Positions 1-64,000 of a stretch of DNA of 64,000 bases are shown in pieces. Where the stretch lies: the NCBI RefSeq assembly GCF_032854445.1, contig NC_088300.1, positions 6,262,001 through 6,326,000 on the forward strand, in the 5' to 3' direction. Made by a program: the position numbers and the translations under genes. Under the pieces are notes generated by a model. It made no database searches, was not told where the DNA came from, and worked only from the letters and a program-made list of their open reading frames with translations. Within the stretch, counting starts at the first letter, position 1. Every line of letters starts with the position of its first letter. Source of the stretch: Liolophura sinensis (lineage: Eukaryota > Mollusca > Polyplacophora > Chitonida > Chitonidae).

Positions 1-81
1 TACCAGCCTGTATACCCACGCAACACACTAGTGTAAGTTATACCACATACATTTTAATGCCCTGTGCAGTAGAGATCTCAC

Positions 82-2812
82 CTTGCTATGAAAAGACAGA
101 TCAGCCATATATGATTGGGTCCAGCGAAGATCATGAGCAGACTGATGAGAAGTTTGACTAGGAAGAGGAATCGTATAACTCGGTACAGCCCAAACTTCTT
201 GCACAGGGACAGGAAGTACAGGTTGTTGATGTGAGGGGCCACAAACGACGTACCTATAAACAAGTAAAGATGACTAAAAGATACAGAGGTTAAAGGACTT
301 GACAAGACGTAATTAACTGAGGTCCACTATTTTCCGCTTAGCCTGTAGGCTCGTATTTTTATTGATTATCTAATTTCTTCTACATTTATCTTCAAAGTTA
401 CTTTCAAGATGGGAATATCGCTGCCTTGAGCTTGCTTTAAGAACACAATGCCTGAACATTTACATGAACAGGTGCATCACCTATAATCATAGAGCTCACA
501 GTCGGACTGATTGCATTTCCCAGCAGACTCTCCAAAAACAGGGGGAAAAAGTTGCTATTAAAATGACAGTGAAACACCTGAAACAAAGAAAAGACAACAT
601 AGTAACAAAATCTTAACTGATCTTTTGAATATTGCTCTATATGGTTATGTCCACACCAAATACATTTCGCAGCATCTAGACTGTTAATCTCTACCATAAC
701 TTACCTGAACATCAATACCTGCACTGTCCTCTTTTCTTCTTTCTCTTTATGTAGCCATTTTTAAAAAATTTTAAACCACTACAGCAGATTTGAGATCATT
801 CGTTGTGTATGTAAGGTGTGAAAAACTCTGATCTTTACCTGAAATCTTACTTGGACGGCCAGCCAAGGTACTTGTGTAAGGCCTACAGAATTATCTACAT
901 ACATGTACACACCAGTAAACTGAAACACCAAACTTGTGTCCAACAGAAAACTGCTTCAGCCAAGCCATTTTTCTGAGAGCATCAATCATGCGGATTATCG
1001 TTAAATGGTGGAATAATGACATCAAAAAAAATATTGCTCATTAAATGCTGTGTCTTTAGAATTCTAAGGCATTCAAAGGCCATTATATTTCCACATCATT
1101 CCAAGAAATTAATATTCTAAATATGGAGCCAAAACACTTGAAGTTTTAAACCTTTGGCGATGAAAATTTTTTAAAGAAAATTCCTCCACTAGATAACCCA
1201 GCTAATTCATTTGCACTGAACTATATGCATGGTATATCAGGTGAATTTTAAATATTCTTTTTATTTCCACCAAGTCATTATGTGTCTGTACAATCTAATA
1301 CTGATTTGCCCTCTAAGTCTGACTTCACACTCCTTTTCCTGTCTGAACAATGACACTACCATTTGCATGTACTAAAACATACATACATTGTTAAACTAAA
1401 ATATCATACTTTACCTGTACTATATTCATCAGTGAGAACCATAAAAAATTAGTGTGTGAAAATAGCTCTATGACATATTTCTTGAGGGCCCGTCTCTCTG
1501 ATATGTCCACTTCTGTGAATTCATCAGCGTGTTGTAATCTGTTCAAAATTTCATAAAAACACATGAATAATCAATACTTTTGTACGCGTATTCAGAGCAT
1601 TAGAAAACCAAATCAAATGTCAAGGTTGCAATTTACTTTCTCAAAACATTTCAAAAATTTCCAAAAATAATTTATACCCCTTCTGCAATGATAACGGATT
1701 CAATTTTCAAAGACATTACGTCATGAACCTTAGGTGTAAGTGTTCAAATGTGAAACAGAAAAGCTTCCTTTAAAATAAACGATAAATATGATTCCAGATT
1801 AAGACAAATTTTACATGTAGAATCTTTACAGAAACAAAAAAGTACTACAACTTTTCACAAAATTGATGAATCAACGTAAAACAGATCTTTTGATTCAATG
1901 TATTTATTTCTTTATCTATATATTTGATTGGTGTTTAATGACATAAAGTTTAACATTTATCCCTCAGCAGTTAAGTTAAAGAGCAGAGGAAATCGCATTG
2001 CCTGAAGTAAACTATTGCCCTTCTGGTACTGCACAATCTCTTTTGCTTTAACAGTACGTGTATGATATATATTTGCTTGTCAGAGTGTAGCTTAAATTTA
2101 GATGCAGAATTCTGAATTCTCACCTATTTACTTCAGTCTCATTGTAGTCTTCATTTTTCTTCCTGTTGCAAATGGCATCCTGGAGTTTTCGGCAGCTCAC
2201 AATAAACCCAATCAAAGAGAAGATAGCTAGTCCTGTACAGAACCAGCGAAATGAAGTCAGGGACGCTTTGTTCCAGACAGAGTAAGACAGGAACACCGAT
2301 ATGGATCCAAGTGCACTAAAGATGCTGCACTTAGAATTGAGCTTGGCCCGCAGCTCAGCAGACACGGCCAGGTCAGCTAAGAGAGCATTGTGATGCAAGT
2401 CTATCACTGTGAGAAAACCATCATATAGGCAGAGGCACACCACAAACTGTATCGATGGATAAATCCAGGAAATCCAAAAGCCAAGAAAAGAGAGGGCAAA
2501 CAGAGGGCCATTCCATTTTAGAGCATTAAGTCTATTAAGAAGAATCTGTACTCCATGATTAGGGCTTGAGCTCTGTAGCTTGTGCTGCTGAAGATATCTG
2601 CTATCACTGAGCCAACCAAATAATGGGTCATTAATGGAGTTCCATAAAAAAAACACAGTCTCTCCAATCCAAAATGAAGCCTTGTCAATTTTGTAAACAG
2701 ATACAAAAATATCTATGTGATACAACAAAAATACATTGTGTAGAATTGAGATGTAAAGGCTCAAAGACCCGTAACATATATCCAGTGGGATCTGAAATCT
2801 GACCAGAGCCAT
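82..2812 (-). CDS. MFSD13A: TMEM180/MFSD13A-like multi-pass membrane protein, 5' part of gene (C-terminus outside window)
   Basis: Four coding exons on the minus strand: 2812-2124, 1538-1415, 577-481 and 253-82, each bounded by AG/GT, with phases that join without a break to give 360 codons plus two bases. The protein matches the vertebrate TMEM180 (MFSD13A) family nearly end to end: an early YGSLSLYISILHNVFLLY helix, then GETVFFLWNSINDPLFGWLSD, LYDGFLTVIDLHHNALLADL, VFHCHFNSNFFPLFLE and VAPHINNLYFLSLCKKFGLY. The family belongs to the major facilitator superfamily, melibiose/cation-symporter branch; its substrate is not established. Several hydrophobic segments predict a plasma-membrane or endomembrane protein. 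The human protein is about 517 residues, so the last 150 or so residues lie beyond base 1; the donor after base 82 shows the gene continues. The start at 2812 is the first ATG after a plausible acceptor near 2828 and aligns with the family N-terminus. The introns hold no exon-like sequence. Confidence 0.94.
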
Positions 2813-2990
2813 CCCTGGGGCTGAAGACTGGAGAAAGACGGCAGCAATCCAGACCCTCTCACCTCCTCCTTCCCTCTCTATTGTAACTTAATCGCATCAT
2901 GACTTCATTTATTCCAATCTGGAAAAATGCAAATAAGATTACAGTGAACAAAGAAAATAAACAAATCACTGATCAATGGTCATAAGAATA

Positions 2991-3264
2991 TTTATTTATT
3001 TATTTATTTATTTGATTGGTGTTTTATGCCGTACTCAAGACTATTTCACTGATACGACGGTGGCCAGCATCATAGTGGGAGGAAACAGGGCAAAGCCCAG
3101 GAGAAACCCACGACCATCTGCAGGCTGCTGGAAGATCTTCCCATATGCAGCTGGAGATGAAGCCAGCATGAGCTGGACTTCAACTCAAAGCGACCGCATT
3201 GGTGAGAGACTCCTAGGTCATTTCGCTGCGCTAGCGTGCTAACCGACTGAGCCACGGAGGCTCC
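2991..3264 (-). mobile_element. tRNA-derived SINE, full length, minus orientation
   Basis: Reading on the minus strand, the element opens with GGAGCCTCCGTGGCTCAG, a tRNA-like head with box A, continues through a box-B-like GTTGAAGTCCAGCTCATGC region, and ends in a (TAAA)n tail at the 2991 side. It is flanked by a perfect 12-base target-site duplication, gtcataagaata, at 2979-2990 and 3265-3276. It sits in the 5' intron of the TMEM180-like gene. Confidence 0.9.
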
Positions 3265-4171
3265 GTCATAAGAATAAGTCACTTTAAGTAACTTTCATCC
3301 ACATTCTACAGTCAATCAGTAAAAATAACTGATTTCTTCTATTACACAAGGCTGGCAGAAATAAACACTTTTCAGAGGCTGTAAAGAATAGGTTTGAGTT
3401 TACATGTAACTTGTAGTTTTCCACATTTGCATACCTTTTCACATCTTTTTCTGTTTGTCTTTTCTTAACATCCATGGTTACATGCTTTTACCAATTTGTC
3501 ATTTAAATTGGTAGATGGATGTATATTTTTCACAAAAATAGTGTGAGTTCACTTGGACGTCTATACTACTACAACTAGATTATTTGATTTGTGACAATAT
3601 GTGTTTCTATGATGAATATGGTACAAGATAAATGCACAAGATCATGTGTCACGTGCTTTTCTTTCTTTTGCCACTTATTCAGCGAAGCATGAATGAACTA
3701 GCATAAGAAACCACATGGAAATCAAAAGATACACACAAATCTAGGCTTTACAACATACCACTTTTCTGCCACTGTGTGTGGTTTAATATATGTTTAACAT
3801 TATTCCATACTGTTTCTTTTCCCAAAACTGACGTAATGGTAGTGCTGCCTCAATGGAATGCTAGTTTGAAGACAACAGAACGAATGATACCCATTCACAG
3901 ATAGCCACCTATGAAAGGGTACCCACATTAAGTTCACCATAGGCCCGAGGGACTTTGAAAACTCAAAAAAATTACATTTATAATAGTATTTTTTTTTAAA
4001 TATTGAAATTTGAATGTTGTTTACAGTTTAGCAACTTCCTGATCATGGACTGATTTGCCAATGCCGTATAACTAGTAGAAATCTTTAGAAAAGAATTCAT
4101 CTTGATTTACCCATATGTTTATTATGAATATCAAATGAGACACATGGCTTATGACGGCAGATTTTACTTAC

Positions 4172-4330
4172 CCTGTGACACTGACTTTACACTCTCACGG
4201 CTTATCTCAAACGTCAGCCAAAAAAACAACGTCAACACATCCGTTTCAACAACGTGACAGTTCTACTTCCTGTCTACCGGCCACTGTCATCGGTGTTATA
4301 CTTGGGGACGTCTAGTACGGAACCTATGTG
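4172..4330 (-). other. Probable 5' UTR exon of the TMEM180-like gene
   Basis: On the minus strand a strong donor, CACAGG followed by GTAAGTAAAA, lies at 4172/4171. The coding exon is preceded by acceptor-like TTTCTCCAG ending at 2828. Joining the two gives a non-coding first exon. The transcription start is not visible; 4330 is a guess. Confidence 0.45.
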
Positions 4331-4600
4331 AACACATAGAACACATATTTACCTACATTTTTTCTTCAAGGTCATTTGTATTTGCCTAGCTGTAGATTTC
4401 TTAGCCATGGTGTCTTGCTTTTATTTTATGTCCCTAGACATTAAACTTGACACATATCCATCGCAAAGCAGATCTGTCATCTGCTAAAAGTGTTTTGATT
4501 GATGTAAGCGTCTAGTCCAGACAGAGCCGCTTTGATTTTAATTTTTATTTGTGTTTAAGGGTTTATCTCCCTTGTACATTGGTTCGGTGCAAGTGCACCG
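4320..4600. promoter_or_regulatory. Likely divergent promoter region for TMEM180-like (minus) and SERAC1 (plus)
   Basis: This short stretch lies between a minus-strand UTR exon with a donor at 4171 and a plus-strand UTR exon with a donor at about 4669-4674. It is free of tandem repeats and richer in CG dinucleotides than its surroundings. There is no clear TATA box. Head-to-head genes with a shared promoter are common in animals; no element here proves it. Confidence 0.4.
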
Positions 4601-4674
4601 TACAACGACACTGGGAACGCTCATTTTACATCGTGGAACTTTGTTCAGAAATCATATTCGATCATTTCGTAAGG
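4550..4674 (+). other. SERAC1: Probable non-coding first exon of SERAC1
   Basis: Donor candidates GTAAGG at 4669 and AAG/GTCAGTG at 4673/4674 would splice to the acceptor TTACAG ending at 6665, which opens the exon holding the start codon. The start of this exon is not visible. No transcript evidence is available. Confidence 0.35.
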
Positions 4675-5039
4675 TCAGTGTGAACGTTTTACGGTATTTG
4701 TTGGTGTATTAACACAGACTTCGACGATCCGAATATTTTTGGCTTTGGGCGTCTGCTTTTACAACGACAACATTGAGATTGGGTGTCATTAAGTGCTCAC
4801 ATTTCGATAGTATCAACAGCGGACCTCCATGCATGTGCTTAAGTTGACATAGACATATGAAATGTTTGAGTTTGTCACATCAACGAATGTCATATCCCGG
4901 AATCAAGGAATTAGACATCCAATTTGTCCCATGATACACCCACATTTTGTTTTTCTTCGTGAACATTTTTACAGTTTATTTGATGATGACATGATGCAGT
5001 GGTGGAGAGGCTACATGTTTGTATCGTGATCATCGTCTG

Positions 5040-5270
5040 ATCATGGAGGTAGAATGGAAGGAGGAACATCTTGCCCAGTCCAGCAATGCGGCCAGACATA
5101 CCCGCAGTGCATTTGTACGCAGAATGAACCCTCCAGCGGCAACACAGCATTTCGTTTTCAATGTGATACTGCGCCCATCAGAGGGTGTGCATGAGCCTGG
5201 CTTAGCGTCATCTGGCTCGAAAAGGATTCCATCAAGTGCTAACTCCATTCTGCTCACAACAGAGATGTAA
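5040..5270 (+). other. GC-richer island, open on both strands; unresolved small ORF
   Basis: An ATG at 5041 opens a 76-codon frame ending in TAA at 5268-5270. A frame of similar length is open on the opposite strand, and a cysteine-rich stretch appears in another plus frame. Base composition is clearly richer in G and C than the flanks, which is unusual in this AT-rich intron. I do not recognise any of the proteins, and splice sites consistent with SERAC1 are not needed here. It may be an old retro-inserted fragment, a small gene or part of an unknown repeat. Confidence 0.25.
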
Positions 5271-6375
5271 TAAGTTCATATCTGTCCATCTAAGCGGTGA
5301 TTTTAATCATGTCAATAGGACTACGTGTATTGTAGCAGAAGGTACAGTGTGTATAGGACAGCAATATTTGTTCTGCTCTGGGAAACATTTTCTTTTTTTT
5401 TTCACTACTTTTCAGTCGACATGGTATGGTGGTCATCTTTGAGTTCGATAAAACAAATTTCTGCACAACAAATGATATCCATTGAACAAAATATGATGTG
5501 GAGGATACTTAATTGAATGTGCCTGGGTAACAGTTAAGCAGTTTCTGAACAAGTTTGATTTTTGTGAACACTACATTCCTATATTTCTCAAAACGTACTG
5601 CTGGTTGACATAGGTTTGCATGCAGAGTCTCCATTGATTGGAGGAATTAATTACCCCCAGTAGAATTACCTGCTGGGAATACACACACCTCAGTGCGTAA
5701 GCGAAATGGGACTGAGTGTTAATTGATTACCTTTCACCCCACATGTCAAAGTTCTTAGCCTCCAGGGTGCAAGCTCGATAACTTATCACAAGGCACACAG
5801 AATAATCCTGTGTTAAAACTAAAGCTTGAGTCCTGCTGTGGCTGTATCGTGCACTGAACACTGAACACTTTGAAGACCCAGAATTTGTTCTTTCTTCAAT
5901 TCTACCTCCGTGATCTAATATATTTTTACAGTGTAATATAATTGAGGAAATATTTTAGTCATAGCTATTATATTGATGCCTTCTATGAGAATTATTTCAA
6001 ATTCATGAACAAATAATATAGGCCACAATAATATTCCTTTCAGCTTTCATTAGTTCCAGACAGCTCAACAGTGTCACTGTACAATATGTAGCCTAGTATC
6101 TACAGTATAGTCCATAGAGACGTAATTATCCTTGCTGTTGTTTCACTTATTTGTATACTTCTCATGCTGTATAATTATTGCTGAGATCTACACCACAGGC
6201 CTTTGTTCATGAACTGATTAGATTAGAGAATTTGTCAGTTTATTTCACCAGTGAACATCCTTGTAGCTGTCAACAAAAGTATTGAAATCTTGGTTAGAAT
6301 AGCTTCGTGCTAAAGGGTTGTATTATTATTCTCAGTGATAGAGAATATTGCTACAAGTAACGTGCATTGCTACTT

Positions 6376-6585
6376 TAATTCTTCAACCTTTTCGCATTTT
6401 TCAAGATGTTTATTCACACATATTCTGAAGGCATTGTTCTGTATAGACTGATAAAATTATACTTTTTGTGAAGCCCAGAAATCTGCCAATCCAACCAATG
6501 TGGTTTTGTCTCCAAATTCCACTTATAAATGTACATTAATTTCGCTAAAAGTTGCTCTTTCATATGCGAAAAGGTTAAGGAATTA
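6376..6585. mobile_element. MITE-like element, 210 bp, with about 20-base inverted ends
   Basis: The left end TAATTCTTCAACCTTTTCGC is answered at the right end by the inverted GCGAAAAGGTTAAGGAATTA. A second, related copy lies at 16798-17267 and keeps the same ends. Ends beginning TA and ending TA fit insertion at TA, as in Tc1/mariner-type MITEs. There is no coding capacity. It lies in the 5' intron of SERAC1. Confidence 0.8.
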
Positions 6586-6675
6586 GAGCACAGGTGATGT
6601 AATTTACATACATGTCACATTGTCATGAACTGATGTGACTGTATTTTCTAATCTTATGCTTACAGATTGCAACAG

Positions 6676-6783
6676 ATGACAAATCATGGATTGTGGCGTA
6701 ACAGCTGCTGTATTGACAGACAGATTATTACTTCATCTACTTGGTGTGTGCAACTGTTATTGAGGCACCATGAAACGATGTAA
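6676..6783 (+). promoter_or_regulatory. SERAC1: Two upstream ORFs in the SERAC1 leader
   Basis: In the exon beginning at 6666, an ATG at 6676 opens a 35-codon frame that overlaps the main start and stops at 6781-6783. A second ATG at 6686 opens a 25-codon frame ending in TGA at 6761-6763, six bases before the main ATG at 6770. Both are out of frame with the protein. The main ATG has the best context (GGCACCATGA). Such leaders usually lower or condition translation. Confidence 0.6.
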
Positions 6784-9700
6784 AGTGAACATTTTATCAA
6801 AAGTATTGAAGTCAACTGGCCTTGGGGATAAAGATAAGCTGTATACTCAGTGTGCAGAGTGTTTAAACAGACGACATGTAAGCACCATAAGGAAGTCCCA
6901 TCACAGGACCATTGGTATGGACGATATATTTCTTATGAATAGTTGATCTGTGGACAGTGTACCACACTGTACCTGAACCATGTCACCACATGTGGATTAC
7001 CTAGGACTGGATTATTTGTCAATATCTCTGTCAGATATTTTGTAGCAGTTGAACTTACAGTTTATATATTTTTATATGTGACATACATTTATATTTTGAA
7101 CCAGGTGAAATAGTTTGAGTGAAATGGTTAGAGAAATCGTAGATTTTGCTTAGCGACATGTATATGTTATAATGTAGCATTTATTGCCTGAGGTTGAGAT
7201 GTTCAAGCTGGATGATCACCCAGTCGCAGAGATGTCACAGAGGTTATGAACCTACCGAAGTTGCAGAAGACAGCTGGAACTAGATGATCATCAAGTTTGG
7301 GCACCAAAATTCAAGGCAGTAACTCACTTACACAATGGTTTCGTTGTTTGACATAAGTCATTCATTTCATGAAACACTGTTTTAGAGTTTTCTGAATATT
7401 AAAATATATCCTAATTAATACATATGTAACACTTCATTTGCATGGATATTATATACTACAGGTTTGTTATACTATATATTTCACTAATTTATAAAGCTAA
7501 AGGGCATACAGAGTAAACGTGTCTCATTGTATTTCACAGAAGGTGTCTATTCGCTATATTGATGTGGCATGGTATGAAGCTCTTATTGCGTTGTCCATTA
7601 CACTGATTTGGAGAATAAAGCCTTTGGCTTGATCTGTCTCATAATTTTAACCTTAGAAGTGTAGGAGTAAAGACATGAAAGGGCAAAGACCCAAAATACG
7701 AAAACATGAATGGATGAAAGTCAAAATGACGAAAGTGTCAAGGTGAAAACGTCTGATGTTAGTATGTGACTTGACCAACCTGTACACATTAGTAGAACTC
7801 CTGTGGTCATATACGTGTAAGCTTTGCTACTAAACCAGCAGAAACATAGGATGAATGACAATGGAGCCAGCGGGTAATGATTATTACACATGTACTATAG
7901 AATGGGTCTACGTGTCCAAATGCAGTCAGCGTATTGTTAAACATTTGTTTTCTATTTGTTATACAGGTAAATGGACTGTTATCACTTTTGCTGTGGTGGG
8001 GTAAGTACATGTAGTCCAAGACTTCTGTTACGTTAGGTAATCAGAGGCACTCCATCTGTCTTAATAGCTTTATTTTATCGCTACTTGTCTTGCTTTAGTT
8101 GTAAGAACATTTTCGTGCATTCCAGTTAACACAGAACAACTCAGAAAATGCAGATTATGAGAATGGATGTACATGCCATGTTTCAAGATGAAATAGCATT
8201 TTTATGTCTTGTAGGGTTAGTGGGATGGTGATATGGAAGGAAGTTTTCCCTATAGACGCTAGGCTGCCACAGAATATCTCAAAGGTGTTGGAGTCCAATT
8301 CTACTCATTACCTTTACCTGGAGACAAAGATTAACAACTGGAATGGTGAAATAACGCAGGGTATGTTTACAACAGTGGATCAAGGCATGGAATGACTTAT
8401 ATCATAAGCAGATGTGCAAAAGAAATATAGAAAACCAGTTCCACAGTGAAACATACTGGAATGTTGGGCCTGTTGAAATTGTTCATGGCATGATCTTGTA
8501 GGTGTATATGTACAACATTCCATAAATTATCTTGTAATAATATTAAAGATCATGTCGTAATTTGGTTGTATTGTTGATATATTGAAGTATGAATGAGATT
8601 TAATGCTAGAAGAAGTTCTATTTCATTTGTAGAAGACAAATCCACCAAGCATTGGAAGGAGCAGAAATGTGAGTGATGGCTGGTTGTTGAATAAATAGAT
8701 AAAAGAAACATTCCGAAATACAGATAATTAAGCTTTTTAAACTCAAGTGTCCCTTTACATTCTTAAATGTTGATTTTCAGTATTCCTGGATGGGGGTATG
8801 GAATGGTGTCATATAATAGAAAAGATTAAGCATTTAAAATTTTAGTTGAAAACCTATGATTTGCTGTTTTGATACATAGTGATAAGGGCCTGCATTCTCT
8901 TAGAGCCTTGCATGCTCATCCTGGACAGATTTCTCTGACCACCAGCCTGTAACCAGTAATAGTTGAAAACCTATGATTTGCTGTTTTGATACATAGTGAT
9001 ATGGGCCTGCATTCTCTTAGAGCCTTGCATGCTCATCCTGGACAGATTTCTCTGACCACCAGCCTGTGACCAGTAATAGTTGAAAACCTATGATTTGCTG
9101 TTTTGATACATAGTGATAAGGGCCTGCATTCTCTTAGAGCCTTGCATGCTCATCCTGGACAGATTTCTCTGACCACCAGCCTGTGACCAGTAATAGTTGA
9201 AAACCTATGATTTGCTGTTTTGATACATAGTGATAAGGGCCTGCATTCTCTTAGAGCCTTGCATGCTCATCCTGGACAGATTTCTCTGACCACCAGCCTG
9301 TGACCAGTAATATAAAACATGTTGGAATCTATTGCCTGGATACTCATCTTTGTCTCAGTGTGAATAGCTTATCTTGAACCTGACAACTGCAGTGGCTTGT
9401 GATAGGGTTTTCTTGTGTGCCTCGTGTATGTGATAAACTTATTACATACATGATGCATTACTTATATAACGCACAAACAACAAGTAAGCTAGATGTGAAG
9501 TAACATTACCATCCTGTCAGCACAGTGCTCTAATGTGTATGTTGTCTATGTGCCAAATACCATTATCAGTACTGTTTCATAACTTGTCATGGGTGAATAT
9601 CAGAAACAGTTAAAAATAAGAATCTTACTTGTACCACCAGAACTGACAGTGCTGATAGTTTGACATAGCCTGTTGCTTGATATACAACCAGTTTTCTCAT

Positions 9701-12700
9701 TTACATGTGCATCTTTGTACTTTCAGTCAGCTGGTTTCCTTGGTTACGTACTCGGAGTGATGACCCATGGACGTTGCTAAGGCTTGCTCAGTCAAACAAT
9801 CATACGGTCAGGCTCCTGGGAGTACAAGCCTTGGCTTCTAAACACCACTGGAAAAGTAAGCCAGCCATGTTAGTAAGAAATCTAATGGGGAAATAAAAGC
9901 ATTATTTCAGCATTATAATATTCCTGGAAACTTTACTGTTGGTTCTCTAGCCCTTGAATATATTTCTCCCCCTTCTTATTCCTTGCTCGTGAAAGTACTC
10001 AGGCCCTTGACCAATGAAGTTGTGAGTTCAAATCCAGCTCTTGCTGTTTTGGCTCAACCTTTACATCAAAATGTCTGTCAGGTACTTGTCTGAGGTCAGT
10101 GGTTTACTCCAGCACTTATTTGTGGAAGTTTGATGTAGCCATTATCAATCAATCAATCAGTCAGTCAGTCAGTCTAGTCCTGTAATTTCTGTTGTATCTC
10201 TATCATTGTTGACAACAGCTGTTAATGGCGCTGACTCTTGTACATGTACATTCTTAGTGAAATCTGTCTTTGTTTGGTACATTTTCACAACCGTTTGTTT
10301 TGGTTTGATTATTCAGATCACCAGTACAGACAAATTGCTCAAGCTTGTGACATGCGCACTCTGGTGGGTTTGGCAAGATCCGCCCAGGTTGATCAGCGCT
10401 ACTTTCTACCACCTCCCACGCTGCTTCATGAAGAGGTAAGACGTTTTCAGTGATTTACCAGCCAAATCTTCTTAAATCACTGAACTGTGTCTGTCATCTT
10501 TGAAGGTGAATTTCAGAGATTTCCCTTTTCGTACTAAACTCTTTTAAAATTTTAAACCAGTTCTTACAGCCTTAGCCTTGGCTTTATGTCCGGAGGCAAG
10601 TATAAAAGCACCTGGCATGGAGTTTTGGGTTTGGTTTTCTCCACCTGTCGATCTGACAGCCATCTTTCAGTATGGTGAATTATTCTTGCATTAAAAACAA
10701 AACAATAAATTAATTTGTTACCTATGTGACCTAAGCTCACCACACTGATTTTACACTCTATAATGGTTATGCAGATGATAGATAGGTGCTGAATTTGCAG
10801 CCTGGAGATATGGAAACATTGGCTAACCTTGTGGTAAAGGGATACAGAATCAGTGCTGATTGGCTGACTGTGGAGAAAGGATTTCCTGGGTTGAAATACC
10901 TCCTGCATAATTGATCACGGTTGACTAAGTGTGCCATACCTAAAATTCTGTTAAGGATAGACATAGCCTTGACTTGCCTATCTCTCACACCAGCCAAGCA
11001 GTGACAATTCTGTATCCCTTGAAACATCATGTTTTATTTTGCTGGGGTCATTTTCCTGTTCTTCACTAGAATGGACATGGGACTACATGTGTTTGTATTC
11101 ATCCCATTAATTTTGGGGTTATCTGGTGGAGCATCATCTACAGAATTGTTTAATGTGTGAAGCTGCTCCCTGCTGTGGAGCGTGTTATTTGCTAGCATTA
11201 AGTTTAATGTGTGAAGCTGCTCCCTGCTGTGGGGTGTGTTATTTGCTAGCATTAAGTTTAATGTGTGAAGCTGCTCCCTGCTGTGGAGCGTGTTATTTGC
11301 TAGCATTAAGTTTAATGTGTGAAGCTGCTCCCTGCTGTGGGGTGTGTTATTTGCTAGCATTAAGTTTAATGTGTGAAGCTGCTCCCTGCTGTGGGGTGTG
11401 TTATTTGCTAGCATTAAGTTTGATGTGTGAAGCTGCTCCCTGCTGTCGAGCGTGTTATTTGCTAGCATTAAGTTTTAATGATGTTCAATTTTTTTTCAGG
11501 CATCTTCAAACTGATTTCTCTCAACATTTTGGACACTTGTTGTTTATCTGTAGATATACATGAAGAAACATTTTAAGAATGTTTTAATATATGCTTTCAC
11601 CCAGTGATGATGGATGCTTAATAAAGTTGAAAATATTTAAATAATCAGCAAGTTAAAGTATTCTTTGATCCTATTATATGTCTGTTTGTAGAAGTCTGAA
11701 GAAGATCAGTTCAGGGAAATTCTCACAAACTTGCCACAGACTGGGGTAAATCGATGCATACAACATTTTACTTCCACGGCTTTACAACAAGGCCATGCAA
11801 CAGAGAATAAGGTTTGTCGTCGTTTATGCAGCTGGTATTACAACTAACTGCCCATCCTAATATTCTCTACCTAGAACAGTGGAGGCGTGGCAAACAGGTT
11901 TCTGTCTTTGTAATGGTTGAGAATCAAAAACAAGGTAACAGTTTAATGTTTATGTGCATGGTCATATGGGCTAGTCCAACTTTTAATTCACCCATCTCTA
12001 CACACCAAAATAAAATCATGTCCAGGCTTTATCTTAGGAATGGGTTTTTCTAGGAGAATACATGTCGTAGTTATGCGCTGTTAAACTGTAAAGACTAACA
12101 AAATGTCACCTGACTGCATGAGCTTAACTTCTGTTATCACATACAAAGTCCACTTGCAGGAGCCCTCTTAATGTTACAGACACGTAACTGTCACAGTGAC
12201 AAAATGTTTATAGTGCTGGCTGCCATGATAGTTAATGCATGTAACACAAGGAAGGCTTCATGTAGGCACCCCTAAGTATTTAAGTTTTGATAATTGTGGG
12301 AAAATATGACATTTGTGTATTTATTTGTAGGAAGGATTCTGGTACTTTGACGGAACAGGACTGGAGTTTGTTAACAGTCTGAGTGAAGTACCTGTGGAAA
12401 AAGTGGAGAAAATCAGCTTGGATGCCTTAGCAATACACTCAACGGTAAGGTGGATTTGGTTTGACTATTTGCTCTGCAAGCTCTGTTCTTTGCACATGTT
12501 TGCAGTGGTAATTAGATATATATTGGACATAGAGGGTGGATTAACATGGTTGTCTTTAAATCACTCAAGACACAATTGAAACTTAAATACGTCATCGGGT
12601 GTTTATCACAAGGCATTGCTGTGATATCTGGCTTCTGCTCTCCAAGTGTGTTCTGAAAAAAGATTTTACAGAAACTAATATCACCAATGGCAGTACTCAA

Positions 12701-15700
12701 CAATTCACATGTGGCAAGTTAACAGCTAATTTAAGCACTACCTGAGAACTCCACATTATGTTAACCAGATCTCAAACAAAAATGGCAAAAACATCCAGTT
12801 TTTTCTCATAATACGCTGGTGTAAATAAGCAGTAACCTAATTATGTGTTACATGAGCAATTATGAGGTAAATTGAACACAGTGGGTGAATTAGCACGCTA
12901 GTCTTTGAGTCATCAAAGATGCAAGGTTCTTTTTTGACTTTGCTCTGCATCCACTTTTCTTTAGGCTTTGGTTGCTGTATGTGGTCAACAGCAACAACGT
13001 CCTGTTATGTGGAATTACATGAAGTTTGAGGGCTTCCACCAATATACATTGAGTTCTCCTTACATGAAGTTTGTAGGCTTCCACCAATACACTTTTCAGA
13101 AACTTTGTCATTCAATTTCTTATGGACATACATGTAGGCTTACTTTGTTCACTGCTGTTTCTGTCACCAATGAAAATTACAAAGTGTGTTTCAGTGAGTT
13201 ATTATTGAAATTAGTGTATATACCAGTCAAGTAAATTAATGAATTCATACTTTTTTGCCTTAGATTAGAACATGTTCCCAATGCATTTCAACAAAAGTAA
13301 AAGTATAAACATAAACATTTTAGGGATTAGTGCTGGTATAATCATCAAGTTTTGGAATACATTTCAGTTGTGTTGAGTTTATAAGGATTTTAGAGGATAT
13401 TTTTTAGTTATACTAAAGTCTTTGTAAATACCTTGTACCTGTCACAGACTTGGGAGGCTCGTTCCTATTAAATATTAATAATCATATAAAACCTGTAGGA
13501 TGTTTATTAATTGTGTTTTGTTATGGTGTGATTGTAATTTGTTATGGTGTGATTGTAATTTGTTATGGTGTGATTGTATTTTCTTATGGTGTGGTTGTAT
13601 GTTGATATGGTGTGATTGTAATTTGTTATAGTGTGATTGTATTTTCTTATGGTGTGGTTGTGTTTTGATATAGTGTGATTGTATTTTGATATAGTGTGAC
13701 TGTATTTTGTTATGGTGTGACTGTTTTGTTATTGGTGTGGTTGTATGTTGATATGGTGTGATTGTATTTTGATATGGTGTGATTGTATTTTGTTAAGGTG
13801 TGATTGTATTTTGATATGTGTTATTGTATTTTGTTATGGTGTGATTGCATTTTGTTATGGTGTGATTGTATTTTGTTATTGGTGTGGTTATATGTTGATA
13901 TGGTGTGATTGTATTTTGATATGGTGTTATTGTAGTTTGTTATGGTGTGATTGTGTTTTGATATGGTGCGATTGTAATTTTTTTATGGTGTGACTGTACT
14001 TTGTTATGGTGTGATTGTATTTTCTTATGGTGTGGTTGTATAGGTAACTAGTCACTGTCCAGACATCGTCCAGCTTGGAGGCCTTCAGCTTCTGCAGAAG
14101 ATCCAGGGAAAGAGGAAAAACAATGTGACACGACGACTAATCGCAAGGATTATTGGAAATCTAGCTGTTGATTACAACTTACATAGTGATATTATTAAAT
14201 CCGGTAAGCAGTGACAGCATTTGTATTACCCTTTTTTTTGTAAGATGTTTAAAGTATAGACATTAGAGAGGATGTGCACACACGATGTGTACCATGGCAT
14301 TATGGTATTAGTGTTTCTAGACAGTTCCACTTCATTATGTGAAGATTTATATTGCAGATAGAAGATAAATTGCATGACATAAAACACAAATCCCTGTGAT
14401 GAGATGTATACTGTAAATTTATAGCCTTTACATCCACTAAATCACCTTTTTCAGTGGAATTTATGCATTCAGTTATTGTGAAAATGATGCTAAAAAACAT
14501 TCATTTGTGACATTAAAGAGCAAGTTTCATAAAACTGAAAATTATTTCTGTACACCCTATAGTTCTGGCGTTTCTAGGTTCTAGGTTTTAGAAGCAGTTG
14601 AAAAAGTACCAGGACTGATATTTTCATCTCATATACGATGTAGGCAGTTTCAATACTGAACAGATCATTCCCACGAAAAACGATTGTCTTTATATGTTTT
14701 GGGTTTTATTTCTCTGGTGTACCAGGGTGGGTGAGTATTCTGGCTGACTGGGTTAACTCACCAGATCTCTCTCTGGCCCTGCACTCCTCTCGAGCCCTGA
14801 TAAACCTGGATGTAGACTATGAAGGGAAATTGTTGGAGGATGGGGTGTATCTCATGCATCCACGCTTCAGGAACACGTACGTTTGTTCTCCAGATATCAT
14901 TTAGAAGTTTATAAGCTTTTAACTTTTTATTCCAGAAATTAAATCACTTTTCTTTTTGTGAAAGTAGCACTTATGTTGACCATAAAAAGGCACATTATAA
15001 AATTTGGTAGTCTGTGTGTGACGGTCTTTTATTATCATGTACATTCTTTGCCATAATATCATAAAATGTGAGCTAAAATGACACTGAACAGAAGTAAAGA
15101 AAATTGTTGATAAGTTTATGGCATGATAGAACTGGAAATATTGTTATCCCAACCTGGATTGTTTTGTTTTTATACATGCCCTCCATGCACAGCATCAGAC
15201 CGACATCCCTGGTAGTAATACTTCTTTCTGCTTCTTTATCCATTTTCAGTGAGCCAATATATGCAGATGTTGTGTTTGTGCATGGGTTGTTGGGTGGTCC
15301 GTTTGTAACCTGGAGACAAGGGAAGTCAGAGCTTGAGAAAGGCCAGCATCATGAGAAGCCAGCAGAACCTGTTGCCTACACCTACTGCTGGCCTAAAGTG
15401 AGTGCAATGTACTCTGTTGCTTCACTACTTGCGCGTGCTGGGATTTGTAACAACCAGTTTGATAAAGTTTGATTAACTCCTAAAGCTTAGAACCTGATTA
15501 TCCAGGTAACTGTGGATGATTTTACAGGTTGACCAGTTGTGCATTCACTGACTGACCAGTCAACTAGTTAACCAGTTGCACGTCGTAGGAGGGACCAGTC
15601 TACCAGTTTTACTTAACAGGGCTGACCTGTTTACCTGTTAATACACATTTTATGTCATAGAACTGACCTGACTGACTTATTTCAATACACTTTTTTATGT

Positions 15701-18700
15701 TATGAGAGTGACCTGTTTACCAGTTATATGTATTTTGAGTTTTTTTAATACTGGTTTCCTCTCCAGCTGTACTTGGGAAGGCCTGTAAGCAAACCTGCGA
15801 ATGGTTGTGGGTTTCCCCTGGGCTCTGCAAGGTTTCCTAGCACCATAATGCTGGTGGCCGTCATATAAGCAAAATATTCTTGACAACAGCGTAAAACACA
15901 TAAAACAATAAGTATTTTAATACTTGTTGTATGTTGTGGAACTGACCTTGTTGTACGACAAAGCTGTTTACCTGTTATATGCTTTATAAAAAGGCTACCC
16001 TGGTTACCTGTTTCGTATGTTGTAACTTATTTACCTTCTGTGTGCTCTATTTAAAGACTAACCTATTTACCTATTTCATGCTCTGAACTAACCTGTTTAC
16101 CTGTTGTATGCTCTACGACTAACCCATTTACCTATTTCATGCTCTAAACTAACCTGTTTACCTGTTGTATGCTCTAAGACTAACCTATTTACCTATTTCA
16201 TGCTCTAAACTAACCTGTTTACCTGATGTATGCTCTAAGACTAACCTATTTACCTATTTCATGCTCTAAGACTAACCTATTTACCTATTTCATGCTCTAA
16301 GACTAACCTGTTTACCTGTTGTATGCTCTAAGACTAACCTATTTACCTATTTCATGCTCTAAGACTAACCTGTTTACCTGTAGTATGCTATAAGACTAAC
16401 CTTGTTAGCTGTTGTACAATTGTAGGATTGGCTTGCCGCTGACTGTCGTCACCTGAGGATATTCAGTGTAGAGTATGAAACCAACCTTAGTGACTGGACA
16501 GCCAGATGCCCATGGGAAAGCGACGTGTGAGTTTGTTATCCTTTAACTGATTTTCAAACTAGACACACTCTATCTCATCATACTCCCATTAGGCAGAGTC
16601 TACTCTTGATCACCGACAGGTATTTCACCTTTCACTTGTCCATGATAGTGTGTTTCATGTTCTGTAGCTGGTGAGGATTGTATTTTGGAGACCATTTGCT
16701 CAAAAGTGTGATAAAACTCAAACCAAGTCAAATAAAACCTGAATTTCAACTGTTTTAAGTCTGATTTAATTTTCAGTACACTTGATTCCTGATGCTGTAA
16801 TTCTTCAACCTCTTTCGCGTTAGCAAAGTGTTTATTCATGGATATTTTCAAGGCATTATTTGGGGGCCTCGGTGGCTCAATTGGTTAGCGCGCTAGCACA
16901 GCGTAATGACCCAGGAGTCTCTCACCAATGCGGTCGCTGTGAGTTCAAGTCCAACTCATGCTGGCTTCCTCTCCGGCCGTATGTGGGAAGGTCTGTCAGC
17001 AACCAGTGGATGGTCGTGGGTTTACCCTGGGCTCTGCCCGGTTTCCACCCACCATAATGCTGGCTGCCGTCGTATAAGTGAAATATTCTTGAGTACGGCA
17101 TAAAACACCAAGCAAATAAATAAATCAAGGCATTATTTCATGTACACTGATCAAGTTATATTTTTTGTGAATCCCCGAAATTGACCAACCCATTCAAAAT
17201 CAAATTAAGAAGGTGCAGAAATCTGACTAAAAGTTGGTTTTTTATATGCGAAAATGTTGAGGAATTAGGCTAAGTATGATGATAATAACTATCCAGCTGT
17301 GTTTTCATAGTTGTTATGCAGATAATTAGTTTAGATGATCGTTGACTACTGAAGAAAACATTGGGAATTTCTGCGTTCCTAGGTCTGAGATTGGCTGGCC
17401 ATGTTTACAGCTCAGCTTCAATATTAACCACTCTGAATCATTACATGCAGTCACCTCATCCTGTGACCTGCACTGTGCTCAAAGTTTTGCGAGACAACTA
17501 CATGCTTCCTATGATCTGAAAGTAATTCGGAATAAATATTACCCCATTATTAGGGAACAATAAAGAGCACAAAAGTAACCAATGAATTTGCTTAGAGAAT
17601 GTCTGAACTTTGCAAACTGCCATTTCACAATAGTTACTTTATTTCCTTTGGTTCATTAGTAAAACAAAAGTGAAAGCTAAGACTCCCAAGCAAGGTGTCA
17701 GTTGCCATTTTAAAAGTGTACATCTTCTTGGTTTCCATGAGTTTATCCACCTGCTCGAGTGAAGAATGGTGACAAGCAAAGTTTGGCACGTTGATGCACC
17801 AGGCACATTTGTGTTGATCATGATGTCATGGTCATATAAAAATATGAAGTAAACAATTAATGTAGGAATAATTCCAACAGCAGTGACATGTTGAGGACAG
17901 CACACTCAAAAAGAGTTCTAGGTTAACGAATGCAAGAGTTCAAACCTGTATAATTTATATGAACATGAAATGTCAGATTTTCTTCACTGATGTAAGTGAT
18001 ATATTTCTCTCAGTTAGATATCACTTTTGTGATTATATTTTGATATTTTACACCCAGAGGCCATGACATTAAGAAAGAAATGTTTTGTTTTTATGACCCT
18101 GTAATCTGAGCTCAGCTGGATAATATAACATAGATTTGCTTGACTTCAACATTCCTATGTCATGCAGAAAGACACGACATCATACAAGACGTCATGTACG
18201 AGGTCACACTACATACAAGTCTGTGAAGGCCTGCAGCGAAAACATTCCATCTGAAAACATTCAAAGACACAAAATCCTTGTATTATCAAAATATAAATAA
18301 TGAACAGAATATTTGGGTCTCATGGTTATCAGTTCTCACTTGAGCAATATTTATGGAATTCATTCTGCACTGTGCAATATCCTCGATGTATTTCTGAAAG
18401 CTAATGAGAAGAATGAAACAAGCCTCCAATGTAATAGGTTCCATACAACAGATAGGTAATGTATCTATTCTTGTATCACTGAAACAAAACGTGTTAGGTA
18501 CCTAACAAAGGACTGTGATGCACTGTGGGCGTTTTCCTCTGTCCATAAATGCAGAGTGAAAAATGTGGTGTTGAAAATTGTGGTTGTAGTAAATAAATAA
18601 AAATTGAGAACATGACAAAAATGAAAACATGTTTTGTAGATCAGTTGAAACCAGGGTAGGAAGTTATCCATTTGTTGTACTGTCACAGCCGTATTGTCAA

Positions 18701-21455
18701 CAAAGGGTTGTTTCCTACATTTACCATATACTGCCAATATGTGTGCAGGATGGTCCATTCTCTACTTGCAGAAGGTCGTTGAGGACACGCAGTACTGTTA
18801 TGCTGAAGAAGCTGAAGAAGGCTGGAATCGGGAAGAGACCCATTATCTGGGTTGGTCATTCCATGGGAGGTAACTCATGTGTTATAGCCAGTTAGATCAT
18901 TCAATTGGTCATATTCTTCAGGGGTAGCTTTATATTACACATACTGTACTAAGGCTTATGCTGTCTTCACATGTTTGTTTCATATCATCAGCATATACAC
19001 AGGTTGTAAACTGTTTTGCTTGTTTATTTTATATGCTTGTACACAACCATTATTAATAATACTGCCACTACATCCCAACTGTGGCAAACTTTTTCAGATA
19101 GAGACAAAAATGAATTGAAATTCAGGGGTTGTTATCTTAGTTGAATTTGTATTTTACAATTCTGTATTTTGGGGTAAAAAAGTCACTTCTTAACTATTTC
19201 TTTTAAACCAATTGGCCTACATGTTGTTTTGTTCATAATGTGTTTATATTTTGCAAATTTGCCAGGCTTGCTGATTAAGAAGATAATTGAGGAGTCCTTA
19301 TTTGAGGAGGGGGCACAGGACATCCGTAACAACACACGGGGATTCATCTTCTACAGTGTCCCCCACCGAGGCTCACAGCTGGCAGCCATGTCCAAACATG
19401 CAGCCTTTCTTCTCTACCCGTCCCCTGAGGTGCTGGAGCTCAGCAGTGGTCAGTCAAGCATTTGTCACCCTTTTACGTGTACCTTTAGTATTTGTGGACA
19501 GCATTAACCACATTGCCATACTCCTCACACTGCAGGTGTCACGAAAGTTTAAATTTTAGCTACACGTCTATACTCCTTACAGTGCCGGTTTCAGTGACTG
19601 CAGTTTTCAAACCCACATCTACTCCTAACTGTGACACCTTCCACAGTATTCACAAATGCCACTTGTTACACTGCATTATAGAAAATCGCTAGTGATAGGT
19701 CATATAAAGTTCATATTTAATGCTGTACAAGAGTAATGTTAACCCGAAAACAAGAGAACATTTCATCTTGACTCAGTATCTCAGCATTTATTTTGTTATT
19801 CTCCAGATCTTGGAGATAAATGCTGAAATATTGAGTTAAGATGATGAGATGTCTCTCACTCTTTTTTGGATAACACTACTTGTGTACTAAATTAAACGTT
19901 CAAATGGATTACTGTGGATAGCATTAAACCACTACTGTATTTTGTCTCACTTGACAGTTCATCATGTAGCCGTACCAGTCCCTAGTTAACTTCTCTCACA
20001 ACTCACAGAGCTCTCCCCCAGAGTCCTGATTACCAGCCACAGTTTGGTACTTGACATACCTACGTGTTAAGATATACAAGTTAACATTAAACTGCTGCAG
20101 ATAGTCATGGGTCCCCCTGGGCTCCGCTGGATTTCCTCCCATCATAATGCTGGCTACAATTGTATGTGAAATATTACTGAATATGGCGTAAAACACCAAT
20201 CAAGTGAATAAATTGATTAGTGGAACTACAGGTAACTTCCATAATGTATGATTTGGAAATTTGGGATGGTAGGGCGGGGTGGTCAGGGGAGGGCATTGTT
20301 GTGATAAGCTGCTGGGCTGAGCGTGTAGTGCATTACTGTATTGTAATTTTGCTTGTTTATGTTTTCAGATTCTCCATCACTCCGATCTTTACATGCTCAG
20401 TTTGTGGACTTTGTCACAGAACGTTCCATCCCGTGCCTTAGTTTTGGGGAACTCAGGAAGACTGCTCTTGGAATGACAATAAAAACTCTGATCGTGCCAC
20501 CAGAATCTAGTGGTAAGAATTATTATTCTGTTTCTTCCTTCTAAACGGAGCACCTGGTTTAACTGTGTTTAAAACTGATTCTCAAAGAATAAGATCAAGT
20601 TTTTGGGGGAGGTATGTATGATACTCTTCTTCGTTTGAAAAAGTTTGTGGAGTTTTAATTAAAAAACGAAGGAAATAAATTCTAGTGCATGTACACAGAT
20701 ATTTTTTAAAATTTACTAAAAAGTGATTCATATTAACTAGTTCATGTAAAACCAGTGAAAGACCCATAAGAAACAATTAAGATTTCAACAAAGTGGGCCA
20801 CTTCATACTAGAAATATGGAAATAATAAAATGTGTACAGGTATAGGTTCAAAAATAGTTCTTCGTGTGATGGCCCACATGCAGGTGGTAGTACTTGAAGT
20901 GTTTTAATGTAACAAATTCAGGTTGTGTCCAAATATTACAGCCTTTCATAAATTGACCTGAAGGGTGATCTCATATCATATTTCATCTTTCGTGACACCA
21001 TATTTGTGAAGAATGATATTTCAGAAAAGCAAAAATCAAAACTGGGAAAAACATACAGTGCAGGCATCAATTTGAGCAGTCTGTTTACCATGATGACCAG
21101 CAATGGATCAGGCTTGTAAATGTGATCAACAAATGTTGGGTATACCCTTGACTTTCTGCCTGTATGAAACACATACATGTGTAGGTGTTTTTCAGTAAAC
21201 TCAAGCGATTGAGTTGTAAAACTGCTTCCGCTGTGTTTTTATGTTACAGACCCAGGGGTGGGTGAGTACCACCCGATTTACACCAATCATCTCAACATCT
21301 GTAAACCTCTTAGCAGGACCTCACCAATCTACCAGATGACACTGAGCTTCATCCACAGATGTGTGCCAGAGACGGTTGTGGACAACCTCCTCAAAGCCAG
21401 CGTTAATGAAGGAACATTTGGAACAGAATTTTTCTTTTGGCATAAATCATCATGA
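6770..21455 (+). CDS. SERAC1: SERAC1 serine-active-site lipase, complete gene of 16 coding exons
   Basis: Coding exons: 6770-6914, 7967-8000, 8215-8360, 8633-8668, 9727-9855, 10317-10435, 11692-11811, 12331-12444, 14044-14203, 14726-14876, 15250-15397, 16426-16526, 18772-18869, 19266-19448, 20369-20512, 21250-21455. All have AG/GT borders, and the summed 2034 bases give 677 residues plus stop with no break (human 654). The N-terminus is basic, followed by a membrane helix at about residues 50-67, then an ARM-like helical region (about 110-370). The alpha/beta-hydrolase domain shows VFVHGLLGG (His about 396), GHSMGG with nucleophile Ser about 498, and NHLNICKP with candidate catalytic His about 623. 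In mammals SERAC1 works at mitochondria-ER contacts in phosphatidylglycerol remodelling and cholesterol traffic. Two exons are very short (34 and 36 bases) but phase-consistent. The C-terminal 32 residues after FIHRC extend past the human end and fall in a tandemly repeated stretch. Confidence 0.96.
8844..9311 (+). repeat. SERAC1: Tandem array, 4 copies of a 117-bp unit
   Basis: Copies start at 8844, 8961, 9078 and 9195 with agttgaaaacctatgatttg. They differ by only one or two bases, so the array is young. It lies in the intron between SERAC1 exons 4 and 5 and contains no exon sequence. Confidence 0.97.
10000..10185 (+). repeat. Degenerate tRNA-derived SINE-like fragment plus short (AATC)n/(AGTC)n run
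   Basis: The sequence gttgtgagttcaaatccagc resembles a tRNA box B region. It is followed by ggtcagtggtttactccagc, which recurs near 26005 and 46158, and by a tetranucleotide run at 10145-10175. Divergence is high; the family is not identified. Confidence 0.5.
11149..11473 (+). repeat. SERAC1: Minisatellite, 6 copies of a 54-bp unit
   Basis: The unit begins tttaatgtgtgaagctgctc. Two subtypes, one with ggagcg and one with ggggtg, alternate for the first four copies, hinting at a 108-bp higher-order unit. Because 54 is a multiple of three, both strands stay open; the resulting frames are not genes. Intron 6 of SERAC1, about 220 bases before exon 7. Confidence 0.95.
13510..14043 (+). repeat. SERAC1: Minisatellite of about 21 bp running into the 3' splice site of SERAC1 exon 9
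   Basis: About 25 units of the type gttatggtgtgattgtattt fill the end of the intron. The final unit, ttatggtgtggttgtatag, supplies the acceptor itself, with the exon starting at 14044. The whole tract is rich in T and G, so the usual pyrimidine tract and acceptor are built from repeat sequence. Copies differ by single bases, short indels and tattt/taattt variants. Confidence 0.93.
15500..16424 (+). repeat. SERAC1: Minisatellite of about 31 bp carrying branch-point-like motifs, ending at the acceptor of SERAC1 exon 12
   Basis: A homogeneous core (about 16050-16405) repeats gactaacctatttacctatt plus tcatgctctaa. The left part (15500-16050) is a more diverged version interrupted by a SINE fragment. 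The last unit, gactaaccttgttagctg, runs through a pyrimidine tract to the real acceptor attgtag at 16425. Each unit therefore carries a good branch-point match (ctaac), and in the last unit it is 26 bases from the AG. Confidence 0.9.
15745..15905 (+). mobile_element. SINE fragment (3' two-thirds) inside the 15.5-16.4 kb minisatellite
   Basis: The sequence from ggtttcctctccagctgtac to gcgtaaaacacataaaacaa matches the body of the SINE at 16862-17124, but the tRNA-like head is missing and there are several substitutions. It interrupts the diverged left half of the array, so that half is older than the insertion. Confidence 0.75.
16798..17267. mobile_element. Second MITE copy, split by a nested SINE
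   Basis: The ends TAATTCTTCAACCTCTTTCG and the inverted GCGAAAATGTTGAGGAATTA match those of the element at 6376-6585, and internal stretches such as the tatattttttgtgaa region also match. Removing the SINE and one duplication leaves about 193 bp, close to the 210 bp of the other copy. Confidence 0.82.
16862..17124 (+). mobile_element. tRNA-derived SINE, full length, nested in a MITE
   Basis: The head gggggcctcggtggctcaat and box-B-like gtgagttcaagtccaactc mark a tRNA-derived promoter. A conserved body (ggatggtcgtgggtttaccc ... ccaccataatgctggc) and a tail of taaa repeats follow. A perfect 14-base target-site duplication, tcaaggcattattt, flanks it at 16848-16861 and 17125-17138. The best preserved copy in the window. 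Mobilisation would need LINE proteins supplied elsewhere. Confidence 0.95.
17268..18771 (+). other. SERAC1 intron 12 remainder, no recognisable feature
   Basis: AT-rich sequence between the MITE and exon 13. Two acceptor-like AGs, at 18748 and 18771, precede exon 13; only the second keeps the reading frame from exon 12 and the family alignment. Confidence 0.6.
20096..20214 (+). mobile_element. SINE fragment, 3' part
   Basis: Matches the body and tail of the SINE family (tcatgggtccccctgggctc, cataatgctggcta, ggcgtaaaacaccaatcaa). The head is absent. It lies in SERAC1 intron 14. Confidence 0.8.
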
Positions 21456-22205
21456 GCTTTATCTTTAGATGTGTGTTAGAGACAGTCGTGGACAACCTCT
21501 ACAAAGCCAGCATTAATGAAGGGACATTTGGAACAGAATTTTTCTTTTGGCATAAATCATCATGAGCTTTATCCATAGATGTGTGCCAGAGACAGTCGTG
21601 GACAACCTCCTCAAAGCCAGCGTTAATGAAGAGACATTTGGAACAGAATTTATCTTTTGGCATAAATTATCATGAGCTTTATCCACAGATGTGTGCCAGA
21701 GACAGTCGTGGACAACCTCCTCAAAGCCAGTGTTAATGAAGGAACGTTTGGAACAGAATTTATCTTTTGGCATAAATCATCATGACCTTTATCCACAGAT
21801 GTGTGCCAGAGACAGTCCTGAACAACCTCCTCAAAACCTGCATTAATGAAGGGACGTTTGGAACAGAATTTGTCTTTTGGCATAAATGATCATGAGCTTT
21901 GTCCACAGATGCATGCCAGAGACAGTCGTGGACAACCTCCTCAAAGCCAGCGTTAATGAAGAGACATTTGGAACAGAATTTGTCTTTTGGCATAAATTAT
22001 CATGAGCTTTATCCACAGATGTGTGCCAAAGACAGTCCTGGACAACTTCCTCAAAGCCAGCGTTAATGAAGGGACATTTTGAACAGAATTTGTCTTTTGG
22101 CATAAATGATCATGAGCTTTATCCACAGATGTGTGTCCAAGACAGTTGTAGAGAGCCAGTGTTAATGAAGGAACGTTTGGAACAGAATTTTTCTCTTAGA
22201 ATAAA
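21343..22205 (+). repeat. SERAC1: Tandem array of a 110-bp unit copied from the last 110 coding bases of SERAC1, about 8 copies
   Basis: The first unit is coding: it runs from the codons for SFIHRC to the TGA at 21453-21455. Seven further copies follow at about 21454, 21564, 21674, 21784, 21894, 22004 and 22114; the last is shortened. Each begins gagctttatccacagatgtg and ends ttttggcataaatcatcat, with a few substitutions per copy. As 110 is not a multiple of three, the copies fall into different frames and would form 3' UTR. Each retains tatccacag/atg, an acceptor-like string. Confidence 0.93.
22200..22205 (+). terminator. SERAC1: Candidate poly(A) signal AATAAA for SERAC1 (proximal)
   Basis: The last, degenerate repeat unit reads agaataaacc where the others read gcataaatc, creating AATAAA about 745 bases after the stop codon. 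A T/G-bearing stretch follows. A better candidate lies at 24971. Confidence 0.4.
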
Positions 22206-22539
22206 CCATTATTTGTAGTAACATAATTGTTTATGAATGTACATGATGTATATCATACATGTATATTGATGAACATATCAAATATGTACGTAATAATCAC
22301 AAGGACTGAAGCTCTTTGCACATGACCAGAGCTGTGCTGTGCCTAATTTCCCAGTGATGTACACCTTCATACTCTACTGGAGTTGTTATATATGTTCTTC
22401 ACCTAACTTGTGGAAAGTTTAACTAACTAGAACTTACACTTGCTGCAAGACTAGTCACATACTTTACAAGAATTTTGTTTAAGGTATATATTAAAGCTAA
22501 ACTATATTCAGAGTAGGTGTCAGTACAATATTTATGCCA

Positions 22540-23060
22540 GGGCCTTGTTCCACAAAACATTTGAAGGCTAAAGATGTATGTTTCCATGGTAGTTAGAACC
22601 AACAGTGCACAATTATTTCGTGCAACAGGGGCTGATTCCACAAAGCACTTCCTGTCTTAAGTCAGAATTTAAAACCTTTGTAAGATGTTTAGTTTTTGGT
22701 ACTGGGAGTTGAAATTTGGAAACATTTGTCTCAAGACAACATTGATGAGGGCGACAAAATTTTAATTTCTAAAGCCCAAAAACAAGCTTTCAGATCAGAT
22801 TTCAAATTTGGAAATGGCTTTGTGTCATATATGACTTAAGTCAAAATTAACTTAAGCACAATCCTTAGTTTTTAATTGTGGAAATTGAAATTTATACACA
22901 TTTGTGTGAAGGTAATAATAATCCGGTTGACAAAATTTTAATTTCTGAAGCCGAAGAACGAGCATTAAGATCGCATTTTAAATTTTGACTTAAGTAAGAA
23001 ATGGCTTTTAGGAATTGACCCCAGGGCCCTTATATATCAAACGTCTTGAGACTTAAGTCA
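22540..23060. repeat. Dispersed-repeat-like sequence with an internal duplication
   Basis: Two related halves (about 22620-22840 and 22840-23030) share gacaaaattttaatttct followed by gaagcc-like text and end in gacttaagt motifs. Phrases such as ttccacaaagcact and cttaagtcagaa are typical of anonymous interspersed repeats in invertebrate genomes. No ends or duplications could be defined. Confidence 0.45.
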
Positions 23061-24970
23061 GAAATAAACAAAGCTACACTTAAAATGTTTTGCTCTAGAT
23101 TGCCTACAATTTGTACACTGATTCGTCACTGCATAGCTGTGTACTAACTCCAGTTGGAGTGCTTTCCTGTTCTATGTTTGGCTTTTTAAGGACTTGAAAC
23201 TTATGATTTAAGTCTTAAGGTGCTTGATAAATACAGACCAAGGGCTTTAAGAATCCGTAAACCATTGTCTATGTATGGCAATGGGGTATACCTGAGCTCT
23301 ACGTGATTATCTTTTGTGAAATTTGGGTACAATATGCATAAATGGGATGCCGTTATTGGGAGATGCCTATCAGAAGAAGTTATTCAGTATTTTCAGTTAT
23401 GCTTTTGCATAACTGTGGATAAGCTGGAAGACGCATACCTCTTCTTCGGGATTTTACTTTTTTTCTGCAAAAGTAGTTTAGCAATCTGCCTACTAGTATA
23501 TAAAGCTGTACAAAGTGTATATTTTTCATTGTGTTATATATTGAAGCTGAGCTTTAGATTTGTGTGAATGTGTGAAAAGGTTAGCTGATGGCAGATGCCA
23601 TTACAGTGTGCCAGCATTTTTATGACCAATTGAATGAGACCAGCCGTATTTTAGCCAAACTTCATCCACTTTTATTTTTGTACAGGTTCATGTACAGTGT
23701 TGATATTTTAAATCCAGTCAACGGGAAACTTTCATATTTATTTTTAAATCTTAGAAAAGTTGACCCAGAGTATTAAAATATGTTAAATGATCTAAAATTT
23801 TACCCTAGAAAGGCAATTAAATGTCATGAAATATTACTTTTAGTGCTGAAGCTTACATTTCCACAGTGGGATATCATCCTACTTTCCATGAAAACCTTAA
23901 AACATCTTTCTAAAATTAAAAGAACTCACAGAATAAGGCATAGTTTACACCACGCCTGGGTGAAGTTTTATGTCATTATTATAAAGATAACCAGTGGGGA
24001 GCTTTCCTAGCCATAATAAATTCAGCTCAATCTATCTGCTGTCTCACTTTGACCCTTTTCAAGTTCCACCAATATATTTTGCAAGTAGGGATAGCAGATT
24101 GGGGAAGATCGGTCAGTTTATACTAGATTTGCAGAGGCAATAGTTGCTCCATTTGATTATTATAACTTGTAGACATGGAATAAAGGTGATATCAGTTCAT
24201 ATTTGGCGGGTATGTTTGTGTCAAACAGAGAAATCGCGCAATCTGATACAGTAGCTTTTCTTGCTGAATCACATCATTCCTGCGAGATGACCCTGAAACC
24301 GAATAATGCTTAGTATGTGATTGATCGTCATGACATTTTATTGCCAGAGAACAGGAGAATATATCCTGCTTCAGCTTTCATCTTGGTAGACATACCAGGG
24401 TAACCTTTTAACATACCATCAGATGGCAAGTTCAGGGATTTACATGTGATGTTTAAGCTATGTAAAATAAAACTTAATTTATGGTCCACACCATTTTACT
24501 AGCGTATTTCAAAACTTTTTACTATTTGTTGTGTTCAGATAGTATTTAGATATTCACATTTGCGACCTTGATAGACTTGAATGGAACCAACAAGCTGATG
24601 TTCTGCATTCTTGTGACATTATTTGTTATTATTCGAATTATTGGTGAAATTAATTGTGAAACTATAACATCGCAGAAAGCAACAGAATTGCATATGTTAG
24701 GTTAAAATGTGAATTTTTGAGTAGTATTTTGGAAAGGACTTAGGTTTATTTGGAACCACTGGGGGAACCACTCAGTACAAACAGTTGCCTTGTCCCCTGG
24801 TATAGCTGCTAGACTTTACTCCATGCATGGTAGGTTAGTGCCGGGCCTAGTGGTTACAGAACAAATTTAGTATCTACTGTAGACTTAATATGTAAGTCTT
24901 GGCTAATGATTTCACTCTAAAACTACAGTCTGTCTTTTAGAGAATGTTATTCAATGTCGTTTGTTTTATG
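23061..24970 (+). other. Non-coding sequence, possible distal SERAC1 3' UTR
   Basis: AT-rich, with only short chance frames and no repeats that I can see. It is bounded on the right by a strong poly(A) signal, so it could be transcribed as a long 3' UTR. Nothing else is recognised. Confidence 0.35.
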
Positions 24971-24976
24971 AATAAA
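24971..24976 (+). terminator. SERAC1: Candidate distal poly(A) signal AATAAA, followed by GT-rich tract
   Basis: tgaataaaatgttg is followed within 30 to 110 bases by gtagtgttgtttggcag and gtggtttgtgggggtg, a typical downstream GU-rich element. It could end a 3.5-kb SERAC1 3' UTR. Confidence 0.45.
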
Positions 24977-25559
24977 ATGTTGTTTTACCATTTTGAGTAG
25001 TGTTGTTTGGCAGCCTTAATTTTCACCTGCACTCTGTGTACATTCACTAGTATGTGGTTTGTGGGGGTGTTTTTTTTTATTGTTTATTGTTTTTGACACA
25101 GTTGTAAAAAGCATTTATGTTACATCACTACTAAAGTGTACTAAAATGCTATCCACCAGCGATTACTTTGTAATCTTGTACTGCACATGCCATATGTTGG
25201 AATTCATTTAATTTGCATTTGTTTAGGGAGCAGATCATAATCAGCTGCTTTCACTGCGGGTGCTCAGCTACCATGAGTTAGGGTACTAACTTGTTCATAG
25301 CAAGGAACCTAAATTATACTTGCAGTAAAATGCTTCATGTAGTAGATTTTCTCGTGCAGCCAGCCACATGGTATGATTTGCCCTGAAATGAGTGGCATTA
25401 GCTTTACATTTATCGGGATGTCATATGTTAAGAGATAAAAACTACGTGATTTGAAGCTTAGAGGCACATGTAACGGATCTTAGCTGGCTGTGTCACTCAA
25501 CATTGAAAATTGAAACACACATCTCATTTTACTTGTGACTTGCTGCTGCCTCGCTTGGC

Positions 25560-26115
25560 CCTCAGGTGAAGCCAGAGCAAAGAAACACGACCGGTTAGCC
25601 AGTTGTTAGTGCAGTGTGACTGTGTATGGTGTCATGTCTGGTTTCTTCAGCATGATACTTCCGTGGGGACAACACTTTGGCAACATGGACTCGCCTTGTT
25701 AAGTACGACATTAAACTGCAAGCATGCATATGTACATTTACTTGTGGAGAGCAGGATGTGGTACTAAAGGTAGGCGACTTCCGACTGCTGCCACACAAGG
25801 TTCAGGTTCAATCCAGGCTTGGACAAGGAATTTCTAGATAACTCACTCATTGCTGTGTCCTGATGACATCGGGCAGCCATTGGCACTTGAGTAATTTACA
25901 CAGTCTTTTGTTTGCTGACAACCATTTATCTTCCACCAATATGGTGTGGAAATCTCTACATCTCACACGTACATGTAGGATACAAGAAGACAATCAGTAA
26001 TTTACCAAAGGTCGATGGTTTAATCCAGGCACTCCAGTTGCCTCATGTAGCCTTAAAACTGACCATCATCAAATTAGTGAAAAATTCCTGATTATGGTGT
26101 TAAACACCAATCATA
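25560..26115 (+). repeat. Remnants of SINE-like repeats
   Basis: A tRNA-like start (accggttagccagttgttag), a body with catgatacttccgtgggg and gcaacatggactcgccttg, then a second fragment ggtcgatggtttaatccagg ... tatggtgttaaacaccaatc at 26010-26110. The last part resembles 46155-46265. The elements are diverged and their borders unclear. Confidence 0.5.
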
Positions 26116-26689
26116 TCAGTACACCATGTCTTGGTGGATGGATGATCTGCAGAATCCTAATGGCTATTAAACGCGTACTTATACTAAATTCATTTTCCAC
26201 ACTGCTGGTTGGAAAAATAAGTAAAATCCAGTTCATTTAAGCTCAAGTTAAATGAACTTTATTGGCAGAATAGCATTTTAACACAGAATTGGTCCAGCCA
26301 CGACTTTAACATGTCTGTATTCTGGAATAGCTCGGTATTATGAGCTATACATAACACACTACATCACATTTTAAATAATACATGCACATGTGTATTGTGT
26401 CACTGCCAAGAACTGTTAGTTGTCAAACCATAGAAAAATTAAACCAATGATGTTTTCCAAACACAAATGTGAGGCATATACCACGGCAAACAGTTCTTCA
26501 ATTTTTTGTTTATGCAGGCAAAATGAAAGCTGTAAAAATTCTGGCATGAAACTAGAAGTCCCTGGGTAACAGGATTCCAGGGAAAAACAGACCACAGTGG
26601 AGCATGTAACAGGAATATTCTCATCATTATGTTGCTGCATGTACGAACAGCATTTTATCCATCATTTTGCGATATGCTGTTCATTATCG

Positions 26690-26990
26690 GAGCATCCCTA
26701 TAAAGCATTTACACAGGAAAATTCCTATACACCATTTTACAAGCGCATTTCTCCAAGAACCTTTTACAACATTTATACAGGTGTCTCTATTTATACAGCA
26801 TTTATGCAGGAAGTTTCTCATACAACATTTATCCAGGAAGTTTCTCATACAACATTTATCCAGGAAGTTTCTCATACAACATTTATGCAGGAAGTTTCTC
26901 ATGCAACATTAATGCAGGAAGTTTCTCAGTATAAAATAGTTAAGAAAATTATTTCCTTGCAGCATTTATGTAGGGACATTTTGACACATC
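26690..26990 (+). repeat. Minisatellite of 27 bp, about 8 copies
   Basis: The unit aggaagtttctcatacaac plus atttatcc is exact in the centre (26830-26935) and decays on both sides. Frames stay open because 27 is a multiple of three; I see no gene. Confidence 0.9.
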
Positions 26991-27439
26991 ACCTAGAGAG
27001 GAATATGGTAGTAAGACATCCTAAGAAGAAATGGTGTACATGACCTGAACAGATTAAAATTTTTATGTACAGTTTAGGTACTTTACAAAAAAAATAATCT
27101 GCATGCATGGTTTAAAGGCGAAATAGCATTTGTATTTGTCTGTATATTTGAGATAAACATTTCTATAACTCATTTTGGATTTACGCCCCTCCCCTGTTGT
27201 ATGCACAGAAGAAAAGTGCAGTTTGAACAGTCTGTGTCAGCACAATCACTATCAGACAACAAAGTACACCAATGTAGCGTGCATGTACACATGGGCCCAA
27301 ATGGAAAATCCTGCTGCTCCAGCACATGTGCAATGTGGAGTACATTTGTACCTATATTTGCTTAACAAGCAAAATATGCATATTAATATTGTAAGTTAAT
27401 TTGCTTAACACACATTAGATGTTATATTTGTGGTCACTA

Positions 27440-27940
27440 ATCATAGTGAATTGATTTGCTCAGCATATGCTGAGTGCAGTATACAGTGCATTCATTAGCT
27501 CAATACAAGCTGAGAGCAGCATGAAGTGCATTCATTAGCCCAATACACACTGAGAGCAGCAAGAAGTGCATTCATTAGCTCAATACACACTGAGCAGCAT
27601 GGAGTGCATTCATTACCTCAATACACGTTGAGAGCAGTATGGAGTGCATTCATTAGCTCAATCCAAGCTGACAGCTGCATGAAGTGCATTCATTAGCTCA
27701 ACACACACTGAGAGCAGCATGAAGTGCAATCATGAGCTCAATACATGCTGAGAGCAGCATGGAGTGCATTCATTAGTTCAATATATGCTGAGAGCAGCAT
27801 GAAGTGCATTCATTACCTCAATACACGTTGAGAGCAGTATGGAGTGCAGTGATTAGTTCAATATATGCTGAGACCAGCATGAAGTGCATTCATTACCTCA
27901 ATACAAGTTGAGAGCAGCAAAAAGTGCATTCCTTTGCTCA
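27440..27940 (+). repeat. Minisatellite of 40 bp, about 12 copies
   Basis: The unit runs gctcaatacacactgagagc then agcatgaagtgcattcatta, with phase points at 27491, 27531 and so on. Copies vary by single bases and small gaps. It lies in the 3' flank or distal 3' UTR of ASPG. Confidence 0.93.
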
Positions 27941-30900
27941 TCATATGCTTTACAACATATATTAATTTGCACAGAAATCTCATATCTCAACATATATACC
28001 TACTTTTGAGCAGCTTTGTCTGGCAGTGTCCATTGCCATATACTTGTACATTATTTCAGCATCATATTATACCATAAAATATGTGCATAGCAAATTTTGA
28101 CAAAAGAAAACTTGTATACATGTACATGTATCACTAACATCTTCACTTTCCACACAATCCAGTACAATTTCTCCTTAATAATAATAATAAGCTTAATAAT
28201 GTACAATAAAACCAAATAAAATATTTCCTACATGGCCCAGAAACAAATAAAAAAATAATTTAAAAAAAAGGACACAAGGGTGTTACAAGCAGCATGGATT
28301 TCCAGGAACAGAAATAATGTTCAACTGTTGGAACTTCCTGTTTGATCTAATTCATGTATTACACCCGAAGTATTCTGGCTAACTATGGCACAGCAAACTA
28401 TCATACCTTTATAATAAATACTGCCAACATTAGCATACACATGTAAATGCTGTGTTGTTTGTTCTTTTTTTTTTCTCAGATAAAAAATTGTTTGGACATC
28501 ATGATTTAAACCATATGCACAACTGCATCTCTATATCTAACAGAGAATTTATTGTTTTCATGTTTTAAAAGCTGGGCCAGTGTTCTAGCAAAACAGATTT
28601 TGTTCGATATAACACAACACAGCGGGGTAAACATGTAAAGTCTTTGGTCACAAACAGTCTAAATTATGAGGTCAAATAACCACAAAAACAAACTTAGATT
28701 GGCTATATCCATATTACAGATGCATACAGTAAAACCTAGAAAACAAATACTGAGATCTACTGTAACATGGTGAATGACAAATATAAATATCATTCAATTT
28801 GTATACTGAATAAATAGTTTCATTTTGAGATTTTTTTTTTTATTTATACAGCACTTCAACAATAGGTACACAAAAAGTGACGGAACCCTCTCTAAGAGGG
28901 ACTGAAGCTGAATGCTCCCCAATCTTCCATATCTCTTCTGTCAGTTATAGACAGAGACAGTCCACTTAAAGGATCGGAGTCCAGATTTATCTTATGGTTC
29001 TAATTACAGAGATTAAAACAGTATATTATAGGAAGGGTTTCTCAGAAATGCAATCCACAAAAAAACAACTATATTACTGTCCTAGCTGGTTCAACAATGG
29101 TGTCACAGCTGACTACAAGAAGGCCCATTTGCCTTTTAGCCTGAGAAATTGTATTCGTATACAGAACCAAATATAATGCCGTCTCAATTTGAACAAACCT
29201 GTTTTTCAGTTTATTTTGAAGTCATTGCTGCAGTTTTCAGAAGCCCTACCCATGACATACTGTTTGAAGCGGGTTATTATCTTTGTAATTATGACCATAA
29301 GCTAAATCTGGACACTTAATCCTTTAAACCAACAAACAAAAGCATAAACTAGACCCATTCATACACTTACTATTACATAGTACCACCTCACACAGCATCA
29401 TCACTTATGGTCAATATTATACCACATCTAAAAAGATACATGAAACATATTGTTTCATACTTCTTACTATGCAGTTTCGAATGTGCCCTGACATATAACG
29501 TATAAAATACAATTGTGTTTTATTATATGAGTATTTCACTTATAAAACGACAGCAAGCATTATGGTGGGGGGAAACCAGGCAGAGCCAGGGAGGAAGCAG
29601 GTTATTTGCAGACCTTTCCAACATACGGCCAAAGATAAAGCCAGCATGAACTGACAGCGACAGCATTGGTGAGAGGCTCCAGAGTCACTGTGCTGTGCTA
29701 CCATGATAACCACTAGGCCACAGAGCACACCACCTCCTCCCTCTCCAAAAAAAATGCTAGCCTTCTTCTTGAGAGGTGTGTAAGTTCATAGTTCAATTAC
29801 TGAGCACTATATGGAAAATATGCATAAAACAGATGGGTCATTTTGAGACATAAAATCAGGAGATCTTGATAAAATAAAATGCTGCCTACAGGTAAATTTT
29901 CCCCAAACCGTTAGTGAGTTTCTAAACAGTAGATTTACAGGCTAATGAAACTCTTTTCCTAACTGCCACGAGAGCAACAATGGGTACAAATTACAGAGAA
30001 AAAAAAAACAGGAATTCTTTCCACCAAATATGGGTTAAGGTCAATAAATAAACTATTAACCGGGTCCAGTATTGACAGAATCTTGAAAATGACACTGATG
30101 TGATCCTACTGTACACGTTCATGTACCTTGTCCTCATGAAGGTCAAGCAACACTAGTACCTATTCTCTTTAGTTTGGCACATCTTCACTTGTTTTTGATG
30201 ATTATCATCCCACATGCAGTGATCGCTTTAATAATGGTCATTTTCTGTTCAGTCAAAAGCTGCCATACAAATGAGGATAAGGCTGATATAACATGCAAGG
30301 CTATACGTCCAATTTTGTTTGGAAGGAAACATGGCATTCTGCAGGGTCACAACGTCAACCATTCAACGAGTTCAGATAGCAGACATGGATATTATCTGCA
30401 TACATTAATGACATCATATTTTGGGTATACAAAAAATATGAAGAAGGCCTATTCCCGAATGACTACTAACAGTAATAACAGTAATAACTAGCCACTCAGA
30501 TAACTGCAACTTGTGAAGTGTATACAATCACCATTATTATGTATTCAAAGAAGGCTCTGGAATACAACTGTTCCTTTTCACCTTATTATGGAAGAACGAT
30601 AAATAATGCAAAATAGGCAAAAGCTGTATTTCACAAATTAGACATCTTCTACTAACTGTATTTATACCATGGTGTAAAATCTTAAACTCTTTCAGACATA
30701 ACAGATACTTCCTTACCACATTTTCTTGTTACAGCCGTCTATGTGCAGTTATGTTTGTTTCACAAAATTTTTCTTAAAAACTTGGAATAGCACTTAATTT
30801 GACCTGGATTACGCTAATGTATTCGGCATGCCTGGGCAGCAAGCCAGTGAACTCTCAGTGGTCACATATAGTTTATGCGGGCATTACCACACCACAGTGA

Positions 30901-31059
30901 ATGCATACAACAAAAGCATTACCAATAACATGCATGAATGTTACAGTAAAAGTTTCAAACACTTTGTGATATCACAACATTGTCTAGTTTCAAAGGAGAA
31001 AACCTCAAGTTTACAATTTTCATACTTTCCCGGTGTGCTAACTACCAGTTCATTTACCT
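27941..31059. other. Gene-poor stretch between SERAC1 and ASPG, mostly featureless
   Basis: AT-rich with poly-A and poly-T runs (28253-28270, 28827-28843, 30000-30008) and one SINE remnant at 29529-29728. Minus-strand AATAAA signals occur at 29519-29524 and at other points, so much of it may be ASPG 3' UTR. No coding sequence recognised. Confidence 0.4.
29529..29728 (-). mobile_element. SINE, diverged, minus orientation
   Basis: Contains the reversed body (catggtgggg-type, gcaagcattatggtgggggg, agccagcatgaactg) and tRNA-like head (aaccactaggccacagagc). Many substitutions and no clear tail or target duplication. Confidence 0.78.
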
Positions 31060-31256
31060 GATATCAGACTTTTACTGTCTCTATTCTAAACCACATGTAC
31101 AGTCACTTGATATCACACCCTTACTCTCTCTCTATTCTACACCACATGTACAGTCACCTGATATCAGACGTTTACTCTCTCTCTATTCTGCAATACATGT
31201 ACAGTCTCTTGATATCACACCTTTACTCTCTCTCTATTCTACACCACACTGCCTAA
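31060..31256 (-). repeat. ASPG: Minisatellite of 51 bp, about 4 copies, in the ASPG 3' UTR
   Basis: The plus-strand unit contains atgtacagtcacttgatatc and ttactctctctctattctac, starting at 31095, 31146 and 31197. It begins about 80 bases beyond the ASPG stop codon. Confidence 0.9.
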
Positions 31257-31335
31257 GATAACTGAGCAGTACACATATCATACTCACATATTCATCCACA
31301 ACCACACTGTTTAACCCACACTTTACATTGTCAGA

Positions 31336-34300
31336 TCAGTCCACCTTAGCCCCATACTTTTCCAGTATTTCTCTCATGAGTGGTCTCGAGCGAGCCTGCT
31401 CTGCCGCCGTATTACCAAAGATGTCTTGTTTGTCTGTGTGTACGCCCTTCTGCATGAGGAACTCCACAACATCCGGGTGATTAGAACAGACAGCCTGCAC
31501 CAGGAACAAATATATGTCAAAACAAAGTCTCGTCAAAACAAATGGACATCAAAACAATTACACATGAAACAATCACACATCAACGCAATTATACATCACA
31601 TACATGTAATCACATGTAGCATGGATACAGTGTTTATTGGTGATGGAAGTGAGAGGAAACGAGGTAAAAAAACATGGCCCTTTACCAGCTACCTGGCCAA
31701 CCTGGTGACTTAAAGTTACAGCCACATCAGCGAGAGCTGGATTCAAACAGGTGACTTCATTCATGAATGGATATGTTTTGTGGGCCTATGTAAAGTTTTA
31801 GCTTGGAACCCACAGGTAATTAGTTTGAAAACTTAATGCAGGAATATATCTTGTCAATAAAACTTGTTTACTAAAACGTGTATATATGTGACCCCTGTCG
31901 CTTTCCCTCACCACATGTAATGGAGTCCTCATGTCATAGTCCGCTGAATTCAAATCTGCCCCAGCCACACTCCACGCCTCAATAACTGTACATTGTTCAT
32001 GGATGCAGCACTGTCAACAGGGTATTAACACATCAAGTTAACTTTTCTTCGGTGCTGTATTTGACCCAAAATTTCAACATGACTATTTTAAAACTGCTGG
32101 ATTCTGAGGATTCTATTCATCCAAAAAGAAATGTGCTTTAGGGATTGTTCAGAGGGAGGGCAAGATAAGGTTCATCACCAAAATATAATATTTCATAACC
32201 TTTATTTTCATTTAAAATGCACTGTTTTAGGGGAATTTTTAGAGGAAATACAGTATGTATCTAAGTTATATTTGGTAATCAACATACATATCACCATAAC
32301 ATCAGAGATTTAACCAGAAAAATGACTTCATTCCTGACTCAGAGATTGCCTAGGAGAGGGCTTGAGATAGCTGAATCCTACCAGCAGAGGTCCATGGCTA
32401 GCCGGACAGAGGAGTGGTTATGGCAGCGCCTGTTTGTATCAGCAGGCGTATCACATCCAGGTGGGTGCCATGAATGGCGTCTGTGAGGGCTGTCTTGCCC
32501 TCGCGATCGCGCACATGTACAGAGGCACCATGGTGCAGAAGGTACTGGACCACTCGGATGTGACCCTCACTAGCAGCCACGTGCAGGGCAGTCCTCTTGT
32601 CATAATCAGCTGCTGATATATTAATACCCTGAAAACACAGCATACATGTTCACATACATGTGATAACAGACATGCCCAGTCTGGTCATACTGACCAATCA
32701 ACGCATGAACAGTAACAAACCACACCACATGTGTTTACATTCCAATGTGTTCTCTTGACAGGCTTAAATACCTCGTGAGGGTAAAAAGCCTTGTCATCAA
32801 ATATCAAGTGTTCTAATTGACCGATGTAGTATTCTGATTGGCCGTTGTAGTCAGTCAGATTATTCTGACAATGGTGATTGGTCAATTATACTGTGGCAAG
32901 GGCAAAGCCGTACACTGGAGGTGCATTATCTAGGTAAATCGCATGAGGTAACTCCTTCTCTTCAGTATACACAAAGTTCAGATTTGTACAGAAACATGTT
33001 TTGTTTATACCTATATTAAACATACCTGTAACAAAGAATATGTGCCAGATAAAGTACTTATTTCTTTGCTTATTAGACCACTGTGTAATATTATTGTGAA
33101 GAATTTTTTCATGTAGATGACGAAGGTCATGTTTATGGGTGAAGGAACCAGAGCACCCAAACTAACCACCTGACAAACCTCCTAACTCACAGCCACAGCC
33201 CAAGCAGAAAGAGCGGATTTAAACTGGTGACCTCTTTCTTCATGGAGCCTATATTAAAATGTCAAAGTGCATTTCTATGCACCGTACCTAACCTGTTATA
33301 ACTCAGTTTTCACTCAGTTATATGTACATGTACCTATATGTCATAATGTGTAAAACATCTGAGACAACTCACACTCTGTACATGTAGCATGGTATTAAAT
33401 TTCATATAACATACATATATCAATGATTAGGCCATGAGTAGAGAACTGAAAAAGGGAGATAACTCACACTCTGTCTGAGCTTCTCCAAGGTTTGCTCGTC
33501 TCCAGCCTGAGCTGCAGCACAGAACAATGTGGGGTAGATTGCATCCCGGAGCTGGATAATCTCCTGCCAAATTTATAAACATGAACCATCATTTTAGAAT
33601 CACATAATTTCCACATGACAAACGTGGAAGAAATATTTGTGTAATGTGATTTCTCAAAAATACACTGCAGGCCACTTTGCAATATACCTTACACTGAGAA
33701 ACTTCTGATGTACTTGATAGTGACGAACACCTGACATACTTGACAGTAGCTAACCTCTGATGCATTTGACACAGACTTACCTCTGATGTACTGAGACTCA
33801 TCGCACTGGCCACACTCTCCAGAAGTTCAAAGTCCCTCAGAGATATGTTGGGCTTCATCACCACTTTCATCTCACCACGTAAATTCCTGCTCATTTTCTT
33901 TGAAGAAAACATAAAATATGTCAGGATGGGAAAGACAGACAGGGCATTTTGGTTGACATACTACAACACTGTAATCATTAGGTATTCCGGTTAATAGGTA
34001 CGACCTAATTACCTACAAATCAGTGAAACCACTAGGTACAATCACACTTGTACACACAGGTTAAATAGCCAGTCATATATTCAGTTGTATGCAGTAAATT
34101 ATATTCAATTACAGGCATGACTTTTTTTTGGTCATTTGTTTTTTGTTTGTTTGTTTTTTGTTCTATATTTCAATCATTGTCTTGGAACACAGAACTAACT
34201 TAAAACTAGAGAAAGCATCGGGTAGAATCAGATGTGAACTCGTCACACAGGGCATCTAACTTTCATTCACACTTCGACTCAAATTCAAAACTACATCATA

Positions 34301-37300
34301 CAAAGAGCTGATGGCTTGTGTCACAAGTACTCACTGCTCGTTTCTTCTCTAAACTCCAGTTATTCTTGCCTAACACATAGCTGAGCTTGGTCAAGGCTGC
34401 CTCCGTGGTCATGTCTCCCCCGGGGATCACACCAGCATCCTGCAATGCCTGAGGGGCAGAAGAGAACAATTATACTCCGCCTGCAGGATAACTATACATG
34501 GTAAGTTTTTATCACTTTTATCACCTACATCTGTATGAATATTTATATACTGCTTTGAAGTATGCTTATAACATAAGAATGATATCCTAATGGAAAACTT
34601 CAAGCTGGCAGTTCCAGCATCAAAACTAATAGTTCATGACCTTTTCTTGCCACCTACAATGAACTTTTTAGGGCATGTACGAGATACATACATGTAAGTT
34701 TTTATGTGAATGAGCGTATTTTTAAGGGACTCAAGGAAAATTTGTTTTGCATTAGCTGATCTCCCTAGGAAAAATGATGGTGATAATCTACCTGTCCTGT
34801 AGCATATGACATCTGTACAGTGCCCCGGTTACACTGACTTATGTTCACAATGAGTACACCCCAAGCCGAGGCATCCTTAAACAGCTTCATGAGGTCCTTC
34901 CTCTGATGAGGCGCATTGCCTGCCCCATATGTCTGTAACACCACGCCCTGGATTGGAGGCCGCAGGAAGGCTCGTACCTGAAAAAAAAAACAGAGCATGT
35001 TACTGTGGCATGGAGTGAGCAGTGTGCTAAATACAGTTTTCTACTGCAATCGTAATCTGCCAAAAAAGTATCCAGGATAAATAAGTACCATGAAAATATG
35101 TAACAGATAACACTTCAGTACAGAAGAAATGTTTGATTTAACATTGCTTTCAACTGTATTTTACCCCACCCAGTCACAGTACACTGACACCAGACACAAC
35201 CCCACCCAGTCAAAGTACACCGACACCAGACACAACACCCCACCCAGTCTCAGTACACTGACACCAGACACAACCCAACCCAGTCAATGTGCACCTACAC
35301 CAGACACTACACCCCACCCATTCACAGTACACTGACATCAGACACAACACACCACCCAGTCACAGTACACTGACACCAGACAGGCAACACCACCCAGTCA
35401 AAGTACACTGACACCAGACACAACACCCCACCGTACACTGACACCAGGCACAACACCCAGTCAAAGTACACTGACATCAGACACAACCCCACCCAGTCAC
35501 AGTACACTGACACCAGACACAACACACCACCCAGTCAAAGTACACTGACTCCAGGCACGCCACACCACCCAGTGAAAGTACACTGACTCCAGGCACGCCA
35601 CACCACCCAGTCAAAGTACACTGACACCAGACACAACACTTCACTCAGTCAAAATACACCGACACAAGACACAACACCCCACCCAGTCAAAGTACACTGA
35701 CACCAGACACGAACACCCCACCCAGTCACAGTACACTGACACCAGACATGACACCCCACCCAGTCAAAGTACACCGACACCAGAGACAACACCCCACCCA
35801 GTCACAGTACACTGACTCCAGACACAACACCACCCAGTCACAGTAAACAGACACCAGACACAACACACCACCCAGCCACAGTACATTGACTCCAGACATG
35901 ACACCCCACCCAGTCAAAGTACACTGACACCAGACACAACCCCACCCAGTCTCAGTACACTGACACCAGACACAACACCCCACCCAGTCACAGTACACTA
36001 ACCCCAGACACAACACCACCCGATCACAGTACACTGAGACCAGACACGACACCCCCACCCAGTCAAAGTACACCGACCCAGACAAAACACCCAACCCAGT
36101 CACAGTACACTGCCACACCACCCAGTCAAAGTACTCTGACACCAGACACAACACCACCCGGTCACAGTACACTGAGACCAGACACAACACCCCACCAGTC
36201 ACAGTATACTGACTTCAGACACAACACCACCCAGTCAAAGTACACCAACACCAGACACAACACTCACCCAGTCACAGTACACTGACACCAGACACAACAC
36301 CCACCCAGTCAAAGTACACCAACACCAAACACCCCACTCAGTCAAAGTACACTGACATTAGACACAACACCACCCAATCACACTACACCAACACCAGGCA
36401 CAACACCCCACCCAGTCACAGTACACTGACACCAGACACAACCCCACCCAGTCACAGTACACTGACACCAGACACAACAGCCACTCAGTCACAGTACACC
36501 AACACCAGACACAACACCCCACCCAGTCACAGTACACTTACACCAGACACAACACCCACCCAGTCACAGTACACTCACTCCAAACACAACACCCACTCAG
36601 TCAATGTACACTGACACCAGGCACAACACCCCACCCAGTCACAGTACACCGACACCAAACACAACACCCACTCAGTCACAGTACACCGACACCAGACACA
36701 ACACCCACCCAGTCAAAGTACACCAACACCAGACACAAACACCCACTCAGTCACAGTACACCAACACCAGGACACAACACCCACCCAGTCACAGTACACT
36801 GACTCCAGACACGCCACACCACCCAGTCACAGTACACTGACACCAGACATTTTACACCAACAGTTTAAGTCACAATAGTAAATAGAATTGAAATCTACAG
36901 GTGATAAATAATAAATTTATACAGGTAAGCACAACACTACATGTATATTGTATATGTAAACTCAAATACAATATTTGTATTGTGTTTGTATTTGTAATAC
37001 TACCTCCACGAGCTTTTCCAAGTTTTCTGTTATTTTTTCATACAAGTGCAATCAGATTTACAGGTGGAGGAAACTGGAGTGTCTGGAATAAACCAACAGC
37101 CTTTGGCAGATTGCTGGCAAACCTGTCTAGAAGCTGTAGAAGAGCCTGTGAATGCTTTATTTGAGCCTGTGACCTCATAGCGCCTGAAGGCTAATAGCTA
37201 CAATGAACAGATGGCATTAAATAATATTTTATTCAAACAAATGATCTGAATTGACAAACAGCCTGAATAAATGTCTCTCCGCATACCATACTGTTCACAA

Positions 37301-40300
37301 CAAACACTAAATACAAACTGACTGATTTAAACTATGTTTCTGGCTTATATATATTTCTAAATATACATATGCGGGCACACACCCACTCACACAAGTACAA
37401 TTGCAAGCAAGTACAAAGATATTTGAATACAGCAGTGTACCAGGTCCAGGTTTGTGAGGCAATGAAGGGTGTTATGCCACCAGAACAAGTCATTTTAATT
37501 TTATTTTTTTAATTACATTTTTTCCATGCAAGAATACTGTCTTGTACATTATCAAACATTGGAAGGTTTCCATATATTGATAACACATAATTACTATAAG
37601 AAGGCTTCTCACAAGTGGATTAGTCTCTGTAGGTCCGAAAATGTCTAATCTACATGCTGCCTATATCCAACACTTATGAAAGAGATGTAAGCTATCTTTG
37701 GTGTGATGTCCACAGGTGAAACATGCAGTATCAGAAATGTGCTTTGAGAACAAGTGTGCTTTTAGCCTTGTTCATTCAACAACGAAATTTCATAGTCTTT
37801 CGTCAGTTAAATATTTTTGGGTAGGTCACAAAAAACAAGGCATTCTAAGAATACCGATAGCTGGCCTGATTGAGTACTTTGTAAAACTGCATAATGCTCA
37901 AGTCATGGGATAGAAGTACATTTAACTATTGACCTCTAAACCAAAAGGGGGCCTCTGTGGCTCAGTTGGTTTCAGCACAGCCTAATGACTCAATGTCCCT
38001 CACCAATGCAGTTGCTGTGAGTTCAAGCCGAGCTCATGCTGGCTTCCTCTCCGGCTGTACGTGGGAAGGTCTTCCAGCAACCTGTGGATGGTCGTGGGTT
38101 TCCCCCAGACTCTTCCCTGTTTCCACCCACTATAATGCTGGCTGCCGTCAAATAAGTGAAACATTCTTGAGTACGGGGCAAAATACCAATCAAATAAATA
38201 AATCAAATAAATAAATCTAAACGAAAATAAAGTAGAAGGATTAACAATGTCATACAAATACTATCCTCTAAAAATATAGTGCTAAAATCATGCCATTAAA
38301 TCAAGAAGAAAAGACCAAAATTATTATACTGTCACAACTATGATCGTGAGCTAAAACATCAACCAAATGGATTAAGTAATAAATAAGCAAATAAATCCAA
38401 ATCAGAAAGCTACCTACCATTTGCTCAGAGATACTTGGGAATAGCCTTAACACACCAACATTCTGACACATGTTTGCGTGAACACGGAATTTCTCTGTAC
38501 CCCCACTCCTGAACACAGCCGCCCAGTCCACTGGAAAATGAGGAAAGAAACAACTTAGAACATGAAAAGAAAGATTTTAATTACTGTTCACACAAAATGT
38601 CAAACTCTGATAATGAGCAAAAATACTGGCCTTCATACTTTATGTTACAGACTCCAGACACATAATTAACTCATATTTATGAAACAAACCATTGACCAAA
38701 CTGTCACGTAGTTCTAATGTGATTACGCTAATTCTTCTTAAATTTGGGATAAATATTAGTTGTAGAATATCACATTTCTTTGCCAGCCTTTTGGAAAAGT
38801 AAAGATATGAGTATGTTGTTCATTAGATGGTCTAACCATGCAAGAAAAAAAACCTCAATATTCCTGCTAGGATTAAATATATATTGCATTACATACATAA
38901 AATGAGCAGACAAAGTGTCCCAAAATTTTAGAAGAAATAGGGTATGGACTTAAAAAAAAACTTAAAAAATAAAGCTCAGGCACATCACGTAGTGATGTCT
39001 TCAAGATCAGTTTGTATATCCAGCTGAGGAAATTGTTCTAAAGCTCACTGGGCACAACCACAGGTATTCAATTTGTTGACATAAACCACTGTTAGCATTC
39101 CAGAATAGTGGAGAAGGATGCAGGAAAAGATAGTCCATTTATCCAAGATACACAAAGTTAACATTTTCTGATCTGCACTGTGGAGTTTTCAGATAATAGT
39201 GACGGATATGTTGTAATGGCCCATCACCTCAAACTCTTTTTCCCCATCATTCTATAATGTTATTAAGTCTTACTGTCATTCACTACTACTTGCAGTAGAA
39301 GTAGGTTGAGAAGTACTTTTGGTAATCCTTCTGTACTGTTATATGTACATATAATACATACCATACACACTGCGGAAATTAATTTAAATTCTATAGGAAG
39401 TTAGGAACTTACCAATTTGACCATGTACATGCTGATATTGCCATAAAACTCCAGGCGCTTAGCTGTACAAACTCACTGTGTATTGCTGTACAAACTCACT
39501 GTGTACTGCTGTACAAACTCACTGTGTACTGCTGTACAAACTCACTGTGTATTGCTGTACAAACTCAACGTGTACCGCTGTACAATCTCACCATGTATTG
39601 CCATACAACTTCACCATATATTGCTATACAAACTCACCATGTATTCCTGTTCAACCTCATCATGTATTGCAGTACAAACTCCCCATGTATTGCTGTACAT
39701 ACTCCCCGTGTATTGCTGTACAAACTCACTGTGTATTGCTGGACAAACTCACCATGTATTGCTGTATAAACTCACCATGTATTGCTGTACAAACTCACTG
39801 TGTATTGCTGTACAAACTCCCTGTGTATTGCTGGACAAACTCCCTATGTATTGCTGTACAAACTCACCATGTATTGCTGTACAAACTCCCCATGTATTGC
39901 TGTACAAACTCCCCGTGTATTGCTGTACAAACTCCCCGTGTATTGCTGTACAATCTCACCCTGTATTGCTGAACAAACTCACCGTGTACTACTGTACAAT
40001 CTCACCATGTAGTGCTGTACAAACTCACTGTGTATTGCTGTACAAATTCACTGTCTATTGGTGTACAAACTCACTATGTATTGCAGTGCAAACTCACTGT
40101 ACATTGCTGTACAAACTCACTCTATATTGCTGTACAAACTGTCTACTGATGTACAAACTCAATGTGTATTGCTGTACAAACCCACCATGTATTGCTGTAC
40201 AAACTCACCATGTACTGCTGTACAAACTCACTGTGTATTGCTGTACAACCTCACTGTCTTGTGCTGCACAAACTCACTGTCTATTTCTGCACAAACTCAC

Positions 40301-43300
40301 TGTGTACTGCTGTACACTTACCATACTTACCATATATTGCTGTACAAACTTACCATGTATTGCTGTACAAACTCAGCATGTATTGCCATACAGACTCACT
40401 GTGTACTGCTATACAAACTTACCATGTATTGCTGAACAAGCCCACCGATGTATTGCTGTACAAACTCACCATGTATTGCTGTATCTAAATGAACTAAAGG
40501 TGCAGCATTTGGAGAATCATAAGCATTGAAACTCAAATTGTCAGTTTTGATGGCACGATTTCCTCGATAGACTTTGTCATTGAAGCAGATCATGACCTGT
40601 TGACAAAGAGAATTAGTAAAGGTAGTAAACACACAGGCTATGGGTTAATAGCTCACATACAGTGGATATAACAAGAATGTGACTCTTTTTCACTTGTATG
40701 TAATGTAATCCTTTTCACATTAACGTGGACACTGGGTTATACACATGTACATTTTCTCCACAAGAAGTGCAAGACTTAAGTCTCGGTCAGAAAGTTTTAA
40801 CGTTCTCAGTGAATAAGGGGCACACAGCAGTATTATGTCTTAATCAATGCATCTTCCATCTCTCTAAACAGTTTTTCTTGTTAAATCATACAATGACGTG
40901 AACTCTGTCCAACACATTACAACACACACTTACGCCTTACTTAAGAAAGGAATGAACAATTAAAATGCAGCCAAGTCTGAGGTAAAAGTAAAAGGAGACT
41001 TGTCAAATGTCCGACAGTAGAGCCTTGACGACATTTTATTGACATCCAATAAGTTCATTACCTACAAGCACAGTATGCAACTTCCCTATAGCTAGTCCGT
41101 GGCACAGTACATGCCACCTGGTGGAGAAATATGCCAACCTCTTGGGTGGAAATTGTGAACTGAATCATGGAAAATCTAAATGTAAACACTGCTACAAGAC
41201 CTTGCCACATCTTGAAACTGAAAGTCCGTATTTAAAAACTACGATTTTGCTAATTATTTTGGCTATGCAGTTAAGAACCCATTGACTATTTCTATATTTC
41301 CAAGCAACTATAAAACAATTACAATCAAAGACATTGATGTCTTTTAACAAAACTTCCTGTTGTCGTAATTTCATTTTATTAATTTCAGTCTATTTCAACA
41401 CAACCGCGTTTGGAACTCATCATGTATCAGCCTTTTCTCAAATATTTGCTACACAACAGAGAAAAATACATGGCTGCGCAAATTCGTCACATATCAAAGA
41501 CAAATGTAAAGCGCATTGGAGAATAACTAGAGAGAAGATGCATACTTCTCGGTAATGGACTTGTGATGGACGTACAGCACAGAAAGTAAAACCAGAATGA
41601 CCAGGACAGTGTGACAGACGTGCAGCGTAGAGAGTAAAACCAGAACTGTGACGACAGTGTGACACACGTACACCATAGAGATTAAAACCAGAACAGTGAT
41701 GACAGTGTGACAGACGTACAGCATAGAGAGTAAATCCAAAACAGCAATGACAGTGTGAAAGATGTACAGCATAGAGAGTAAAACCAAAACAGCAATGACA
41801 GTGTGAAAGACATACAGCATAGAGAGTAAAACCAGAACAGCGATGACAGTGTGAAAGACGTACAGCATAGAGAGTAAAACCAGAACAGCGACGACAGTGT
41901 GACAGATGTACAGCATAGAGAGTAAAACCAGAACAGCGACGACAGTGTGACAGACCTACAGCATAGAGAGTAAAACCAGAACAGCAACGACAGTGTGACA
42001 GACCTACAGCATAGAGAGTAAAACCAGAACAGCAACGACAGTGTGACAGACCTACAGCATAGAGAGTAAAACCAGAACAGGGATGACAGTGTGACAGACG
42101 TACAGCATAGAGAGTAAAACCAGAACGATGACAACGGAATAGCTGGCAAATGGTCCCTCGTACCCAGTGAAATACATGCGACACAGAACAACGTTACAGT
42201 AGAAAATAATACATTGTAGCAATATATACGATGCACTACAATCATTTTCTGGCGTAACCATGGCTCTAAGTTTGGTTTCGCGCCAGCGCCATCTTACATG
42301 ATATGCCGCCTCTCCAATGAAACAAAGAAAAGTGTATCTGCTCTAAAGGTTATAAGAAAAGCAGGAAATTGTATCATTAGTGTGATGCAATGATCCTAAA
42401 TTATGGCGTCTAATATGAGAGTCTTACCTCTGGAATGCTGTACAGGCCGGCTATAACAAGAGCAGAGAGGAAGTTATCCCGTCCATCACTTCGCAACTCA
42501 AAAATAGGAATCTACAATAAAGATCGACATTTGAGCCAGAACCCATGGCAGAGAAACACACGAGGATGCTGATTTCACAAACTCTAGAAAGACCACCTCT
42601 CTGAATATTTAAGATACAAATGAAATGCTAGCTTATCAACTGTTCATTGTCTCATTACCTGACAGCAAAAAACAATAATTTCTTTGGTGGTTCACAGGGT
42701 GTTACATGTATGAAGAATATGAAGAGATCAGGTTATTTTGAGGAAAAGAGCAACAGGCCATAAAAATGTCATCTTGTCATGTAGATGTATGTGACAAACC
42801 TTAAAGCAAGAGAAAGGCAGCAAGAGTTGAATTTGAACATCCATCCTCATTTTCTAATGGCGTGTTACATCTTGTCAGAGACCCCTCGACAGGGATGGAA
42901 GAATAATACAAGGGATATGTCATCAATACAGTACAGAAAACAACTTTTGACAAGTAGAAAATGCCATGTCCGTATCACAAGCTTGCACTGATTCTGACCT
43001 ATAAAATTTCACAGATGTGATCTCAGAGCTGGTCAGTGTGATAGGTTTGCCCAGAATCTCACCTATGAAATGTCACTGATGTGTCTGGTCTATAACTCAC
43101 CTGTAAGCCAGTCAGTGTGATAGGTTTGCCCAGAATCTCATCTATAAAATTTCACTGATGTGTCTGGTCTATACCTCACCTGTGAGTCAGTCAGTACGAT
43201 AGGTTTGCCAGATTCACACCTATGAAATGTCACTGTTGTGTCTGGACTATACCACACCTGTGAGTCAGTCAGTATGATAGGTTTGCCCAGAATCTCATCT

Positions 43301-46300
43301 ATAAAATTTCACTGATGTGTCTGGTCTATACCACACCTGTGAGCCAGTCAGTATGATAGGTTTGCCAGATTCACACCTATGAAATTTCACTGATGCATCA
43401 AGTCTATAACTCACTTGTGACCCAGTCAGTGTGATAGGTTTGCCCAGAATCTCACCTATGAAATGTCACTGATGTGTCTGGTCTATAACTCACCTGTAAG
43501 CCAGTCAGTGTGATGGGTTTGCCCACAATCTCATCTATAAAATGTCACTGATGTGTCTGGTCTATACCACACCTGTGAGCCAGTCAGTATGATAGGTTTG
43601 CCCGGATTCTCATCTATGAAATGTCACTGATGTGTCTGGTCTATACCACACATGTGAGCCAGTCAGTATGATAGGTTTGTCCAGAATCTCACCTATGAAA
43701 TGTCACTGATATGTCTGGTCTATAACTCACCTGTGAGCCAGTCAGTGTGATAGCTTTGCCCAGATTCTCACCTATGAAATGTCACTGATATGTCTGGTCT
43801 ATACCTCACCTGTGAGCCAGTCAGTGTGATAGGTTTGCCCACAATCTCATCTATAAAACTTCACTGATGTGTCTGGTCTATACCTCACATGTGAGCCAGT
43901 CAGTATGATAGGTTTGCCCATATTCTCTCCGAAGAAATGTCACTGATGTGTCTGGTCTATACCTCACATGTGAGCCAGTCAGTATGATAGGTTTTCCCAG
44001 ATTCTCACCGAAGAAATGTCACTGATGTGTCTGGTCTATACCTCACTTGTGAGCCAGTCAGTGTGATAGGTTTGCCCAGATTCTCACCTATGAAATGTCA
44101 CTGTTGTGTCTGGTCTATACCACACCTGTGAGCCAGTCAGTATGATGGGTTTGCCCACAATCTCATCTATAAAATGTCACTGTTGTGTCTGGTCTATACC
44201 TCACCTCTGAGCCAGTCAGTATGATAGGTTTGCCCGGATTCTCATCTATGAAATGTCACTGTTGTGTCTGGTCTATACCACACCTGTGAGCCAGTCAGTA
44301 TGATAGGTTTGCCAGATTCACACCTATGAAATGTCACTGATATGTCTGGTCTATACCACACCTGTGAGCCAGTCAGTATGATAGGTTTGCCAGATTCACA
44401 CCTATGAAATGTCACTGATGTGTCTGGTCTATACCACACCTGTGAGCCAGTCAGTATGATAGGTTTGCCAGATTCACCAGTCAGTATGATAGGTTTGCCC
44501 AGATTCTCACCTATGAAATGTCACTGATGTGTCTGGTCTATACCTCACCTGTGAGTCAGTCAGTATGATAGGTTTGCCCAGATTCTCACCTATGAAATGT
44601 CACTGATGTGTCTGGTCTATATCTCACCTGTGAGCCAGTCAGTAAGACAGGTTTGCCAGATTCTCATCTATAAAATGTCACTGATGTGTCTGGTCTATAA
44701 CTCACCTGTAAGCCAGTCAGTGTGATAGGTTTGCCCACAATCTCATCTATAAAATTTCACTGATGTGTCTGGTCTATAACTCACCTGTGAGCCAGTCAGT
44801 GTGATAGGTTTGCCAAGGTTATCACCTATAAAATTTCACTGATGTGTCTGGTCTATACCTCACCTATGAACCAGTCAGTATGATAGGTTTGCCACATTCT
44901 CACCTATGAAATGTCACTGATGTGTCTGGTCTATACCTCACTTGTGAGCCAGTCAGTATGATAGGTTTGGCCAGATTCTCACCTATGAAATGTCACTGAT
45001 CTGTCTGGTCTATACCACACCTGTGAGCCAGTCAGTATGATAGGTTTGCCAGATTCTCGCCTATGAAATGTCACTGATGTGTCTGGTCTATACCTCACCT
45101 GTGAGTCAGTCAGTATGATAGGTTTGCCCAGATTCTCACCTATGAAATGTCACTGATGTGTCTGGTCTATACCTCACTTGTGAGCCAGTCAGTATGATAG
45201 GTTTGGCCAGATTCTCACCTATGAAATGTCACTGTTGTGTCTGGTCTATACCTCACCTGTGAGCCAGTCAGTATGATAGGTTTCCCCATGAAATTTTACT
45301 GAGCATCAGGTATTTAACTCACCTGTGAGCCAGTTAGTATGATAGGTTTGCCCAGGTTCTCACAGATAAACGACAGTGCTGAGGCAGTGTAAGCCATTGT
45401 GTCTGTCCCATGTAATATCACAAACCCGTCATACTGATCATAATGTTTCTGAAAAAAAAAAAAAAACCATAAAACAACACACATAAAACAGTATTATTTA
45501 ATAAACAGACTCCATATTACAGATTTACTTCAGTATTGCTGACCACCTGTTACTAGTGATGACCGACACTGCTGTAGAACACCGTTGGGTAATAATGAAA
45601 TTCCTTGTACACCAGTGGGGATTTGTGCTTCTATGAAGTAAGGTCCTAGGTCAGCTTGCATGAAACCCAGCATTAAGTGTATATAACCACCTTGGCAACC
45701 AGTTTGGTAGGGATAACACTGACATGGGAGTGAGGAGGTCATGATGTTATAAGGGTCTCATGGGAGTGAGGAGGTCATGATGTTATGAGTGTCTCATGGG
45801 AGTGAGGAGGTCATGATGTTATAAGGGTCTCATGGGAGTAAGGAGGTCATGATGAGTGTCTCATGGGAGATCATGTTGTTATGAGGGTCTCAAACAAGTG
45901 ATCTAACTGTCTTAGGAGGGCTGTTATTGTTATGAGATATCTTTGTAGAAAAGTCAGAGTATATTTTAACAGTTTGTAACCAAACAAATACATGTAGGCT
46001 TGAAAATACATAAGAATTAAGGTAGGGAACCTCACAGGCTCACATGTTTAAGATGCTGATTACAGCTACATGTATGAAGCTCTTGATCAACAAAGTAGCA
46101 TTTTTGAGAGTCCAGTTCTTGCTGAAGCTGATATTTCTGGCTAGGAGGATTGGAAATGGTCAGTGGTTTACCCCAGCCACTCTGGTCTCAACCACCCATG
46201 ATAAAACTGACCCCCATCAAACATGTGATAAACTCTTCAGTATGGTGTTAAACTCCAATCAAATAAAATATAAATAAATAAGAGAGCAAGACTTTGGTCA

Positions 46301-49300
46301 AGTGATACAGCTAACTTAGCGTACTAATGGCAAAAGAGTGGAATAATCTATTGAGGAACTTGAACTGACTTCAGTTTTGGGAAGGAAAGTTTTAAAAGAG
46401 GCCTTAGAAAAAATTAGTTACTAAACTGATAAAAACATCTTAATATTTCAGAATACAAGTACAGGTATTTAAAGATTTTGACCAATCATGCTGTGTTTTA
46501 TGTTGACGTAGTTTGCATGAGCCCTGCCAGGTTTCTCTGCTTATTTATTTTTCCTCTCTGCTGACCAGTTGGAAGGGAGTTAATTTTAAAGACTGACCTA
46601 CTTTTAAAAAAGAATGTGGTGAGTTATACTGGGACGATATTAACATGTTTGATACGTTAAACCTCCAGCTACGGCACATCTATGGCCAGTCCTGGCTTAC
46701 CTTGTGATAACAAAGGGCTTCAAATAGCAGGTGTGAGAAGCAAACAAGAGCTGGGGAGAAACTGGACACCAGGCGCACAGCTCTGTGTGTATGTAGTATA
46801 GCCTTCTCCCGCTACATGTTGCGAATGTTTTACTGATACAGGACTGCACCATACTGCTACAGTAATCACTCCTCTAGAAAAAGGTTAGGAGTACACACCA
46901 GGGCCTGGCATGATGATGATGTCATTTGCATCCAAAAAATACAATAAATATGCTAATTTTATACACAGAATTCCACACACAATTGTGAAGAATCCAAGCA
47001 TTTTTAAGGCATGTTTGTGATGTACATGTGCTTGACTTACAATGAACATCTGGTGTTCACTAATCCAGTAAACAGCAACTGTCACAGAGCTACTGACGGA
47101 ATGTCTGAATCAACAACTGCATTAATCTACTCACCAGTATATCATTGGCCACCCTCACCCAGTCCTTCATGGTCATGTTACACGAGTCCAATAGAGGTTC
47201 ATATTCCCACATCTGATAACAGATCCTGTTACCATCCTTAGTTGCTCTGGACACACACAAACAGGTAAAATCAGAGGAATAGACAGACAACATAGCATAC
47301 TCTAGGGCACTGTACAATTACACAAGACTCATCCAATCCAGGGTAGTTAACTGAAAAACAGTTATTCATTTAATTTTTCAAGTGTTTTTTTTTCTACAAA
47401 AGACTTAACCAACTTATGTGAAGGGAAAAGAAAGGAGAGTATGTCAGAGGAGACACTGTAGGTAGAGAGAGAGAAGAGCTATGATAGGAAGAGAAGGTGT
47501 GAGAAGGAGTCAGAGGAGACATGGTAGGTAGAAAGAGAAGAGTTATGATAGGAAGAGAAGGTGTGAGAAGGAGTCAGAGGAGACATGGTAGGTAGAGAGA
47601 GAAGAGTTATGATAGGAAGAGAAGGTGTGAGAAGGAGTCAGAGGAGATATGGTAGGTAGAGAAAGAAGAGTTATGATAGGAAGAGAAGGTGTGAGAAGGA
47701 GTCAGAGGAGATATGGTAGGTAGAGAAAGAAGAGTTATGATAGGAAGAGAAGGTGTGAGAAGGAGTCAGAGGAGATATGGTAGGTAGAGAAAGAAGAGTT
47801 ATGATAGGAAGAGAAGGTGTGAGAAGGAGTCAGAGGAGACATGGTAGGTAGAAGGGTTATGATAGGAAGAGAAGGTGTGAGAAGGAGTCAGAGGAGATAT
47901 GGTAGGTAGAGAAAGAAGAGTTATGATAGGAAGAGAAGGTGTGAGAAGGAGTCAGAGGAGATATGGTAGGTAGAGAAAGAAGAGTTATGATAGGAAGAGA
48001 AGGTGTGAGAAGGAGTCAGAGGAGACATGGTAGGTAGAAAGAGAAGAGTTATGATAGGAAGAGAAGGTGTGAGAAGGAGTCAGAGGAGACATGGTAGGTA
48101 GAAAGAGAAGAGTTATGATAGGAAGAGAAGGTGTGAGAAGAAGTCAGAGGAGATATGGTAGGTAGAAAGAGAAGAGTTATGATAAGGAAGAGAAGGTGTG
48201 ACAAGGAGTCAGAGGAGACATGGTAGGAAGAAAGAGAAGAGTTATGATAGGAAGAGAAGGTGTGAGAAGAAGTCAGAGGAGATATGGTAGGTAGAGAGAG
48301 AAGAGTTATGATAGGAAGAGAAGGTGTGAGAAGGAGTCAGAGGAGACATGGTAGGTAGAGAGAGAAGAGTTATGATAGGAAGAGAAGGTGTGAGAAGGAG
48401 TCAGAGGAGATATGGTAGGTAGAGAGAGAAGAGTTATGATAGGAAGAGAAGGTGTGAGAAGGAGTCAGAGGAGATATGGTAGGTAGAGAGAGAAGAGTTA
48501 TGATAGGAAGAGAAGGTATGAGAAGGAGTCAGAGGAGACATGGTAGGTAGAGAAAGAAGAGTTATGATAGGAAGAGAAGGTGTGAGAAGGAGTCAGAGGA
48601 GATATGGTAGGTAGAGAAAGAAGAGTTATGATAAGAAGACAAGGTGTGAGAAGGAGTCAGAGGAGACATGGTAGGTAGAGAGAGAAGAGTTATGATAGGA
48701 AGAGAAGGTGTGAGAAGGAGTCAGAGGAGATATGGTAGGTAGAAAGAGAAGAGTTATGATAGGAAGAGAAAGTGTGAGAAGGAGTCAGAGGAGATATGGT
48801 AGGTAGAGAAAGAAGAGTTATGATAAGAAGACAAGGTGTGAGAAGGAGTCAGAGGAGACATGGTAGGCAGAGAAAGAAGAGTTATGATAGGAAGAGAAAG
48901 TGTGAGAAGAAGGAGGAGAAAACTTACGGCAGGAACAATGTGGAAGACAAACCATCCTCATCCACTAGGCTATGATCTTTAGCATAGGTTCTGTCATTAA
49001 ACAGGGGACTATTGAATAGCTCAGAGTGCAGGTAGTTAGCTTCAGGTTCATACCCTACAACAAAATATACACATAGCTTATATACTGTTACTTCTCCTAT
49101 ATCATATGTACAGTATGTGTACTTACTTTTATTGGTGTTTTTGAATGACTGAGACATTACACTGTAAGGGCGGAAAGGCGGGGGGAAGGAGTGAGGTTCT
49201 TCACCAGGAGGTGGCACGTTTGCATCTCTCTACAACAGAGCCTTGTAGTATTTATTAGGAGTTTCTTTCCAGACTCTAAGCATAAACCTGAAGCTTTCGT

Positions 49301-52300
49301 CATAAACCTGAAGTACTGGCCACAAACCTAGAGCACTGGCCATAAACCTGGAACACTGACCATAAACCAGGAGCACTTGCCATAAACCTGGAACAATGAC
49401 TATAAATCTAAAGCACTTGCCATTAACCTGGAACACTAACCATAAATCTGGAGCACTGGCCATAAACCAGAAGCTCTTGCCATAAACATGGAACATTAAC
49501 CATAAACTCTGAGCTCTGGCCAAAAAACTGGAGCACTGACCATAAACCAGGAGCACTTGCCATAAACATGGAACCATATACCTTGAGCACTGGCCATGAA
49601 CCTGGAGCATTGGCCATAAACCCTGGAGCACTGACCGTGAACCATGAGCAATGGCCATAAACCTAGAGCACTGGCCATAAACAAGGAGCACTTGTCATAA
49701 ACATAGAACATTGAGCCATAAAACTTGAGCACTGACTACAAAGCTGAAGCACTGGCCATAAACCTGGAGCACTGACCAAGAACCAGGAGCACTGACCATA
49801 AACCTAGAGCACTGACCATGAACCTTGAGCACTGACCATGAACCTTGAGCAATGACTATAAACCTGAAGCACTGGCCATAAACCTGGCACACTGACCATA
49901 AACCTAGAGCACTGGCCATAAACAAGGAGCACTTGTCATAAACATAGAACATTGAGCCATAAAACTTGAGCACTGACTACAAAGCTGAAGCACTGGCCAT
50001 AAACCTGGGGCACTGACCAAGAATCAGGAGCGCTAGCCATAAACCTGGAGCACTGGCCACAAACCTGGAGCACTGACCTTAAACCAAGAACCAGGAACAC
50101 TAGCCATACACCTGGAACACTGGCCATAAATCTGAAGCACTGGCCATAAACCAGGAGCACTCATCATAAACCTGGAGCACTGGTCATAAACCTGAAACAC
50201 TGGCTGAAACACTTCAAGGTTTACATGAATGGCTTTTGTGATGTGGCCATATCTCAGCTACACATTCATTTTATGCTGAGATTGACACATGCACAATATA
50301 ATATAAATTTTCAATTCGGCAAGGGTTAGAGGCCTTGCTAACAAAAATGGTTGCTCTCTAGACAAGAGAAGCCCCTCCACACCACCCCTACTATATTCGA
50401 TATCAGTACACAGTTATGCCTGCCAAAGCTCGAGATCAATGGCATTTACCTTACATGCCGTCACAGTATGGTAGACCCCAGTAATGTTATCAGACAGACA
50501 TGTACATGTATGCAATTCTGTGATACATCCAACTAGAAATCATTACCAATATTACCTGTATATCATTTTTAGACAACGTGCCAACTGACATTAACACAAA
50601 TGTGCAGCACCACTGAGCAATTAAGGTGCAGTGTATATTGCTACCAGGTCAACATGACACGGCTGACGCACACCTACATATACATGTAGCTACCCAGAGG
50701 CATTACTGTACAGGATACATGGACGTTGTCTTCAGCCTGTACATCAAACCAGTGCCTTATTATTACATGTACTGCTAACCATACTGTATCTTAAATTTGT
50801 TGCAGTTTTTCACTTGACGTCTACAGTTAATTACAGGCCATTCCATACATAGGTACAGTAAAGGCTGTAAAATTAGGTGTATCTTACCACACTGGGCCTT
50901 AACTTGGCACACACTTGATATAAACATAAAATGCATTTTTATGTATTTCAAGGGTTAAATAAAGCATCAAGAGTGCCACATGTAAGTTATATGTAAGTTA
51001 CATTTAACTAGTGCTTAGAATATATGATGTGGCCACATTAACATTGAATTTTCCAAAATACATGTATGTCTGGTATGTTTTGTCAAGGAAGGATATGAAT
51101 ATGACTAGCCAATCCTTCTACATATACATGTACATTTGAATCCCATACATCTGCTACTTGTAGGTGACTTTTATCATGTACACCCCAAACCCTTGCCCTA
51201 CATGTATCTCACATGACGCCTACATGATACTTGTCATCTGAAGCATACTGGTGCTAATTATCATAATGAGTACAGTCACACTACAAGAAACCACCAAATC
51301 TACATGTAAGCCTTGAAATAAACAGCAAACAATATCTGACTGTGACCAACCGGATTTTTTTTTTTTTTTGGTACACCATACTCAAAAATATTTTTCTGGA
51401 AAACCCACAACCATTTGCAAGTTGCTGGCAGACCTTCCCACATACGAAAAGAGAGGAAGTCAGCATGAGCTGGACTTGAACTCACAGCAATCCCATTGTT
51501 GACAGGTTCATGGGTCATCGTGCTGCGCTAGACAGCTATCCACCAGGACACAGGGGCCTCTGTTTGGGACAGGATAAAACTGCCATGTAAATAACATTGT
51601 AACTTATTGTAAATAATGTGAAAAGCTGGAATATTTTACTTTATGTCTACCAGAAACTAGAAAGTTATATTCAGTCTACATATGTACAACAACAGTAATG
51701 TAACTGTAATAAAAAAGATAATTGATTAACGCACAAAAATGCTACCCCATTGTCTAGTAAAGCATTGTACTGTGCAACTATTATTACTACAGTACACAAT
51801 ACAATTATCAGTTATGGGCATTATTTTCTGAAGTCAGGAAGCAAATTTTATGTATCTACATTGTAGTGCTGTCTGCCAATGTACATGTATGCATTGTATG
51901 TCTGCAATAATTATAAGTATTACCCTGCCAATACATCTATACTGGTTACAACAAATATATGTATATACATTTATAACACTACACAGTTTACCCCATGTAT
52001 CCATACACCATGTATGTTGTATATTTCATGCACAAGAACATAAACATAACTTGGCACAATTAACTATAAAACCAATATAGTAAATCACTAAAAAAAATAC
52101 TAATATTATGGCACCTAATTCAAACAGTCACCAATACTAAGACTACTACCAATATATCAGCTCTACATATAAATGGAGTTTGGGTATCAGACCCAAGGTC
52201 TCCAGCACCTCTGCTTGTCAATATCTAGCCTATATATGGTACATGTACAAATCTAACTCCTCCATCCAAACCTTCAGTAATACCCCGTTCAAACACAGAT

Positions 52301-53849
52301 GCCATACATATAGACCTATAGCAATACCCTTTAATGTATCTATCAGAAAAATGTAAATATAAATAAAACACCTGCATCTCACAAAACCTACAAAATATGA
52401 CAAATAATAGCTCGGGCAAAAAACAATTTGACCTTGGAGATCGATCCATACAAAGAGTTAGAATGTTCAGGTGACAGAAGCTTCATCAGAACAAGATACT
52501 GATTTCATTTCGGCCATCATTACAGATATTTATGTACAGTGTCACCCATGTAACATACCCTCCATAACGTGCCCTACCCTACGTTTTTAATGGGATTTTG
52601 ATACAAGCTTTCTAAATTAATTTTCTCTAAAAATTAATTTCTACAAAATCTCAATCTTTTTCATTTGTCAAAAAAGGAAACCAAAAATTCCAACATGGTT
52701 TTTCCTATTGTGTTTGGTTACTCTCAAAGAAATTATGAAAGATGATCTTTGCTTTGGATTTTACCATCTGAAAGTGGATATCCAAGAGAAAAGTTTGGTC
52801 AAATCAGGTACATCTATATTAATGAATGGACGTTAAAATTGACAGCTGCTCTGATATTGTAAGGTGTTGATCATAACGAGTTTCGTACCTTTACTTCTTA
52901 TATACCAGGTACATGTTGGACTGACTGACACGATAAATTGCATGCATGTATTTTGAAACTTTACCAAAAGGTAAGTGATTTGGACATGGTGCAGCCCTAA
53001 TACTTTAGTGAGCTATGTACTGCCGTAAAGGGTAGGACAACAATAGTATAGCCCCCGAGAGCTGTGAATGGCATACAGTGAATGGGAAGGAGGTATATTT
53101 TCAATACCACAAGGTGGCGCTAGTGTGAAACTGGACCTCAAACCATTATTACATCACAAAACTGACTGTACACAATGTCTATAATGTTGCCATACATATA
53201 CCAGTTTATTCGGAGATGTTGTACTTTCTTTACTGTGACCTCATTAAAATGAGCTGGGAACATTTTAGGTCACCTTCTGCCAGCTGGGTTCCAATTCTCT
53301 TCATTAGAGTACTGATCAAGCACCAAATCAATTAGGGAATTATCAGGGTAATGAACAATACTGCAGACATCTGCGCCATGATATGTGCAATAGATTGAAA
53401 GCTATGTATATTTTCAGTCACCAATTAAGCCACATTAAAGTAAATCAACAACATTAAATTTACTACCTCCATATCTTATATTTCTCACATTCATTCGGTT
53501 GGAAGTAAATGTAAAGATGTATAATAGAGATGTGCAACAGAGATGTTCAAGCTACTCCAGATACAGGTCTAGAGCTCATGTTGCAATCAAACGTACCTCC
53601 TTTGCCTGCCTTCATTCCAATCGTCCCGCCTGTGTACAGAACTAAGACGTTGTGTTCATCGGGCGGATCTTCCAATCCTGGATGTTCAAGGCTCCCTACA
53701 GTTCTAGGGGAGGCCGGTAACGTGGGTGACGTCTGCCCGTCATCACTTGCTGGGAATGTCTTCAAAACCTTCTCGCGGTAGGATGGATCTTCAAATTCCA
53801 ACGACGGCGACTGCTCCAGTGCGTGTGAATGACGACGAGCTGAAGCCAT
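31336..53849 (-). CDS. ASPG: L-asparaginase (cytosolic type I) with C-terminal ankyrin repeats, 15 coding exons, two single-base frame breaks near 3' end
   Basis: Exons, high to low: 53849-53597, 49225-49127, 49054-48928, 47246-47135, 45448-45323, 42511-42428, 40596-40470, 38530-38418, 34977-34792, 34448-34335, 33897-33781, 33563-33468, 32628-32382, 32010-31912, 31494-31336. The product is about 686 residues once two missing bases are allowed for (human ASPG 573). Residues 67-80 carry YTGGTIGM with the nucleophile Thr about 76; HGTDTM (Thr212-Asp213) is the second motif; NRAIK gives Lys about 284. Ankyrin repeats fill about 520-680 ([31 protein letters not shown]). The enzyme hydrolyses asparagine to aspartate and ammonia; mammalian homologues are also reported to have lysophospholipase activity. 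The N-terminal extension before the first strand is about 65 residues, much longer than in human, and is Ser/Pro-rich. The frame breaks, near 32401 and 31977, look like dropped bases rather than decay. Confidence 0.95.
31620..31775 (-). repeat. Diverged repeat fragment (SINE-like) in the last ASPG intron
   Basis: Text such as ggtgatggaagtgagaggaa and gagctggattcaaacaggtg resembles the tRNA-like and body parts of fragments near 33128-33245, 37065-37160, 57550-57690 and 62000-62090. The family and borders are unclear. Confidence 0.4.
33128..33245 (-). repeat. Diverged SINE-like fragment in ASPG intron 12
   Basis: Contains gaaggaaccagagcaccc and gcggatttaaactggtgacc, the same kind of anonymous repeat as at 31620. 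No ends visible. Confidence 0.4.
33660..33781 (-). repeat. ASPG: Short tandem copies (about 25 bp, 4 units) of the ASPG exon-11 end and its donor
   Basis: On the gene strand, the exon end agtacatcagag/gtaag is followed at 24-27 base intervals by tgcatcagag/gttag, gtatgtcag/gtgtt and agtacatcagaag. Each unit holds about 12 exon and 14 intron bases. Units are diverged, so the array is old. Confidence 0.75.
35150..36855 (-). repeat. ASPG: Minisatellite of about 39 bp, roughly 43 copies
   Basis: Units on the plus strand read cagtcacagtacactgacac then cagacacaacaccccaccc, with length changes of one to a few bases between copies and caa/cac variants. It occupies the intron between ASPG exons 8 and 9, ending about 170 bases from the acceptor at 34978. 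Frames in it change often. Confidence 0.95.
37065..37165 (+). repeat. Diverged SINE-like fragment
   Basis: aggtggaggaaactggagtg and ttggcagattgctggcaaac match a common anonymous repeat body seen elsewhere in the window (57550-57690, 62030-62090). No tail or duplication. Confidence 0.4.
37947..38216 (+). mobile_element. tRNA-derived SINE, full length
   Basis: From gggggcctctgtggctcagt through the box-B-like gtgagttcaagccgagctc and ggatggtcgtgggtttcccc to caaataaataaatcaaataa. Near-perfect 11-base target duplication, ctaaaccaaaa and ctaaacgaaaa, on the two sides. Located in ASPG intron 8. Confidence 0.9.
39460..40490 (-). repeat. ASPG: Minisatellite of 23 bp (about 44 copies) seeded on the donor of ASPG exon 7
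   Basis: On the gene strand the unit is acagcaatacatg/gtgagtttgt: 13 bases that are the end of exon 7 (ending at 40470) and 10 bases of intron including the splice donor. The exon end is the first unit; the rest follow into the intron for one kilobase. Most copies keep GTGAGTTTG; some carry gggag or atgag instead. It makes long chance frames on the plus strand. Confidence 0.95.
41560..42135 (-). repeat. ASPG: Minisatellite of 48 bp, 12 copies
   Basis: The plus-strand unit contains cagcatagagagtaaaacca and gaacagcgatgacagtgtga, at 48-base spacing (for example 41721, 41769, 41817). In ASPG intron 6, away from either exon. The period, a multiple of three, keeps minus-strand frames open; not a gene. 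Confidence 0.95.
43025..45345 (-). repeat. ASPG: Minisatellite of 79 bp (about 29 copies) built from the end of ASPG exon 5 plus its splice donor
   Basis: On the gene strand each unit reads a copy of the exon end, encoding [11 protein letters not shown], then CAG/GTGAG and about 39 bases of intron (ending catttcatag). The real exon end at 45323 is the first unit, followed by a diverged intron copy and then the homogeneous array. Many copies keep a good donor (CAG/GTGAG); others read CAG/GTGTG, CAAGTGAG or CATGTGAG. A second GTGAGA donor-like string occurs per unit. Confidence 0.95.
45738..45890 (-). repeat. ASPG: Minisatellite of about 36 bp, 4 to 5 copies
   Basis: Units on the plus strand read gggagtgaggaggtcatgat then gttataagggtctcat, with a shortened copy near 45850. 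ASPG intron 4. Confidence 0.9.
46150..46280 (+). mobile_element. SINE-like 3' fragment of a second family
   Basis: ggtcagtggtttaccccagc ... ctgacccccatcaaac ... ggtgttaaactccaatcaaa followed by an A/T-rich tail. Related text occurs at 26005-26110. The 5' head is not recognised. Confidence 0.6.
47440..48920 (-). repeat. ASPG: Minisatellite of 64 bp (about 23 copies), flush with the donor of ASPG exon 3
   Basis: The plus-strand unit is agagttatgataggaagaga, aggtgtgagaaggagtcaga, ggagatatggtaggtagaga plus four bases. On the gene strand it is almost pure pyrimidine-rich sequence that begins about six bases after the donor at 48928. Copies are highly alike, so the array is fairly young. Confidence 0.95.
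49262..50215 (-). repeat. ASPG: Minisatellite of 20 bp (about 47 copies) with a 241-bp higher-order repeat
   Basis: The plus-strand unit is cataaacctggagcactggc. Stretches beginning ggccataaacaaggagcac at 49672 and 49913 repeat over about 100 bases, showing a larger duplication about 241 bases apart. The array ends some 40 bases upstream of the acceptor for ASPG exon 2 (49225). Confidence 0.93.
50220..53596 (-). other. ASPG intron 1 remainder, no gene seen
   Basis: AT-rich DNA with one SINE copy at 51356-51560 and otherwise only chance frames. Several tacatgta-type strings recur, as elsewhere in the window. No exon consistent with ASPG is needed: the phases of exons 1 and 2 join directly. 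Confidence 0.6.
51356..51565 (-). mobile_element. SINE, minus orientation, 3' end shortened
   Basis: Reversed copy of the family: ggaaaacccacaaccatttg, gcagaccttcccacatacg, agcatgagctggacttgaac, then the head ccaggacacaggggcctctg. The tail has become a poly-T run at 51354-51369 rather than taaa repeats. No target duplication found. Confidence 0.82.
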
Positions 53850-54169
53850 AGATAGCCCAGTCTGAACCTATCTACTGTATGTCTCGCGATCTTTCACTTC
53901 AGTTTAAAACAAAACCCTGTCAAAGGTAAGGACACCGTTGGTGACTGATGCAGCGTGGTCGTAGAAAGCCGTCTGCCAATGTTTATGTCACCTTCAACCA
54001 ACCGGATATGTGGTATGGTAACATCCGATGCGTGGAGATCTAACTACCGGAGTTGTCTCTCTTCTCCCACGGTAACTTCCCTTGCGCGCTCTACAACGAC
54101 ACGCTATGTGACATGGCACACGTTCTCCGCCTAGTACATGTAGGTGTGTGCGACGTATCGTAGAATGAC

Positions 54170-54245
54170 TTAGATTAATCTGGGACTATTATATACAATA
54201 ATATATATAACATATAATATACAATAGTCCCAAGATTAATTAGTC
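54170..54245. repeat. Imperfect inverted repeat (hairpin)
   Basis: gattaatctgggactatt at 54172 is answered by the inverted aatagtcccaagattaatt near 54222-54240, around an AT-only loop. It could be a small foldback element; it lies just upstream of the ASPG promoter region. Confidence 0.75.
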
Positions 54246-54306
54246 TTACGTCCAGGCTTGCTCTTGAATATTTCACTTGATGCGCCGATAAGGGCTATGG
54301 GTCCTT

Positions 54307-54403
54307 TAACGTCAAGGTCTATTTTCAACAATTCCTGATATTTACCTGTACCTGTTGAGGCAGATAAATACCAGAAATAGTTGAAAATAAACCTCAACGT
54401 TTA
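54307..54403. mobile_element. Foldback (MITE-like) element, copy 1
   Basis: The left arm aaggtctattttcaacaatt is matched in inverted form by agttgaaaataaacctcaac at the right. The arms together make nearly the whole element. The same ends occur in the next copy. Confidence 0.75.
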
Positions 54404-54474
54404 ATTTTAGCTATAGGTGCACAAATGTCTGGCAACCCGAAAAAACTAACCTCACAGTACCGGTACCGATATCT

Positions 54475-54580
54475 GTTAAACATTGAGGTCTATTTTCAAC
54501 AATATCCGACAGATATTTACCTGTCTCAACAGATATGTTAATATTAAAAATTGTTAAAAAATAAACCTCAATGTTTAATT
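54475..54580. mobile_element. Foldback (MITE-like) element, copy 2
   Basis: Left arm cattgaggtctattttcaac, right arm gttaaaaaataaacctcaat with its complement order. Related to the copy at 54307 and separated from it by about 70 bases. Confidence 0.75.
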
Positions 54581-55004
54581 TAACTGAACCAAAGCTATAG
54601 TAGAAGAAAGAGCTGGTTACGAACTCATGATTACCGACCACGATGATAAAGGTTTCCATTGAGACCTCTATTTATTACGCTTTTAATTATTTATTACAAG
54701 TAACATACTTCTTTGATGTTTGACAAGATAGTTAAAATCTGTTGGTTCAAGGATGAAAGAACTGATGAGTGTATATGCTACCCAGTACAAAGGTTTCATT
54801 GCTTACTTGGACACTGGTAGAATATCGACTGTAATACGTCTCGAGTCTTCTTTTCTTCTATGGAAAGGGTTTAAGTTGAAAGATTTTATAATGCTCTGCT
54901 GACTTTCAGAAGCATGTACATTGTGAGCCAAAGAACTTGTAACCCTTTGTAAATTCTATTTTATCACATCACCACGAGAAAAATGATTGATAAAACAAGC
55001 ATCA

Positions 55005-57240
55005 AACTGGACAAGAGTTACACAAGGATAGCACTGCATAATGTGTAACCCCAGTAACTGGACATGAGTTACACAAGGATAGCACGGCGTAATGTGTAAC
55101 CCCAGTTACAGGACATGAGTTACACAAGGATAGCACTACATAATGTGTAACCCCAGTAACTGGACATGAGTCACACAAGGATAACACAGCCTGATGTGTA
55201 ACCCCAGTAACTGGACATGAGTTACACAAGGATAGCACAGCCTGATGTGTAACCCTAGTAACTGGACATGAGTTACACAAGGATAGCACAGCCTGATGTG
55301 TAAGCCCAGGAACTGGACATGAGTTACACAAGGATTGCACTGCGTAATGTGTAAGCCTAATAACTGGACATGAGTTACACAAGGATAGCACTGCGTGATG
55401 TGTAACCCTAGTAACTGGACATGAGTTAAACAAGGATAGCACAGCCTGATGTGTAACCCCAGTAACTGGACATGACTTACACAAGGATAGCACAGCCTGA
55501 TGTGTAACCCCAGTAAGTGGACATGAGTTACACAAGGATAGCACTGCGTAATGTGTAACCCCAGTAACTGGACATGAGTTACACAAGGATAGCACTGCGT
55601 AATGTGTAACCCCAGTAACTGGACATGAGTTACACAAGGATAGCACTGCGTAATGAGTAACCCCAGTAACTGGACGTGAGTTACACAAGAATAGCATTGC
55701 GTAATGGTTAACCCCAGTAACTGGACATGAGTTACACAAGGATAGCACGGCCTGATGTGTAACCCCAGTAACTGGACATGGGTTACACAAGGATAGCACA
55801 GCCTGATGTGTAACCCCAGTAACTGGACATGAGTTACACAAGTATAGCACAGCCTGATGTGTAAGCCCAGTAAATGGACATGAGTTACACAAGGATAGCA
55901 CTGCGTAATGTGTAACCCCAGTAACTGGACATGAGTTACACAAGGATAGCACAGCCTGATGTGTAAGCCCAGGAACTGGACATGAGTTACACAAGGATAG
56001 CACAGCCTGATGTGTAACCCTAGTAACTGGACATGAGTTACACAAGGATAGCACAGCCTGATGTGTAAGCCCAGGAACTGACATGAGTTACACAAGGATT
56101 GCACTGCGTAATGTGTAAGCCTAATAACTGGACATGAGTTACACAAGGATAGCACTGCGTAATGTGTAACCCTAGTAACTGGACATGAGTTACACAAGGA
56201 TAGCACAGCCTGATGTGTAAGCCCAGGAACTGGACATGAGTTACACAAGGATTGCACTGCGTAATGTGTAAGCCTAATAACTGGACATGAGTTACACAAG
56301 GGTAGCACTGCGTAATGGTTAACCCTAGTAACTGGACATGAGTTACACAAGAATAGCACAGCCTGATGTGTAACCCTAGTAACTGGACATGAGTTACACA
56401 AGGATAGCACAGCCTGATGTGTAAGCCCAGTAACTGGACATGAGTTACACAAGGACAGCACAGCCTGATGTGTAAGCCCAGGAACTGGACATGAGTTACA
56501 CAAGGATAGCACTGCGTAATGTGTAACCCTAGTAACTGGACATGAGTTACACAAGGATAGCACAGCCTGATGTGTAAGCCCAGGAACTGGACATGAGTTA
56601 CACAAGGATAGCACTGCGTAATGGTTAACCCCAGTAACTGGACATGAGTTACACAAGGATAGCACAGCCTGATGTGTAAGCCCAGGAACTGGACATGAGT
56701 TACACAAGGATAGCACTGCGTAATGGTTAACCCCAGTAACTGGACATGAGTTACACAAGGATAGCACTGCGTAATGTGTAACCCCAGTAACTGGACATGA
56801 GTTACACAAGGATAGCACAGCCTGATGTGTAACCCTAGTAACTGGACATGAGTTACACAAGGATAGCACAACCTGATGTGTAACCCCAGTAACTGGACAT
56901 GAGTTACACAAGGATAGCACTGCCTGATGTGTAACCCTAGTAACTGGACATGAGTTACACAAGGATAGCACAGCCTGATGTGTAAGCCCAGGAACTGGAC
57001 ATGAGTTACACAAGGATAGCACAGCCTGATGTGTAAGCCCAGGAACTGGACATGAGTTACACAAGGATAGCACAGCCTGATGTGTAAGCCCAGGAACTGG
57101 ACATGAGTTACACAAGGATAGCACAGCCTGATGTGTAACCCCAGTAACTGGACAAGAGTTACACAAGGATAGCACAGCCTGATGTGTAAGCCCAGTTACA
57201 GGACATGAGTTACACAAGGACGGCACTGCGTAATGTGTTA
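55005..57240 (-). repeat. Minisatellite of 51 bp, about 44 copies, intergenic
   Basis: The plus-strand unit is tggacatgagttacacaagg, atagcacagcctgatgtgta, accccagtaac. Variants (agcctgatg or tgcgtaatg; ccccagtaac, cctagtaac or cccaggaac) are mixed along the array. Because the period is 17 codons, the minus strand stays open for up to about 700 codons (repeat motif TGVTHQAVLSLCNSCPV); a one-base loss near 56079 moves the frame. No start context, splice context or variety suggests a protein. Confidence 0.96.
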
Positions 57241-57549
57241 CCCCAGTAGTTTACTTGTGATTAACAGCCATTCTATTTGATCCAGGTGTTATCCTGGCCA
57301 CACAGACTTCAGACTTCACTTGACCATGCATACAACCTAACTGATGTGGTTTTGTTCCCAAAATGATTTCTGTTTAGGGTGATTTCCAACATTAGTTAAA
57401 TTCCATCATGGTGATGTCTTCAAGGCAGTTCAAATATCAATTTAGTGATAGCTCACTTACATTTTAATCTATATTATGCGTTTAATATCCAAATAGTCAT
57501 TTGATTCATGTTAACCATCATACTAAAAATTTTTGTACATTACAAAAGT

Positions 57550-57690
57550 GCTCAGGGGGAAACATGGGCATACCTTGGAAAACCCAAGTCAGTACCTGGC
57601 CAGGTACGGTAACTGAAAACCCCCCTAACTTAAAACCTGAGCTGAACCGGCAAGGGCTGGATTTGAATCTTACCTCATTTGTCAAGGGCT
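57550..57690 (+). repeat. Diverged SINE-like fragment next to a minisatellite
   Basis: gggggaaacatgggcatacc, gtacctggccaggtacgg and ggctggatttgaatcttacc resemble the anonymous repeat body seen at 37065 and 62030. Its end, ctcatttgtcaagggctagg, is the first unit of the following array. Confidence 0.5.
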
Positions 57691-58495
57691 AGGTTACATC
57701 GTCTCCTAATCCCTGCAATGATGACCTCATTTGTCAAGGGCTAGGTTACACTGTCTCCTAATCCCTGAAATGATGACCTTATTTGTCAAGGGCAAGGTTA
57801 CATCGTCTCCTAATCCCTGCAATGATGACCTCATTTGTCAAGGGCTAGGTTACATCGTCTCCTAATCCCTGCAATGATGACCTCATTTGTCAAGGGCTAG
57901 GTTACACTGTCTCCTAATCCCTGAAATGATGACCTCATTTGTCAAGGGCTAGGTTACATCGTCTCCTAATCCCCACAATGATGACCTCATTTGTCAAGGG
58001 CTAGGTTACATCGTCTCCTAATCCCCGCAATGATGACCTCATTTGTCAAGGGCTAGGTTATATTGTCTCCTAATCTCTGAAATGATGACCTCATTTGTCA
58101 AGGGGCTATTTTACATCGTCTCCTAATTCCTGAAATGATGACCTAATTTGTCAAGGGCTAGGTTACGTTGTCTCCTAATCCCTGCAATGATGACCTCATT
58201 TGTCAAGGGCTAGGTTACATTGTCTCCTAATCCCTGCAATGATGACCTCATTTGTCAAGGGATAGGTTACATTGTCTCCTAATCCCCAAAATGATGACCT
58301 TATTTGTCAAGGGCTAGGTTACATCGTCTCCTAATCCCGTAATGATGACCTCATTTGTCAAGGGCTAGGTTACATTGTCTCCTAATCCCTGAAATGATGA
58401 CCTCATTTGTCAAAGGCTAGGTTACATCGTCTCCTAATCCCCGAAATGATGACCTCATTTGTCAAGGGCTAGGTTACATTGTCTCTTAATCCCTT
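57672..58495 (+). repeat. Minisatellite of 52 bp, about 16 copies
   Basis: The unit is gatgacctcatttgtcaagg, gctaggttacatcgtctcct, aatccctgcaat, with copies at 57686, 57738 and so on at 52-base spacing. It starts inside the repeat fragment ending at 57690, so the unit was probably copied from the border of that fragment. Confidence 0.95.
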
Positions 58496-58801
58496 CAACA
58501 ATGTTTCATTCTAAACACTAGATGATGGAAGTATGACACAGTGGTGATCCCATCCAGATCAAAGCTTTCAAGTCTGTTGTTCTTTCTAATCTTGCTTCCA
58601 CTTAGGTAGTACATGTATACAGGTATTGCAATAGAAAACTGACCCTGAGTGACGGATACACAATCATAGCATAGGCCTATATGTGCCATCCTTTACCAAA
58701 TCATTGCATCTTCCCTTCTATTCTGGTACATTGACTCATTTACATAAAAGAGTTTGACATTAAATAGACTTCAAAACACACATCTCAACAAAGCAACAAA
58801 C

Positions 58802-58807
58802 TTTATT
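58802..58807 (-). terminator. NUDT14: Poly(A) signal AATAAA for the NUDT14-like gene
   Basis: On the minus strand AATAAAG is followed within 40 bases by tttgttgctttgttgagatg and tgtgtgttttg, a strong GU-rich element. It would end a 3' UTR of about 1.3 kb beginning at 60113; that interval holds no other recognised feature. Confidence 0.6.
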
Positions 58808-60113
58808 ACAGATTTATCACAAACTCATCCACCTAGAATTTGAAAACCATACACAACAAATCCTAGGAATGTTTAGAAAACTGTAAAAATATGTAAGTGG
58901 AAAGATGAGGATGTATTCTGTAGAGGAGTCTCTAGTATCTATAACAGTTATAGAAACAAACACCTAAATTGGAGTAACAAAACAGATGCATGATCAGAAA
59001 AAGTCAATAATCTGATACACATGTTCACCTAGGCACTCGTTTTCAACTAGTGTCAAACCATGAAGTTATTAAAGACTAGAAAGTTGGAACCATTCAACAT
59101 TTCTACCTTGATGAGATTCTAAGAAAATACTTATTTGAAAAAAAAAAAGAATCATTCAAGCATTATTAATGCAAATCAGATGGTCTTTTGTGAGTAATAT
59201 TGTGCCCTTATCTTAAATCTTATCCATGTTATTAATCTAGAGATCTGTTATAACCCATAATAAATATCTTCCAAGTGTTTATCACATCTTGCTTGTAAAT
59301 GTCTTTTAAGGAAGCATGACCTTGTTCACACATTGACATGTCTCCTACACAGATGTCAGTCCCCTTAATTTCACACAAACAGTATTCTTTATTGACTTAC
59401 TTGACTGATGTTCACACATACTAAACACCTTTTCACTTTCCTAATGTCTGTAAGAATTCTTTTATTGAAAAAGAAGATTTTTCAACATTTGGACAGGATT
59501 CATATTAAAAGTACAAGGCGGTTGGTGGCGCTTTTGATATCTACAGCTGATTAGTATTCTTCCATAAATTAGTGATAACAGCCAGATAGCAGTCACCATA
59601 GATTTCAATGGTGAAAAATGAAAAAACCCAGAGCAATTTTCACCCTTCATACAAAATGTCAACACTAAAACATGCCATTAAAACTGCATTCAGACATAAA
59701 ATATGTAGAAACATGCTGTTGTACCAAACCAGTCACACACCAAAACGAACATGCACTGTTCCATGTAAATCGCAACATGTGATTAAAATTTTATGTCTGC
59801 TGAGACAGCCTACAAAGTGGAACTACAAATCACACCATGTGAATGGATGCACCATCAGAAAAGTTGGAAGCTTAAAGAATGAAATCTGCCTAATATAAAA
59901 TACATATATTAAAGTGACAAACCCAGAACTGTAGGAAAAGAGAAATGACACAATATAATGAAATGTAAAATACTTCTGGAGGTGTCCTTTAAAATTGTGA
60001 ATGGTCCACTTGATCTGAAAAATGATGCCCATCACATATATACCAGACAAAAAGTTTTGAAAGTGCCAAAGAAAACATGTCTTAAATTGATGAAAGCGAT
60101 AACATAGCACACA

Positions 60114-63100
60114 TTACTTGTCAAAAAACCACATTAAGGCAAACATGAGTCCCACAGGTTTGGTTTTACTTTCATCCATCATTAAAGTTCGACCTTGTGC
60201 TAGTGGAAGTTCAACCACCTCAATCAGTTCCCCTTCATGTGCAAGTCACCACCCGGCCCAACCTTCATGTCATCAGTGACCTCAGCATAAAACAGGGTCT
60301 GTTTTGATCCAGATATACCCACTCCAGACCTACAAAAGAGAGGAAGTTATGCAGACCTGGTCATACAGAGAACACAGTGTCATTACATCAGTCACCCACA
60401 CCTGGCCATACAGAGAAAAGAGTGTCATTACATCAGTAACCAACACCTGGCCATACAGAGAAAACAGTGTCATTACATCAGTCACCCACACATGGCCATA
60501 CAGAGAAAAGAGCGTCATTACATCAGTCACCCACACCTGCCCATACACAGAAAAGAGCGTCATTACATCAGTCACCCACACCTGCCCATACAGAGAAAAG
60601 AGCGTCATTACATCAGTCACCCACACCTGCCCATACAGAGAAAAGAGCGTCATTACATCAGTCACCCACACCTGCCCATACACAGAAAACAGTGTCATTA
60701 CATCAGTTTCCCACACCTGCCCATACACAGAAAAGAGCGTCATTACATCAGTCACCCACACCTGGCCATACAGAGAAAACAGTGTCATTACATCAGTCAC
60801 CCACACCTGGCCATACAGAGAAAAGAGCGTCATTACATCAGTCACCCACACCTGACCATACAGAGAAAAGAGCGTCATTACATCAGTCACCCACACCTGG
60901 CCATACAGAGAAAACAGTGTCATTACATCAGTCACCCACACCTGGCCATACAGAGAAAAGAGCGTCATTACATCAGTCACCCACACCTGCCCATACAGAG
61001 AAAAGAGCGTCATTACATCAGTCACCCACACCTGGCCATACAGAGAAAACAGTGTCATTACATCAGTCATCCAGACTTGGTCATACACAGAAAACAGTGT
61101 CATTACATCAGTTACCCACACCTGGCCATACACAGAAGGCTGTGTCATTATGCCAGTCATGCAGACCTTGTCATACAAAGAAGACGGTGTCATTACATCA
61201 GTCACCCACACCTGCCCATACAGAGAAAACAGTGTCATTACATCAGTCACCCACACCTGGCCATACAGAGAAAACAGTGTCATTACATCAGTCATCCAGA
61301 CTTGGCCATACAGAGAAAACAGTGTCATTACATCAGTCACCCACACCTGGTCATACACAGAAGGCTGTGTCATTATGCCAGTCATGCAGACCTTGTCATA
61401 CAAAGAAGACGGTGTCATTACATCAGTCACCCAGACCTGGCCATACAGCGAAGGCTGTGTCATTACATCAGTCACCCACACCTGGCCATACAGTGAAAAC
61501 AGTGTCATTACATCCATAACCATGACCTGGCCATACATAGAAGACAGTGTCATTACATCAATCATGACCTGGTCATACAAAGAACACAATGTCGTTACAT
61601 CTGTCACTGATCAACATCATTTCTTGAGCTGTGATCAGATATTAACACTCAAAACAATTATGGGGCTATACACTGAAAGTTAATTAGCAAATATTAACAG
61701 AACATCTGGCAACCAGTAAATATTAACAGAACATTTGGCAACCAGTAAATGTTAACAGAACATTTGGAAACAGTAAATATTAACAGCCAGAACATTTGGC
61801 AACCAGTAAATATTAACAGAACATTTGGAAACCAGTATATATTAACAGAACATTTGGCAACCAATAAATATTAACAGAACATCTGGCAACCAGTAAACAG
61901 TAACAGAACATTTGGCAACCAGTAAATAGTAACAAACCATTTGGCAACCAGTAATTATTAACAGAATATTTGGCAACCAAAGATATTATTACGGATTTAA
62001 CACTGCACTCAAGACTTCTTCACTCAGGTGGTGACGGTCAGGTTTGTGGGTAGAGGAAACCAGAGAACCGGCAGGCTACCAAGGTCTTGTGATATTTACT
62101 GCTGTCATAATTCTCTGTTAATGTTGAAAATAGTTCTTGGACGCAGACAGATAGAAGATCATGTCCATGAGCTGCTGTTACATACCTCGATAAGTTATGA
62201 GAGTCAAAATATACTATACCTATAGGACGTCACCCGCTCAAAGTTTTCCAGCGGCACATCATACCCACACTCCTCCAGCACTTCCTTTTTGGCAGTTACC
62301 TGTGGGCTTTCATCTTTGTCGATCAGACCAGCGCACAACTCAAATGACACACCCAGTGACCCTGGAAACTCATCCGTGTCGATCGTTTTGACTCCATCCT
62401 CTTCTTTTTCCATTGACATACTCAGATATACAGCTGCACAAAGAGAAAGTGGGAAAGGTTATTTTGGTCAATACATGAGCCCAATAATATTTGGCTATTT
62501 TTTTTCTTGTTTTTAACCATTTTTTGTAACCAGTATCAATGTAAATATCACAATCAAATTGAAACCATACTGCACGCCATAGCCACTGTGTCAATACTGA
62601 TATAGTATACTTCTGACATGCTAACAACCACAGGTCACCATTAACACTGTTAAGTGAAAAATTCTTGGTGTTCAACAACAATCAAATAAATAAAAAAAAT
62701 TACATATCGATACCAAATTTTGAATTCAAAGAAAGGATTTCTGGAGCTGGCCCCACTGGATGAAATATGCACATGATAACATGGTTAAAGGTGGCTGGGT
62801 GCATATCTAGAAGTGTGGAAGATAGGATTTGTGAAGAAGTCAAGAATACATAGTCTTAAAGTAATGTTTGTCACCTTTCTATTACATTTAATCAGTCTAC
62901 ATAGCATGGTTATTCATGTCTTACCTGGCCTGAATTGCTTAACGAGTACTAACACTTGTCGGGTCTTGTTGTAGATGAGCACGCAAACACTGTAATCATA
63001 AATCGCAACCATCAAAGCTAGACATTGGAGGTAATTATATTTGACAAAACCAGAACAGCTCACTTTATATTAGAGACCTGCAGTTGAAAAATGTATGTAA

Positions 63101-63763
63101 TATATTTACATGTACATGAACAGGTCAAGGGGGAGGGTGGGGTGGAAAGAGAGCAAATATCAGAATAGCTACATTCCATAAAGCAGCTGGCATTAACCAT
63201 AGCATAAGAACTTCTCTTACATAAGATCACTAGATGATACAGTTACCATATACCACTAGGGACCATATCCATCTCTTTTTTCTGGTGCCACAGCTGTCAA
63301 TGAACTAGCAGTCTACCCATGTCGTGACACAACTGATAGATATGTCTGCCCAGTTGGTATGCCACCTACGCCTTCTTTAAAAACACGTCCTGTATATCAT
63401 TTACTTGTCACAACAAACCCTAGGAACATGTTGTTTTTGCTTACAGAGTGGAACTGTTTTCAGTTTGAGTGGAGTGTGTTGGGTTCACCTGTTTTTACAG
63501 TGTAGAACATTCAGGACTGCCCAGTGTAACAGACCTGCGATTTACATGTACACTTGTTATACTGTGTCATGTTCTAGCTCAAACAGCCATGTGTAGGCCA
63601 CAAACAATGGATCATAACAGATATGGTCCCTTAAGTTGATTAATTTAACAGACAAAACAGCTCTTAATATGGCAGGGGAAGAAAATATGTATGGAGGGCA
63701 GCAAAAGAAAACCAATTACCTGTCATGAACTTTCATAGCATCCCATACTTTTGGCACACCATT
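60114..63763 (-). CDS. NUDT14: NUDT14-like UDP-sugar pyrophosphatase (nudix), 5' exon(s) outside window, one frame break
   Basis: Exons, high to low: 63763-63720, 62989-62925, 62433-62220, 60329-60114 (stop TAA at 60116-60114), with matching phases. About 180 residues of a family of some 222. Order of motifs: [36 protein letters not shown], then [18 protein letters not shown] and the nudix box G-x5-E-x7-K-E-V-L-E-E-C-G-Y, where Lys replaces the usual Arg as in vertebrate NUDT14. The last exon gives [17 protein letters not shown] and [12 protein letters not shown]. The enzyme splits UDP-glucose and ADP-ribose to the nucleoside monophosphate and sugar phosphate, using magnesium, in the cytosol. 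In the last exon one base is missing at about 60245; read literally, the frame stops at 60226-60224, losing about 40 conserved residues. Upstream of 63763 no convincing first exon lies before the window end. Confidence 0.93.
60340..61612 (-). repeat. NUDT14: Minisatellite of 45 bp (about 28 copies) against the 3' splice site of the last NUDT14 exon
   Basis: The plus-strand unit is cacccacacctggccataca, gagaaaacagtgtcattaca, tcagt. On the gene strand each unit offers a pyrimidine tract and acceptor-like AG (tgttttctctgtatggccag/gtg). The array ends about ten to twenty bases from the real acceptor ttttgtag at 60330. Right-hand copies are more varied (tcatccagacttgg, tcatgcagaccttg). The 15-codon period opens long frames on both strands; none is a gene. 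Confidence 0.95.
61690..61985 (-). repeat. NUDT14: Minisatellite of 29 bp, about 10 copies
   Basis: Unit taaatattaacagaacattt then ggcaaccag at 29-base spacing. It directly follows the 45-bp array in the same NUDT14 intron. Confidence 0.93.
61990..62095 (+). repeat. Diverged SINE-like fragment
   Basis: ttaacactgcactcaagact and gggtagaggaaaccagagaa match the anonymous repeat body at 37065 and 57550. Ends not defined. Confidence 0.4.
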
Positions 63764-64000
63764 CTAAAAATAGAGCAAGATAATCCAAAGCACAACATTT
63801 ATTTATAAGTAGCCATAACCTGCTTAAAGGAAAAGAAAATTTAAATATCAGTCAAATGCCACTGAAAAGAGAATGCTTTTCCTCGCAAGTGCATGCCATA
63901 AAAAAAATTCTAATATGTACCTCAAGTTGATAAATTATAAATAAAGTTAGCGCCAACATCCGATGTGGACGACTCTATTTTGCCTAAGATCTAGTCCTAA

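Follow-up and report, generated by a model that had tools for sequence, protein, structure and literature searches.

Minisatellite arrays and copied exon-intron borders in genes of a chiton

Genes and arrays in the window

The window, by which we mean the whole 64-kb stretch of DNA of the chiton Liolophura sinensis analysed here, holds models of ASPG and of two genes putatively named SERAC1 and NUDT14 (Table 1). The peptide of the first-pass ASPG model matches L-asparaginases at 1.7e-81, and one exon of this gene, ending at 32403, has a weak GC donor. The SERAC1 model contains weak exons at 10801 and 11740, and its acceptor 14726 was placed by hand. The predicted exon models give 56 splice borders, 27 donors and 29 acceptors, a good deal more than the some 35 of the initial annotation, whereas its estimate of about 20 arrays agrees with the 20 that TRF returned after merging, which in total cover 16,038 bp or 25% of the window. 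All seven borders that it had named as touched by arrays are, in the rebuilt gene models, borders of predicted exons.

Table 1. Gene models and tandem arrays, in coordinates of the window
Feature	Position	Strand	Description
ASPG gene model	31336..53849	-	14 exons, single open reading frame
SERAC1 gene model (putative name)	9731..21455	+	13 exons, two blocks chained separately
NUDT14 partial model (putative name)	60117..63017	-	3 exons; 3' end approximate
Array at ASPG exon 4 donor 45323	43026..45381 (permissive); 43032-45288 (strict)	-	79-bp unit, TRF
Array at ASPG exon 6 donor 40470	39436..40483	-	23-bp unit including donor
Degenerate array over ASPG exon 10 donor 33781	33684..33792	-	About four 26-bp units
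64-bp array near ASPG donor 48928	47443..48912	-	Ends 15-19 bp inside intron
21-bp array near SERAC1 acceptor 14044	13510..14041	+	End 2-3 bp before acceptor
31/61-bp array near SERAC1 acceptor 16426	16054..16416	+	End 9-10 bp before acceptor
45-bp array near NUDT14 acceptor 60329	60352..61607	-	22-26 bp upstream of acceptor
Weak 16-bp array near ASPG acceptor 31494	31505..31604	-	10 bp off (strict 38 bp)
110-bp array in SERAC1 last exon	21343..22146	+	Starts inside exon

The initial annotation had seen one placement rule in these seven arrays, namely that they sit on splice junctions of three genes. The arrays and the borders are real, but the junction itself is copied in 3/7, and the other four arrays merely adjoin their border at 2-26 bp. 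The three are the ASPG donors 45323, 40470 and 33781, tandemly copied with the exon end just as had been described, although the copy at 33781 is degenerate and was called by TRF at permissive settings only. At 45323 the unit includes the exon end and the donor and is present in 28 copies within the intron, with GT in 28/28; the unit anchored at the exon is, its coding part excepted, the most diverged one (0.74, against 0.85-0.98 for the others). The array at 40470 extends 14 bp into the exon and has 41 copies, 30 of them with GT. Counted over the window, a local tandem copy was found for 4/27 donors and 0/29 acceptors. The fourth of these donors, 33468, was counted on 19 of 24 bases, but the match is short with unmatched flanks and may be due to chance; without it the count is 3/56 borders.

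At 48928, 14044, 16426 and 60329 the 24-mer spanning the junction has no local copy. Donor 48928 had been called flush with its array, which does adjoin it, but across a gap of 15-19 bp and with the donor uncopied. The SERAC1 acceptors 14044 and 16426, proposed to be formed by the last unit of an array, adjoin arrays that stop short of them (by 2-3 and 9-10 bp), and their junctions are uncopied. The NUDT14 acceptor 60329 does lie beside an array, 22-26 bp away. The array at 16426 carries a branch-point-like CTAAC once per unit (n=12 counting to 16425), the last one 26 nt before the exon. In the array of the last SERAC1 exon, which the initial annotation had not named, the unit contains the stop codon, with more unit copies behind it, and this stop codon anchors its array in the same manner as the copied splice borders do.

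Copied borders in independent gene samples

The frequency of border copying was measured in genes whose borders were unselected for arrays: a motor set of dynein and myosin genes, and kinesin genes as a second sample. All 86 dynein matches were used, together with 53 of the 81 myosin matches (those in fetched clusters) and 73 of the 132 kinesin matches (the 78 of highest rank, from which 5 of more than 350 bp were removed). Acceptable splice scores retained 226/278 motor and 130/146 kinesin borders. The minimum copy number of an array was 2.0 for kinesin and 2.5 for the motor set and the window. The kinesin stretches have a flank of only about 220 bp, and the founder-unit, edge-density and pseudo-border controls below cover the motor set and the window.

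A local tandem copy was present at 12/356 splice borders (3.4%) of the two samples, at 8/172 donors and 4/184 acceptors. Against this, foreign control probes gave 0/1,769 and antisense probes 1/356. One kinesin donor (C6:54957324) is a weak GTCAAG site, and an additional kinesin array, in the C11:27412763 stretch, reaches over the end of an exon at an unscored border.

Four arrays were searched for relatives, and each has a strong match only at its own locus, where they evidently arose; one of them has two weak matches elsewhere (66-68%), in a search that skips very common words. For these four, a dispersed satellite or a family of introner type is thus unsupported.

Border contact, chance and rival explanations

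Whether the arrays touch borders above chance, as had been supposed, depends on the null that is chosen. When whole arrays are shuffled the excess is strong. In the window 7/20 arrays lie within 40 bp of a border against 0.92 expected, and 0/5,000 shuffles reached as high, so that contact here is closer than in a shuffled control, as the initial annotation anticipated; in an independent sample 6/58 arrays overlap a border against 0.93 expected (p 0.001). Shuffling whole arrays, however, exaggerates their contact with exon borders. With a founder-unit null, where each array is collapsed to one unit and the unit placed at random, the excess is weaker, but two- to threefold remains. The motor set then has 6 straddling arrays against 2.0-2.9 expected at strict settings (p 0.0085-0.051) and 8 against 2.8-3.8 at permissive ones (p 0.003-0.03), and within 50 bp of a border there are 11 arrays against 4.8 in the motor set (p 0.005) and 7 against 2.3 in the window (p 0.0075).

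These excesses are what would be expected if splice-junction DNA actively seeds duplication, for instance by structures linked to transcription or by short direct repeats in the ends of exons, with a raised founding rate at borders. The window also speaks for it, since array edges there are 3.1 times as frequent near borders as at greater depth (CI 0.95-9.2, p 0.03), but the window was chosen for its pattern. In the motor set the density of array edges has no clear peak along the path from exon to intron (near/deep ratio 1.3-1.5, CIs including 1), and the last 60 exon bases hold 4 edges per 12.2 kb, a density about that of introns (rate ratio 1.34, CI 0.34-3.94). Motor border 24-mers were copied in 7/226 cases and pseudo-borders placed 60-200 bp into the intron in 12/222, 12/214, 11/208 and 15/196, which is no excess for borders, in a control that is inflated by array growth. 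One array is moreover anchored on a stop codon and not on a splice site. The motor data do not require seeding, a splice-site seeding rule is not needed to account for the pattern, and we regard seeding as rather unlikely.

The copied junctions could also have been retained because they serve some function, for example in regulating alternative ends or in recruiting splicing factors. Copied sites are frequently intact (AG in 47/50 copies of a myosin acceptor array) and often match the true site in strength. In three arrays the core sites are however conserved about like the remainder of the unit and no better (28/28, 30/41 and 47/50), and unit, sequence and copy number vary from locus to locus, which makes a function very improbable. 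Least probable of all is an artefact of wrong exon models or repeat assembly errors, for although exon borders are predictions, several of them weak in SERAC1, and one motor border had to be re-placed (the acceptor at 3211 of the C1:95577250 stretch, where 19/24 bases match a local copy), a single frame stays open across 14 ASPG exons whose peptide matches asparaginases, the units of an array are diverged from one another, and the pattern is repeated in independent gene samples.

Proposed decoy splice sites and comparison with known systems

The explanation that we find fairly probable is that the arrays are mirages, i.e. locally born minisatellites, some of them founded on a unit at a gene border, that grow nearly blind to position and are filtered by selection. 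Arrays would grow throughout chiton introns by tandem duplication and subsequent slippage or unequal exchange. A duplication across an exon end would leave one full junction at the exon and displace the other copies into the intron. Many introns are long, so that recognition probably takes place across the exon; the copy nearest the exon would therefore be used and the others, even if intact, would be silent. Duplication that is nearly blind to position could then be tolerated as more or less neutral, because exon definition would let the true site, which lies outermost, prevail. Such tolerance, the second reading offered by the initial annotation, fits the intact decoy copies and the stop-codon array of SERAC1, as well as the preference, described in PMC9225289, that in long introns is given to whichever splice site is nearest across the exon.

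We tentatively suggest that chiton genes contain very many intact decoy splice sites, with about 3% of borders copied and single cases 40-50 times, that these presumably arose independently of amphioxus, and that donors are copied more readily because the right donor is transcribed first and the right acceptor last. If this is true, the choice of the outermost among dozens of near-identical sites is a natural test of exon definition on the scale of a genome, and such arrays of competing sites could be used to study how exons are defined, how introns are gained and what decoys cost. The mirage rate measured in a mollusc suggests that mirages arise wherever minisatellites fill introns.

Introns have reportedly been gained where AGGT sites underwent tandem genomic duplication (PMC4974935, PMC3443670). 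A splice site is copied in both cases, but there a new intron is made, whereas the chiton copies sit inside an intron that presumably keeps using its original border. Recent duplicates among human paralogues have variable internal tandem repeats that alter exons and introns (PMC2812944); like those of the chiton they are minisatellites, with units of about 30 bp and some at exon-intron borders, but in the part of the paper at hand they do not form arrays of silent decoys. Earthworm metallothionein genes share the large intronic minisatellites and have duplications of the fourth exon that are missing from the final transcript, whereas a border-copying array is not described in the part examined (PMC12783039).

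The closest likeness is to amphioxus, where mirages, a minisatellite-like tandem duplication of exon-intron borders, are described in Adh3, globin, TnC and PGBD5 and are reported to be spliced normally, to be unstable in length and to change somatically (PMC3087553, PMC3902484). The likeness also raised amphioxus itself as a source of the DNA, against which speaks a mitochondrial COX1 of molluscan appearance. As far as these describe them, the two systems agree in a unit that spans the exon-intron border (in the chiton at the three ASPG donors and in the independent samples), in the involvement of both donor and acceptor sides (donors only in the chiton window), and in many copies with intact AG or GT. 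The chiton belongs to another phylum, Mollusca, and its arrays reach about 50 copies. In the literature found we met no mirages outside amphioxus. Judged by their sequence, the chiton arrays have the mirage structure already published for amphioxus, now in a mollusc.

Predicted genes and the arrays at their borders

Reading frame, phase and the splice consensus guided the chaining of exons. The predicted ASPG model lies on the minus strand with 14 exons in a single open frame from 53849 to 31336, has introns of 217 to 4,542 bp and a weak GC donor at the exon ending at 32403, and its first-pass peptide matches L-asparaginases (E 1.7e-81). The other two genes are presumably SERAC1 and NUDT14, names that we take from the initial annotation and from the human proteins. 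SERAC1 is predicted on the plus strand as 13 exons in two separately chained blocks, with weak borders at exons 10801 and 11740 and with acceptor 14726 placed by hand, and NUDT14 has 3 predicted exons within the window. Together the three models hold 30 exons and 56 splice borders, and all seven borders that the initial annotation had named are exon borders in them. In the last NUDT14 exon (60114-60346, minus strand) the predicted frame seems to slip one base near 60235-60245, where two overlapping frames each resemble parts of the NUDT14 protein; this may be an assembly error, a true frameshift or a wrong model.

TRF gave 20 merged arrays (16,038 bp) in the window, which take up 39% of the intron DNA of ASPG, 65% of that of NUDT14 (window portion) and 12% of that of SERAC1. 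The published genome of the same chiton, a species that its authors now call Liolophura sinensis (PMC12441733), has a repeat table in which 'simple repeat, microsatellite, RNA' stands at 0.08% (PMC11068029), and 9.21% of the genome of the chiton Acanthochiton rubrolineatus is marked by Tandem Repeats Finder (PMC11545220).

Arrays at predicted exon borders in the window
Gene	Border or array	Unit	Copies	Core site in copies; copies scoring at least as the true site	Remark
ASPG	donor 45323	79 bp, last part of exon 4 and donor	28 intronic	GT in 28/28; 5	
ASPG	donor 40470	23 bp, with donor	41	GT in 30/41; 6	
ASPG	donor 33781	26 bp, degenerate	about 4		permissive settings only
ASPG	donor 48928				
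SERAC1	acceptor 14044				
SERAC1	acceptor 16426				
SERAC1	array 16054-16425	31 bp, one CTAAC each			12 CTAAC, last 26 nt before exon 16426
SERAC1	array 21343-22146	first unit holds end of reading frame and stop codon			starts within last exon, 113 bp overlap; later units behind stop
NUDT14	acceptor 60329				

Three ASPG donors had been described as tandemly copied, and this is clear for 45323 and 40470, while 33781 depends on the permissive settings. The borders at 48928, 14044, 16426 and 60329 do adjoin arrays, which end 2-26 bp away, but no copy of the junction-spanning 24-mer was found at any of these four. CTAAC resembles a branch point motif, and the array before exon 16426 may supply the SERAC1 branch point there.

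Contact with borders and chance

The claim that arrays touch borders more often than by chance stands under whole-array shuffling. Of the 20 arrays in the window, 7 come within 40 bp of a splice border where 0.92 would be expected, a number that none of 5,000 shuffles reached. An independent sample of motor genes (dynein and myosin; 30 regions, 238,420 bp, 139 exons, 226 confident borders) holds 58 arrays, 30,001 bp or 12.6% of the sequence, and 6 of these overlap a border against 0.93 expected (p 0.001). Because arrays grow from a small founder, we also used a null where each array is collapsed to one unit and placed at random, never wholly inside an exon, and the excess is then weaker. Straddling motor arrays number 6 against 2.0-2.9 with strict settings (p 0.0085-0.051) and 8 against 2.8-3.8 with permissive ones (p 0.003-0.03); the window counts (strict 1 against 0.9-1.1, permissive 3 against 1.1-1.4) are not significant. 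Within 50 bp of a border the same null gives 11 against 4.8 for the motor genes (p 0.005) and 7 against 2.3 for the window (p 0.0075). The window was picked for its pattern, so that any excess in it is partly selection.

The claim is not borne out by the edge-density and direct-copy controls of the motor sample. The density of array edges is 0.33 per kb over the final 60 bases of exons and about 0.25 per kb from 10 to 600 bp into the intron (rate ratio 1.34, CI 0.34-3.94), and the ratio of -5 to 60 bp over 60-600 bp is 1.54 (0.45-4.3); in the window, the ratio near the border over deeper intron is 3.1 (0.95-9.2, p 0.03). For direct copying, a copy within 200 bp was sought for 24-mers at borders and at pseudo-borders set inside the intron at distances of 60, 100, 150 and 200 bp. 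The borders gave 7/226 and the pseudo-borders 12/222, 12/214, 11/208 and 15/196 in the motor sample, against 4/56 and 7/56, 6/56, 5/54 and 9/54 in the window, with the counts at these intron positions raised by array growth. We conclude that splice borders are no clear hot spot, though there is room for a two- to fourfold one.

Copied borders in unselected genes, and their origin

In a second independent set, of kinesin genes (73 exons with about 220 bp flank; 69 stretches, 44,591 bp, 130 borders), 6 of 14 strict arrays straddle a scored border and 5 of the 130 borders are copied. Motor and kinesin genes together have 12 copied borders among 356 unselected ones (3.4%), and of the control probes 0 of 1,769 foreign and 1 of 356 antisense were copied. 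Donors are copied in 8 of 172 cases and acceptors in 4 of 184 (p 0.25), or 12 of 199 and 4 of 213 with the window added (p 0.04). One myosin acceptor (exon start C2:5378497) has 50 copies, of which 47 carry AG and 42 equal or exceed the true acceptor in score. Within one gene on contig C1, two matches separated by about 1 kb (26642195-26642299 and 26643291-26643386) cover myosin-head positions 118-152 and 121-152, possibly a duplicated alternative exon.

When the assembly (632 contigs, 609,464,459 bases), in which the window lies at C6:6262001-6326000, was searched with four of the arrays, each matched strongly at its own locus only, one having two weak matches elsewhere, and they therefore probably arose locally. 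The exon-anchored unit of the 45323 array is the most diverged (0.74 versus 0.85-0.98 in the others) save for its coding part, which stands at 0.94; this is what one would expect where the edge of an array escapes homogenisation and the exon is under constraint. Conservation of the core sites in the copies is roughly that of the remaining unit sequence, and the decoy splice sites show no sign of purging or of special keeping.

The window also holds at least four copies of a short dispersed repeat with similar translations (about 2973-3239, 16824-17100, 37933-38214 and 51300-51527), possibly a SINE. COX1 matches contig C99 (108,685 bp) seven times at intervals of about 15.5 kb and C632 once, so that in C99 the assembly has joined copies of the mitochondrial genome into a tandem concatemer. 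Judged by eye, this COX1 is of molluscan type.

Splicing choice and amphioxus mirages

Where introns are long, splicing is reported to favour the sites nearest across the exon (PMC9225289), a preference that would select the outermost copy. By the same logic, translation of the stop-codon array would end at the first stop and leave later copies irrelevant.

Tandem duplications of intron-exon borders in amphioxus have been named mirages, in Adh3 and globins (PMC3087553) and also in TnC and PGBD5 (PMC3902484), and are described there as unstable in length with splicing undisturbed. No report of mirages in molluscs was among the openly accessible literature matches listed, and we claim no priority. 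The large intronic minisatellites of earthworm metallothionein genes, where duplications of the fourth exon are described as missing from the transcript (PMC12783039), are perhaps related. We file the copied chiton borders with the known mirages, here in a phylum distant from amphioxus.
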